A stretch of 47,267 bases of DNA from Oceanicola sp. S124. Its GTDB lineage: Bacteria > Pseudomonadota > Alphaproteobacteria > Rhodobacterales > Rhodobacteraceae. Under the pieces are notes generated by a model. The model did no database searches, had not been told where the DNA came from, and was given only the letters and a program-made list of their open reading frames with translations. Below, piece by piece: positions 1-47,267 of the stretch. Location: contig NZ_AFPM01000034.1 in NCBI RefSeq assembly GCF_000220565.1, forward strand, positions 1 through 47,267. The letters are read 5' to 3'. The position numbers were made by a program, and so were the translations under genes. Each line of letters begins with the position of its first letter. Within the stretch, counting starts at the first letter, position 1.

Positions 1-192
1 GCCAATATCGGCGAGTGGCAGCGCGACGTGCACGCGGTCTCGGTCCCCTACCGCAGCCCCCAGGCCGATACGCCGATGCTGTCCTTCAACCTCGGCGGCT
101 ATGCCTTCTCGCTGCCCAAAGACCGGCTGGAGAACGAGCTCGGCCCCAAGCTGGTCGAACTGTCGCGCATGGTCAGCCGCACCGGGTACTGA
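1..192 (+). CDS. IclR-family transcriptional regulator (C-terminal fragment)
   Basis: Only the last 63 codons are inside the window; the gene begins upstream. The residues GEWQRDVHAVSVPYRSP followed by LSFNLGGYAFSLP and a final helix of the form RLENELGPKLVELSRMV match the end of the IclR effector-binding domain. IclR proteins bind short palindromes and usually control nearby catabolic genes. It lies just before an acyl-CoA ligase / Liv importer / beta-oxidation locus, so it is the natural candidate regulator (inference). The DNA-binding domain cannot be checked here. Confidence 0.8.
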   Translation, partial: ANIGEWQRDVHAVSVPYRSPQADTPMLSFNLGGYAFSLPKDRLENELGPKLVELSRMVSRTGY

Positions 193-201
193 CCACCTTC
201 C

Positions 202-359
202 CTCTATCCGATGGCTGGAAATACTGCGGGGGAGACGCGCGGAGCGCGGCGGGGGCGAGAGCCCCCTCGCCACGTCGGAGGTGTCGGAAGCCGGGAGGGG
301 GCTCTGCCCCGCCAGCCTGCGGCTGGCTCCCCCGCAGTATTTCCAGCCATCGGATAGAG
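202..359. repeat. Large palindromic intergenic repeat (copy 1)
   Basis: A perfect 33-bp inverted repeat has arms at 202-234 and 327-359. Its core (204-233 and its complement at 328-357) recurs, with changes, at about 17401, 33404 and 47082. A second, shorter GC-rich inverted repeat lies between the arms (GAGCCCCCTC near 260 against GAGGGGGCTC near 295). The RNA could form a very long cruciform-like hairpin. It fills most of the gap between the convergent IclR and reductase genes, so it may also end transcription from both sides (inference). Confidence 0.85.
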
Positions 360-402
360 AAAGAAGGGGAGCCCTTCAGACCGAAGCGCTCCAATCGCGT
401 AG

Positions 403-420
403 GGTGGGTGCCAACCCACC
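403..420. terminator. Short inverted repeat between convergent genes
   Basis: GGTGGGT and ACCCACC form perfect 7-bp arms around a 4-nt loop, seven bases past the stop codon of the minus-strand reductase gene at 427. The position suits a terminator for that gene. No T-run follows, so the call is tentative. Confidence 0.4.
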
Positions 421-426
421 ACTCCC

Positions 427-1392
427 TCAAGGCACCAGCGCGATCTTCCCCGTGGCACCGCGCGCCAGCACGCGGGTCAGCACCTCGGCGGCGTCGGACA
501 GCCTGTAGCGGCCCTCGATCACCGGCTTGACCTTGCCTGCCGCATGCCAGCCCAGAAGCTCGGCCATGTTGGCCTTGTAGGCCTCGGGTTCTGCGCGGGT
601 CCAGTTGCCCCAGAACACGCCGACCACTGCGAATTCCTTCACCAGCGCAAGGTTCACCGGGAACTTCGGGATCTCTCCGCTGGCGAAGCCGATGACCAGC
701 AACCGCCCGTTGCGTGCCATGCAGCGGCAGCCCGCGTCGAAGGCCGCCCCGCCCACCGGATCATAGAGCACATCGACCCCGTGGCCGCCGGTGATCTCCT
801 TCACCTGCGCCTTCAGGTCGTCGTAGCCGATGGCGTGATCGGCGCCGCTTTCCAGCGCGAGCGCCCGCTTCTCCTCGGTCGAGCAGACCGCGATGACCTT
901 CGCGCCCATCACCTTGCCGATCTGGATCGCCGCGATCCCCGTGGCCCCTGCCGCACCGAAGATCATCAGCCATTCCCCCGCCCGCAGCGCGCCGCGCTGC
1001 TTCAGCGCGTGATGCGAGGTGCCATAGGCCACCAGCAGGGCACAGGCCTCGGCGGCGTCCATCTCCGCCGGGATCTCCATCACCCGATCCGCCGCACAGA
1101 GCGCCTTTTCCGCGTAGCCCCCCGTCGAGACCGCCGCCAGCACCCGCGTGCCGGGGCGCAGCGAGACGCCCTCGCCGACCGCTTCGATCCGGCCGGCAAC
1201 CTCCATTCCCGGCGTGAAGGGCCGGTCGGGACGCGACTGGTAGAGCCCCTGCACCAGCAGCCCGTCCGGATAGTTCACCCCGGCCGCCTCGGTGGCGATC
1301 AGCACGTCGCCGGGTCCGGGAACCGGGTCTGCGACCTCGTCCCAGGCGAGGTCCTGCAAGGGTCCGAATTCATGGCAGATGATGGCTTTCAC
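427..1392 (-). CDS. NADPH:quinone oxidoreductase-type zinc-free reductase (MDR family)
   Basis: 321 residues, the usual length for zinc-independent medium-chain reductases of the QOR/Qor2 group. The N-terminal GroES-like domain carries PGMEVAGRIEAVGEGV, and the nucleotide-binding fold has FGAAGATGIAAIQIGK (the AxGxxG type that binds NADPH). The zinc-ligand cysteines of alcohol dehydrogenases are absent. Such enzymes reduce quinones or alpha,beta-unsaturated carbonyls; the physiological substrate here is unknown. It is divergent from the acyl-CoA ligase gene across about 255 bp, and genes of this type often travel with acyl-CoA ligases, so a side role in enoyl reduction is possible (inference). 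Confidence 0.85.
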   Translation of the reverse strand: MKAIICHEFGPLQDLAWDEVADPVPGPGDVLIATEAAGVNYPDGLLVQGLYQSRPDRPFTPGMEVAGRIEAVGEGVSLRPGTRVLAAVSTGGYAEKALCAADRVMEIPAEMDAAEACALLVAYGTSHHALKQRGALRAGEWLMIFGAAGATGIAAIQIGKVMGAKVIAVCSTEEKRALALESGADHAIGYDDLKAQVKEITGGHGVDVLYDPVGGAAFDAGCRCMARNGRLLVIGFASGEIPKFPVNLALVKEFAVVGVFWGNWTRAEPEAYKANMAELLGWHAAGKVKPVIEGRYRLSDAAEVLTRVLARGATGKIALVP

Positions 1393-1482
1393 GTCGTTCC
1401 TCCCTCGTGATTCGGCGGGCCGGACAGCGCCGTGTCACCGCCCCGGCAGGCTAGGCCATCGCCCAATTTATATCATTGAAAA

Positions 1483-1494
1483 CATTCATGAATG
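1483..1494. promoter_or_regulatory. 12-bp perfect palindrome in AT-rich divergent promoter region
   Basis: CATTCATGAATG is its own reverse complement. It lies in the only clearly AT-rich stretch of this intergenic region (about 1466-1505). On the minus strand a TATAAA-like -10 box (1467-1472) sits just downstream of it, placing the palindrome in the -35 region of the reductase gene. It looks like an operator, but no regulator can be named. Confidence 0.45.
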
Positions 1495-1535
1495 AGTAAA
1501 TTTTCGCCCACCAGTCATGCTGCGCCGCAGCAACC

Positions 1536-1550
1536 TTCCGGACTGCGGAA
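1536..1550 (+). promoter_or_regulatory. Candidate IclR-type operator upstream of acyl-CoA ligase
   Basis: TTCCGGACTGCGGAA is a 15-bp quasi-palindrome about 100 bp before the ligase start codon. It aligns without gaps to the sites at 9451-9465 and 37968-37982 (shared pattern TTYYGSAnTGCGRAA). A further TTCCGCA half-site is at 1567-1573, which also makes a 9-bp inverted repeat with 1543-1551. The regulator is inferred, not shown. Confidence 0.45.
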
Positions 1551-1647
1551 TTTGAGTGGAAAAATATTCCGCAGACAGGGTGTATCCCCTTGGGCGAACG
1601 GCCAACCGGGGCTACATTTCCGTCATGACTCTGGGAGGAGACACGCC

Positions 1648-3288
1648 ATGGAAGGCATGATGATGCACCGGCCGCTGCTGGTGTCGACGATTCTCGAATA
1701 TGCGATGAACGCCCACCGGAAAGCCGGCATCACTTCGGTGCGCACCGAGGGGGACACGCATTCCTACAACTACCCCGAGGCGGGCGTGCGGATCGCCCAG
1801 CTGGCCCATGCGCTGCAGGCGCGCGGCATCACGCTGGGTGACCGCGTGGCGACCCTGGCCTGGAACGGCTACCGGCACTTCGAGCTTTACTACGCCATCT
1901 CGGGCATCGGCGCGGTCTGCCACACGATCAACCCCCGGCTCTCGGCCGAGCAGCTGATCTACATCGTCAACCATGCCGAGGACCGCATCCTCTTCCTCGA
2001 CACCACCTTCGTGCCGATCATCGCCGCGGTGAAGGAGCACCTGCCCGAGGACATGACCTATGTGATCATGACCGACCGCGCGCATATGCCCGACACGCCC
2101 TTCCCCGCGCTCTGCTACGAAGAGCTGCTCGAGGGCCAGCCCGGGCAGATCACCTGGCCCGAGTTCGACGAGAACACCGCCTGCAGCCTCTGCTACACCT
2201 CCGGCACCACCGGCAATCCCAAGGGCGCGCTCTATTCGCACCGCTCGACGGTGCTGCATGCCTTCACCATCGCCATCTCCCTGCGTCACAGCTTCGGCGA
2301 GGGGCGCGCCATCCTGCCCGTCGTCCCGCTGTTCCATGTCAATGCCTGGGGCCTGCCCTATGCGGCGCCGCTGGTCGGGGCCTCGCTGGTGATGCCGGGC
2401 CCTGCGCTGGACGGGCCCAGCCTCTTTGCCCTGATGGACCGCGAAAAGGTCTATTCCGCCTGGGGCGTGCCCACCGTCTGGATGGGCCTGCTGGCCGAGA
2501 TCCGCGCCCAGGGCCGCAAGCCCGAGAACTTCGGTGACGTGGTAATCGGCGGCTCAGCGGCACCGAAGGCGATGATCGAGGGCTTCGAGAAGATGGACAT
2601 CTCCGTTGGTCACGCCTGGGGCATGACCGAGATGTCGCCGGTCGGCACCCACGGCTGCCTGCCCCAGTGGATGGAGGCCCTGCCCTTCGAGGAGCGCATC
2701 GCCGCCAAGGCCAAGCAGGGCCGCCGGGTGTATGGTGTCGACCTGAAGATCGTCGACGAGGACGGCCGCCCGCAACCGCAGGACGGCAAGGCCATCGGAG
2801 AGCTCTTCGTGCGCGGCAATGCCGTGGTCTCGGGCTACTTCCGCAATGAAGAGGCCAGCGCCAAGGCGCTGGATGCCGAGGGCTGGTTCGGCACCGGCGA
2901 CGTGGCCTCGATCGACCCGGACGGCTTCCTGGTGATCCAGGATCGGGCCAAGGACCTGATCAAGTCGGGCGGCGAGTGGATATCCTCGATCGACCTCGAG
3001 AATGCCGCCATGTCCCTGCCCGGCATCGCCAATTGCGCCGCCATCGGCGTACCGCATCCCCGCTGGGATGAGCGCCCGGTGCTGGTCGCCGTGGCCTCGG
3101 GCGAGGCGCGGCCTTCGCTGGACGAGATCCGCGAACATATCTCGCCCCATTTCGCCAAGTGGCAGCTGCCCGATGACGTGATCTGGGTCGATGCCCTGCC
3201 GATGACCGCCACCGGCAAGGTCAGCAAGCTGAACCTGCGCAAGCAGCTGGTCGACTACGAACACCCCGAGCTGCGCGAAACCGCCTGA
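1648..3288 (+). CDS. Fatty-acyl-CoA ligase (AMP-forming; DmdB/FadD-like)
   Basis: 546 residues. The enzyme activates a carboxylic acid to its acyl-CoA through an acyl-adenylate. The phosphate loop YTSGTTGNPKG is at about residues 183-193, an adenylate-binding GMTE motif lies mid-protein, GWFGTGDVASID starts the hinge region, and the C-terminal PMTATGKVSK holds the adenylation lysine. The ATG at 1648 was chosen for its GGGAGGAG ribosome site 8 bp upstream; an in-frame ATG at 1492 lacks one and would add a poorly conserved leader. The MATLAWN/GYRHFELYY-type N-terminus resembles medium-chain ligases and the roseobacter methylmercaptopropionate ligase DmdB; the substrate is not settled. Confidence 0.9.
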   Translation: MEGMMMHRPLLVSTILEYAMNAHRKAGITSVRTEGDTHSYNYPEAGVRIAQLAHALQARGITLGDRVATLAWNGYRHFELYYAISGIGAVCHTINPRLSAEQLIYIVNHAEDRILFLDTTFVPIIAAVKEHLPEDMTYVIMTDRAHMPDTPFPALCYEELLEGQPGQITWPEFDENTACSLCYTSGTTGNPKGALYSHRSTVLHAFTIAISLRHSFGEGRAILPVVPLFHVNAWGLPYAAPLVGASLVMPGPALDGPSLFALMDREKVYSAWGVPTVWMGLLAEIRAQGRKPENFGDVVIGGSAAPKAMIEGFEKMDISVGHAWGMTEMSPVGTHGCLPQWMEALPFEERIAAKAKQGRRVYGVDLKIVDEDGRPQPQDGKAIGELFVRGNAVVSGYFRNEEASAKALDAEGWFGTGDVASIDPDGFLVIQDRAKDLIKSGGEWISSIDLENAAMSLPGIANCAAIGVPHPRWDERPVLVAVASGEARPSLDEIREHISPHFAKWQLPDDVIWVDALPMTATGKVSKLNLRKQLVDYEHPELRETA

Positions 3289-3308
3289 GCGCGGAGAGTA
3301 GGACAGGA

Positions 3309-3335
3309 AAGGGCGCCCCGGGGCGCCCTTTTTCG
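3309..3335 (+). terminator. Rho-independent terminator after acyl-CoA ligase
   Basis: A perfect 22-nt palindrome of AAGGGCGCCCC and its complement (3309-3330) is followed directly by a run of T. It sits 20 bp past the ligase stop codon and also lies just beyond the end of the convergent gene at 3340. Confidence 0.85.
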
Positions 3336-3339
3336 TCGC

Positions 3340-4137
3340 TCACGGGAAGACCAGCAGCGGCCCGGGGTCGTCCACGGTCCCCATGGCCGGGGCCGCGAGA
3401 TCCGGCACCGCCTTCGGCGCCGAGAGGCAGCGCCCCGCCATGTCGGTTAGGACATAGACCTGCCCCGGGGCGCCCTCCAGCCGCATCCTCTCCTTCATCG
3501 CGCCCTCGGGCACGACCTCCTCGGTTCCGGTGAACTGGTAGACCAGCGCCGGGGCGCCACTGTCGTTGCGGAGGTGGAAGAAGGTCCAGCCCTCTTCGCC
3601 GACCGGGACCGAGGCCGGATCCGGGCAGCCCTCGCCCAGCAGGGGCACCTCGGTCAGGTCGGCCTCGTAGGCCGGGCCCTCGGCGGCCCCGGCGCAGTCT
3701 GCCAGCCCGCGCCGGATCGCCGGCAGGTCGGTCAGCCGGAAGATGCCGCCGCCGTCCTCCCACTCGGGGTGCAGGTCGATCCAGGCCGCCCCGTCGAGCG
3801 CTTCGGCCAGCGCCGCGCCGCCGTCGATCACCCGGTCCCACTCCTCCTCGCCCAGCATCACGGGGAAGAGCCTGCCATCGACCGAGACCTGCTGATCCGG
3901 CAGCACCTCGAAATAGGCGTCGGTCGACAGCACCAGCCCCTGCGCACCCTCGCGGATCGCCAGGGTCGGCCCCGCCGAGACGTTGAAGGCGGTGCAGCGG
4001 AACTCTCCGCTGTCGCCCCACCAGTCGCCGAGGATCGCCCAGGCTCCGACCTCGAGCCTCACATGGGCCTCCGCCCGCGCCATCGCCGGGCCCAGAAAAA
4101 GCGCCGCGCAGAGCGCGACCAGTGCGTCCGTCCTCAT
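3340..4137 (-). CDS. Hypothetical exported protein
   Basis: 265 residues, not recognised. The N-terminus MRTDALVALCAALFLGPAMARAE is a typical Sec signal peptide with likely cleavage after ARA, so the product is probably periplasmic. Three cysteines in the mature part (around CTAF, CAGA and CPDP), plus CLS near the end, could form disulfides. No enzymatic motif was seen. It is monocistronic, between the ligase terminator and a gap before the Liv operon, and nothing ties it functionally to its neighbours. Coding is supported by the signal peptide and the normal high-GC codon pattern. Confidence 0.7.
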   Translation of the reverse strand: MRTDALVALCAALFLGPAMARAEAHVRLEVGAWAILGDWWGDSGEFRCTAFNVSAGPTLAIREGAQGLVLSTDAYFEVLPDQQVSVDGRLFPVMLGEEEWDRVIDGGAALAEALDGAAWIDLHPEWEDGGGIFRLTDLPAIRRGLADCAGAAEGPAYEADLTEVPLLGEGCPDPASVPVGEEGWTFFHLRNDSGAPALVYQFTGTEEVVPEGAMKERMRLEGAPGQVYVLTDMAGRCLSAPKAVPDLAAPAMGTVDDPGPLLVFP

Positions 4138-4207
4138 GAGTTGCTCCCCCCTGTTGCCCCATGGCAGCAGAAAGCCCCCGCGCCGGTCAAGCGCGGAGGC
4201 CCTGAGA

Positions 4208-4217
4208 TGTCATGACA
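4208..4217. promoter_or_regulatory. 10-bp perfect palindrome upstream of the exported-protein gene
   Basis: TGTCATGACA is self-complementary, about 70 bp upstream of the minus-strand start at 4137. It could be an operator. The evidence is symmetry and position only. Confidence 0.25.
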
Positions 4218-4310
4218 AGTTGCGTCATCACGCGTCCGCAGACCGCCTGCCGGGGTATCGGTTGGGGATCGTCACCGTTCCCGGACAGGACTACGCCGGT
4301 GTTGTTCCGG

Positions 4311-4352
4311 AAGGCTCCCCCGGAGCCTTTGCCCGGGGCCGACGGCCCCGGG
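4311..4352 (-). terminator. Paired hairpins downstream of livF
   Basis: Two adjacent stem-loops: AAGGCTCC/GGAGCCTT (4311-4329, 3-nt loop) and CCCGGGGCC/GGCCCCGGG (4332-4352, 3-nt loop). They start about 10 bp past the livF stop codon, where the five-gene Liv operon should end. Neither is followed by a clear T-run on the minus strand. Confidence 0.55.
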
Positions 4353-4361
4353 TTCGGGGTT

Positions 4362-5084
4362 TCACACCTCCAGCCACTCCTTGCGGATGTCGTCGCGGGT
4401 GGCGAACTCGGCCGGGGTGCCGGAATAGACGATCTCTCCGTGCCCCATCACATAGACCCGGTCGGCGATCTTCAGGGCGATGGACAGCTTCTGCTCGACC
4501 AGCAGGATCGAAACCCCGGCCCTGGCGATTTCGGCGATCATCTCCCCCACCTGGGTGACGATCAGCGGGGCGAGGCCTTCGGTCGGCTCGTCGATGATGA
4601 TCAGCTCAGGGTCACCCATCAGGGTCCGGCACATGGTCAGCATCTGCTTCTCGCCGCCCGAAAGCACCCCCGCCGCGTTGTCGGCACGACGGGCCAGGTT
4701 GGGGAACATCTCCAGCATCTGCTCGATCGACCAGCGCCCGGGCTTGCGCATGTTCTTGATGCCCAGCATCAGGTTCTGGCGCACCGTCATCGTCGGGAAG
4801 ATGTCCCGGCTTTCCGGCACGTAGCCCAGGCCCATGCGCGCGATCTTGTGGTTCGGCAGGCCAGCGATCTCCTGGCCCCGGAAGCGGATGGAGCCCTGCG
4901 GTGCCACCTCGCCCATGATCGCCTTGGCGGTGGTCGAACGCCCCACGCCGTTGCGGCCCAGCAGGGCGATGACCTCGCCCGGCATGATCTGCATGTCGAC
5001 CCCGTGCAGCACGTGGGACTTGCCGTAGTAGGCATGCAGGCCACTGACCTGCAGCATCGGCTCCTGGGTGGTGTCCAGACTCAT
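4362..5084 (-). CDS. livF: Liv-type ABC transporter ATP-binding protein LivF
   Basis: 240 residues, normal for LivF. One of two ATPases that power a branched-chain-amino-acid-type (HAAT) importer at the inner membrane. The ABC signature LSGGE is at 141-145 and Walker B LIIIDEP at 161-167. The Walker A loop reads GRNGVGRS (43-50): arginine 49 stands where the canonical lysine should be, confirmed in the DNA as CGT. I recall this change in other LivF-like proteins, so it may be a lineage trait and not damage. The start overlaps the livG stop by 4 bp (ATGA). The cargo may be a carboxylate for the neighbouring beta-oxidation genes instead of an amino acid (inference). Confidence 0.88.
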   Translation of the reverse strand: MSLDTTQEPMLQVSGLHAYYGKSHVLHGVDMQIMPGEVIALLGRNGVGRSTTAKAIMGEVAPQGSIRFRGQEIAGLPNHKIARMGLGYVPESRDIFPTMTVRQNLMLGIKNMRKPGRWSIEQMLEMFPNLARRADNAAGVLSGGEKQMLTMCRTLMGDPELIIIDEPTEGLAPLIVTQVGEMIAEIARAGVSILLVEQKLSIALKIADRVYVMGHGEIVYSGTPAEFATRDDIRKEWLEV

Positions 5085-5839
5085 GCCGCGTCCTCCGCCT
5101 CTTCGCCCAGATAGGCTTCGCGCACCCTGGCATCGCCGCGGATCTGCTCTGGCGTGCCGGTGGCAATGATCTCGCCGTAGACCAGCACAGAGATCCGGTC
5201 GGCGAGGTTGAAGACCACGCCCATGTCGTGCTCGACGATCAGCAGGGTCTTGCCCTTGCTGGCCTTCTCGATCAGCGCCACGGCACGGTCAGTTTCCGAG
5301 TGGCTCATCCCCGCCGTCGGTTCGTCCAGCAGGATGACCTCGGCGCCGCCCGCGATGGTGATGGCGATCTCGAGCGTGCGCTGATCGGCATAGGGCAGCA
5401 ACGCGGCGGGGGTGTTGCCCTTTTCCAGCAAGCCGACCTCGTTCAGGATATGCGCCGTCTTTTCCGACACCTCCCGCAGGTTGCCGATATTGCGCCAGAA
5501 GGAATAGCCGTAGCCCATCGAGTGCAGCACGCCGCAGCGGACATTCTCGCGCACCGTCATGTTGGTGAAGATGTTCGACACCTGGAAGCTGCGCGACAGC
5601 CCCATGCGGTTGATCTCGAACGGCTTCTTGCCGCTGATCAGCGCGCCGTTCAGCCGCACCTCTCCCGAGGAGGGCATGAAGCGGCCCGAGATCAGGTTGA
5701 ACAGGGTGGACTTGCCCGCCCCATTCGGCCCGATGATCGCGTGACGCTCGCCCCTGGCGACGCTGAGGTTGACGCCCTGGATGATCTTGGCGGGGCCGAA
5801 GCTCTTGTGCAGGTCGGTCAGTTCGAGGGATGCGGTCAT
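5081..5839 (-). CDS. livG: Liv-type ABC transporter ATP-binding protein LivG
   Basis: 252 residues, normal for LivG. Walker A GPNGAGKST is at 37-45, Walker B VILLDEP at 168-174 and the H-loop histidine at 204. The signature region has YADQRTLEIA, the degenerate form usual in LivG. It pairs with LivF, whose Walker A is altered, so this subunit holds the canonical ATP site. It overlaps both neighbours by 4 bp, which indicates translational coupling in the order permease, permease, LivG, LivF. Confidence 0.9.
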   Translation of the reverse strand: MTASLELTDLHKSFGPAKIIQGVNLSVARGERHAIIGPNGAGKSTLFNLISGRFMPSSGEVRLNGALISGKKPFEINRMGLSRSFQVSNIFTNMTVRENVRCGVLHSMGYGYSFWRNIGNLREVSEKTAHILNEVGLLEKGNTPAALLPYADQRTLEIAITIAGGAEVILLDEPTAGMSHSETDRAVALIEKASKGKTLLIVEHDMGVVFNLADRISVLVYGEIIATGTPEQIRGDARVREAYLGEEAEDAA

Positions 5840-7095
5840 TTGCTCTCTCCCTTGGCGGCTTTCATCACCATGACGACGCCCAGGACCAGCGGCAGTACGC
5901 CAAGGGCCCAGGTCAGCGGGTTGTCGGTGCCAAGATGCAGGCCGAAGGGCTCGAAGACCTCGCCGTAGCCCTCGGACCAGCGGAAGGCGACCTCGACGAT
6001 GGTGATCACCGAGGTGGCGATCAGCGCCAACCCGGCCAGCCGCAGCAGCCAGCTTTGCCAGACCTCGCCGAGACGACCGGCACGGAGGGTGTCGGCGGTG
6101 CCGTAGACGATGCCCGCGATCCCGTTGGGCAGGAACATCACCACGCCGACGAACATCAGCCCGAGGTAGAGCAGCCAGCCCACCGTGTAGTCCGACAGGT
6201 TAGAGCCCATGTAGGTCATGACGATGGCGCCCATGATCGGGCCGGTGAAGTAGCGGATGCCACCGACGTAGGTGGCGATCAGGATCGCCCCCGAGGGGAT
6301 CAGCGACAGGCTTTCGGGGGTGAAGATCTCGTCCTGCACCGCCGACATGCCGCCCGCCATCCCGGCGAAGGCGCCGGCGAAGATGAAGACCAGGTAGCGC
6401 ACCCGCTGGGGATTGTAGCCAACGAACTCGACCCGTTCGGGATTGTCGCGCGTCGCTTCCGACAGCTTGCCCAGCGGGGTGCGGGTGAAGGCATAGGTGC
6501 CCAGCACGCCGATGAAGGTCCAGAAGGCGATGAACCAGTAGACCTCGTCGACCGGCCCCAGAGAGAGGCCGGCGAATTCGGGCCCGCCCATGCGGTCGGC
6601 CGAGATGCCCATCTCGCCGCCGAAGAGGCTGTCGAACATGAAGCCCGCCGCCGCGACCAGCTCGGCCACGCCGAGGGAGATCATCGCGAAGGGGGTGCCC
6701 GAGCGACGACAGGAGGGCCAGCCGATGATGGCCCCAGCCAGCGCCCCGGCGCCGAAGCCGAAGGCGGGCATCGAGAAGATCGGCACCGCCCCCCAGAAGC
6801 CCGAGCCCTCGGCCACCCAGTTCATCACATGGACGGCGAAGTAGCCGCCAAGGCCCATGTAGACGGCATGGCCGAAGCTGAGCAGGCCGGCGCGGCCCAG
6901 AAGCATGTTGTAGCTGAGCGCGAAGACGATGGTGATGCCCATGTGGTTCAGCAGCGTCACCATGCTGCGCGACGGGTTGAACAGCGGGATCACCAGCAGC
7001 ACCACCGCGAAGAGGATCAGCGGCACGGTGCGCTGTCGGAACTTCTCGGCGCGGGTCGGTTCCAGCGCGGCGTAGGTAGCGGTCATGTCGGTCAT
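5836..7095 (-). CDS. livM: Liv-type ABC transporter permease LivM
   Basis: 419 residues, a polytopic inner-membrane protein with many hydrophobic helices. The LLGRAGLLSFGHAVYMGLGG stretch is the hallmark of LivM permeases, and EAA-type loop sequence follows the PERVEFVGYNPQRVRYLVF region. It is longer than a minimal LivM because of an extended C-terminal part with a further hydrophobic helix. The start at 7095 overlaps the livH stop (ATGA); an internal ATG nine bases later is possible. Confidence 0.88.
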   Translation of the reverse strand: MTDMTATYAALEPTRAEKFRQRTVPLILFAVVLLVIPLFNPSRSMVTLLNHMGITIVFALSYNMLLGRAGLLSFGHAVYMGLGGYFAVHVMNWVAEGSGFWGAVPIFSMPAFGFGAGALAGAIIGWPSCRRSGTPFAMISLGVAELVAAAGFMFDSLFGGEMGISADRMGGPEFAGLSLGPVDEVYWFIAFWTFIGVLGTYAFTRTPLGKLSEATRDNPERVEFVGYNPQRVRYLVFIFAGAFAGMAGGMSAVQDEIFTPESLSLIPSGAILIATYVGGIRYFTGPIMGAIVMTYMGSNLSDYTVGWLLYLGLMFVGVVMFLPNGIAGIVYGTADTLRAGRLGEVWQSWLLRLAGLALIATSVITIVEVAFRWSEGYGEVFEPFGLHLGTDNPLTWALGVLPLVLGVVMVMKAAKGESK

Positions 7096-8024
7096 ACTTC
7101 ACGTTCTCCCATCAGTCCGCGCGGACGGATCATCAGGATCAGCACCAGCAGCAGGAAGGGCAGCATCGGCGCCATGGAGGCGATGGTGATCTCTCCGACC
7201 TCGGTATGGGGGCCAAGGCCGAGGAAGCCGAAGATATCGGCCAGCGAGGCGTTGATCGAGATGGCAGAGGTCTGCAGCAAGCCGATCAGCATGGCGGCGA
7301 CGAAGGCGCCCTCGAGGCTGCCGAGCCCGCCGACGACCACCACCACGAAGACGATGGGGCCCATCTGCACCGCCATGGCCGGGTCGGTGACGAAGTAATT
7401 GCCCCCGATCACGCCGGCCAGGCCCGCCAGCGCGCAGCCGACGCCGAAGACGGACATGAAGATCAGCGGCACGTTGTGGCCGAGGCTGCCGACCATGTGC
7501 GGATGGGTCAGCGCCGCCTGGATGATCAGACCGGCGCGGGTCTTCTTCAGCAGGTACCACAGCGCCACCAGCATGAAGGCCGCCACGAAGAGGATGAAGA
7601 TACGATAGGCCGGGTACTGCGCCCCGTAGAGGGTGAACAACGGGAAATCCAGCAACTCGGGCACGCGGTAGTTCACCGCCGTTCGGCCCCAGAAAATCTT
7701 GACCACCTCGTCGATCAGGTAGGCCAGGCCGAAGGTGAAGAGCAGTTCGGCCACATGCCCCTGCGCATGGACGCGCCGCAGCCCGTAGCGCTCGACCACC
7801 ATGCCCACGAGTCCGACGAGGACCGGGGCGAGGAAGAGCGCGATCCAGAAGGAGGTGCCCTCCATGATCGTGAAGGCAAGGTAGGCGCCCAGCATGTAGA
7901 AGCTGGCATGTGCGAAGTTCAGCACGCCCATCATGGAAAAGATCAGCGTCAGACCGCTGGACAACATGAAGAGCAGAAGCCCGTAGATCACGCCGTTGAG
8001 CAGCGCGAAGACCAGAGTTTCCAT
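7092..8024 (-). CDS. livH: Liv-type ABC transporter permease LivH
   Basis: 310 residues, the usual LivH length. It opens with ALLNGVIYGLLLFMLSSGLT and the MMGVLNFAHASFYMLGAY segment typical of LivH permeases. Several transmembrane helices follow, including the VVVVGGLGSLEGAFVAA loop that contacts the ATPases. It is separated from the binding-protein gene by an 84-bp gap holding a stem-loop, and overlaps livM by 4 bp. Confidence 0.9.
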   Translation of the reverse strand: METLVFALLNGVIYGLLLFMLSSGLTLIFSMMGVLNFAHASFYMLGAYLAFTIMEGTSFWIALFLAPVLVGLVGMVVERYGLRRVHAQGHVAELLFTFGLAYLIDEVVKIFWGRTAVNYRVPELLDFPLFTLYGAQYPAYRIFILFVAAFMLVALWYLLKKTRAGLIIQAALTHPHMVGSLGHNVPLIFMSVFGVGCALAGLAGVIGGNYFVTDPAMAVQMGPIVFVVVVVGGLGSLEGAFVAAMLIGLLQTSAISINASLADIFGFLGLGPHTEVGEITIASMAPMLPFLLLVLILMIRPRGLMGEREV

Positions 8025-8061
8025 GGTTCATTCCCGAAGTTTGTCCGCCCCGAAGGGGTCA

Positions 8062-8090
8062 GGCGCCACACGAAGGGACCGCGTGGCGCC
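8062..8090 (-). promoter_or_regulatory. Intercistronic stem-loop between binding protein and livH
   Basis: GGCGCCAC and GTGGCGCC form perfect 8-bp arms around a 13-nt loop in the 84-bp gap between the two genes, with no T-run. Such structures behind a binding-protein gene often protect or partially terminate the message, giving more binding protein than permease. That role is inferred from position. Confidence 0.5.
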
Positions 8091-8108
8091 CGGTTTGTGA
8101 CTGGGGCC

Positions 8109-9347
8109 TTACTCGGGCCGCTGCATCTCGCAGGTCGAGGGCTCCATCGCGGCTTCGGCCGAGATCGTGCCGCCCTCCACCAGGCGCCAGCCCAGGTCGG
8201 TGTTGTCGACCGGATAGGTCATGTCATGGGCGACGGTGGTGATGTAGAGCGGCTGCTGGATCTGGTGATCCTCGGCCCGCATGGTCGCCGTGCCGTAGCC
8301 GTCCTCGATGGACAGCCCCTCGAGCGCATAGGCCACGTCGATGGGATCGTTGCTGCCCGCCTTCTCGGCCGCGGCATCGAACATGTTCAGCGCCACGAAG
8401 GCCCGGTGGTAGTAGTAGTCGTAGTCCGGGAACCGCGCCTTGTACTCTTCCACGAGGGCGTTCTGCTCGGGGCTGACGCCCTCCATGTTCGCCGCCAGTT
8501 CCGACACCTGGTAGAGCGTATCCACGGCACCGTCGCCAAGCGCCGCCACGGCCCCGTTAGACCCACCATAGAAAGTCAGGTATGGAATCTGCTGCCCCGC
8601 GTCGGCGGAGGCCTTGACCAGCAGGGTCATGTCCTGACCCCAGTTGCCGGTGATCACCGCATCGGCGCCCGAGCTGATGATCTTCTGCACGTAGGGGGTG
8701 AAATCCTTCACCTTGGCAAGGGGATGCAGCTCGTTGCCGACGATCTCGATATCGGGGCGCTTGGCGGCCAGCTGGGTCTCGGCGGCATGGGCGACGGCTT
8801 CGCCGTGCACGTAATCCTGGCCGATCAGGTAGACCTTCTTGATGTCGTCCCGCGCCGCGATCCAGTCGGTGATCCCGTTCATCTTCATGTCGGTATGCGC
8901 GTCGAACCGGAAGTGCCAGAAGCTGCAGGCCTCGTTGGTGAACTCGGGCGTCACCGCGGCGTAATTGAAGAACAGAACCTCTTCACCGGGGTTGCGCTGG
9001 TTGTGTTTGTTCACCGCGTCGATGATCGCGGCGGCCACGGACGAGCCGTTGCCCTGCAGGATGTAGCGCGCCCCGCTGTCGATCGCCTTCTGCAGCTGGA
9101 CCAGCGATTCCTTGGGGCTGACCTTGTTGTCGTAGCCGACCACCTCGATCATGTCGCCGTTCACCCCGCCATTGGCGTTGATGTGCTCGGCGGCAAGAAT
9201 GAAGCTCTGGTATGCGGGTTCGCCCGAAGAGGCCATGGCGCCCGACAGCGGGTCGATGAAGGCCATCTTGATCGTCTCGGCCTGCGCGGCAGTGACGGCG
9301 CACAGGGACACGGCAGCCGCAAGCGCGGCTTTCACGGTCGATTTCAT
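8109..9347 (-). CDS. Liv-type ABC transporter substrate-binding protein
   Basis: 412 residues. The signal peptide MKSTVKAALAAAVSLCAVTA is followed by AQA/ET cleavage, then a Peripla_BP_6 fold starting IKMAFIDPLSGAMASSGEPA with HINANGGVNG. It captures the ligand in the periplasm and delivers it to LivHM. A good -35/-10 pair and a GGGAGGAG ribosome site precede the ATG. It is first in the five-gene operon and divergent from the beta-oxidation operon at 9489, so the ligand may be the acid degraded there (inference). The sequence does not let me name the ligand; the tyrosine-rich YDYYYHR stretch is unusual. Confidence 0.9.
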   Translation of the reverse strand: MKSTVKAALAAAVSLCAVTAAQAETIKMAFIDPLSGAMASSGEPAYQSFILAAEHINANGGVNGDMIEVVGYDNKVSPKESLVQLQKAIDSGARYILQGNGSSVAAAIIDAVNKHNQRNPGEEVLFFNYAAVTPEFTNEACSFWHFRFDAHTDMKMNGITDWIAARDDIKKVYLIGQDYVHGEAVAHAAETQLAAKRPDIEIVGNELHPLAKVKDFTPYVQKIISSGADAVITGNWGQDMTLLVKASADAGQQIPYLTFYGGSNGAVAALGDGAVDTLYQVSELAANMEGVSPEQNALVEEYKARFPDYDYYYHRAFVALNMFDAAAEKAGSNDPIDVAYALEGLSIEDGYGTATMRAEDHQIQQPLYITTVAHDMTYPVDNTDLGWRLVEGGTISAEAAMEPSTCEMQRPE

Positions 9348-9373
9348 GTTGTTCTCCTCCCTAGATGGAAAAC

Positions 9374-9402
9374 AGGGTATGCACGCCCCATTTCCCTGCC
9401 AA
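9374..9402 (-). promoter_or_regulatory. Promoter of the Liv operon
   Basis: On the minus strand TTGGCA (9402-9397) and TACCCT (9379-9374) are 17 bp apart, giving a start site near 9367 and a short leader before the ATG at 9347. The -10 context GCATACCCT is repeated exactly at the fadB-like promoter (37924-37952). Confidence 0.55.
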
Positions 9403-9425
9403 GAGGAAAAGGCCTCCGCAGCGGC

Positions 9426-9454
9426 TTGTCAAGCAATGTGTGAAATTCTATTCT
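9426..9454 (+). promoter_or_regulatory. Promoter of the nine-gene beta-oxidation operon
   Basis: TTGTCA (9426-9431), a 17-bp spacer and TATTCT (9449-9454) give a start site near 9461 and a short leader before the ATG at 9489. The operator candidate at 9451-9465 overlaps the -10 box and start site, a geometry expected for repression. Confidence 0.6.
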
Positions 9455-9465
9455 GCAATGCGAAA
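9451..9465 (+). promoter_or_regulatory. Candidate IclR-type operator between the divergent operons
   Basis: TTCTGCAATGCGAAA is a 15-bp quasi-palindrome. It is followed by GACAAA, as the related site at 37968-37982 (read on the minus strand) is followed by ACAAA. It overlaps the plus-strand -10 box and lies about 90 bp upstream of the Liv start site. Confidence 0.5.
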
Positions 9466-9488
9466 GACAAACCGTTGGGGAGGACGGT

Positions 9489-10682
9489 ATGCTGGATTTC
9501 AGCGACGACCCGGAGGTCTTCCGGGCCAATGTTTCCACGTGGATCGAGACCCATTGCGACCCCGCGCTGAGGGCGATTCCCCAGGCAGAGCGCGAGATCT
9601 GCTGGGGTGGCAGGCGCTTCACCTTCGCCTCGCAGGCGCAGCAGGACTGGATGCGCGCCGCCGCCGCCATCGGCATGACCGCACCACGCTGGCCCACCGA
9701 CTACGGCGGCGCCGGGCTGAGCCGCCTGCAAGAGAAGATCTACCGCGAGGAGCTGGCACGCCTGAACGCCCCCACCCCGCTGGAGAGCTTCGGCCTCTGG
9801 ATGCTCGGGCCCGCCCTGCTGGCCTTCGGCACGCACGAGCAGAAACGGCACTACCTGCCGCAGATCACCCGCGGCGAAATCCGCTGGTGTCAGGGCTACT
9901 CCGAACCCGGCGCCGGCTCGGACCTGGCCTCGGTCCAGACCCGTGCGGAGGACCGGGGCGATCACTGGCTGGTCAACGGCTCGAAGATCTGGACCAGCTA
10001 CGCCGACCAGGCCGACTGGATCTTCGCCCTGGTGCGCACCGACCGCGAGGCCCCGAAGCATCGCGGCATCTCGTTCATGCTGATCGACATGGAAGCGGAA
10101 GGAGTCACAACCCGCCCGATCCGCCTGATCTCCGGCGCGTCCCCCTTCTGCGAGACCTTCTTCGAGAATGTCGTCGTGCCCAAGGAAGACCCCGTCGGCC
10201 TGTCCCGCATCGTGGGCGAGCTGAACCGCGGCTGGGATGTCGCCAAGCACCTGCTGACCCATGAACGCGAGATGATCGGCGGCGGCGCGCAGGGGCTTCT
10301 GGGCGCCCGATCGCTTGGCGCCTTCCTGGCGGATCTCGACCCCGAGGTGCTCGAGGATCCGGTGCTGAAGACCCGCGCCATGGCGTTGGAAGTCGACAGC
10401 CTCGCCACCGCCATGACGCTTGAGCGGTACAGGGACATGGCGAAGCAGGGCGGCGTCGGCCATGCCTCGGCGATGCTGAAATACGCCGGAACCGAGCTGA
10501 ACAAGCGCCGCTACGAGTTGCTGATGTCCGTCACCGGGTCGGACGGGCTGGACTGGGACGGGGCCCATGGCTCGCTTCCCTCGGAATGGCTGCGCACCAA
10601 GGCGAATTCGATCGAAGGCGGCACCTCCGAGGTGATGCTCGACATCCTCGCCAAACGCGTCCTCGACCTGCCCTCGCAATAG
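9489..10682 (+). CDS. Acyl-CoA dehydrogenase, large subunit of a probable heteromer
   Basis: 397 residues. FAD enzyme making the alpha,beta double bond of an acyl-CoA. CQGYSEPGAGSD (134-145) is the flavin-binding signature. At the position of the medium-chain enzyme's catalytic glutamate the sequence reads IEGGTSE, with glycine in that slot; the LTHER glutamate (259) is placed like the base of isovaleryl-/long-chain enzymes and is the likelier base (inference). TTGGGGAGG precedes the ATG. A second, shorter dehydrogenase follows after 9 bp, as in PimC/PimD- or ChsE-type heteromers that act on unusual acyl chains. Confidence 0.88.
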   Translation: MLDFSDDPEVFRANVSTWIETHCDPALRAIPQAEREICWGGRRFTFASQAQQDWMRAAAAIGMTAPRWPTDYGGAGLSRLQEKIYREELARLNAPTPLESFGLWMLGPALLAFGTHEQKRHYLPQITRGEIRWCQGYSEPGAGSDLASVQTRAEDRGDHWLVNGSKIWTSYADQADWIFALVRTDREAPKHRGISFMLIDMEAEGVTTRPIRLISGASPFCETFFENVVVPKEDPVGLSRIVGELNRGWDVAKHLLTHEREMIGGGAQGLLGARSLGAFLADLDPEVLEDPVLKTRAMALEVDSLATAMTLERYRDMAKQGGVGHASAMLKYAGTELNKRRYELLMSVTGSDGLDWDGAHGSLPSEWLRTKANSIEGGTSEVMLDILAKRVLDLPSQ

Positions 10683-10691
10683 GAGACCTCC

Positions 10692-11816
10692 ATGACCCTT
10701 TCCCTGGTCCCGACCGAGGACGAAACCCTGCTGCGCGACGCGGCCCGAAGCTTTCTGGCCGAGGCCAGCCCGGTCTCTGCGCTGCGCGGCAATCGCGACA
10801 GCGGCAAACCATACGATGCCGGATTTTATCGCGAGATCGCGCAGCTTGGCTGGACCGGCGTGCTGGTACCGGAAGAGGCCGGAGGGTCCGACATGGGCCA
10901 CCGCGCAGCCGGCATCCTGGCCGAGGAAATGGGAGAGGTGCTGGCCGCCTCGCCCTTCCTCTCGACCGCCGTGATCGCCGCAACCGCCCTGCGGCAGGCG
11001 GGCAGCGACCGGCTCGCCCAGATCGCCGACGGCAGCGTCACCTATGCGCTCGCGGTCGACGAAAGGTCGAAATTCTCTCCTGAGCGCAGTGCCTTGCAGG
11101 CCATGCGACAGGGCAATAGCTACCGACTGAGCGGGCGCAAGTGCTTCGTCGCCGAGGGCAGCAGCGCAGATCGCCTGCTGGTTCTGGCCCGCACCTCGGG
11201 CAGCCCGGGTGAGGCATATGGCCTGACCCTCTTCGACATCGACGCAGCGCGGACAGGCGTTACGCCGCATCGCAGCAGGTCGATCGACAGCCGCGACCAC
11301 GCCACGCTGATCTTCGAGGACGTCGAGGCCACCGGCGCCGATATCATCGGTGAAATCGACAACGGAATGGCCGCAATCCATACGGCACTGAACGCAGGCC
11401 AGGCGGGCATGGCCGCCGAGCTTCTGGGGCTGACCTCCGGGGCCTTCGCCATGACCGCCGGCTACCTGCGCGAGCGCCGGCAATTCGGGCGTACCATCGG
11501 ATCGTTCCAGGCGCTGCAGCATCGCGCCGCACATCTCTGGACCCAGATAGAGATCACCGCCTCGGCCGTCGCCAATGCGGGCCGCGTGCTGGATGCCACC
11601 CCCGAGGCCGCCGACCTAGCCGTCTCGGTCGCCAAGGCCCATGCCACCCAGACCGCGCAGCTCGCCGTCTGTGAAGGCGTCCAGATGCATGGCGGCATCG
11701 GCATGACCGATGAATTCGATATGGGGTTCTACATGAAACGCGCCCGCGTCGGCGCCGAATGGTTGGGCGACTACGGCTATCACGCCGCCCGGGTATCCGC
11801 CGCGAGAGGTATATGA
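10692..11816 (+). CDS. Acyl-CoA dehydrogenase, small subunit
   Basis: 374 residues. It has the acyl-CoA dehydrogenase fold (GGSDMGHRAAGILAEEMG early; RRQFGRTIGSFQALQHR and CEGVQMHGGIGMTDEFDMG late) but ends in GAEWLGDYGYH with no EGT-like catalytic segment, as seen in the smaller subunit of heteromeric enzymes. It probably completes the flavin or acyl pocket of the 9489 product. RBS AGGAGA precedes the ATG. It overlaps the next gene by 4 bp. Confidence 0.87.
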   Translation: MTLSLVPTEDETLLRDAARSFLAEASPVSALRGNRDSGKPYDAGFYREIAQLGWTGVLVPEEAGGSDMGHRAAGILAEEMGEVLAASPFLSTAVIAATALRQAGSDRLAQIADGSVTYALAVDERSKFSPERSALQAMRQGNSYRLSGRKCFVAEGSSADRLLVLARTSGSPGEAYGLTLFDIDAARTGVTPHRSRSIDSRDHATLIFEDVEATGADIIGEIDNGMAAIHTALNAGQAGMAAELLGLTSGAFAMTAGYLRERRQFGRTIGSFQALQHRAAHLWTQIEITASAVANAGRVLDATPEAADLAVSVAKAHATQTAQLAVCEGVQMHGGIGMTDEFDMGFYMKRARVGAEWLGDYGYHAARVSAARGI

Positions 11817-12643
11817 TGTCCCTGAAACCGAACGATCTTTTCGACCTGACCGGCAAGGTCGCCCTGGTCACCGGCGGCGCCACCGGCATTGGCCGCATGG
11901 CGGCCGAGGGCCTCGCCTCGGCCGGGGCCCGCGTGCTGATCGCCTCGCGCAAGGCCGAGGCCTGCGAGGCCGCCGCCGCCGAGATCAACGCCCTCGACCT
12001 GCCAGGCTCCGCCGAGGGTTTCGCCGGGGACGTCGGCTCCGAAGCCGGGATCGCCGCGCTGGCGGATGCCGTGCGCCAACGTACGGAAAAGCTGCATATC
12101 CTGATGAACAATGCCGGGCGCACCTGGGGCGCGCCGCTCGGAGAGTTCCCCTACGACGCCTGGACCAAGGTGCTGGGCCTCAATGTCAGCGGCATGTTCC
12201 ACCTCACGCAGGCCCTGCTGCCGCTTCTCCGCGCTGCAGCATTGCCCGAAGACCCGGCACGCGTGGTCAACGTCGGTTCGGTCATGGGCGAGATCCCCAA
12301 GGGCCAGGGCGCGTATTCCTACGCGACCTCGAAGGGCGCGGTACATCACATGACCCGCATCCTCGCCAATGAGCTAACCCCTGAACATATCACCGTAAAT
12401 GCCATCGCACCCGGCCCCTTCATGTCAAAGATGATGGCCTTCGCCATCGGCCATGACGAGGGCCGCCGCAAGACCGCCGCCACCGTACCCCTGGGTAGGG
12501 TCGGCGCAGAGGAAGACGTCGCCGGCGTCATGCAGTTCCTCTGCGGCAGGGGCGGCTCCTATGTCTCGGGCGCGGTGATCCCGCTCTCGGGGGGGATGCA
12601 GGTCGCCACGGCGAAGGCCGCCTTCCTGGAGGACGACTCATGA
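11813..12643 (+). CDS. SDR-family oxidoreductase
   Basis: 276 residues. Classical short-chain dehydrogenase: TGGATGIG (20-27) for NAD(P), NNAG (99-102), and the Ser156 / Tyr170 / Lys174 triad in VGSVMGEIPKGQGAYSYATSK. It oxidises or reduces a hydroxy/keto group. The ATG at 11813 overlaps the preceding stop (ATGATG; 11816 is an alternative). A second SDR lies two genes on, so one may act on the chain and the other at the beta-carbon. Confidence 0.87.
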   Translation: MMSLKPNDLFDLTGKVALVTGGATGIGRMAAEGLASAGARVLIASRKAEACEAAAAEINALDLPGSAEGFAGDVGSEAGIAALADAVRQRTEKLHILMNNAGRTWGAPLGEFPYDAWTKVLGLNVSGMFHLTQALLPLLRAAALPEDPARVVNVGSVMGEIPKGQGAYSYATSKGAVHHMTRILANELTPEHITVNAIAPGPFMSKMMAFAIGHDEGRRKTAATVPLGRVGAEEDVAGVMQFLCGRGGSYVSGAVIPLSGGMQVATAKAAFLEDDS

Positions 12644-13104
12644 CCATTCTTACGCGTACGGAATACGAAGCGCTCGTCGGGCAGGAGCTGGGCGTGTCCG
12701 GTTGGATCGAGGTCAGCCAGCAGCGCATCGACGATTTCGCCCGCTGCACCGAAGATGATCAGTATATCCACACCGATCCGGTGCGCGCGGCGGCCAGCCC
12801 CTTCGGCGGCACCATTGCGCATGGCTTCCTGACCCTCTCGCTGCTCTCGACCATGGCCTATGGTTTGCCGCAGATTACGGGCACCGCGATGTCGGTGAAC
12901 TACGGGATGAACCGCATGCGCTTCATCTCTCCGGTCCGCGCGGGCAGCCGCATTCGCGGGCGCTTTATCCTGAAGTCCGTCGACGAAATCCGACCCGGCG
13001 AAATCCAGACGGTAACGGATGTGACCGTCGAGATTGAGGGTCAGGACAAGCCAGCGCTTGTGGCGGAATGGCTTGGCAGACGATATTTCGGAGATGAATC
13101 ATGA
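12640..13104 (+). CDS. MaoC-like (R)-specific enoyl-CoA hydratase, NodN type
   Basis: 154 residues, single hotdog domain. The segment ARCTEDDQYIHTDPVRA holds the Asp and His of the hydratase-2 motif, followed by GGTIAHGFLTLSLL. It would hydrate the enoyl-CoA made by the upstream dehydrogenases to an (R)-3-hydroxyacyl-CoA. It overlaps both neighbouring SDR genes by 4 bp, and pairing with the MFE-2-like SDR fits the (R)-hydroxy route. Confidence 0.88.
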   Translation: MTILTRTEYEALVGQELGVSGWIEVSQQRIDDFARCTEDDQYIHTDPVRAAASPFGGTIAHGFLTLSLLSTMAYGLPQITGTAMSVNYGMNRMRFISPVRAGSRIRGRFILKSVDEIRPGEIQTVTDVTVEIEGQDKPALVAEWLGRRYFGDES

Positions 13105-14027
13105 GCATAGCATTTGATGGCCGTGTCGCCATCGTGACCGGCGCGGGGGTTGGCCTGGGCCGCAGCCACGCCCTGGGCCTCGCGGCGCGCGGCGCGAAAG
13201 TCGTGGTGAATGACCTCGGCACGGCGACCGACGGCACCGGCGAAAGCTCTGCCGCGGCGCAATCGGTGGTCGAGGAAATCCGCGCGGCCGGCGGCGAGGC
13301 CATGGCCCATGGCGCCAATGTGACCGACGCCGCGCAGGTGCAGGATATGGTCGACAAGGCGATCGCGACCTGGGGAAAGGTCGACATCCTCGTCTGCAAC
13401 GCGGGCATCCTGCGCGACAAGACCTTCGCCAAGATGGAACTGTCCGACTTCTCTTCGGTGGTCGACGTGCACCTCATGGGTTCGGTCGTGCCGACCAAGG
13501 CGCTCTGGGAACATTTCCGGACGCAACAGTATGGTCGCATCGTCTACACGACCTCGGCGTCGGGCCTCTACGGCAACTTCGGGCAAGCGAACTACGGCGC
13601 AGCGAAGGCGGCGCTGGTCGGGCTGATGAATGTCCTCTGCCAGGAGGGCGCCAAGTACGACATCCGCGCCAACCTGCTGGCGCCGACCGCCGCGACCCGG
13701 ATGACGGAAGGCCTTCTGCCACAACAGGTTCTTGATCTTCTGCGCCCCGAGACGATCACCCCCGGCCTGCTGACCCTGCTGCACGAAGACGCGCCCTCTC
13801 GGATGATCCTCGGCGCTGGCGGCGGCTGCTTCACCGAGACCCGGATCTACGAAACCCCCGGCCTGGCCTTCGCCGACGATGAGCTGGATCCCGACACCAT
13901 CCATAGCCGTATGGACAAGATCCGCAGCGAAGAGGGTCAGCAGATCATGCCCGGCGCCTTCGCCCAGACCCGCAAGTACGCCGCAATGGCCGCCGCGCTG
14001 CGCGGCATCGACCTCGAAGAAAAGTGA
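13101..14027 (+). CDS. SDR 3-hydroxyacyl-CoA dehydrogenase (MFE-2-like)
   Basis: 308 residues. TGAGVGLG (13-20) binds NAD, CNAGILRDKTF and TSASGLYGNFGQANYGAAK (Tyr165, Lys169) match the dehydrogenase domain of peroxisomal multifunctional enzyme type 2, which oxidises (R)-3-hydroxyacyl-CoA. The C-terminal 80 residues extend beyond a minimal SDR, as in that family. The MaoC gene upstream would supply the substrate, so the two together equal a split MFE-2 (inference). Confidence 0.88.
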   Translation: MSIAFDGRVAIVTGAGVGLGRSHALGLAARGAKVVVNDLGTATDGTGESSAAAQSVVEEIRAAGGEAMAHGANVTDAAQVQDMVDKAIATWGKVDILVCNAGILRDKTFAKMELSDFSSVVDVHLMGSVVPTKALWEHFRTQQYGRIVYTTSASGLYGNFGQANYGAAKAALVGLMNVLCQEGAKYDIRANLLAPTAATRMTEGLLPQQVLDLLRPETITPGLLTLLHEDAPSRMILGAGGGCFTETRIYETPGLAFADDELDPDTIHSRMDKIRSEEGQQIMPGAFAQTRKYAAMAAALRGIDLEEK

Positions 14028-14048
14028 ACTTCCCGGAAGGATTTCCTA

Positions 14049-15251
14049 ATGCGTGATGCAGTTATCGTCTCCACCGCCCGCACCCCGATCGGCAAGGCCT
14101 TTCGCGGAGCCTTCAACAACACCCAGGCGCAGGCCCTGATCGGCCACGCGGTGAAGCACGCCGTTTCCCGCGCCGGGCTCGAGGGACCCGAGATCCAGGA
14201 TTGCGTCATCGGCACGGCGCTGCAGCAGGGGTCGACCGGCGGCAATATCGGGCGACAGGCCGCGATCCGCGCCGGTCTGCCGACCAGTGTTGCCGGCATG
14301 TCGCTGGACCGTCAGTGCGCCTCGGGCATGATGGCCATCGCCACGGCCGCCAAGCAGATCACCCAGGACGGCATGCAGGTCGCCATCGGCGGCGGGGTCG
14401 AGTCCATCTCGTTGGTACAGAACCAGAATATGCGCACAGATCGGGCCCGCGACCCCTGGATCCAGGAGCACCGCCCGGATCTCTACATGTCCATGCTCGA
14501 GACCGCCGAAATCGTCGCCGAGCGCTATGGCGTGAGCCGTGAAGACCAGGATGCCTACGCGCTTCGCAGCCAGCAACGCACCGCGGCCGCGCAAGAGGCC
14601 GGCAGGTTCGACGACGAGATCGTGCCGATGACCGCCACCATGGGCGTAATGGACAAGGAGACCAGGGAGATCTCTTTCCACGAGGTCACCCTGGCCAAGG
14701 ACGAAGGCAACCGGCCCTCGACCACGCTTGAGGGCCTGTCGAGTCTGGCGCCCGTCTTCAAGGATGGCCAGCAGGTCAAGGAAGGTAAATACATCACCGC
14801 AGGGAATGCCTCGCAACTGTCCGACGGGGCCTCTGCCTCGGTGCTGATGGAGGCGAAGGAGGCCGAGAAGCGCGGGCTGCAACCGCTGGGTCGTTATGTC
14901 GGCGTCATGGCGGCGGGTCTCGACCCCGACGAGATGGGCATCGGCCCGATCCATGCGGTGCCGAAGTTGCTGGACGCCCATGGACTGAAGATCGACGATA
15001 TCGGCCTCTGGGAACTCAACGAGGCCTTCGCCTGTCAGGTGCTGCATTCGGCCCGCGTTCTGGGCATCCCCAAGGACCTGCTGAACGTCAACGGCGGCGC
15101 GATCTCGGTCGGCCACCCCTACGGCATGTCCGGCGCCCGGATGGTCGGCCATGCGCTGATCGAGGGCAAGCGGCGCGGCGCGCGCTATGTGGTCTGCACC
15201 ATGTGCGTCGGGGGCGGCATGGGCGCTGCCGGGCTCTTCGAAGTGCTCTGA
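14049..15251 (+). CDS. Acetyl-CoA C-acyltransferase (thiolase)
   Basis: 400 residues, normal for degradative thiolases. All catalytic residues are present: Cys90 in DRQCASGMM, His356 in ISVGHPYG and Cys386 in [10 protein letters not shown]. It cleaves the 3-ketoacyl-CoA made by the preceding SDR to acetyl-CoA (or propionyl-CoA for a branched chain) and a shortened acyl-CoA. GGAAGGA precedes the ATG 21 bp after the SDR stop. Confidence 0.93.
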
Positions 15252-15259
15252 GCATACGG

Positions 15260-15922
15260 ATGGGTACGCTTTATCTCATCCGTCACGGCCAGGCGTCTTT
15301 CGGCGCCGCAGACTACGACGTCCTGTCGGAAACGGGTCATGCGCAGGCGCGCGCCCTGGGTCGCTGGTTCGCGGCCCAGGGGATCCGGCCGGACCGCCTG
15401 GCCCATGGCGGGCTGCGACGCCAACGGGAAACGCTGGAATCCATACTTACCGGTATGGATTCCAACGGCTCAGCCGAGGAGCATCCCGGCCTCAGCGAGT
15501 TCGACTTCAAGGCGCTGCTCGACGCACGCTTCGCCGCCGAGCCGGCCCCCACCGGTTTGCACGATGACCGGCGCAGCCACTTCCGCACCCTGCGCGACAC
15601 CGTCCTGATGTGGCAGCGGGACGAGATCGCGGCCGCCCCCGAGAGCTGGGCAGCCTTCACCGCCCGGGTGGAGGCGGCCCGCGCCCACCTGATGCGCGAG
15701 GGGGCCGAGACGGTCTTCGCGGTCTCTTCCGGCGGGGCGATCAGCCAGATGATCGCGGCCACGCTTGGCGCCCCGGGAAAGGCCCAGATCGACCTGCAGT
15801 TGCAGACCCGGAACTGCGCCGTCGCGCGCTTCGTCTTCACCCGCCGGGGCCACTACCTGAACGGGTTCAATGACACGCCGTTCCTGACCTCGCCCGACGA
15901 TCCGCTGCTGACCTATTCCTGA
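15260..15922 (+). CDS. Histidine-phosphatase-fold protein lacking the second catalytic His
   Basis: 220 residues. The RHGQ motif (8-11) keeps the phospho-accepting His9, and RRQRET supplies the usual arginine. In the block normally written VSHGG the sequence is VSSGG (155-159), so Ser157 replaces the second active-site histidine. I recall an SSGG form in a subfamily of phosphoglycerate-mutase-like proteins found near acyl-CoA genes, so it may be conserved and not a defect. The ATG at 15260, 8 bp after the thiolase stop, gives a start directly on the fold. The adjacent kinase suggests removal or handling of a phosphorylated acyl intermediate (inference). A 12-bp perfect inverted repeat lies inside the gene. 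Confidence 0.85.
   Translation: MGTLYLIRHGQASFGAADYDVLSETGHAQARALGRWFAAQGIRPDRLAHGGLRRQRETLESILTGMDSNGSAEEHPGLSEFDFKALLDARFAAEPAPTGLHDDRRSHFRTLRDTVLMWQRDEIAAAPESWAAFTARVEAARAHLMREGAETVFAVSSGGAISQMIAATLGAPGKAQIDLQLQTRNCAVARFVFTRRGHYLNGFNDTPFLTSPDDPLLTYS
15435..15464. repeat. Perfect 12-bp inverted repeat inside a coding region
   Basis: TGGAATCCATAC at 15435-15446 and GTATGGATTCCA at 15453-15464 are exact complements around the 6-nt loop TTACCG. It is much less GC-rich than its surroundings. It codes for the stretch LESILTGMDSN of the histidine-phosphatase-fold protein. Confidence 0.8.
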
Positions 15923-15928
15923 GAGGCC

Positions 15929-16963
15929 ATGATGACCAGCGACACCCAGACCCTCGACCTGCCCGCCGTGGAGCGCTGGCTGAAGGACACCCTGCCCGGC
16001 TTCCAAGGGCCTGTCAGCGCAGAAAAATTCAACGTCGGGCAGTCCAATCCGACGTTCCGCCTGACGACCCCCTCGCACCGTTACGTGCTGCGCCGCAAGC
16101 CCCCCGGCGTGCTGCTGAAATCCGCCCATGCGGTCGAGCGCGAGTTCCGCGTGCAGAAGGCGCTGGCCGGCACCGGGGTCCCGGTGGCGAAGATGCATGT
16201 GCTCTGCGAGGACCCCGAGGTCATCGGCTCGGCCTTCTATGTCATGGACGAGGTGCAGGGACGCCATTTCAATCTGCCCGACCTGCCCGAACTGGATCGC
16301 GACCAGCGACGCCCGATCCAGCAGGAAATGTCCCGCGTTCTGGCCGCCATCCATGGTGTCGATCTCGCCGCGACGGGCCTGTCGGACTACGGCCCCGAGG
16401 GCAATTACTACCGCCGCCAGATCGACCGCTGGACCAAGCAGTACCGCGCCGCCGAGACCGAGACCCGCCCCGAGATGGACGCCCTGATGGACTGGCTCGA
16501 TGGCAACATCCCCGAGGATGACGGGTTGCGTACGCTGGCGCATGGGGACTACCGGATCGACAACATGCTGTTCGAAAAGGACGCCCCCCGCATCGCCGCC
16601 GTGCTGGACTGGGAGCTTTCGACCACCGGCCATCCATACGCCGACGTAGCAGCGGTGATCATGCAGTGGTCGATGCCTTCGGGTCCGGACGGGCGCGGCC
16701 TTGCGGGCGTCGACCGCCGGGCACAGGGGGTGATGGAGGACGAGGAGTTCCTCGCCGACTACTGCGCCCGCGCCGGGATCCCCGGCATCGAGGGCTTCGG
16801 CTTCTACCTGGCCTTCACCTTCTTCCGCATGGCTGGCATCATCCAGGGCGTCTACAAGCGCGCGCTCGACGGCAATGCCTCGAACCCGGAACGCGGCCGG
16901 CAGATGGGGGCGCTGGTGCCCCGCTTTGCCCGCGCCGGTCTGGACGCCGCACAAACTGTCTGA
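15929..16963 (+). CDS. Phosphotransferase-family protein (ACAD10/11 N-terminal kinase type)
   Basis: 344 residues. APH-like kinase fold: HGDYRIDN (205-212) is the catalytic HxD...N motif and DWEL (227-230) the metal-binding acid, with LRRKPPG carrying the likely ATP-binding lysine. Members related to the kinase domains of human ACAD10/11 and to LvaA of levulinate degradation phosphorylate 4-hydroxyacyl-CoAs so that the hydroxyl can be removed or moved. Placed within a beta-oxidation operon, the same role is the best hypothesis. The ATG at 15929 or 15932 may be used. Confidence 0.85.
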   Translation: MMTSDTQTLDLPAVERWLKDTLPGFQGPVSAEKFNVGQSNPTFRLTTPSHRYVLRRKPPGVLLKSAHAVEREFRVQKALAGTGVPVAKMHVLCEDPEVIGSAFYVMDEVQGRHFNLPDLPELDRDQRRPIQQEMSRVLAAIHGVDLAATGLSDYGPEGNYYRRQIDRWTKQYRAAETETRPEMDALMDWLDGNIPEDDGLRTLAHGDYRIDNMLFEKDAPRIAAVLDWELSTTGHPYADVAAVIMQWSMPSGPDGRGLAGVDRRAQGVMEDEEFLADYCARAGIPGIEGFGFYLAFTFFRMAGIIQGVYKRALDGNASNPERGRQMGALVPRFARAGLDAAQTV

Positions 16964-16971
16964 GAGGCCCG

Positions 16972-17373
16972 ATGGACCCGAACCTGGTCGAAGATCCCTA
17001 TCCGCTGCAATCCCACCTGGGCTTCCGCATCGCCGAATGGCGCAAGGACTACGCGCGCTTCGAACTGCCGATGGAAGACTTCCTGATGAACCGCTACGGC
17101 ATCCTGCATGGCGGGGTGCATTCGCTGATGTGCGACACCGTAATGGGCTTTGCCGGCTGCTACACCGGGGATCCCGAGGCCCGCGCGCTGGCTATGACGC
17201 TGAATCTCAGCGTGAATTTCCTGGCGCAGACAAAGGGCAAGCTGCTGATCGCGGAAGGCTTCCGCACTGGCGGCGGGGCGAAGACCTTCTTCGCCGAGGC
17301 GAAGATCAGCGATGAGACAGGCGTTCTGGCCGCCACTGGCACCGGCGTGTTCCGGGTCCGGCAGGGGGGCTGA
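16972..17373 (+). CDS. PaaI-type hotdog thioesterase
   Basis: 133 residues, normal for PaaI-type thioesterases. NRYGILHGGVHSLMCDTVMG holds the HGG loop (46-48) and catalytic Asp55 of the family, and NLSVNFL is the usual central strand. It would free CoA from dead-end or excess acyl-CoA intermediates. Last gene of the nine-gene operon, 8 bp after the kinase gene. The ATG at 16972 was chosen because it starts the fold; longer in-frame extensions run into the kinase gene. Confidence 0.88.
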   Translation: MDPNLVEDPYPLQSHLGFRIAEWRKDYARFELPMEDFLMNRYGILHGGVHSLMCDTVMGFAGCYTGDPEARALAMTLNLSVNFLAQTKGKLLIAEGFRTGGGAKTFFAEAKISDETGVLAATGTGVFRVRQGG

Positions 17374-17374
17374 T

Positions 17375-17392
17375 TTCGGCCTCGCGGCCGAA
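17375..17392 (+). terminator. Hairpin directly after the nine-gene operon
   Basis: TTCGGCC and GGCCGAA arms around a TCGC loop start one base past the last stop codon. No T-run follows, but the repeat element just downstream (17401-17474) adds further strong hairpins. Confidence 0.5.
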
Positions 17393-17400
17393 GCCTCCGG

Positions 17401-17474
17401 CGGCAGTATTTTCAGCCATCGGATAGGGAAAATACCTCTTATATCTATCCGGTGGCCATAAATACTGCGGGGGA
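17401..17474. repeat. Palindromic intergenic repeat (copy 2)
   Basis: A left half at 17401-17426 (CGGCAGTATTTTCAGCCATC, then GGATAG) and an inverted right half at 17445-17474 flank an 18-bp AT-rich spacer. The spacer (GGAAAATACCTCTTATAT) resembles that of the copy at 47082. Small GC hairpins follow (GTCCGCC/GGCGGAC, 17475-17490). The 168-bp gap between 17373 and 17542 holds nothing else. Confidence 0.8.
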
Positions 17475-17541
17475 GTCCGCCTTGGCGGACGGGGGCAGAC
17501 CCCCCGTCTTCCTATCTTACTGTCGCCGTCCGGCGACGGTG

Positions 17542-18576
17542 TCAGAAAAGCGCCTCGGCCCGGAAGCCTTCGGGGATGGCGTCGGTTCCCTCCAGCACCA
17601 GCTCGGCCATGACCTGGCCGACCTTCGGCCCCATACCGAAACCGATCTTGAAGCCGCCGTTGGCGATGAAGTGCCCCGGCCGGCCCGGCCAGGCGCCCAG
17701 CATCGGCGCACGGCTGCGGGCGCGAGGGCGGAGCCCTGCCCATCTCTCGACCACCTCGGCATCCCGCAGCACCGGCACGGCGGCGCGGGCGGCGGCAATG
17801 ACCTCGTCAAGCTGCGCATCGGTGCCGAGACCGTCGAAGTCACGCTCGGAGGTCGAGCCGATGGCGACGGTGCCGTCGGCATGGGGCACCACGTGGACAC
17901 CGGCAGCAAAGATCTGCGGCACGGTGCCCGCATCATGGCGCAGCACGGCGGCCTGTCCCTTGACCGGCACGCCGATCTGGCGGCCTGCAAGGCGGCTCAT
18001 CTCCTCCAGACCGGCAGCGCCGGTGGCCCAGATGACGGCGCCCTCATCCGGAGCCTCAGGAACGATCTCGGCGCCCTTCACACGACAGGCGGCGGCCAGC
18101 GCCTCGCAGGCCTGGCGGGGGTGCATCCGGGCGGTCAGCGTGTCATGCACCAGCAGGCCCGTCGGGCTGGCGGGTTCCCAAGGCGCGCCGCTGGCGGCGA
18201 CCACCTGCCATGTGGCGCGCCCCTGCCAGAGCGCGGCCGCCGTGGCCTCACGGCCCCGCGCCAGTTCGACCGCGCGCTCATCCGCCAGCGGCTGCAGCCG
18301 CCCCGAGCGGGCGTAGCCGGGGGACAGGCCCGACACTTCGGCCACCTCGGCCCAGAAGCCTTCCGCCATCAGCAGGCTGTCCAGCTGGAAGGCCTTCTTG
18401 TCGTTCCAGGTCTCGGGCACATGCGGCGCCAGCGCGCCGACGACCCCGCCCGAGCTGCCGGCGCCGACGCCGAAGGGATCGACCACCCGCACCCGCGCGC
18501 CGCGCTGCAGGCAGGCCCAGGCGCAGCTCAGCCCGAAGATCCCCGCCCCGCGTATCGTCACCTCTGCGCTTGCCAT
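17542..18576 (-). CDS. FAD-dependent oxidoreductase, probable MnmC1-type domain protein
   Basis: 344 residues. D-amino-acid-oxidase-type flavoprotein: the Rossmann motif GAGIFGLS follows MASAEVTIR, and a late FAD-contacting stretch reads RARSRAPMLG then GGFKIGFGMGPKVG. In E. coli MnmC this kind of domain converts cmnm5(s2)U34 of tRNA to nm5(s2)U34, and the fused methyltransferase domain completes mnm5. Here the methyltransferase (MnmD) is encoded divergently only 49 bp away, so this gene is most likely the separate oxidoreductase half (inference). A glycine-oxidase-like role is the main alternative. Confidence 0.75.
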   Translation of the reverse strand: MASAEVTIRGAGIFGLSCAWACLQRGARVRVVDPFGVGAGSSGGVVGALAPHVPETWNDKKAFQLDSLLMAEGFWAEVAEVSGLSPGYARSGRLQPLADERAVELARGREATAAALWQGRATWQVVAASGAPWEPASPTGLLVHDTLTARMHPRQACEALAAACRVKGAEIVPEAPDEGAVIWATGAAGLEEMSRLAGRQIGVPVKGQAAVLRHDAGTVPQIFAAGVHVVPHADGTVAIGSTSERDFDGLGTDAQLDEVIAAARAAVPVLRDAEVVERWAGLRPRARSRAPMLGAWPGRPGHFIANGGFKIGFGMGPKVGQVMAELVLEGTDAIPEGFRAEALF

Positions 18577-18625
18577 TCCCGAGCCCTCACCTCATCTTCG
18601 CGCCGAACTCCTAGAGGATAAGACG

Positions 18626-19306
18626 ATGCAGGGCCAGCAGCCTGAAAAGTCGCAGCCTGAGCTTGCGTGGAAAGAGGGCGATGTCCCCGTCGCCACCCGC
18701 TTCGACGACCCCTATTTCAGCCTCGGCAACGGGCTGGCCGAGACGCATCACGTCTTCCTTGCGGGCAATGACCTGCCCGGGCGCTTCCGCGACGGCTTCC
18801 ACATCGCCGAGCTGGGGTTCGGCACCGGTCTGAACCTGCTGGCCGCCTGGAAGCTGTGGCGCGAGACCGGGCAGACCGGCACCCTGCAGTTCACCACCTT
18901 CGAGGCCTTCCCCATGGCGCCCGCCGACATGGCCCGCGCCCAGGCGGCCTTCCCCGAGATCGCCGAGGAAGCCGCGCTGATGGCCCCGCATCTCGGCGCC
19001 GACAGGTTCGACCTGCCCGGCCTCAGCTTCCGCATGATCACCGGGGATGCGCGCGAAACCCTGCCCGCATGGGCCGCACAGGCCGATGCCTGGTTCCTCG
19101 ACGGGTTCTCGCCCGCCAAGAACCCCGAACTCTGGGGGGAGGACCTGATGCAGTCCGTCCATGACCATACCGCCCCCGGCGGAACGGCGGCGACCTATAC
19201 GGCGGCGGGCCATGTGCGGCGCGGGCTGGAGGCCGCAGGCTTTGACGTGACCCGCGCGCCGGGGTACGGGCGCAAGAGACACATGACGCAGGCACGCCGC
19301 AGATGA
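18626..19306 (+). CDS. mnmD: tRNA nm5(s2)U34 methyltransferase MnmD
   Basis: 226 residues. Rossmann methyltransferase: ELGFGTGLNLL binds S-adenosylmethionine, WFLDGFSPAKNPELW and the C-terminal GYGRKRHMTQA are hallmarks of the MnmC methyltransferase domain. It makes the last methylation of mnm5(s2)U at the tRNA wobble position. The ATG at 18626 was chosen because LAWKEGDVPVATRFDDPYFS is the conserved N-terminus; upstream in-frame codons would run into the divergent gene. It overlaps the EamA gene by 4 bp. Confidence 0.92.
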   Translation: MQGQQPEKSQPELAWKEGDVPVATRFDDPYFSLGNGLAETHHVFLAGNDLPGRFRDGFHIAELGFGTGLNLLAAWKLWRETGQTGTLQFTTFEAFPMAPADMARAQAAFPEIAEEAALMAPHLGADRFDLPGLSFRMITGDARETLPAWAAQADAWFLDGFSPAKNPELWGEDLMQSVHDHTAPGGTAATYTAAGHVRRGLEAAGFDVTRAPGYGRKRHMTQARRR

Positions 19307-20169
19307 CCGAACAGAATACCCGGCGCGCCATCGCGCTGATGCTCTTCACCACCTTCATCTTCGCCTGCCAGGACGCGCTCTCGCGCCACCTGGCGGGGAC
19401 GTACAACGTCTGGATGGTGGTGATGATCCGCTACTGGTTCTTCGCCGCCTTCGTGCTGGTGATCGCCCGGCGCAATGCCGGCAGCATCCGCGCCGCCGCC
19501 AGGACCAGCCAGCCGCTGATCCAGAGCTTCCGCGGCGCCCTTCTGGCGCTTGAGGTCTGCGTCATGGTGCTGGGTTTCACCTACCTCGGCATCATCGAAA
19601 GCCAGGCGGTCTTCATCTGCTACCCGCTGATCATCGCCGCCCTCTCCGGCCCGGTGCTGGGCGAAAAGGTCGGCTGGCGCCGCTGGAGCGCCATCGGCGT
19701 CGGCTTCATCGGCGTCATGGTGATCCTGCAACCGGGCATCGGCGTCTTCGCCCCCGCCGCGACCCTGCCGCTGATCTCGGCGGTGATGTTCGCCGGCTAC
19801 GGGCTGGCCAACCGCTATGTCGCGCGCAAGGACAGCGCGGCGACCTCCTTCTTCTGGACCGGCACCGTCGGCGCGGCGGTGATGACCGTCATCGGCATCT
19901 GGTTCTGGGAGCCGATGATCGCCCCGGACTGGGCCTGGATGTCGCTGCTCTGCATGACCGGCGTGCTGGGCCACTTCACCCTGATCAAGGCCTACGAGCT
20001 GGCCGAGGCCTCGGCGGTGCAGCCCTTCGCCTACTTCCAGCTGGCCTTCGGCGCCATGGTCGCGATCCCCGTCTTCGGAGAGACCATCCGCCTCAACGTC
20101 GCGCTTGGTGCGGCGCTGATCATCGGCGCGGGCCTATTCACCTTCTGGCGAGAGCGGCATCAGCGTTGA
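19303..20169 (+). CDS. EamA/DMT-family transporter
   Basis: 288 residues, about ten hydrophobic helices in two EamA repeats, as in RhaT/YdcZ-type metabolite exporters. The segments GFTYLGIIESQAVFICYPL and ALSGPVLGEKVGWRRWSAIG are typical of the first repeat. The substrate is unknown. Translationally coupled to mnmD (ATGA), which is probably just operon packing. Its last 36 bp overlap the 3' end of the convergent slt gene. Confidence 0.85.
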   Translation: MTEQNTRRAIALMLFTTFIFACQDALSRHLAGTYNVWMVVMIRYWFFAAFVLVIARRNAGSIRAAARTSQPLIQSFRGALLALEVCVMVLGFTYLGIIESQAVFICYPLIIAALSGPVLGEKVGWRRWSAIGVGFIGVMVILQPGIGVFAPAATLPLISAVMFAGYGLANRYVARKDSAATSFFWTGTVGAAVMTVIGIWFWEPMIAPDWAWMSLLCMTGVLGHFTLIKAYELAEASAVQPFAYFQLAFGAMVAIPVFGETIRLNVALGAALIIGAGLFTFWRERHQR

Positions 20170-22128
20170 GCCGGCCAGCTCGGCGCTGAACGGCACCGGC
20201 AGCGGATCCCGGCCCAGCCGGGCGCGGTAGATCGGCAGGCTTTCGGCCACGCGCTGCACGTAGTTGCGGGTCTCGCGGTAGGGGATCGCCTCGATCCAGT
20301 CGACGATGTCGACCTCCGGGTCGCGGGGATCGCCGTTGCGCTCGATCCAGGCGCGGGCGCGATGCGGCCCGGCGTTGTAGCCCACCGACATCAGCACCAC
20401 ATTGCCCCGGAATTCCCCGGCCAGTTCGGCCAGGTAGGCCGAGCCGAGCGTCACGTTGTGCGGCCAGTCGCGGGTCAGCATCTCGGGCTCATGGTCGATA
20501 CCCAGCCCGGCGGCGACATTGACCGCCGTGCCCGGCATCAGCTGCATCAGCCCCGAGGCCCCGACATGAGAGCGCGCGGCAGGATCGAATTCGCTTTCAC
20601 GGCGGGCGATGGCCAGGGCCATCTCCTTGGCGATCGGCAGGGACATGTCGGCCATCGGGTGCAGCGGGAAATAGGCGCGCGGCAGGATCACGCTGCCCGA
20701 GGCAGCCAACTTGCCCATGCGCACGGCCAGGTGGGGGTGGCCGCCGGATTCCAGCAGCGCCGAGAGCTGGCGCTGGCCGGTCTCGTCCAGCCCCTCGGCA
20801 TAGTGCAGCAGGAACAGCTCGGCCAGGTAGGACTGGCCCGAGGCATCCAGCAGCATCGCCGCCTGGCGCAGCTCGGCGCTTTCCACCGGGGTGCCGCGCC
20901 ATGCCACCTGCGGGCCGGTCGCCCCCAGCCCCTCGTCGAAAGGCAGCCCGCCGCGTTCCGCCGAAAGCAGCCCGTAGAAGGTCGTCTGGTGCTCGGCCCC
21001 GGCGGCATAGGCGGCGCGGGCGCCCTCGGCATTGCCGAGCGCCTCTTGCGCGCGCCCGGCCCAGTACTGCGCGCGGGCCAGCGAGATCGGCGTCTCGACC
21101 CCCTCGGTCAGCCGCTGGAAATGGCCGAGCGCGACACGCGGCTGGTCCAGCTGGCGCAGGGCGATGTAGCCCGCCAGCCATTCCAGATCGGCAAAGTTGG
21201 CGCCCCCGCTCAGCTGGTGTTGGGCGGCAAGCTGATAGGCCAGTTTCGGATCGCCCTCCCACATCTCCTCGCGGGCCCAGAGGCGGCGTTCGGGCGCCCA
21301 GAGATCGCCCCGGCCGAGACCCTCGGGAAGCTCGCTCTGCTCCAGCAGGATCTTGCGGGCATCCGCATCGCGGTCGGCGTTCATCGCGGCTCTGAAGCGG
21401 GCGTAGGTCAGGGCGGCATCGCTGCGCAGCGTCTTCGGCAAGGCGCGAATCGCGGCATCGGCCTCGTCGTCCCCTGCGCGGGCAAGGCGGCGGGCTTCCG
21501 AGAGCTTGGCGGCATCGCCCGTCAGGCGGTCAGCCATGCGCTGCTGGTCGTCACTGGCGCCTTCCCAGAACATCGCCTCGGCGCGGGCGGCGTGATGCGG
21601 GGCCAGCAGGGCGGCGTGATCGGCCAGCAGGCGGGTTTCCAGAGACTCGGGCATGGGCATCTCGCGCCAGGCGCGGACAAGCTGCGTCTCGGCCTCGGTA
21701 CTGCGACCGGCGCCCGCCAGCGCCTGGGCATAGCGGACCGTGCCCTCGGGCGTGCCCGGCGCGCCGCCGTCGAAGAAGGCCAGAACCTGGGCGTCGCTGG
21801 CCTCGCGGAAGGCGTCTTCGCTCTGGCGGCGCAGCAGGGCCAGGCCGGGCCAGTCGGGATGGGCAGCCAGGAAGACCAGGACCTCGGTCGCACTGCCCCG
21901 TCCGGCGCGCAGGCGCTGCCATTCGATGATCTCGGGGCCGATGGCGCCGTCGCGCAGCGCGATGTCGCGCGCCCTGTCCCAGTCGCCCCGCGCCATGGCG
22001 CTGAAGGCCCAGGCCAGCGGCCGTGGCGCCATGCGCGACGGCCCCTCGGCCTGCACCGGAAGGGCCCGTGCCGAAAGGGTCATCGCCAGAAGAGCGGCGA
22101 AAACCGGCGTCAAACGTCGCGCTATCAC
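20134..22128 (-). CDS. slt: Soluble lytic murein transglycosylase (Slt70-like)
   Basis: 664 residues. It cleaves peptidoglycan in the periplasm. A long alpha-helical superhelix of TPR-like repeats is followed by the SLT domain: ARRESEFDP holds the catalytic glutamate (about residue 511), then [15 protein letters not shown] and [12 protein letters not shown]. The GTG at 22128 was chosen because it gives the signal peptide [21 protein letters not shown] ending VQA; longer in-frame starts would enter dapA. The 3' end overlaps the EamA gene by 36 bp, tail to tail. Confidence 0.88.
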
Positions 22129-22157
22129 TTGTTTTGGCCCCGTTCCAAGGATATTCC
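22129..22157 (+). promoter_or_regulatory. Possible dapA promoter
   Basis: TTGTTT (22129-22134) and TATTCC (22152-22157) are 17 bp apart, about 115 bp before the dapA start codon, beginning right at the divergent slt start. Weak match at the -10 box. Confidence 0.3.
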
Positions 22158-22273
22158 GACCCAACGATAAAGCGCCGTGCCTGTCCCTCAACTCACATCT
22201 CGGACAGGACGGTTTCCCCCCCGGGTCCGCGCGGTTTTCCGCCGCCGCCCGCCACGATGAAAAGGAGCGTGTC

Positions 22274-23161
22274 ATGTTCAAGGGGTCCATTCCTGCCCTG
22301 GTCACGCCGTTCAAGGACGGCGAGCTGGATCTGGATACGCTGAAGAAACTCGTGGATTGGCACGTGGCGGAAGGCTCGAACGGGCTGGTGCCCGTCGGCA
22401 CGACCGGCGAGTCCCCCACCCTGTCCCTGCGCGAGCACGAGATCGTGGTGGAAGAGGTGGTCAAGTATGCCGCCGGCCGTATCCCGGTGATCGCCGGCGC
22501 CGGTGCCAACAACACCGCCGAGGGCATCCGCCTGATCAAGCACGCCGCCGAGGTGGGGGCCGATGCCGCGCTGGTGGTGACGCCCTATTACAACAAGCCG
22601 ACCCAGGCCGGGCTGATCGCCCATTACACGGCGATGCACGATGCGGCGGACCTGCCGATCGTGATCTACAACATCCCCGGTCGGTCCGTGGTCGACATGG
22701 TGCCAGAGACCATGGCAGTGCTGGCCGAGCTGCCGCGCATCGTCGGCGTCAAGGATGCCACCGGTCGCCTCGAGCGTGTCGCCTTCACCCGGATGCTCTG
22801 CGGCGCCGACTTCTGCCAGCTCTCGGGCGAGGATGCGACCGCGGTCGGCTTCAACGCCATGGGCGGCGTCGGCTGCATCTCGGTCACTGCCAACGTCGCG
22901 CCGAAGCTCTGCGCCCAGATGCAGGCCGCGACCCTGGCGGGCGACTATGCCAAGGCGCTGGAATACCAGGACCTGCTGCTGCCCCTGCACGAGGCGATCT
23001 TCCTCGAGCCCGGCCTCTGCGGTGCCAAGTTCGCCATGGCCGAGCTGGGCCTGTGCTCGGGCGAGGTCCGGCTGCCGCTGCTGGAGGTCTCGGACCCGGT
23101 GAAGGAAAAGATCCGCGCCGCGATGCGCCATGCCGGTCTCTACGAGGCCGCTGCCGCCTGA
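22274..23161 (+). CDS. dapA: 4-hydroxy-tetrahydrodipicolinate synthase
   Basis: 295 residues, normal DapA length. It condenses pyruvate with aspartate semialdehyde in lysine/diaminopimelate synthesis. GTTGESPTL (42-50), the Schiff-base Lys160 in VGVKDATG, Tyr132 in VIYNIPGR and TPYYNKP (103-109) are all present. AAAGGAG precedes the ATG at 22274; upstream in-frame codons read through the divergent slt start. A strong terminator follows. Confidence 0.95.
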
Positions 23162-23186
23162 GCGGCTGCGCCGTCATGACAGATCG

Positions 23187-23212
23187 GGGCCGTCCTTCGG
23201 GGCGGCCCTTTT
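23187..23212 (+). terminator. Rho-independent terminator of dapA
   Basis: GGGCCGTCC and GGGCGGCCC pair over 9 bp (one G-T) around a TTCG tetraloop, followed by TTTT. 25 bp past the dapA stop codon. Confidence 0.85.
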
Positions 23213-23353
23213 CGTTTGACTGCGCGCCCAGGGGCCGGTGTCGCCATGAGTATTTTCCGCCTGGTGATGGGCAGGGGCGTGACGCCCGGCTTGTCCGCCT
23301 TTGTCTTTGCGGTGCGGGTGATTAGGTAGGAACAGTTCCACCGCGAGGCCCTC

Positions 23354-24172
23354 ATGATCCCCTTCCTGCTTGTCGTCCTGCTTCTTGTCGCGGCCTTCGC
23401 CAGCTGGAGCTTCGCCCGCCAGAAGGCCCGGGAGGCACGGCGCAGCGCAGGTCTGAGCGAGGAGGAGCGCGCCATCGTCGCGGCCGAGGTGCCCCTGTCA
23501 CGCGCCCTGCCCGAGCATCTGCGCGCCGGCTACGAGGCGCGGATCACCGACTTTCTCGACCAGGTGGATTTCGTCGGCTGCGACGGGCTGGAAGTGACCG
23601 AAGAGATGCGCCTGTCGATCGCCGCCCAGGCCTGCCTGCTGGTGGCCAATTCCGGCGCCTGGTACGACACGCTGCGCAGCGTGCTGGTCTATCCCGGCGC
23701 CTTCCGGTCCCGCCTGAAGGACCACAACGGCTACGTGGTGACGGAACATACCAGCGTGCGCACCGGCGAGAGCTGGTCACGCGGACCGGTGGTGCTGTCC
23801 TGGGAGGACACGCAGCGCGGCGCCGACCTGCCGCACGACGGGCACAACGTGGTGTTCCACGAGTTCGCGCATCAGCTGGACGACCTCTCGGGCTCGACCG
23901 ACGGGATGCCCGAGCTGGCCCCCGGGCAGGACCCGGACGCGTGGCGGCATGTCTTCGACGAGGCCTATGGGCAGCACCTCTACCGGGTCGAGAACCACCG
24001 TCAGACCCTCTTCGATCCCTATGGCGCCGAAGGCCCGCAGGAGTTCTTCGCCGTCGCCGTCGAGGCCTTCTTCGAGACGCCGCACCGCATTCGCGACCAT
24101 GCGCCCGAGGTCTATGCCCAACTCAGCCGGTTCTTCGCCCTCGATCCGGCCGAGTGGTCCCCGCCCCGGTAG
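23354..24172 (+). CDS. Zinc-dependent peptidase, MtfA/M90 family
   Basis: 272 residues. An N-terminal hydrophobic helix (3-17) anchors or exports the protein. The zinc motif HEFAH (169-173) is followed by QLDDLSG, and PQEFFAVAVEAFFE (about 228-241) supplies the third ligand Glu230, as in MtfA. In E. coli MtfA binds the repressor Mlc and shows peptidase activity; the role in this lineage is not known. It stands alone between the dapA terminator and the convergent VOC gene. Confidence 0.85.
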   Translation: MIPFLLVVLLLVAAFASWSFARQKAREARRSAGLSEEERAIVAAEVPLSRALPEHLRAGYEARITDFLDQVDFVGCDGLEVTEEMRLSIAAQACLLVANSGAWYDTLRSVLVYPGAFRSRLKDHNGYVVTEHTSVRTGESWSRGPVVLSWEDTQRGADLPHDGHNVVFHEFAHQLDDLSGSTDGMPELAPGQDPDAWRHVFDEAYGQHLYRVENHRQTLFDPYGAEGPQEFFAVAVEAFFETPHRIRDHAPEVYAQLSRFFALDPAEWSPPR

Positions 24173-24760
24173 TCACGACCTGTAGGGATCGGCCGGCGCG
24201 CGGCTGTCGGACAGCGTGCCGGTGCGCCGTTCGACGATAAGTTCGATCGCATCGGCCAGGTGCTCTTCGGCGATGTTGTAATCGCCCCGGGCGACGCGGA
24301 TCCTGTGCGCTTCCAGCAGCACCTCGGCATGGGTCGAGCCCTCGGGCGGGAAGAACTTGTAGCTGGCCAGCTCGATCAGCAGGCCGAGGGGATCCTTGAA
24401 GTAGATCGAGTCCATGAAGCCCCGGTCCTTGACGCCCGAGTGGTAGATGTCGCGCTCGTCCAGCCGCTTGACGGTCTGGGCGAAGGTGGCGGCCGAGACG
24501 TTGAAGGCGATGTGATGCACGCAGCCGGGATCCATCGGCGTGCGGTCATGCACGCGCTTGCGGTCCTCGTTGGTGAAGATGGTGATCAGCCGCCCGTCGC
24601 CGGGATCGAAGTAGAGATGCCCCTGGTTCGGGTCATCCAGGTTGGGCTGGTCGAAAATGAAGGGCATGCCCAGCACCCCTTCCCAGAAGTCGATGCTGGT
24701 CTGCCGGTCGGCGCCGGTGAGGGTGATATGATGCACCCCCTGCACCTGTAGTTTCCGCAT
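24173..24760 (-). CDS. VOC-family (glyoxalase/ring-cleavage dioxygenase-like) protein
   Basis: 195 residues with two beta-alpha-beta-beta-beta modules: VQGVHHITLTGADRQTSIDF and VHHIAFNVSAATFAQTVKRL, then DPLGLLIELASY. His in each module and the Glu in LIELASY are the usual metal ligands. It could be a dioxygenase, glyoxalase or isomerase; the substrate cannot be told from the motifs. The C-terminal 40 residues lie beyond the VOC fold. The ATG at 24760 has GGAGAGGA upstream; the longer frame lacks a ribosome site. Confidence 0.8.
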   Translation of the reverse strand: MRKLQVQGVHHITLTGADRQTSIDFWEGVLGMPFIFDQPNLDDPNQGHLYFDPGDGRLITIFTNEDRKRVHDRTPMDPGCVHHIAFNVSAATFAQTVKRLDERDIYHSGVKDRGFMDSIYFKDPLGLLIELASYKFFPPEGSTHAEVLLEAHRIRVARGDYNIAEEHLADAIELIVERRTGTLSDSRAPADPYRS

Positions 24761-24821
24761 TGCGTCCTCTCCTCCGCTGGTTGCGGGGATGGTCGGCCAG
24801 CGGGGCGCGCCGGTCAAGCAT

Positions 24822-24850
24822 CAGGGCTCCACAGAGACTGTGGAGCCCTG
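24822..24850 (-). terminator. Terminator of the aminotransferase gene
   Basis: CAGGGCTCCACA and TGTGGAGCCCTG are exact 12-bp arms around a 5-nt loop, 6 bp past the aminotransferase stop. No clear T-run, but the stem is long and GC-rich. Confidence 0.7.
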
Positions 24851-24856
24851 CAGAGA

Positions 24857-26041
24857 TCAAACGCCCGCGTCGACGATGGCCCGGGCCAGCACCGGCACGG
24901 TCTGGGTGTTCAGGCCCGCGATGTTCATCCGCGAGTCGCCGACCATATAGATGCCGCTGTCGGCGCGCATCTTCTCGACCAGCTCGGGCGTGGTGCCGAG
25001 GCGAGAGAACATGCCGCGGTGCTCGGCCAGGAAGGCGAAGCGGTCCGAGTTGGTCAGGCGTGCCAGCTCGCCGGCCAGTTGCTTGCGCAGCTCCAGCATG
25101 CCCAGGCGGACCTCTTCCAGCTCGGCGGCCCAGTCGGCGCGCAGGGCGGGATCACCGAGGATCGTCGCCACGACGCGGGCGCCATGGTCCGGCGGGAACG
25201 AGTAGTTCTGACGGTTCAGGAAGTTCAGCGTGCCCTGTGCCACCTTGGTCTTTGCCGCATCGGCAGAGACCGCCATCAAGAGGCCGGTGCGCTCGCGGTA
25301 GATGCCGAAGTTCTTCGAGCAGGAGGCCGCGATCAGGCATTCCGGCACCGAAGAGGCAACCAGGCGGGTGCCCGCCGCGTCCTCGTCCAGCCCGTCGCCG
25401 AAGCCTTGGTAGGCAATGTCGATCATCGGCATGGCGCCGGCCTTGTTCAGGCAATCGACGACCTCTTGCCATTGCTCCATGGTCAGGTTTGCGCCGGTCG
25501 GGTTGTGGCAGCAGCCATGCAGCAGGACGACATCGCCGGCCTTCAGCTGGCCAAGGTCTTCCAGCATCCCGGCGAAGTTCACGCCGCCGGTTGCACTGTC
25601 GAAGTAACGATAGGACACCACGGGCATGTCCATGAACTTCAGGATAGACAGGTGGTTCGGCCAGGTCGGATCGCTGACGAAGATACGCGCCTCGGGGTTG
25701 GCAAGGCGGATCATCTCGAAGGCCTGGCGCACGGCGCCGGTGCCGCCCGGCGTGGCGGCGGCGGCCACCTGGCCGCGCGCGACCGCATCGCCCAGCACCA
25801 GCGAGACCATGCCGTCGGCGAAGGCCGGATCACCGGCCAGGCCGGTGTAGGACTTGGTCGACTGTTCTTCCCAGATCTTCTTCTCGGCGGCCTTCACGGC
25901 GCGCATGACCGGGGTCACGCCCTCGGCGTTCTTGTAGACGCCCACGCCCAGGTCGATCTTCTCGGCCCGGGGATCGGCCTTGTAGAACTCCATCAGCTGG
26001 AGGATCTTGTCGGCGGGTTGTTCCTTGAGGTTCTCGAACAT
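24857..26041 (-). CDS. Aromatic/aspartate aminotransferase (class I, TyrB/AspC-like)
   Basis: 394 residues, normal for the AspC/TyrB group. PLP lysine Lys243 is in SCSKNFGIYRERTG, with Asp208 and Tyr211 in IDIAYQGFGDGLDED and the CHNPTGANLT segment before. It moves the amino group between aspartate or aromatic amino acids and 2-oxoglutarate. The start at 26041 follows GGGAAAGTGAGAG. The upstream 15-bp repeat array belongs to the end of the sulfurtransferase gene and runs to within a few bases of this start. Confidence 0.92.
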   Translation of the reverse strand: MFENLKEQPADKILQLMEFYKADPRAEKIDLGVGVYKNAEGVTPVMRAVKAAEKKIWEEQSTKSYTGLAGDPAFADGMVSLVLGDAVARGQVAAAATPGGTGAVRQAFEMIRLANPEARIFVSDPTWPNHLSILKFMDMPVVSYRYFDSATGGVNFAGMLEDLGQLKAGDVVLLHGCCHNPTGANLTMEQWQEVVDCLNKAGAMPMIDIAYQGFGDGLDEDAAGTRLVASSVPECLIAASCSKNFGIYRERTGLLMAVSADAAKTKVAQGTLNFLNRQNYSFPPDHGARVVATILGDPALRADWAAELEEVRLGMLELRKQLAGELARLTNSDRFAFLAEHRGMFSRLGTTPELVEKMRADSGIYMVGDSRMNIAGLNTQTVPVLARAIVDAGV

Positions 26042-26060
26042 TCTCTCACTTTCCCTTGTT

Positions 26061-26165
26061 CACGGGGCCTTGTTGCACTGGACCTTGTCGCTTCAGGCCC
26101 TGTCGCAGCGGGCCTTGTTCATGGGGGCCCTACGTCATGGGACCCTGCTTCGCCGGGCCCTTGGC
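26061..26165 (-). repeat. 15-bp degenerate tandem repeat, seven units
   Basis: Units start at 26061, 26076, 26091, 26106, 26121, 26136 and 26151; a more degraded one precedes at 26046. On the minus strand, in the frame of the sulfurtransferase gene, each unit reads roughly x-Q-G-P-x. Two and a half units are inside the gene's 3' end; the rest lie beyond its TAG stop. Confidence 0.85.
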
Positions 26166-27002
26166 CACCGGCAGGGTGAGGAAGGCCCCCCACTCGGCCC
26201 AGGAGCCGTCGTAGATCGCGTGGTCGGTCTTGCCCATCCGCTCAAGCGCCAGCGCGAGGATGCAGGCGGTGACGCCCGATCCGCAGGAGGCGATGACCGG
26301 CTTCGACAGGTCGACCCCGGCGCCCTCGAAGACCCGGCGGATCTCGTCGGGCGATTTCATCGTCTGACCCTGCACCAGCAGCTCGCCGAAGGGCACGTTC
26401 TTCGATCCCGGAATGTGACCGGCGCGCAGGCCGGCCCGCGGCTCGGCCACCTCGCCCCGGAAACGTTCGGCGGGACGGGCGTCGACGATCTCGTAGTCGC
26501 CCAGCTTGGCGGCGGCGCTGACCTGGGTCACGTCCTTCACCAGATGGTGCTGCCGGCGCACGGTCATGTGGCGATCGCGGATCACCGGATCCAGGTCATC
26601 CAGCGGGCGCCCCTCCTGCCGCCATTTCGGCAGGCCGCCGTCCAGCACGGCGACGTCGAACTGGCCCATCAGGCGCAGCGTCCACCAGACCCGCGCCGCC
26701 GAGAAGATCCCGGCACCGTCGTAGACCACCACCTGGTGACCGTCGCCGACGCCCATGGCGCGCAGCCGCGACATGAACTTCTCGACCGTCGGAGCCATGT
26801 GCGGCAGGTCCGAGCGCTGGTCCGAGATCTCGTCGATGTCGAAGAACCGCGCCCCGGGGATATGCGCCTCATCGTATTCGCGCTTCGCATCGCGTCCCAT
26901 GGCGGGCAGATACCAGCTGGCGTCCAGCACCCGCAGATCGGGATCCTTCAGGTGCTTTGCCAGCCAGTCGGTCGAAACCAGTGCCCTTGGATCGTCCTGC
27001 AT
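26130..27002 (-). CDS. sseA: 3-mercaptopyruvate sulfurtransferase (tandem rhodanese)
   Basis: 290 residues. Two rhodanese domains; the active loop CGSGVT (240-245) with Cys240 is the signature of mercaptopyruvate, not thiosulfate, sulfurtransferases. It moves sulfur from 3-mercaptopyruvate to thiols or cyanide. The C-terminus KGPAKQGPMT falls in a 15-bp tandem repeat. The TAG stop sits where other units have CAG or CAA, and the frame beyond stays open for 27 more codons to a TGA at 26046-26048, 4 bp before the aminotransferase start. The gene may thus have lost a Gln-Gly-Pro repeat tail. Confidence 0.92.
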   Translation of the reverse strand: MQDDPRALVSTDWLAKHLKDPDLRVLDASWYLPAMGRDAKREYDEAHIPGARFFDIDEISDQRSDLPHMAPTVEKFMSRLRAMGVGDGHQVVVYDGAGIFSAARVWWTLRLMGQFDVAVLDGGLPKWRQEGRPLDDLDPVIRDRHMTVRRQHHLVKDVTQVSAAAKLGDYEIVDARPAERFRGEVAEPRAGLRAGHIPGSKNVPFGELLVQGQTMKSPDEIRRVFEGAGVDLSKPVIASCGSGVTACILALALERMGKTDHAIYDGSWAEWGAFLTLPVAKGPAKQGPMT

Positions 27003-27080
27003 GGGGTCGCCTTTCCGTGGAAAACCGCCGTTTCCCTAGCCTTCCCTCCCCGCAAGCGCAAGGAAAAGCCCGGGCGGGCC

Positions 27081-27554
27081 TCAGCCGTGGTCCTTCAGCA
27101 GCCGCTGCTTCTGCCGGTCCCAGTCGCGCTTGGCCTCGGTGGCGCGCTTGTCGTGGTTCTTCTTGCCCTTGGCGATGCCCAGCTTGATCTTGGCGATACC
27201 GCGGTGGTTGAAATACATCACCATGGGCACGAGGGTCATGCCCTTGCGCTGCGTCGCATTCCAGAGATTCGCCAGTTCCTTCTTTGAAACCAGCAACTTG
27301 CGACGACGGCGCGGTTCATGGCTGAACATCGCGCGCTCGTAGGGGGCGATGTAGGAATTGACCAGCCAGAGCTCTCCGTCCTCGACCGCCGCGTAGCTCT
27401 CGGCGACGTTGGACTGGCCTATGCGCAGCGACTTGACCTCGGAGCCATGCAGCTGGATGCCGCATTCGATATCGTCCTCGATCGCGTAGTCGAAGCGCGC
27501 CCGGCGGTTCTCTGCCACCACCTTGTAGTTCGGGTTTTCTGGTTTCTTGGCCAT
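27081..27554 (-). CDS. smpB: SsrA-binding protein SmpB
   Basis: 157 residues. Works with tmRNA to rescue stalled ribosomes. [20 protein letters not shown] and [19 protein letters not shown] are the conserved beta-barrel start, and the basic tail [20 protein letters not shown] is the helix that enters the decoding site. The tmRNA gene itself is not in the window. Confidence 0.95.
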
Positions 27555-27654
27555 GATCGCGTCTCTTTAATCCGTTCCGGCAGCCCCGTCCACCGATGCC
27601 GCTTGCCCCTGTGCCGGAAGGGCCTAACCTGTGGCTGGAACGGAGGATTTCAAG

Positions 27655-28677
27655 ATGACAGAGATGATGAAACGCTGGGTCCTGGCCCGCCGCCCGAACG
27701 GCTTCCCGGTGGCCGAGGACTTCCGGCTGGAAGAGGTGCCCCTGCCCGAGCCGGGCGAGGGAGAGATCCTGGTGGCCTGCAGCCACCTCTCGCTGGATCC
27801 CTACATGCGCGGCCGCATGGACGATGTGGCCAGCTACACCGCCCCGCAGGAGCTGGACAAGACCATGGGCGGCGGCGGGGCGGGCGTGGTCATCGCCTCG
27901 CGGTCGGACAAGTTCCGCGAAGGCGACCTGGCCTTCGGCATGTTCGGCTGGGCCAGCCACGGCGTGGCGCCCGCCGACCAGTGCCGCAAGCTGGACCCCG
28001 CGCTGCCGCCCTCGACCTCGCTCGGGGTGCTGGGGATGCCGGGCTTCACCGCCTGGTCCGGGCTCGAGGCCTATGGCCGCATGGCCGAAGGCGAAACCCT
28101 GGCCGTCGCCGCCGCCACCGGGCCGGTCGGCTCGATGGTCGGGCAGCTGGCGCAGCGCAGGGGGCTGCGCGCGGTCGGCATCGCGGGCGGGGCCGAAAAG
28201 TGCGCCCTGCTGAGCGAGCGCTTCGGCTTCGACGCGGCGGTGGATCACCGCGCCCACCGGTCCGTCCCCGAGATGCGCGAGGCGCTGGCCGCAGCCTGTC
28301 CCGATGGCATCGACATCTATTTCGAGAATGTCGGCGGCCCGGTTCTCGGCGGGGTGCTGCCGAACATGAACCTGCATGGCCGGATCATCGTCTGCGGCAT
28401 GATCGCCTGGTACTCGGGCGAAAGCGACGAGACGGGCGCGATCCCGCTGCAAAAGGTCTGGCGCATGGCGCTGGTCAAGCGGCTGACCATCCAGGGCCTG
28501 CTGCAGACCGATCACGTCGCCCGCTTCAGGGACTTCGCGGCCGAGGTCACGCCCCTCGTCAAAGAGGGCAAGATTGCCTACCTCGAAGATGTCTCGGACG
28601 GGCTCGAGACCATGCCCGCCGCCTTCTTCTCGATGCTGAAGGGCGGCAATACCGGCAAGCAGGTGGTCAAGGTCTGA
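27655..28677 (+). CDS. NADP-dependent MDR reductase (CurA / leukotriene-B4 dehydrogenase-like)
   Basis: 340 residues. N-terminal RWVLARRPNGFPVAEDFRLE and DPYMRGRMDD are typical of the prostaglandin/alkenal reductase branch; AAATGPVGSMVGQLAQRRG is the NADPH loop and IYFENVGGPVLGGVLPNMN a family hallmark. It would reduce alpha,beta-unsaturated carbonyl compounds. The ATG at 27655 has CGGAGG 9 bp upstream; the ATG at 27631 has none. Confidence 0.9.
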   Translation: MTEMMKRWVLARRPNGFPVAEDFRLEEVPLPEPGEGEILVACSHLSLDPYMRGRMDDVASYTAPQELDKTMGGGGAGVVIASRSDKFREGDLAFGMFGWASHGVAPADQCRKLDPALPPSTSLGVLGMPGFTAWSGLEAYGRMAEGETLAVAAATGPVGSMVGQLAQRRGLRAVGIAGGAEKCALLSERFGFDAAVDHRAHRSVPEMREALAAACPDGIDIYFENVGGPVLGGVLPNMNLHGRIIVCGMIAWYSGESDETGAIPLQKVWRMALVKRLTIQGLLQTDHVARFRDFAAEVTPLVKEGKIAYLEDVSDGLETMPAAFFSMLKGGNTGKQVVKV

Positions 28678-28706
28678 ACCGGGACTGGCCCGGCCGGTGC
28701 GCGGAC

Positions 28707-29309
28707 TCAGCCCCTGCGGCGCGACCTGCGATAGGTCCGCCGCATCCAGGCCAGCCCGCCAAGGGCCACGGCGCCGGCCATGATGATGCCGACTGAATTG
28801 CTGATCAGGTCGGCGATCTGGGTGATCTGGTCCGAGAACGTGAAGCCCAGCCAGGCATAGCCCATGGACCAGGTCATCGCCCCCAGCACCGCCATGGCCG
28901 TGAAGCGCAGCCAGGGCATCCCGAGCGCGCCCGAGAGATAGCCCACGTAGGGCCCCAGCGGGCTGAGCACGGTGCGTGACAGCAGCACCGCCCAGAGACC
29001 CCGCCGCTCCAGCAGCTCGCGCGCCTTGTGGATCACGCCCGCACTGCGCGGGCGGCGTTCCAGCCCGGTCAGCAGCGGCTTGCCCAGGCGGCGCGACAGC
29101 CAGAAGGCGATCTGGTCGCCGATCACGAAGCCGGCGAAGGCGAAGCCCGCGAGGCTCCAGAAGGCGAAGTCGCCGGTGGCGGCGAACCCGCCGGCCACCA
29201 TGACCATCATCGACGAGGGCACCGGCAGCGCCAGGCAGGACAGCACCACCGACACGAGGATGAACCAGACACCATAGGTCGGGATGAGCGCCAGCAGGGC
29301 CTCGGTCAT
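28707..29309 (-). CDS. DedA-family membrane protein
   Basis: 200 residues with four to five hydrophobic segments. GDQIAFWLSRRLGKPLL and RTVLSPLGPYVGYLSGALGM match the DedA/VTT domain with its re-entrant loops and conserved arginine. DedA proteins move lipid carriers such as undecaprenyl phosphate or phospholipids across the inner membrane. It overlaps the preceding small gene by 4 bp; an RxYRRSRRRG tail faces the cytoplasm. Confidence 0.87.
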   Translation of the reverse strand: MTEALLALIPTYGVWFILVSVVLSCLALPVPSSMMVMVAGGFAATGDFAFWSLAGFAFAGFVIGDQIAFWLSRRLGKPLLTGLERRPRSAGVIHKARELLERRGLWAVLLSRTVLSPLGPYVGYLSGALGMPWLRFTAMAVLGAMTWSMGYAWLGFTFSDQITQIADLISNSVGIIMAGAVALGGLAWMRRTYRRSRRRG

Positions 29310-29668
29310 TCGACGCCCTTCCGCGGCCGCTGTTCCTGGGCGTCTTCGACGCGGGCCTGGAAGGCCTCGAGGCTCATGCCACTTTCCCGCAGGAACTCTC
29401 CGACCGAATGGGGCACCTTGCCGGGCGGGGTGTCGGGGTCAAAGCCGATGATGGCGAACATGTCTGGCTTGGTCAGATCCCAAGAGCGTTCGACGTAGCG
29501 CAGCGACATCCAGGGCTCGACCGGGCGTTCCTGGTTGGCGGGATTGGCGAAGTAGAGCGCCTCGGCCACGAATTGCGCCGAGAATAGGGTCAACGCGGCC
29601 AGCGCCGCGGCGGTGACCAGCCCCAGCACGCGATGCTCGCGCCATACGAATTTCAGAAAGCCCGTCAT
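29306..29668 (-). CDS. Hypothetical single-pass membrane protein
   Basis: 120 residues, not recognised. One hydrophobic helix at about residues 14-36 (LGLVTAAALAALTLFSAQFV) follows a short basic start, leaving an 80-residue acidic domain in the periplasm. Coupled to the DedA gene by an ATGA overlap, so it may be its partner (inference). The overlap and start-to-stop codon pattern support coding. Confidence 0.7.
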   Translation of the reverse strand: MTGFLKFVWREHRVLGLVTAAALAALTLFSAQFVAEALYFANPANQERPVEPWMSLRYVERSWDLTKPDMFAIIGFDPDTPPGKVPHSVGEFLRESGMSLEAFQARVEDAQEQRPRKGVE

Positions 29669-29755
29669 GCCCGTTCCGCGCCTGTCCTGCCCATCACCGC
29701 CATCCTAGCGCCCGATCCACCCGCAAGGAAAGCGCCTGCCCCGGCCGACATGCAA

Positions 29756-29783
29756 ACACCCCCACGGTTGCCCGCGGGGGTGT
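29756..29783 (-). terminator. Terminator of the DsbA-family gene
   Basis: ACACCCCC and GGGGGTGT arms, extended inward by CGG/CCG past one mismatch, with a TTGC loop, then TTT on the minus strand. It lies 50 bp past the stop codon at 29833. Confidence 0.65.
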
Positions 29784-29832
29784 CGGATGCGATCGCAACG
29801 CAGGCAGGGGACAAGCCCCCCGGGGACGATCC

Positions 29833-30504
29833 TCAGCCCGCCAGCTTGGCGTCCAGGACCTCTTTCAGGTCGGCCCAGGTCATGTTCGAGTGCTTCTCGC
29901 CGTTGATCAGTAGGGTCGGCGTGCCGGTCACGTCATCGGCGGTGGCGTTCTGCTGGTACCAGGCGGTCAGGGTCCGCGCGGTCTGCACGTCGTTCAGGCA
30001 GGCTTCGATGGTCTCGTCGTCCATGCCCGCGACGCGGTTGATCTTGCGCAGGTTGTCGGCGATCTGCGCCTCGGAGCTGGCGCCGCGCAGCCAGTTCTGC
30101 TGCTGCTCGTAGTACATCCCCGCGATGCCGAAGAACTTCTCGGGACCGGCGCAGCGGGCCAGCATCGCCGCCCAGAGGCCATAGCGGTCGAAGTAGACGT
30201 CGCGGTAGACGAACCGCACCTTGCCGGTGTCGATGTACTCGGCCTTCAGGCGGTCGAAGACGCGCTCGTGGAAATCGGCGCAATGCGGGCAGGTGAACGA
30301 GGCGTATTCCACCAGGGTCACCGGCGCATCCTCGGCGCCCAGGGTCATCTCGACCACCGAGGAGGTGTCGATCTCTTCTGCCGCAGCCGCGCCGGCCGAC
30401 GGGTCGATGGGGGTCTGCTGCTGGTTCTTCATGTACCAGTAGCCGCCGCCTGCAGCCGCGATGACGACGGCCGCGCCGCCTCCGATGAGGAACCTGCGAT
30501 CCAT
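29833..30504 (-). CDS. DsbA/DsbG-family thiol oxidoreductase
   Basis: 223 residues. The N-terminus MDRRFLIGGGAAVVIAAAGG is a membrane anchor or signal with a Tat-like RRFL. The thioredoxin fold has the CPHC active site (72-75), as in DsbA, and GTPTLLING with the cis-proline. It forms disulfides in periplasmic proteins. The ATG at 30504 was chosen because upstream in-frame codons lie within the DUF721 gene. Confidence 0.88.
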   Translation of the reverse strand: MDRRFLIGGGAAVVIAAAGGGYWYMKNQQQTPIDPSAGAAAAEEIDTSSVVEMTLGAEDAPVTLVEYASFTCPHCADFHERVFDRLKAEYIDTGKVRFVYRDVYFDRYGLWAAMLARCAGPEKFFGIAGMYYEQQQNWLRGASSEAQIADNLRKINRVAGMDDETIEACLNDVQTARTLTAWYQQNATADDVTGTPTLLINGEKHSNMTWADLKEVLDAKLAG

Positions 30505-30521
30505 GTCGTTCCTGTCCTTTC

Positions 30522-31034
30522 TCAAGTCCGTGATGTCTTCATGATGTTCTGGCCGAGACGCTCCAGCGCCTCGCGCAGCCCGCCGTCCTGGATCCCGGTG
30601 GCCACGTCGCGCGCCTTTGCCTGGGTCTGGGGGTCGGGGATTTCTTTGGCCTTCGGTTGCGGCTTGCGCTGGAAGGCGACCTGCCCGTCCGAGAAGCCCG
30701 TCGGCGCGGTCTGGGTGATCCGCACCTTGGCAATGGCATTGTAGCCGTAGACCGAGTTCACCTTGGCGCGCAGGCGCTCCTTCTCCATCTCCAGCACGGG
30801 GGCGTGGGCGCCGGTGGTCAGCAGCACAAGGGTCGCGCCCATGTTGCCGCTGCGCCCGTACTTGACCTCGACCGGGCGGGCCATGGCGGCGATATCGGCG
30901 CCGGCCACCTCGTCCCAATGGGTCAGCAACCGCGAGACCGCAAAGCCACGCGCCTCACCCGCCTTGCGGATGCGGGTTTCCAGCAGGCCGTAGGTCCGCT
31001 TGAAGCCGTAGGTGGTCGTCGCGCGTCGCGCCAT
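30522..31034 (-). CDS. DUF721 (DciA-like) protein
   Basis: 170 residues. The N-terminal two thirds match the DUF721 domain: LTHWDEVAGADIAAMARP, then a lysine/arginine-rich strand, LEMEKERLRAKVNSVYGYNA. Some family members (DciA) load the replicative helicase in bacteria lacking DnaC; whether this alphaproteobacterial version does so is not known. It forms a two-gene operon with the DsbA-family gene and is divergent from mutY. Confidence 0.82.
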   Translation of the reverse strand: MARRATTTYGFKRTYGLLETRIRKAGEARGFAVSRLLTHWDEVAGADIAAMARPVEVKYGRSGNMGATLVLLTTGAHAPVLEMEKERLRAKVNSVYGYNAIAKVRITQTAPTGFSDGQVAFQRKPQPKAKEIPDPQTQAKARDVATGIQDGGLREALERLGQNIMKTSRT

Positions 31035-31148
31035 GGAAGGGCCTTTCGCCGGCCGGAGGGTTGCAACCTGTCTTGCAGCGCTATTCTAGTCACCGGAACA
31101 AGGCACGCCAGCCCAAAGGCGGCAACCCATCGTGACGAGGCATAAAGA

Positions 31149-32213
31149 ATGCGTGAAACGGCGCAAGCGGCAGATCTGCTTTCCTGGTACGACCGGCATG
31201 CGCGCCAGATGCCCTGGCGGACAGGTCCGGCCGAGCGGGCCGCAGGCCAGCGGCCCGACCCCTATCACGTCTGGCTGTCCGAGGTGATGCTGCAGCAGAC
31301 CACCGTCGCCGCCGTGCGCGACTACTTCACCCGGTTCACCACGCTCTGGCCCACGGTCGGGGCCCTCGCCGCCGAGGAAGACGCCCGCGTCATGGGCGAA
31401 TGGGCCGGCCTTGGCTACTACGCCCGCGCCCGCAACCTGCTGAAATGCGCCCGGGTGGTGGTCAGCGACCACGGCGGGCAGTTCCCCGACACCCGCGAGG
31501 GGTTGCTGAAGCTGCCCGGCGTGGGGCCCTATACCGCCGCGGCCATCGCCTCGATCGCCTTCGACCGCCCCGAGGTGGTCGTCGATGGCAACGTCGAGCG
31601 GGTCATGGCGCGCCTGCACGACATCCACACTCCGCTGCCCGCCGCAAAGCCCGAGCTGACCGAGCGCGCCGCTGCCCTGACCCCCGAAGAGCGCCCCGGA
31701 GACTATGCCCAGGCCGTCATGGACCTTGGCGCCACGATCTGCACTCCGCGCAATCCGGCCTGCGGCATCTGCCCCTGGCGGGCCCCCTGCGCCGCCCGCG
31801 CCGCCGGCACCGCGCCCGAGCTGCCGAAGAAGACCCCGAAGAAGCCCAAGCCCATACGCCTCGGCGTCGCCTATGTGGCGCGGCGCGAGGACGGCGCCTG
31901 GCTGCTGGAGACCCGTCCCGACAAGGGCCTGCTGGGGGGCATGCTGGGCTGGCCCGGCTCGGACTGGGCCGAGGCGCTGCCCGCGCATACCCCGCCCGTC
32001 GCGGCGGACTGGCAGGATCTGGGCGAAGAGGCGCGCCATACCTTCACCCACTTCCACCTGTGCCTGGCGATCCGCGTGGCCCGCCTGCCCATGGGCGCCA
32101 ATCCCGAACGCGGCGCCTTCCTGCCTGCCGCGACCTTTCGCCCCTCGGATCTGCCGACGGTGATGCGGAAGGCATTTGACCTGGCGCGCGGGCAGTTCGT
32201 AGAACTCGACTAA
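31149..32213 (+). CDS. mutY: A/G-specific adenine glycosylase MutY
   Basis: 354 residues, normal for MutY. It removes adenine mispaired with 8-oxoguanine. SEVMLQQTT (catalytic Glu45), the helix-hairpin-helix LPGVGPYTA with Asp146 in VVDGNVERV, and four [4Fe-4S] cysteines at 198, 205, 208 and 214 (C-x6-C-x2-C-x5-C). The C-terminal NUDIX-like domain starts after KKPKPIRLGVAYVARR and recognises 8-oxoG. Probable start region promoter: TTGCAA (31061) and TATTCT (31082). Confidence 0.95.
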   Translation: MRETAQAADLLSWYDRHARQMPWRTGPAERAAGQRPDPYHVWLSEVMLQQTTVAAVRDYFTRFTTLWPTVGALAAEEDARVMGEWAGLGYYARARNLLKCARVVVSDHGGQFPDTREGLLKLPGVGPYTAAAIASIAFDRPEVVVDGNVERVMARLHDIHTPLPAAKPELTERAAALTPEERPGDYAQAVMDLGATICTPRNPACGICPWRAPCAARAAGTAPELPKKTPKKPKPIRLGVAYVARREDGAWLLETRPDKGLLGGMLGWPGSDWAEALPAHTPPVAADWQDLGEEARHTFTHFHLCLAIRVARLPMGANPERGAFLPAATFRPSDLPTVMRKAFDLARGQFVELD

Positions 32214-32240
32214 CGCATGTCCCGCAGGGGAGGGCAGATG

Positions 32241-33377
32241 ATGTCCGACACCGCCGATCTGAACCGCTTCACCCGCGCCGCGCCCTTCTGGCTGTCGCTG
32301 CTGATGGTGCCGCTGATCGTCATCGGGGGCACGGTGGGCGGCTGGACCGTCCTGCTCGTGCCGCTTTATGGTTTCGGCCTTTTCTCGGTGCTGGACAGGC
32401 TGCTGGGTCTGAACAGCGAGAACGCCGATCCCCAGACCGAAGAGGCCGACCTGTTCTGGTATCGCGCCGTCACGCTGATCTGGGCGCCGGTGCAGTTCCT
32501 CACCCTGTTCTGGGTGATCTGGTACACCACCCATACCGACACCCTGGGCCTGCTGGAGGTCATCATCCTGTTCTACGGCGTCGGCGCCATGACCGGCGCC
32601 ATCGGCATCGTCTACGCCCATGAACTGATGCACCAGAAGAACCGCGAGGAACGCTGGCTGGGGGATATCCTGCTGTCGATGGCGCTTTATTGCCATTTCC
32701 GCAGCGAGCATCTGCTGGTCCATCACGTCGCGGTCGGCACGCCGAAGGACGCCGTCACCGCCCGCTACAACGAGAGCTTTCCGCATTTCTTCTGGCGCGT
32801 GCTGCGCGACTGCCCGCGTTCGGCCTGGAATGCCGAGGTGGCGAAGCTGAAGCGCAAGGACATGCCCGCCACCGACCCGCGCAACCCCTTCTGGCGCTAC
32901 GCCGCCCTGCAGGGCGGGATGCTGCTGCTGGCGCTGATCCTCGGCGGGCTGCCGGGGCTGCTGCTGTTCCTCTACCAGGCCTTCGTCGCCGTCTGGATGC
33001 TGGAGCTGACCAATTACGTCGAGCACTACGGGCTGACGCGAAAGTACCTCGGCAACGGCAGGTTCGAGCATGTGAAGCCGCATCACAGCTGGAATGCCGC
33101 CCATACGGCGACCAACTGGCTGCTGATCAACCTTCAGCGCCACTCGGACCACCATACCAAGCCCGACCGCCGCTTCCCGCTGCTGCAGACCTACGGCAAC
33201 GGCGAAGCACCGCAGCTGCCTTTCGGCTATCCGGCGATGACCATCATGGCGATGATCCCGCCGCTCTGGCGTCGCAAGATGAACCCACGCGTGCGCAACT
33301 GGCGCAAGATGTACTACCCCGAGATCACCGACTGGGCGCCCTACAAGACGGGTCGGCACGAAGGGCTTGCCGGGTAG
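32241..33377 (+). CDS. alkB: Alkane 1-monooxygenase AlkB
   Basis: 378 residues. Non-heme di-iron membrane hydroxylase of n-alkanes. All histidine boxes are present: HELMH (127-131), EHLLVHH (156-162), NYVEHYGL (258-265) and LQRHSDHH (298-305), among about six membrane helices. The first box has HELMHQ, not the classical HELGHK. GGGGAGGG is 7 bp before the ATG at 32241 (ATG 32238 also possible). No rubredoxin or rubredoxin reductase is nearby, so electrons must come from elsewhere. It lies 27 bp after mutY, probably a chance arrangement. Confidence 0.9.
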   Translation: MSDTADLNRFTRAAPFWLSLLMVPLIVIGGTVGGWTVLLVPLYGFGLFSVLDRLLGLNSENADPQTEEADLFWYRAVTLIWAPVQFLTLFWVIWYTTHTDTLGLLEVIILFYGVGAMTGAIGIVYAHELMHQKNREERWLGDILLSMALYCHFRSEHLLVHHVAVGTPKDAVTARYNESFPHFFWRVLRDCPRSAWNAEVAKLKRKDMPATDPRNPFWRYAALQGGMLLLALILGGLPGLLLFLYQAFVAVWMLELTNYVEHYGLTRKYLGNGRFEHVKPHHSWNAAHTATNWLLINLQRHSDHHTKPDRRFPLLQTYGNGEAPQLPFGYPAMTIMAMIPPLWRRKMNPRVRNWRKMYYPEITDWAPYKTGRHEGLAG

Positions 33378-33403
33378 GGGGGCGCTGCCCCCCGCCTGCG
33401 GCT

Positions 33404-33503
33404 CCCGCCGCAGTATTTTCAGCCATCGGATAGAGGAAAGGGCCCGCGCATCTGGCGGGCCCCTGTTCTTTCAGATTGCCGGAAATATGCCGGGGGACTC
33501 TCC
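33404..33503. repeat. Palindromic intergenic repeat (copy 3, degenerate right half)
   Basis: The left half at 33404-33433 (CCCGCCGCAGTATTTTCAGC, then CATCGGATAG) matches the other copies. The inverted right half at about 33472-33503 is degraded (CCGGAAATATGCCGGGGGAC). Between them sits a GC-rich hairpin used as a terminator. Confidence 0.75.
33440..33462. terminator. Bidirectional terminator between alkB and the dehydrogenase operon
   Basis: GGGCCCGC and GCGGGCCC are perfect 8-bp arms around a 7-nt loop, with AAA before and a pyrimidine-rich CTGTTCTTTC after, so it can act on both strands. A GGGGGG/CCCCCC hairpin at 33377-33393 overlaps the alkB stop codon as well. Confidence 0.7.
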
Positions 33504-33533
33504 GAAGTGGATGGGGGCAGAGCCCCCGCCCTT

Positions 33534-34601
33534 TCAGGCCGCCATGACGCGGGACAGGTGGTAATCCGTATCGCCCAGCTGGGCGTCGATCATCACCAGC
33601 CGCTTGGCGTAGTGCGAGCCGGGATACTCCCAGGTCATCGCGATGCCGCCGTGCATCTGGATCGCCTCTTCGGCCACCAGCCGACCGGCGCGGCCAATCA
33701 GGTTCTTCGCCATCGAGGCATAGCGCGCGGCCTCGGGGCCACCCAGCTCCGCCGCCGCCTTGATGGTGATCGAGCGCGCCTGCTCGATCTCGGTCAGCAT
33801 GTCGACGGCGCGGTGCTGAAGCGCCTGGAACTTGCCGATGGCGACGCCGAACTGCTTGCGGGTACGCAGGTATTCGACGGTCATCTGTTGCAAGACGTCC
33901 ATCGCGCCGACGGCCTCGGCACAGAGCGCGACGATGCCGGCGTTGGCCGCATCCGCCAGGGCCTCGGCGGCATCGGCCAGCAGGAGCGTGGCGGGCGTGT
34001 CTTCGAGGATCACCTCGGCAGCGCCGCCGCCGTCGATCATGCCGTAGCCGTTGACCGAGGCCGCATCGGCCGCGACCTGGAACAGCGCCACCTTGCCGTC
34101 GAGCTCTGCCGCCACCAGCAGCTGATCTGCCGCCTGGCCGCCGTAGACGACGCTCTTGCGGCCCGAGAGGGTGTAGCCGTCGCCAGCGGGCTTGGCCTGC
34201 GTTCCGATCGCATCCAGCCCGTACCAGGCGTCGATCTCCCCGGTCGCCACCGCGTATTTCTCGGCCCCCGAGAGCAGTGCGTCCTGGTCCACCCCCGCCG
34301 CCGAGAGCAGCCGGGAAGCCATAAGCGCGCCCAGCACCGGCTCGGGGCAGAGGGCGCCGCCCATGGCCTCGAAGACCACCGAGATGTCAAAGCCGCTGCC
34401 GCCGAAGCCACCCGCCTCTTCCGGGGCCAGTGCGTAGAGGGTGCCGAGCTCCGAGAGCGCTTCCCAATGCGCCTGCGAATGGTATGGGGCCTCATAGGCC
34501 GCCTTGTTGCGGGCCTCGAAGGGGTATTTCTCGCGCAGGTAGCGGGTCAGGCTGTCCGACAGCATCTGCCGGTCTTCGGTCAGATCGAAATCCATGGTCA
34601 C
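33534..34601 (-). CDS. Acyl-CoA dehydrogenase, small subunit (FadE-type pair)
   Basis: 355 residues. Acyl-CoA dehydrogenase fold with LRTRKQFGVAIGKFQALQHR and EEAIQMHGGIAMTWEYPG; the C-terminus QLGDTDYHLSRVMAA has no EGT-like active segment. It resembles the small subunit at 10692 in layout but is distinct in sequence. It overlaps the large-subunit gene by 4 bp and ends the operon. Confidence 0.87.
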   Translation of the reverse strand: MTMDFDLTEDRQMLSDSLTRYLREKYPFEARNKAAYEAPYHSQAHWEALSELGTLYALAPEEAGGFGGSGFDISVVFEAMGGALCPEPVLGALMASRLLSAAGVDQDALLSGAEKYAVATGEIDAWYGLDAIGTQAKPAGDGYTLSGRKSVVYGGQAADQLLVAAELDGKVALFQVAADAASVNGYGMIDGGGAAEVILEDTPATLLLADAAEALADAANAGIVALCAEAVGAMDVLQQMTVEYLRTRKQFGVAIGKFQALQHRAVDMLTEIEQARSITIKAAAELGGPEAARYASMAKNLIGRAGRLVAEEAIQMHGGIAMTWEYPGSHYAKRLVMIDAQLGDTDYHLSRVMAA

Positions 34602-35782
34602 AGCTCCAGCATGGTCTTGGTCAGGATGTTCCGCTGGATCTCGTTCGATCCGCCGAAGATCGAGGTCTTGCGGTTGTTGAAGTAGCGCGCGGCATTGTGC
34701 GCCGCATCCTCGGGCGCGGGGTCGAGGTTGGCCGAGAGCATCCCCGGGAAGGGTGCGGCAGAGGGGCCGAGCGCCCGGCGGGCGAGATCCTTCAGTTCCT
34801 GCCCGATGACCGTACCCTTGATCTTGAGGATCGAGGTCTCGGGCCCCGGAGCGCCCTGTTTCTGCGCCTTGTAGAGCATCCGCAGGTTGGTCAGCTTCAT
34901 CGCCTCCAGGTCGATTTCCACCTGCGCCACGCGGGCGGCGAACAGCGGGTCCTCGATCAGCGGGCGGCCATTGCGCATCACCTTGCGGGCCAGCGCCTTG
35001 ACCTCTTCCAGCGACTGCATCGAGAAGCCGACGCCGGCGATATTGGTGCGCTCATGCGTCAGCAGGAACTTGGCGATGGTCCAACCCTGGTTCTCTTTGC
35101 CGACGAGGTTTTCCGCCGGGACGCGGACATCGGTGAAGAAGACCTCGTTCACCTCGTGGCCGCCTTCGATCAGCTTGATCGGGCGCATCTCGATACCCGG
35201 CGTGGCAAGGTCGACGAGGAGGAAGCTGATGCCCTCCTGCTGCTTCACGTCCGGGTCCGTGCGGACAAGGCAGAAGATCCAGTTGGCGTGCTGGCCCAGC
35301 GTGGTCCAGGTCTTCTGGCCGTTGATCACGTAGTGATCGCCATCACGCACGGCGCGGGTCTTCAGGCTGGCAAGGTCGGAACCCGCGCCGGGTTCGGAAT
35401 AGCCCTGGCACCACCAGTCCTCGCCGGACAGGATGCGCGGCAGGTAGTGGTCCTGCTGCGCCTTCGTGCCGAATTTCTGCAGCACCGGCCCCAGCATGGC
35501 GAGGCCGAAGGGCACGATCCGGGGGGCATAGGCGCGACAGGCCTCTTCCTCGAAGATATGCCTTTGCACAGGCGACCAGCCCGGACCGCCGAACTCTTCC
35601 GGCCAGGTGCTGGCCAGCCAACCCTTTGCATTCAGCAGCGCATGGTAACGATCCATGATGTCCTTGGTCAGCTCGCCGCCTGCGCGGACGGCATCGGACA
35701 TCTCCTTAGGCAGGTTCTCGGCGAAGAAGGTGCGGACCTCCTCGCGGAAGGCCTGCTCTTCAGGCGTGAAACTCAGATCCAT
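34598..35782 (-). CDS. Acyl-CoA dehydrogenase, large subunit (FadE-type pair)
   Basis: 394 residues. CQGYSEPGAGSD (125-136) is the flavin signature; the C-terminal segment is SIFGGSNEIQRNI, with Gly where the medium-chain enzyme has its catalytic Glu. Glu244 in LTHER is the likely base. It oxidises acyl-CoA in the first step of beta-oxidation, passing electrons to ETF. It starts 3 bp after the FadB-like gene. The parallel with the 9489/10692 pair suggests an old duplication of a heteromer. Confidence 0.88.
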   Translation of the reverse strand: MDLSFTPEEQAFREEVRTFFAENLPKEMSDAVRAGGELTKDIMDRYHALLNAKGWLASTWPEEFGGPGWSPVQRHIFEEEACRAYAPRIVPFGLAMLGPVLQKFGTKAQQDHYLPRILSGEDWWCQGYSEPGAGSDLASLKTRAVRDGDHYVINGQKTWTTLGQHANWIFCLVRTDPDVKQQEGISFLLVDLATPGIEMRPIKLIEGGHEVNEVFFTDVRVPAENLVGKENQGWTIAKFLLTHERTNIAGVGFSMQSLEEVKALARKVMRNGRPLIEDPLFAARVAQVEIDLEAMKLTNLRMLYKAQKQGAPGPETSILKIKGTVIGQELKDLARRALGPSAAPFPGMLSANLDPAPEDAAHNAARYFNNRKTSIFGGSNEIQRNILTKTMLEL

Positions 35783-35785
35783 GTC

Positions 35786-37879
35786 TTACCCCTTGTTCAA
35801 ATCGGCGAAGCTGGTGCCATCGGCAGCCATACGGCGCAGGATGTCAGGCACCTGCCAGTAGTGCGGGTCTTCCTCGGCGTAGCGCTCGATGCGGGCCACC
35901 AGTTCGGCGGCACCCAGCGTATCGGCGTAGTGCAGCGGGCCGCCGCGGAAGCGCGGGAAGCCGTAGCCGAAGAGGAAGACCATATCGACGTCGAGCGGCC
36001 GCTTGGCGGTGCCGTCTTCGACCACGCGGGCGGCCTCGGAGATCATCGCGGTCATGTAGCGCTCGACGATCTCGTCATCGGTGAATGTTTTCGGCGTGAT
36101 GCCCTGCTCGGCGCGCACCTCGTCGATGATCGTGGCGACCTCGGGGTTGGGCACCGGGGCGCCCCCCTCGTAGAGGTAGTAGCCCTTGCCCGCCTTGCGC
36201 CCGAACCAGCCATTTTCGCAAATGCGATCGGGGATCTGGCCGGCGTAGCGCTCGGCGGGATCGCGGGTTGCGGCCTTGCGCTTGCGGGTCATCCAGCCGA
36301 TGTCGAGCCCGGCCAGATCGCCGACCTTGTGCGGGCCCATGGCAAAGCCGAAACCCTCGAGTGCCGCGTCCACCTGCGCCGGGCTCGCGCCATCCAGCAC
36401 CAGGTAGCCAGAGCACAGGGCGTAATGCGCCAGGATGCGGTTGCCGATGAAGCCGTCGCAGACCTGGGCCAACACGCCGACCTTCTTCAGGCGCTTCGCA
36501 AGGGCAAAGCCCGTGGCCAGAACATCCGGGGCCGTCTGTTCGCCCTGCACGATCTCGAGCAGGCGCATCACATGGGCCGGGCTGAAGAAGTGCAGCCCCA
36601 GCACATCGCCGGGCCGAGAGGTGCAAGAGGCGATCTCGTTCACATCCAGGTAGGAGGTGTTGGAGGCCAGAACCGCGCCCGGTTTGCAGATCGCATCAAG
36701 CTTGCCGAAGATCTCACGCTTGACGCCCATGTCCTCGAAGACCGCCTCGATCACCAGGTCGACATCCGCCAGCGCGTCGAGTTGCAGCGCCGGGGTCAGC
36801 GAGGTCAGCGCGGCGTCCTTCTTCGCCGCACTCATCTTGCCGCGCGACACCGCGCCTTCGAGGTTCTTCGTGATCGTGGCAACGCCGCGATCCAGCCCCT
36901 CCTGCGCCACTTCGACCAGCGTCACCGGCAGACCGGCCAACAGGCAGGCGGTGGCGATGCCCGATCCCATGGTGCCGCCGCCGATCACGCCGACGGACTG
37001 GATGTCACGGGTTTCGCCCTTGGCCTCGGGGATGCTGGAGACAGCGCGTTCACCGAAGAAGGCGTGGATCAGACCGGCGCGTTGCGGGGTCTCCATGCAG
37101 TCGAGGAAGCACTGGCGTTCGACCTTCAGGCCCTCGGCAATCGGCTGGTCCGCCGCCGCGATGGCGTCGATGCACTTCAGCGGGTTGACCAGGTGCGGAG
37201 ACTTTTTCTGCGTTGCGGCGCGAATGCCGTCCAGCGCCGTATGGTCGATCTCGATGGTGATCTCGGAAGTGCGGCGCGTCGGCAGGGTGCCCGCCACGAC
37301 CTCCTGCGCCATGGCCAGCGCCACGTCACGGGGCGCGCCTTCGACCACCCGGTCGATGGCCCCCGCGGCCTGGGCCTCTTCGACCGAGACCTGGCGTCCC
37401 GACAGGGACATGTCGAGCGCGAAGTCCACCCCCGCAAGTCGCGGCAGGCGTTGCGTGCCACCGGCACCGGGCAGCAGGCCGATCAGCACTTCCGGCAGGC
37501 CAACCTTCGATCCGGCGATGGCAACGCGGGCGTGGGCCGCCAGGCCCAACTCGAAGCCGCCGCCAAGCGCGGTGCCATGCATCACGGCGACCACGGGGAT
37601 CTGGGAGGCTTCGAGGATATTGTAGACCTCGGGCAGCACCGGCTCTTTCGAGGGCTTGCCGAACTCGCGGATATCGGCGCCCGCCATGAAGGTGCGCCCG
37701 GCGCACCAGATGGCGATGGCCTTGACGGCCGCCTCTGCGTTCAGCGCCTCGATGGCCCCGACCAGCCCGACGCGTACCGCGTGACCGCTGGCATTCACCG
37801 GCGGATTGTCGATGCAGACCAGCGCCACATCGCCCACGACCTCGGTCGAGACGACCTCTCCCACAACGCCATCCGGCAT
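35786..37879 (-). CDS. FadB/FadJ-like enoyl-CoA hydratase / 3-hydroxyacyl-CoA dehydrogenase
   Basis: 697 residues. The N-terminal crotonase domain has GADIREF, HGTALGGGFE with Glu110, and SKVGLPE with Glu130 for hydration. The NAD domain begins GVIGGGTMGSG (about 298-308), and LGLHFFSPAH holds the dehydrogenase His430. It performs the two middle steps of beta-oxidation by the (S)-hydroxy route. First gene of a three-gene operon with the dehydrogenase pair. No thiolase gene is attached, unlike classic fadBA. Confidence 0.92.
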   Translation of the reverse strand: MPDGVVGEVVSTEVVGDVALVCIDNPPVNASGHAVRVGLVGAIEALNAEAAVKAIAIWCAGRTFMAGADIREFGKPSKEPVLPEVYNILEASQIPVVAVMHGTALGGGFELGLAAHARVAIAGSKVGLPEVLIGLLPGAGGTQRLPRLAGVDFALDMSLSGRQVSVEEAQAAGAIDRVVEGAPRDVALAMAQEVVAGTLPTRRTSEITIEIDHTALDGIRAATQKKSPHLVNPLKCIDAIAAADQPIAEGLKVERQCFLDCMETPQRAGLIHAFFGERAVSSIPEAKGETRDIQSVGVIGGGTMGSGIATACLLAGLPVTLVEVAQEGLDRGVATITKNLEGAVSRGKMSAAKKDAALTSLTPALQLDALADVDLVIEAVFEDMGVKREIFGKLDAICKPGAVLASNTSYLDVNEIASCTSRPGDVLGLHFFSPAHVMRLLEIVQGEQTAPDVLATGFALAKRLKKVGVLAQVCDGFIGNRILAHYALCSGYLVLDGASPAQVDAALEGFGFAMGPHKVGDLAGLDIGWMTRKRKAATRDPAERYAGQIPDRICENGWFGRKAGKGYYLYEGGAPVPNPEVATIIDEVRAEQGITPKTFTDDEIVERYMTAMISEAARVVEDGTAKRPLDVDMVFLFGYGFPRFRGGPLHYADTLGAAELVARIERYAEEDPHYWQVPDILRRMAADGTSFADLNKG

Positions 37880-37923
37880 GGATTCCTCCCTTGCTGCGGA
37901 CGCAGGGCGCCCGTTCGGACCAG

Positions 37924-37952
37924 AGGGTATGCCCTCGGGCCGGGAGGGTCAA
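37924..37952 (-). promoter_or_regulatory. Promoter of the FadB-like operon
   Basis: On the minus strand TTGACC (37952-37947), 17 bp, TACCCT (37929-37924), start near 37917. The GCATACCCT context is the same as in the Liv promoter at 9374-9402. Confidence 0.55.
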
Positions 37953-37967
37953 GAATGCAGAATTTGT

Positions 37968-37982
37968 TTTCGCAATGCGAAA
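37968..37982 (-). promoter_or_regulatory. Candidate IclR-type operator upstream of the FadB-like operon
   Basis: On the minus strand TTTCGCATTGCGAAA is a palindrome with perfect 7-bp arms, followed by ACAAA. It is the most symmetrical of the three related sites (1536, 9451, 37968). Its centre lies near -58 of the promoter above, a position more typical of activation or of a second promoter. Confidence 0.5.
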
Positions 37983-37987
37983 TGACC

Positions 37988-39688
37988 CTAGGAGATAATC
38001 TCGAACTTCGTCACATCCACCATGCCACGGTCGGTGATCTTCAGGGCCGGGATGACCGGCAGGGCAAGAAAGGCGAGCTGCAGGAAGGGCTCTTCCAGCG
38101 TCACGCCCAACCCCTTGGCGGCGGCGCGCAGGTCCACCAGCGCATCCCGGACCCGCTCGAAGGGCTGAAGGCTCATCAGACCGGCGACGGGCAGGGCCAG
38201 CTCGGCCAGCACGCGGCCGCCCTCGACCACGACGAAACCGCCCTCGATCTCTCCCAGCCGGGTCGCGGCAAGGGCCATGTCGTCGTAATCCACGCCGACG
38301 CAGGCGATGTTGTGGTGATCATGGCAGACGGTCGAGGCGATGGCCCCGCGCTGCAACCCGAAGCCCTTGACGAAGCCGGTGGCGATATTGCCGTTGCGCC
38401 CATGCCGCTCGACCACGGCGATCTTGACCAGATCGCGGGAGGGGTCGGGGCGCTTGTCGCCGTTGTCGATCGGGATCACCTCGTGCAGGTGCTGCGTGAT
38501 GATCTTGCCTTCCATGATGCCGATCACGTCGGTCTCTTCGCGGTTGGCTGAGCTGCGGAAACTGGCGCCCGTCACCACCGGCGCCTTGACCGAGTTGCGG
38601 CCCACGGGCTCGATGACCTCGCGCGCGGCGAAGGCCGCGTCGCCGACGACGACACCACCCGCCAGCACCATCTCGGCCTGGCAGGTTGCGGGATCGTCGA
38701 TCACCACGATATCTGCGCGCTTGCCGGGGGCGATCTGGCCGCGATCCTTCAGCCCGAAGGCCTCGGCGGCAGACAGCGAGGCGGCGCGGTAGACCGCCAG
38801 CGGCGGGCAGCCCATGCGGATCAGCTCGCGGATCATGAAATCCAGGTGCCCGTGCTCGCCGATGTCCAGCGGGTTCCGGTCGTCGGTGCAGAGGCACATG
38901 TAGGCCGAGGTGATGTCGTTGAGCAGCGGCTGCAGCGCCACCATGTCCTTGGAGACCGAGCCCTCGCGGATCAGCACCCGCATCCCCTTCTGCAGCTTCT
39001 CGCGCGCCTCTTCGGCGGTGGTCGCCTCGTGCTCGGTGCGGATGCCGGCAGAGACATAGGCGTTCAGGTCGCGCCCCAGAAGCTGCGGGCAGTGGCCGTC
39101 GATATGGGCGCCGCGGAACAGCTCGAGTTTCTCGAGGCAGCCGGGGTCGCGGAAGATCACGCCGGGGTAGTTCATGAACTCGGCCAGCCCGGTCACCTGC
39201 GGATGGTCGCGCAGGGGGGCAAGGTCGGCGGCGCTGATTTCAGCGCCTGCGGTCTCCATGTGGCTGGAGGGGACGCAGGACGACAGGTTCACCCGAATAT
39301 CCATCAGGGTGCGGCTGGCGCAGGCCAGGAAGTACTCGATCCCCGGCACGCCGATCACGTTGGCGATCTCGTGCGGGTCGCAAATGGCGGTGGTGATACC
39401 GCGGGGGCCCACGCAGCGGTCGAACTCGTAGGGGGTGACCATCGAGCTTTCGATATGCAGGTGGGTGTCGATGAAGCCCGGCACCAGCAGCTTGCCCGTG
39501 ACGTCGATGACCCGAGTGCCCTCGTAGTCGGCGCCGATGCCGACGATCCACTTGCCGCGAATGGCCACATCGCCGGGGATCTCGAGGCCCGTCACCATGT
39601 CCCAGACACGCCCGCCACGCAGGACGATATCGGCGGGGGCATCGCCGCGTCCGGCGGCAATCAGGTCGGACAGGCTGGGCTGGGTCAT
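37988..39688 (-). CDS. ade: Adenine deaminase
   Basis: 566 residues, normal for AdeC-type enzymes of the amidohydrolase superfamily. It converts adenine to hypoxanthine and ammonia. Metal-binding motifs [27 protein letters not shown] and CTDDRNP, plus the AdeC-type C-terminal domain with [20 protein letters not shown] and TVCHDHHNI. The ATG at 39688 was chosen because [10 protein letters not shown] begins the conserved part; the longer frame from 39838 runs into the divergent gene's promoter. Confidence 0.92.
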
Positions 39689-39803
39689 CGGGCACCTCTT
39701 TCGCTTTGCCCCAGAAGGCCCGATCCCCTGCCGCTTGTCCAGCGACGCCGCCCCGGCTACCGTCCGCCAAACCAGACACAGCCCGCCCCAACAGGAGCCC
39801 CCA

Positions 39804-40493
39804 ATGCCTCTCTTCGATCTGCCCGCCGTGCCCGACATCCCCGTCGCCGGTGAAACCGAAGGCTACCCGGTCCGCCGGATCTTCTGCGTTGGACGCAACT
39901 ATGCCGCCCATGCCGCCGAGATGGGCGACGAAGCCCCGGCGGTGCCCTTCTACTTCACCAAGGCTCCGGCCCACCTGATCCTCTCGGGCGCGACGGTGCC
40001 CTACCCCTCGGGCACCGGCGACTACCACCACGAGATCGAGCTGGTCGTCGCCCTCGGCGCGCCGCTGTTCAAGGCCACTCCCGATCAAACCATGGCTGCC
40101 GTCTACGGCTATGCCACCGGCCTCGACATGACCCGCCGCGACCTGCAGGCGGTGGCCAAGGATGGCGGCCTGCCCTGGGATATCGCCAAGGACGTCGAGA
40201 ACGCCGCCGTGGTCGGCCCGATGACCAGGGCCGCCGACTTCGGCCCGCTTGCGGCGCAGCGGATCAGCCTCTCGGTCGATGGCAGGACACGGCAGGCTTC
40301 GACCATCGACAAGATGGTCCACCCGGTGCCGAAACTGCTGGCGCACCTGTCGGGCTTTTACCACCTGCAACCGGGCGACCTGATCTTCACCGGCACCCCC
40401 GAGGGCATCGGCGCCGTCACCGCCGGCGCCACCCTGCGCGGCGAGGTTGAGGGGCTGGCCCCGGTCGAACTGACCCTGACCGAAGCCGAGTGA
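39804..40493 (+). CDS. Fumarylacetoacetate hydrolase-family protein
   Basis: 229 residues, single FAH domain. [13 protein letters not shown], the metal-binding [11 protein letters not shown], and [11 protein letters not shown] match fumarylpyruvate hydrolase (NagK-like) and acylpyruvase enzymes, which cleave C-C bonds in beta-diketo acids. ACAGGAG precedes the ATG at 39804. No gentisate or homogentisate genes are nearby, so an acylpyruvase or oxaloacetate decarboxylase role is as likely as aromatic degradation. Confidence 0.88.
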
Positions 40494-40540
40494 TCGCGCG
40501 CGCCGGGGCTGACGCTCCGGCAGCTCCCCGAACTGACGCG

Positions 40541-40574
40541 AATGGGCGCCATGCGCAGGTGCATGGCGCCCGTT
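40541..40574 (+). terminator. Terminator of the FAH-family gene
   Basis: AATGGGCGCCATGC and GCATGGCGCCCGTT pair over 14 bp (one G-T) around a 6-nt loop, 47 bp after the stop codon. No T-run. Confidence 0.65.
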
Positions 40575-40708
40575 CAGGCCCGAACTGCCCATTGATTCGG
40601 CAACAAATCGCTCAATCTCAGGTAGCATGGGCGCAGGACCGCCGTTTCGCGCCGAGTGCATCCTTGGTCTTGATTGCTGCGCTGCGGCGGCTCGGCTAGG
40701 CTTCGGGG

Positions 40709-41242
40709 ATGAGTAAACGGTCCCGTCTTTCCCCAGATGACTGGCTTCGCGCCGGTCTGGACGCCCTCTCAGCCTCCGGTCCCGAGGCTCTGAAGGCCGA
40801 AGCCCTTGCCCGTAATCTCGAGACCACCAAGGGCTCGTTCTACTGGCATTTCCCCGATGTTCCCGCCTACCGCAAGGCGCTGCTCCAGTTCTGGGGCAGC
40901 GAGGCCGCAAACCTTGAAGAGACCCCTGACGACCGGCAGGCCGCGGTCAGTCGCCTGCATGAGATCGTCCGCAACGGTTTCGGCGAAGACCGCGCGGCCG
41001 AGGGCGCAATGCGGGCCTGGGCCCGTACGGATGCCGCCGCCGCCGAGACCATGGCCGAGATCGACGCCGCCCGACTGGCCCAGTTGCAAGAGCTGCTGGT
41101 GAAGATCGGCGTGACCAATCCCGCCATCGCTCGGCTGCTCTATGCCGCGCAGATCGGCATGGGGCAGATCAGCGACGATGACCAGACCGAGGGCCCCGCG
41201 GCGCTCGATACGCTGGTCGATCTGGTGCTGGCCCTCCGCTAG
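40709..41242 (+). CDS. TetR/AcrR-family transcriptional regulator
   Basis: 177 residues, short for the family. The N-terminal helix-turn-helix has LKAEALARNLETTKGSFYWHF with the usual FYWHF end. The ligand-binding half has no recognisable specificity. The 134 bp upstream of the start are relatively AT-rich around 40590-40625 and may hold its own operator, though no clear palindrome was found. It is convergent with recO; no neighbour is an obvious target. Confidence 0.87.
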   Translation: MSKRSRLSPDDWLRAGLDALSASGPEALKAEALARNLETTKGSFYWHFPDVPAYRKALLQFWGSEAANLEETPDDRQAAVSRLHEIVRNGFGEDRAAEGAMRAWARTDAAAAETMAEIDAARLAQLQELLVKIGVTNPAIARLLYAAQIGMGQISDDDQTEGPAALDTLVDLVLALR

Positions 41243-41257
41243 GCGCCAGCCGCCACC

Positions 41258-41282
41258 GGCGCCGGGTGTTCACTCCGGCGCC
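41258..41282. terminator. Hairpin between convergent TetR gene and recO
   Basis: GGCGCCGG and CCGGCGCC form 8-bp arms around a 9-nt loop, overlapping the last codons of recO. Able to form on both strands; no T-run. Confidence 0.45.
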
Positions 41283-42010
41283 ACCGCCACCCGCTTGCCG
41301 ATCAACCGCACCAGCCGCGCCCGCGCATCGGGTAGCGGCCTGGTGCCCAGATCGGGCGCCAGGTGGTTCTCGAGGAAATGCCCGGTGACCCGCAGCGCCT
41401 CGAAGACCTCGGCATCGGGGGCCTCGCCCTCGCCGCGCAGCACCGGCGGCAGCGGCAGCAGCCGGTCGGCATACTCCCCCGCCCCCGCCACCGTCACCGC
41501 CCGTCCCGTGCGCGGAGAGACATAGGCCAGCCCCTCGGTCGCGCCGGTCACCGCGCAGGCACTCAGGTCGAGGCCGAAGCCCGTATCCTCCAGCAGTGCC
41601 TGTTCCCACCTCAGGTAGGCCAGCGGCCAGACCTCGCCCTGCTCCAGCAGGTCCAGAAGCTGTTCGGTCTGCCGATAGAGACGGGGATGGGCCTCGCGCT
41701 CGGGCAGGCTGAAGCTGAGCAGGGCACAGACCGCGCCCAGCCCGGCCAGGGCCAGCCGGTCGCCAAGGCTGGCCGCGGCGCGCGAGCGGATCGGCTCGAC
41801 GGTGAAATTGCCCAGGTGATCCTCGAGCCGCGCGCGCCAGCTGATGTCAAGCTGCGCCCCCGGCTGCAGCACCGGCGCCAGCCGGCGCGAGGCCCCGCCA
41901 CGCACGAGTCCGGCATGGCGGCCCCGCGCCGGGGTGAAGACCTCGGCGATGACCGCGCTTTCGCCGTGCGGACGTACCGCCAGCAGGATTCCCTCGTCGC
42001 GCCATTCCAT
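41270..42010 (-). CDS. recO: DNA repair protein RecO
   Basis: 246 residues. N-terminal OB-fold starts [20 protein letters not shown] and [18 protein letters not shown], followed by an all-helical domain. It loads RecA with RecR in gap repair. In many relatives it directly follows era; here a DUF1491 gene and two plus-strand genes lie between them. The zinc cysteines of some RecO proteins are missing, as usual in alphaproteobacteria. Confidence 0.9.
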
Positions 42011-42048
42011 GCCGATGCATCATCACCGGGCTTGCGACGGGGGACAAG

Positions 42049-42687
42049 ATGGCGCAGCTTCCGCCCATGGATTTTCGCAGCAACGCCCTCTCGTCGCCTG
42101 CCAGGGCCACCGCCCGCCTGATCGCCCTTCTGGCCTGCGCGGCTCTTGTCGCACAGGTGCTGGCGACCATGGCCGCGAACCCGGATGACAGCCTTGGACA
42201 GGTGCTCTGGAACCGGGCGCGCTACTTCACCAACCTGACCGCGATGCTCAGCCTGCTGACCTTCCTCGGCATGGGCATGACCGGCAGCGGCGTGCATCGG
42301 CTGTGGATCGGAGGGCTGACCCTCTGGCAGGCCATGACCGGGGTGATCTATCACGCCCTGCTGGCGCGCCCCCTGACCGGCATCGACTTCTGGGCCAGCC
42401 ATGGGCTGCACACGGCGCTGCCGGTCTCGGTCTTCCTGTGGTGGGCCTGCTTCGGGCGCAAGACACCGCTGCGCATGGGCGCGGCCATCGCCTGGCTGTG
42501 CTGGCCGGCGCTCTACATCGGCTACGCGCTGGCGCGGGGCAATGCGGATGGCAAGTACCCCTATTTCTTCCTCGATCCCGCACAGGTTCGTTGGGACGGA
42601 GTCGCGGTCTGGTCCGGCATCATCGGCCTGACCTTCTTCGCCGGCGGGCTGGTGCTGATCTTCCTGGCGCGGCTGATCCGGCGCTGA
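42049..42687 (+). CDS. Pr6Pr-family membrane protein
   Basis: 212 residues, about six hydrophobic helices. ARYFTNLTAMLSLLTF, HGLHTALPVSVFLWW, WPALYIGYALARG and YPYFFLD are the conserved blocks of the Pr6Pr (FAR-17a/AIG1-like) family, whose function is unknown. GGGGACA lies upstream of the ATG at 42049; an ATG at 42067 has no ribosome site. It runs opposite to the surrounding era/recO genes. Confidence 0.8.
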   Translation: MAQLPPMDFRSNALSSPARATARLIALLACAALVAQVLATMAANPDDSLGQVLWNRARYFTNLTAMLSLLTFLGMGMTGSGVHRLWIGGLTLWQAMTGVIYHALLARPLTGIDFWASHGLHTALPVSVFLWWACFGRKTPLRMGAAIAWLCWPALYIGYALARGNADGKYPYFFLDPAQVRWDGVAVWSGIIGLTFFAGGLVLIFLARLIRR

Positions 42688-42697
42688 GCCTTCGTCG

Positions 42698-43027
42698 TCA
42701 GTCGGACAGGCCCGGCTCGTCCAGCAGGTGACGGCCCTGGCGGTCCTCGACCTCGACCACCCAGAGATCCGGGTCGTAACCCTGCTGACGGCGGGCGGCC
42801 GCGTCCACCTCGGCCTCGTCGCCCTCGGCCAGCACCATCCAGCGGCGGTCGCCGGTCATCAGGTCGAAGCGGCGTTCATAGAGCGCCCCCTGGCCGTCGA
42901 GCGTGTTCATCTTGATCAGCACGGCGCCGGCAGTGTCATCGCCATGGGCGGTGACGAAGGCCGGGATATCGTAGAGCCGCAGCCGGGTCAGGTAGGCATC
43001 GATCCAGAAACGGGTGGTCAGGCGCAT
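42698..43027 (-). CDS. DUF1491-family protein
   Basis: 109 residues. LTTRFWIDAYLTRLRLYDIP, GAVLIKMNTLDGQGALYER and a tryptophan-rich end (DPDLWVVEVEDRQGRHLL) match DUF1491, a small alphaproteobacterial family of unknown function usually found near era and recO. That context supports the call. Confidence 0.82.
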   Translation of the reverse strand: MRLTTRFWIDAYLTRLRLYDIPAFVTAHGDDTAGAVLIKMNTLDGQGALYERRFDLMTGDRRWMVLAEGDEAEVDAAARRQQGYDPDLWVVEVEDRQGRHLLDEPGLSD

Positions 43028-43174
43028 CTGCGGCTCCTCGGGTTCGCTGCCCCGTGACGGGGCCAGGTGGTCACGATTACCGGAAAATCCCGCGAAAACG
43101 ATGCCTTTCTTTCGCCGAAGTCAGGCCCTAGCCTGACCGCGCCAAGACCTGTCCAGACCCGCGACGGAGCCCCC

Positions 43175-43357
43175 ATGCCCCTGCCCGCCCTCTTCCTGAT
43201 CGCCCTCGGCATCGCGGCCAGCGCCGCTTTCTTTACCGGCATGGTGCCGGGCCTGAAGGGCGCCGGGCTGAACGTCGCGGGCGCGCTGCTGCTGATCCTC
43301 GGGGTGCTCTGGTCCGGCATGGCGCGCCGCAAACGGGCCCGCCAGCGCCAGGACTAG
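43175..43357 (+). CDS. Small two-helix membrane protein
   Basis: 60 residues, not recognised. Two hydrophobic stretches (FLIALGIAASAAFFTGMV and LNVAGALLLILGVLW) are joined by a GLKGAG loop and followed by a basic tail RRKRARQRQD, predicting a hairpin in the membrane. The ATG at 43175 has ACGGAG upstream. It ends 7 bp before the stop of the convergent era gene. Too short for confident assignment, but composition and ribosome site support translation. Confidence 0.6.
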   Translation: MPLPALFLIALGIAASAAFFTGMVPGLKGAGLNVAGALLLILGVLWSGMARRKRARQRQD

Positions 43358-43364
43358 AGCCGAC

Positions 43365-44282
43365 TCAGCGGTTGCCGTCCTTGAAATCCAGGCCCATCTC
43401 GGAATAGCGCTCAGCCTCTTCCAGCCAGTTCTCGCGCAGCTTGACCTGCAGGAACAGGTGCACCTTGCGGCCGAGGAACTCTTCCAGCTCTTCGCGGGCG
43501 GCCTTCGAGATCGCCTTGATCGTCTCGCCCTTCTTGCCGAGGATGATGCCCTTGTGGCCGTCGCGGGCGACGTAGATCATCTGGTCGATGCGGGCCGAGC
43601 CGTCTTCGCGTTCGGTCCAGTGCTCGGTCTCGACGGTCAGCTGGTAGGGCAGTTCCTGGTGCAGGCGCAGGGTCAGCTTCTCGCGGGTGATCTCGGCGGC
43701 GATCATGCGCATCGGCAGGTCGGCGATCTGGTCCTCGGGGTAAAGCCAGGGGCTTTCCGGCATCTCGCCCGCCAGCCATTCGCGCAGGTCCTGCACGCCG
43801 TGGCCCTTCTCGGCCGAGATCATGAAGGTGCGCTCGAAGGCGTAGCGTTCGTTCATCTCGCTGGTCAGCGCCAGCAGCACGCGGGCTTCGACCCGGTCGA
43901 TCTTGTTGATCGCCAGCGCCACGCGGCGGCCCTTGGGCAGTTCGGCCAGGCCTTCCAGGATCTTGCCGACGCCATCGGTGATGCCGCGATGCGCCTCGAT
44001 CAGCAGGACGATCACGTCGGCATCGGCCGCCCCGCCCCAGGCGGCGGCGACCATGGCGCGATCCAGCCGCCGGCGCGGCTTGAACAGGCCGGGGGTGTCG
44101 ACCAGCACGATCTGGCTGTCGCCCTCGATTGCCACGCCCCGGATCCGTGCCCGCGTCGTCTGCACCTTGTGCGTCACGATCGAGACCTTGGCCCCGACGA
44201 TCCGGTTGGTCAGGGTGGACTTGCCCGCATTGGGTTCCCCGATCAGGGCGACGAAACCGGCCTTGGTGTTCATGTTCTGCAT
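43365..44282 (-). CDS. era: GTPase Era
   Basis: 305 residues. GTPase for 16S rRNA maturation and 30S assembly. GEPNAGKST (15-23), DTPG (62-65) and NKID (126-129) are the GTP motifs; the C-terminal KH domain has DGHKGIILGKKGETIKAI. Usually right behind rnc; here an EamA gene separates the two. Confidence 0.96.
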   Translation of the reverse strand: MQNMNTKAGFVALIGEPNAGKSTLTNRIVGAKVSIVTHKVQTTRARIRGVAIEGDSQIVLVDTPGLFKPRRRLDRAMVAAAWGGAADADVIVLLIEAHRGITDGVGKILEGLAELPKGRRVALAINKIDRVEARVLLALTSEMNERYAFERTFMISAEKGHGVQDLREWLAGEMPESPWLYPEDQIADLPMRMIAAEITREKLTLRLHQELPYQLTVETEHWTEREDGSARIDQMIYVARDGHKGIILGKKGETIKAISKAAREELEEFLGRKVHLFLQVKLRENWLEEAERYSEMGLDFKDGNR

Positions 44283-44338
44283 CCTTGAAGCGAAGTGCGC
44301 TCTCTACGGCCTTTTACCGCAGCGCGCCAGCCCTGTCT

Positions 44339-45214
44339 TTACTGGCTTTTGGCCGCAACCCTGCCCGAGCGGATCAGCGTGTAGCTGCCCGAGACGACGA
44401 CCAGCGCCCCGCCTGCGAGGGTCCAGAGGTCGGGCCGCTCGCCGAAGAAGAGATAGGCCAGCACCAGCGCCGCCAGCAGCCGCGAATAGCGGAAGGGCGC
44501 CACCACCGAGACCTCGCCCGAGCGCATGGCGACGGTCAGCGCCGCATAGCCCGAGACGCCGATCACGCCCAGCATCAGCAGCCGCAGGGCCTCGTCCGGG
44601 TGCGGCAGGCGGGGCGGGACGCTGTCGAAGCCCATGAAGATCACCCCGGCGACGAAGACCACCAGGAACCCCAGCGTGCCGAGCTGCCAGCCCGAGACGG
44701 TCGGCGGCGCCATCCGGGTGGCCAGGTCGCGGCCCGCGAAGCCTATCATTCCCAGCAGGGCGAAGATCGAGGCCGGCTCGAAGGCGGCGGGGGTTGGCTT
44801 GATGATCAGCAGCACCCCGAGGAAGCCGACGGCCATGGCCGTCCAGCGTCGCGGGCCGACCTTCTCGCCCAGCAGGATCGCGGCGCCGAAGGTCACCACC
44901 AGCGGCGCGGCCTGCAGGATCGCCGAGGTCGAGCTGAGCGGCGTGAAGGCCAGGGCTAGGGCGAAGAACAGCCGGCCGACCAGCTCGATCGCCGAGCGGA
45001 TCAGCAGCCGCGGCCGCAGGGCCTCGCGGGTCAGCGGCGCCTCACCCCGCGCGATGCAGAGCCCGGCGAAAAGCGTCGCGCCGGTCAGCCCGAAGAGCAG
45101 CGTGGTGAAGCCCGGCGGCAGGTCCCGGGCCAGGCCCTTGAAGATCGCATCCTCGATGGCGAAGGCCAGCATGCCCAGCACCATGAACAGGCTGCCCCTG
45201 AGATTGCCGCTCAT
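44339..45214 (-). CDS. EamA/DMT-family transporter
   Basis: 291 residues, about ten transmembrane helices in two repeats (LAFAIEDAIFKGLARDLPPG at the start; FGAAILLGEKVGPRRWTAMA at the end of repeat one). Probable metabolite exporter of unknown substrate. The ATG at 45214 fits the family N-terminus MSGNLRGSLF; a GTG at 45238 is an alternative. It sits between rnc and era on the same strand, an insertion into a normally adjacent pair. Confidence 0.83.
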   Translation of the reverse strand: MSGNLRGSLFMVLGMLAFAIEDAIFKGLARDLPPGFTTLLFGLTGATLFAGLCIARGEAPLTREALRPRLLIRSAIELVGRLFFALALAFTPLSSTSAILQAAPLVVTFGAAILLGEKVGPRRWTAMAVGFLGVLLIIKPTPAAFEPASIFALLGMIGFAGRDLATRMAPPTVSGWQLGTLGFLVVFVAGVIFMGFDSVPPRLPHPDEALRLLMLGVIGVSGYAALTVAMRSGEVSVVAPFRYSRLLAALVLAYLFFGERPDLWTLAGGALVVVSGSYTLIRSGRVAAKSQ

Positions 45215-45241
45215 TCGCTGTCGCTCATGCCTTGGCACTGA

Positions 45242-45928
45242 TCACTTGCCAGCCTCGAGACGCTCGAGCAGCGCGGCGGCGGCGGCCTGTTCGGCGGCGC
45301 GTTTCGAGGCGGCGGTGGCGCTGGCCTCTTCGCCGGATTTCAGCCGGGCCGAGATCGTGAAGACCGGCGCGTGATCCGGCCCAGTGCGGTCGGTCTCGAC
45401 ATAGGCGGGGGGCGGCATCCGACGGGCCTGAGCCCATTCCTGCAGCGCGGTCTTGGCATCGCGGGCGTCGTCCTCGACCTCGGCGATGCGTTTGCCCCAG
45501 AGCCGCAGGATCATCGCCTGCGCCGCGTCGAAACCGGCGTCCATGTAGACGGCGGCGATCACTGCCTCCATCGCGTCGCCCAGCAGGGCCTGCTTGCGGC
45601 GCCCGCCCGACATCTGCTCGGACCGGCCCAGCTTCAGCACCTCGCCCAGCTCGATCTCGCGGGCGATGTCGGCGCAGGTCTCCTTGCGCACGAGGGCGTT
45701 GAAGCGCGGCGCAAGCTGGCCTTCGCTGGCACCCCGGTCCTCTTTCAGCAGCGCCCCGGCCATGACCAGCCCCAGCACGCGGTCTCCGAGGAACTCGAGC
45801 CGCTGGTTGTCGGGCCGGGTCGGCGAGGAGACCGAGGAATGGGTCACGGCGCGCTGCAGCAGCTCGGGCCGGGCGAATTCATGGCCCAGCCGGTCCTGAA
45901 AGGCCTTCATCTCTGCGGAAATCTTCAT
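45242..45928 (-). CDS. rnc: Ribonuclease III
   Basis: 228 residues, normal length. Cleaves double-stranded RNA in rRNA and mRNA processing. NQRLEFLGD (41-49) and [12 protein letters not shown] (117-128, Glu121) carry the catalytic acids; the C-terminal dsRNA-binding domain ends with [19 protein letters not shown]. The ATG at 45928 was chosen as it begins the conserved fold. A long hairpin lies in its leader, 40-75 bp upstream. Confidence 0.95.
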
Positions 45929-45967
45929 CGGCGCCTCGGGTCTGCAATGCCGTCCTAGAAAGCGCAA

Positions 45968-46001
45968 AGCCGCGGCAGGTGCAAGGGCACCCTCCGCGGC
46001 T
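45968..46001 (-). promoter_or_regulatory. Long stem-loop in the lepB-rnc gap
   Basis: AGCCGCGG (45968-45975) pairs with CCGCGGCT (45994-46001); after a small internal loop GGTGC pairs with GCACC around AAGG. It is about 40 nt before the rnc start. It may be a terminator for lepB or an RNase III site in the rnc leader (both inference). Confidence 0.55.
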
Positions 46002-46025
46002 GGCAATTTGCTTCCGATCCGGGGA

Positions 46026-46868
46026 TCAGGAGATCTTTTCGAGGAAGCGGTCCTTGCGCCACTGCCAGAAGTACAGCAGCGACCGTCCGCCGGACGAGAA
46101 GACGACCCGGTCGGCGCGACCGATGATGTTCTCGTAGGGGACGAAGCCGACGCCGTCGCGCGAGCGCGGGAAGCGCGAGTCGGTCGAGTTGTCGCGGTTG
46201 TCACCCATCATGAAATACTCGCCCTCGGGCACCTCGAAGACGCCGGTGTCATCCGCCGAAGGGGAATAGCCGACGTTCAGCACGTCATGGCTGACGCCAT
46301 TCGGCAGGGTCTCGGTGTAGCGCTCCTTCAGGCATTCGCCGCCCAGCCCGACGGGGGCGTTGAAGCAGCGCGGCGGACGGCCCTGCGGGCCCTGCGGCTC
46401 GTAGGTCTCGACGAACATGCCGGCCTCTTCCATCTTCACGGCCTCACCGTTGATGTGCAGCACCGAGTCGATCATCTGGATCTTGTCGCCGGGCAGGCCG
46501 ATGACGCGCTTGATGTAGTCCTCGCCGGTCGCCGGATGGCGGAACACCACCACGTCGCCGCGCTCGGGCTCGGAGCCGAGCACCCGGGTGTTGTCGCCGT
46601 CGAGGAAGAAGCAGATGTCGCGGGCGTCGAGGTCGACCCCGATCCGCTGGATGCGGATGTTCGGGCAGGAGGCGTAGGAATAGCCGTAGGACATCTTGTT
46701 GACGAAGAGGAAGTCTCCGACCAGCAGGGTGTCCTTCATCGAGCCCGAGGGGATCCAGAAGGGCTGGAAGAAGAGGCTGCGGAAGACCCCCGCAATGATC
46801 AGCGCCCAGAAGACCGTCTTGATGGTTTCCCAGATGAAACTGCTTTCGCCGCTGCTGCTACGCGCCAT
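46026..46868 (-). CDS. lepB: Signal peptidase I
   Basis: 280 residues. Cleaves Sec and Tat signal peptides at the periplasmic face. One N-terminal helix (about 13-34), then PSGSM with catalytic Ser43, [12 protein letters not shown] with Lys120, and [11 protein letters not shown] (222-232). The ATG at 46868 gives the normal start; an ATG at 46949 would add 27 polar residues. Upstream neighbour of rnc, as in relatives. Confidence 0.95.
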
Positions 46869-47081
46869 GACCACCCGGTCCTTCTGCTGTTTCGCCCCTG
46901 CCCCATCCCCGGGGACAGCCTTGGCTTCATGCGGGGGCGACGGGATCAAGTCAACAGAGCGGCGGGGTTTTCCGCCGGGCAGTCTCGGGAACGTGTTGCA
47001 ATGGGCTCAGGCTCGGTCGGAGGGCGCTCGACGAGGGCGGTCCGGGGAGGGCGGTCCGTGGCCCCCCTCCGCTTCGCGGAG

Positions 47082-47143
47082 TCCCCCGCAGTATTTTCAG
47101 CCATCGGATAGATGGAAGGACCTCTTGCATCTATCCGACGGCC
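47082..47143. repeat. Palindromic intergenic repeat (copy 4, truncated right half)
   Basis: The left half at 47082-47111 (TCCCCCGCAGTATTTTCAGC, then CATCGGATAG) is intact. The inverted right half starts at 47131 (CTATCCGACGGCCC) but stops after about 13 bp. The spacer, with GGAAGGACCTCTTGCAT, resembles that of copy 2. Confidence 0.8.
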
Positions 47144-47166
47144 CAGGGCTCCGCCCGTTCGAGGCT

Positions 47167-47189
47167 GAAACGCTTCCCCGGAGCGTTTC
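47167..47189 (-). terminator. Hairpin near the window end
   Basis: GAAACGCT and AGCGTTTC pair over 8 bp around a 7-nt loop, about 50 bp downstream of the partial minus-strand frame ending at 47239. Probably its terminator; no T-run. Confidence 0.4.
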
Positions 47190-47238
47190 CGGGACGCCGC
47201 TCACACTGCCGCCGGAGGCATCCGACAACTCAGCACGC

Positions 47239-47267
47239 CTAGCCCGTGACCGGGCGCGCCTCGATCA
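47239..47267 (-). CDS. Possible C-terminal end of an upstream gene
   Basis: On the minus strand the last bases of the window read IEARPVTG and then a TAG stop at 47239-47241. In related genomes acpS or pdxJ precedes lepB, so this may be the end of such a gene. Nine codons are too few to decide. Confidence 0.25.

Follow-up and report, generated by a model that had tools for sequence, protein, structure and literature searches.

A probable gene cluster for degradation of 4-hydroxy acids through a phosphorylated intermediate in Oceanicola sp. S124

We analyzed a window of 47,267 nucleotides from Oceanicola sp. S124, the left part of which had been described as a locus for the import, activation, and beta-oxidation of an acid. 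Assignment by Pfam and NCBIfam recovered all of the enzyme and importer genes named in that preliminary description, whereas the regulator is present only as a 63-codon remnant. These C-terminal 63 codons of an IclR-family protein (positions 1 to 192, + strand) are truncated at the contig edge, and the N-terminal 207 codons lie at the end of a second contig, C257. The 63-codon piece alone has no NCBIfam match; the C257 end matches the IclR HTH and C-terminal domain models. The IclR assignment rests on the N-terminal 207 codons and on four Pseudooceanicola-type genomes in which the two halves are contiguous, 6 bp apart. Next come a gene for an MDR-family NAD(P)H:quinone oxidoreductase-like protein (427 to 1392, − strand; profile match), an AMP-forming acyl-CoA ligase (1648 to 3288, + strand; Pfam and NCBIfam), and an open reading frame without family assignment (3340 to 4137, − strand). 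The start codon of the ligase is uncertain (the reading frame opens at 1492), and its best NCBIfam model, 3-methylthiopropionyl-CoA ligase, scores 735 bits, below the cut-off of 822. Five genes for a branched-chain-amino-acid-type ABC importer follow (LivF, LivG, LivM, LivH, and the substrate-binding protein [SBP]; 4362 to 9347, − strand; NCBIfam), divergent from a nine-gene operon. By strand and position, the ligase, the importer, and the operon are separate units.

The operon spans 9489 to 17373 on the + strand. All nine genes have an ATG start and a stop codon, and the intergenic gaps of 9, −4, −4, −4, 21, 8, 6, and 8 bp bear out the earlier view of a single tight operon. It encodes, in order, the PimC-like and PimD-like acyl-CoA dehydrogenase subunits AcdA (9489 to 10682) and AcdB (10692 to 11816), both assigned by Pfam, NCBIfam, and matches to solved structures; a short-chain dehydrogenase, SDR1 (11813 to 12643; Pfam and NCBIfam), which is a candidate for a 4-oxo/4-hydroxy or a 3-hydroxy step; a MaoC-type (R)-specific enoyl-CoA hydratase (12640 to 13104; Pfam and motif); SDR2, a (3R)-hydroxyacyl-CoA dehydrogenase of the MFE-2/HSD17B4 type (13101 to 14027); an acetyl-CoA C-acyltransferase (thiolase; 14049 to 15251; Pfam, NCBIfam, and motifs); a histidine-phosphatase-fold protein (15260 to 15922; Pfam); a predicted 4-hydroxyacyl-CoA kinase of the ACAD10/11-LvaA type (15929 to 16963; Pfam and ACAD11 comparison); and a PaaI/4HBT hotdog thioesterase (16972 to 17373; Pfam and NCBIfam). 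A promoter scan returned 2 sites against 1.0 expected, one promoter-like site lying between importer and operon; a terminator scan returned 7 against 3.9 expected (SD 2.0), and an Rfam scan gave no matches.

Contrary to the earlier proposal, the locus is not self-contained: an LvaC-type dehydrogenase gene on C257 belongs beyond the left edge of the window, and further related genes lie to the right of the operon at 27.6 to 37.9 kb. The latter encode a CurA/LTB4DH-type NADPH alkenal/enone reductase-like protein (27631 to 28677, + strand; scoring under the cut-off for CurA), a second heteromeric acyl-CoA dehydrogenase pair (33534 to 35782, − strand; PimD-like, 33534 to 34601; PimC-like, 34598 to 35782), and a FadB/FadJ-like enoyl-CoA hydratase/3-hydroxyacyl-CoA dehydrogenase (35786 to 37879, − strand). 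For comparison with relatives, 80 loci carrying the kinase were fetched, 63 of them at least 20 kb long, and genes were called at set identity limits. All nine operon genes were found in 17 of the 63 longer loci, two of these 17 being strains of P. marinus, and in 17 of the 63 a CurA/LTB4DH-type homolog begins 362 to 531 bp past the kinase match. The acyl-CoA ligase was found in 30 of the 80 loci, the SBP in 20, LivH in 19, and the quinone-oxidoreductase-like gene in 9; in the four Pseudooceanicola-type genomes the last retains its position adjoining regulator and ligase. The grouping of the cluster genes is thus conserved beyond chance.

The kinase is 41% identical to the kinase domain of ACAD11 over 328 aligned positions (about 256 to 260 bits) and retains the catalytic HGDxxxxN motif and the equivalent of R176. 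By this kinship it is of the ACAD10/11-LvaA kind, in agreement with the preliminary description, and a hydroxylated acyl-CoA is still the best reading of its probable substrate.

A kinase of this kind depends on a second enzyme, an LvaC/ACAD10-11-type dehydrogenase, to eliminate the phosphate. Such dehydrogenases are marked by the residues R626, H634, R637, and D753 (R-H-R-D) (PMC12440821). The C257 dehydrogenase of the same genome carries the full signature in both alignments made. In the four Pseudooceanicola-type genomes an LvaC-type gene is located on the opposite strand, about 20 kb upstream of the kinase; this spacing, together with the contiguity of the regulator halves across the contig break, places the C257 gene to the left of the window. 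Judging from these sequence features, the C257 enzyme is the likely partner of the kinase. Because the two genes occupy separate contigs in this assembly, and opposite strands 20 kb apart in the relatives, we infer rather than observe their joint expression. Kinase and LvaC-type enzyme travel together across a sample of 200 genomes of the phylum: the kinase was found in 51, the LvaC-type enzyme in 50, and both in 50 (Fisher P about 1e-46, without correction for relatedness). The one kinase genome without an LvaC-type call has a divergent full-signature homolog adjoining its kinase. An LvaC-type gene lies within 5 kb of 35 of the 64 kinases in this sample and occurs in 32 of 33 genomes reached through the kinase loci (34 of the 80 loci submitted, one genome missing). 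Identity between the C257 enzyme and the kinase-adjacent enzyme of Roseibium is only 54%. Several other genomes carry both the closer, Roseibium-like type (about 70 to 73%) and more distant LvaC-type enzymes, so the two forms may have diverged in substrate.

Use of the heteromeric AcdA/AcdB pair with the kinase, as implied by the preliminary description, was not supported. At the positions equivalent to R626, H634, R637, and D753, AcdB has A-M-E-E in two alignments, and AcdA has L-H-E-D or L-gap-gap-D depending on the alignment, the region being gapped. Lacking the R-H-R-D signature, both subunits were rejected as the phosphate-eliminating enzyme. The proposed (R)-specific hydratase/dehydrogenase route, in contrast, was upheld. 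The best solved match of SDR2 is the (3R)-hydroxyacyl-CoA dehydrogenase 2et6 (E = 4e-118), and SDR2 shares the active-site stretch GNFGQANY with solved enzymes of this activity. The MaoC protein retains the D....H pair of the D....H.D motif, and the thiolase keeps its CASGM, GHPYG, and CVGGG motifs.

Gene content, conserved order, the pairing of kinase with LvaC-type enzyme, and the signature residues form the observed basis for a pathway; its reactions in this organism and the chain length of its substrate are read from sequence. We consider it probable that the cluster serves to break down 4-hydroxy acids, or else gamma-lactones or 4-oxo acids that can be converted to them, by way of a phosphorylated intermediate. 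One of two ligases would activate the acid as a CoA ester, and an SDR would, if needed, bring it to the 4-hydroxyacyl-CoA. The kinase would phosphorylate the 4-hydroxyl group, and the C257 dehydrogenase would eliminate the phosphate to give a 2-enoyl-CoA, which MaoC would hydrate to the (R)-3-hydroxyacyl-CoA. Oxidation by SDR2 and release of acetyl-CoA by the thiolase would complete the turn, and AcdA/AcdB may open further rounds or take a chain that is shortened or branched. Build-up of stalled CoA esters or of the phospho-intermediate would be limited by the thioesterase and probably also by the histidine-phosphatase-fold protein. Counted against this pathway are the absence of LvaB, the nonspecific match of the binding protein, and the resemblance of AcdA/AcdB to steroid side-chain and pimeloyl dehydrogenases, which could indicate another substrate class.

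That resemblance underlies two other readings. AcdA has Tcur3483 and 4x28_A as its closest solved relatives, and Tcur3481 ranks third for AcdB; we take these proteins to have steroid side-chain roles. Both they and PimCD resemble AcdA/AcdB in type and in forming two adjacent, divergent subunits. The cluster might accordingly serve beta-oxidation of sterol or bile-acid side chains or other bulky acids, with the dehydrogenase pair central and the kinase an accessory for one hydroxylated intermediate, and the second pair at 33.5 to 35.8 kb would suit such a role. We regard this as unlikely, given that the kinase pairs with LvaC-type enzymes across the phylum sample, that AcdA/AcdB of the window type (at least 55% identity) occur in only 22 of the 80 kinase loci, and that scans of the window genes named none for steroid ring degradation. 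Still less probable is a cluster for dicarboxylates of the pimelate or adipate type, a reading that gives the kinase no role. PimC and PimD are the top NCBIfam models for both dehydrogenase pairs, but all four subunits score below the cut-offs (AcdA, 256.8 versus 623.85; AcdB, 169.4 versus 652.7; second pair, 478 versus 624 and 242 versus 653). The kinase itself could be an unrelated small-molecule kinase, for example of the aminoglycoside resistance type, that is a chance neighbor in a fatty-acid operon, as its Pfam family (APH) and weak matches to resistance-kinase models would allow. Those NCBIfam models, however, reach only 21 to 32 bits, their cut-offs being 205 or higher, far from the score with ACAD11, and the tight co-occurrence with LvaC-type enzymes also argues against coincidence, which makes this reading very improbable.

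It is from gene proximity only that the Liv system would be assigned import of the substrate of the 4-hydroxy acid pathway. A fold search with the predicted structure of the binding protein gave a generic amino-acid-type match, 30% identical to a Leu/Ile/Val/Thr/Ala-binding protein, and SBP and LivH are missing within the fetched flank in 6 of the 17 loci with a complete operon. An ordinary amino-acid importer whose position is incidental is therefore a serious possibility, though one we do not favor: SBP and LivH are kept, divergently adjoining the operon, in 11 of those 17 loci, and some loci in which AcdA/AcdB went undetected also have them (e.g., L008, L022, L048, and L065).

Only in 2024 to 2025 were mammalian genes linked to a route by which 4-hydroxy acids enter beta-oxidation via a phosphorylated intermediate. 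Mammalian ACAD10 and ACAD11 combine a kinase with a phosphate-eliminating dehydrogenase bearing the same signature residues, and ACAD10 also has a phosphatase-fold (HAD) domain short of a catalytic residue (PMC11342911, PMC12440821). The proteins of the Oceanicola system differ in being separate polypeptides within a bacterial importer and beta-oxidation cluster and in having a histidine-phosphatase fold rather than HAD. The lva operon for levulinate (Rand 2017, as described in citing papers) shares with the window cluster a CoA ligase, an SDR, a 4-hydroxyacyl-CoA kinase, an LvaC-type dehydrogenase, and a phosphorylated intermediate. In contrast to that operon, the compared cluster has no LvaB (DUF6285), an IclR rather than an LvaR sigma54 regulator, and a Liv ABC importer rather than an LvaF/G-type transporter; it also has heteromeric dehydrogenases and all the steps of an (R)-route beta-oxidation turn, and its kinase and LvaC-type gene are about 20 kb apart. 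In marine Rhodobacteraceae the kinase/LvaC-type pair is part of a full (R)-route beta-oxidation cluster that also has an importer. P. putida LvaB acts with LvaA, according to a paper citing Rand 2017. DUF6285 has no match in the window organism's genome (91.66% complete), and LvaB was rejected as a hidden partner of the kinase. In the 200-genome sample DUF6285 was detected in 14 genomes over the cut-off and in 22 at E ≤ 0.01, and it lies within 5 kb of only 1 of the 64 kinases; LvaB-type cases are almost lacking in a sample whose kinase limit of 1e-25 may leave kinases closer to LvaA outside.

The protein described earlier as phosphatase-like has the fold, but a plain phosphatase role is doubtful because one of two catalytic histidines is absent. 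Canonical two-histidine phosphatases have an RHG motif, an arginine, and a second catalytic histidine (PMC5501728); the window protein has RHG and the arginine, with Ser157 (VSSGG) in place of the second histidine. Serine also occupies this position in 29 of 29 subfamily members examined from the 200-genome sample (of 31 matches, the partial one in G064 had no usable sequence and is outside this count) and is, as far as examined, a trait of the whole subfamily, one that could still support catalysis. No report of the substitution appeared in the literature searched by title and abstract start, and among the papers found there PMC6692424 alone describes an LvaA-type kinase with a histidine phosphatase next to it, subscription papers lying mostly outside this coverage. 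In that report, a levulinate-induced cluster of Pseudomonas citronellolis LA18 has a histidine phosphatase family gene between an LvaA-like kinase and an LvaC-like dehydrogenase and, like the window, no lvaB; it is a short levulinate cluster, unlike the window. Its authors suggest that the phosphatase may strip phosphate from 4-phosphovaleryl-CoA; loss of the second histidine is not mentioned in the part seen, and the likeness to the window protein is by description only (PMC6692424).

A histidine-phosphatase-fold protein without the catalytic histidine often accompanies the kinase, 19 of the 31 subfamily matches lying within 5 kb of one. Tentatively, it may be a partner dedicated to 4-hydroxyacyl-CoA kinases, with altered or lost phosphatase chemistry, that would sense or sequester the phosphorylated acyl-CoA and restrain the kinase, possibly standing in for LvaB. 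The analogy would be with ACAD10, whose kinase is restrained by a catalytically impaired HAD domain; the bacterial protein would play the same part with an unrelated fold. Why such kinases pair with impaired phosphatase domains can now be tested with small bacterial proteins. The dedicated-partner reading is weakened by 11 fetched subfamily members that carry the serine farther than 5 kb from a kinase. It is also weakened by the lack of a subfamily match at E ≤ 1e-8 in 23 of the 51 genomes of the sample that carry the kinase, so that the kinase does not always need this protein, and by Noviherbaspirillum (L078 and L080), in which the kinase-adjacent histidine phosphatase belongs to another subfamily and keeps its second histidine, which fits a working phosphatase there.

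The genes named in the preliminary description are present in the window, which is the whole of contig C306 in a draft assembly of 339 contigs (91.66% complete), with the regulator represented only by the end of an IclR gene in the first 192 bases; the rest of that gene is very probably on another contig of the genome, C257. The tight nine-gene operon that had been described extends from 9489 to 17373 on the forward strand and encodes AcdA and AcdB, SDR1, MaoC, SDR2, thiolase, a histidine-phosphatase-fold protein (HPase), the kinase, and the thioesterase, with intergenic gaps of −4 to 21 bp (in order, 9, −4, −4, −4, 21, 8, 6, and 8 bp). Divergent from it lies the Liv importer (4362 to 9347), to the left of which are genes for a CoA ligase and for an MDR-family oxidoreductase. 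The substrate-binding protein of the importer was 30% identical to a Brucella ovis Leu/Ile/Val/Thr/Ala-binding protein in a fold search; the importer's binding protein and LivH occur in 11 of 17 loci with a complete nine-gene operon. In a list of relatives that may omit records of the window's own genome, the kinases closest to that of the window were from Pseudooceanicola antarcticus (93% identity), a Rhodobacteraceae MAG (92%), and P. marinus (88%). The cluster is real and conserved, and it most probably serves the entry of 4-hydroxy acids into beta-oxidation via phosphorylation.

ACAD10/11 kinases are described as phosphorylating 4-hydroxyacyl-CoAs, after which the dehydrogenase domain removes the phosphate by elimination (PMC11342911, PMC12440821). 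Sequence matches to the window kinase ranked 3dxp (357 bits) above ACAD11 (256 to 260 bits) and 9o56 (160 bits). Identity to the ACAD11 kinase domain was 41% (136/328 aligned positions), and D, N, and R stand at the equivalents of ACAD11 D220, N225, and R176 when a one-residue offset in chain numbering is allowed; an equivalent of R86 could not be placed in the alignment. The lva operon includes the kinase partner LvaB (DUF6285), whereas DUF6285 had no match in the genome of the window organism. Among the 80 kinase loci fetched from relatives, 25 (including L027 and L010) carry a nitronate-monooxygenase-family protein (PF03060); among the neighbourhoods listed, its gene mostly sits immediately before that of the LvaC-type enzyme, HPase, or the kinase. 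In L042 and other Marivita loci, the LvaC-type gene and kinase directly follow dnaA-dnaN-recF-gyrB.

The preliminary description implied that the heteromeric AcdA/AcdB pair acts with the kinase. In ACAD11, R626, H634, and R637 are reported to hold the phosphate and D753 to be the catalytic base (PMC12440821). AcdB is without equivalents of these four residues, and in AcdA the signature is absent and the alignment gapped in that region, so the pair did not hold up as the kinase's partner. Eight other distinct alignable dehydrogenase matches in the same genome, including one of a second pair in the window, were also without the signature; in this control, no match was obtained from L093, and two of the lower hits, AcdB among them, had no locus. 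The full signature is found in 32/33 LvaC-type proteins from fetched kinase loci (L077 has E for D) and in one enzyme of the window organism, encoded on the reverse strand of C257 (13464 to 14663) and 54% identical to a Roseibium homologue. Neighbouring genes encode an SDR and a second CoA ligase, and the first 207 IclR codons are at the contig end. In four Pseudooceanicola-type genomes (P. antarcticus, P. spongiae, P. marinus, and the L001 MAG), the IclR halves are in frame with 6 bp between them, and the LvaC-type gene, SDR3, ligase 2, IclR, the oxidoreductase, ligase 1, and the Liv genes form one stretch. Because the halves and the gene order run continuously in these relatives, it is very probable that C257 adjoins C306 and that the left edge of the cluster in the window is an assembly break. 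By subtraction of positions, the LvaC-type gene lies ~19.5 to 20.9 kb upstream of the kinase in the four relatives. Contrary to what had been claimed, the cluster is thus not self-contained within the window, since the signature-bearing enzyme is outside it. A 265-codon open reading frame at 3340 to 4137 (reverse strand), without a Pfam or NCBIfam match, has a homologue (66 to 85% identity) in two of the four stretches.

One sample of 200 genomes from the phylum was searched with queries for the kinase, the LvaC-type enzyme, and HPase, and also for the DUF6285 family. The kinase (E ≤ 1e-25) was found in 51 genomes and the LvaC-type enzyme (E ≤ 1e-80) in 50, with both in 50 and the LvaC-type enzyme alone in none (Fisher p ~1e-46, ignoring relatedness). 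In the sole kinase-only genome, G045, the kinase-adjacent dehydrogenase is 36% identical to the LvaC-type enzyme of the window organism and aligns with the full R-H-R-D signature. An LvaC-type gene lies within 5 kb of 35/64 kinases in the sample. Such a gene was also detected (E ≤ 1e-80) in 32 of the 33 genomes to which 34 of the 80 fetched loci led, the exception being a 3.0-Mb MAG, and several genomes contain two or three LvaC-type genes that differ in identity.

The proposed (R)-route hydratase and SDR were supported: SDR2 best matches the (3R)-hydroxyacyl-CoA dehydrogenases 2et6 and HSD17B4, and MaoC keeps its D....H pair. The thiolase motifs are also kept. The kinase, the LvaC-type enzyme, MaoC, SDR2, and thiolase would together take 4-hydroxyacyl-CoA through a complete turn, yielding acetyl-CoA plus a shortened acyl-CoA. 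AcdA and AcdB resemble the two subunits of heteromeric dehydrogenases and may serve ordinary or branched chain rounds.

HPase (PF00300) is phosphatase-like in its fold and RHG motif, as had been suggested, but not in its second catalytic His. The predicted structure (mean pLDDT 92) matches phosphoserine phosphatase, PGAM5, and CobC, and in the alignment Ser157 (VSSGG) replaces the His of the CobC-type protein; two His and two Arg are described as the invariant catalytic cluster (PMC5501728). Ser is present in 37/39 fetched kinase loci with an HPase match (self excluded) and in 29/29 examined from the phylum sample, where a further match, G064, yielded no usable sequence. The other two loci, L078 and L080 (Noviherbaspirillum), have a histidine phosphatase of a different subfamily next to the kinase, and it retains the second His. 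Two other histidine phosphatases of the window organism (L139 and L142) keep His; L141 was not resolved. HPase matches occurred in 29/200 genomes, 28 of which carry the kinase, and 19/31 matches lie within 5 kb of a kinase; 23/51 kinase genomes of the sample had no HPase match. A histidine phosphatase gene adjoining an LvaA homologue, with no lvaB, is described in PMC6692424, where it is suggested that the protein may take the phosphate off 4-phosphovaleryl-CoA. The HAD domain of ACAD10 is reported to have a single Asp of the DxD motif and negligible phosphatase activity, and mutating the remaining Asp raised kinase activity (PMC11342911). We hypothesize that HPase restrains the kinase or deals with stalled phospho-acyl-CoA. 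The cluster is a variation on the lva/ACAD10-11 theme that is new in form, with the Ser-for-His phosphatase-fold companion its noteworthy element.

Related genes carry the cluster further right in the window, with a CurA/LTB4DH-like reductase at 27631 to 28677 and, at 33534 to 37879, the second dehydrogenase pair together with a FadB-like protein. In 17/63 relative loci of at least 20 kb, a reductase homologue begins 362 to 531 bp beyond the point where the kinase match ends; the thioesterase is found in all 17, and a dehydrogenase pair comes next on the opposite strand in 11. In the window, other genes spanning ~10 kb (ThiO-like, MnmC2, EamA, lytic transglycosylase, M90 peptidase, glyoxalase, aminotransferase, rhodanese, and SmpB) separate thioesterase from reductase. 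Reductases of the CurA/LTB4DH family act on alkenals and enones, and 4-hydroxyalkenal or oxylipin debris may be one substrate source that would fit such an enzyme. Adjoining the second dehydrogenase pair is a fatty-acid-desaturase-family protein (PF00487; 32217 to 33377, forward strand) with HELMH, NYVEHYG, and LQRHSDHH stretches, which we take to be typical of AlkB alkane 1-monooxygenase.

A REP-like intergenic repeat of the ATCCGATGGCTGGAAATACTGC type occurs in the window at 206 to 227 and 334 to 355, in the interval separating the IclR end from the oxidoreductase gene; at 17403 to 17424 and 17447 to 17468, right after the thioesterase gene; and at 33410 to 33431 and 47088 to 47109. Genome-wide, the pattern had 64 matches with at most one mismatch (33 forward and 31 reverse), compared with 0 for a reversed control, and copies often form inverted pairs ~45 bp apart.
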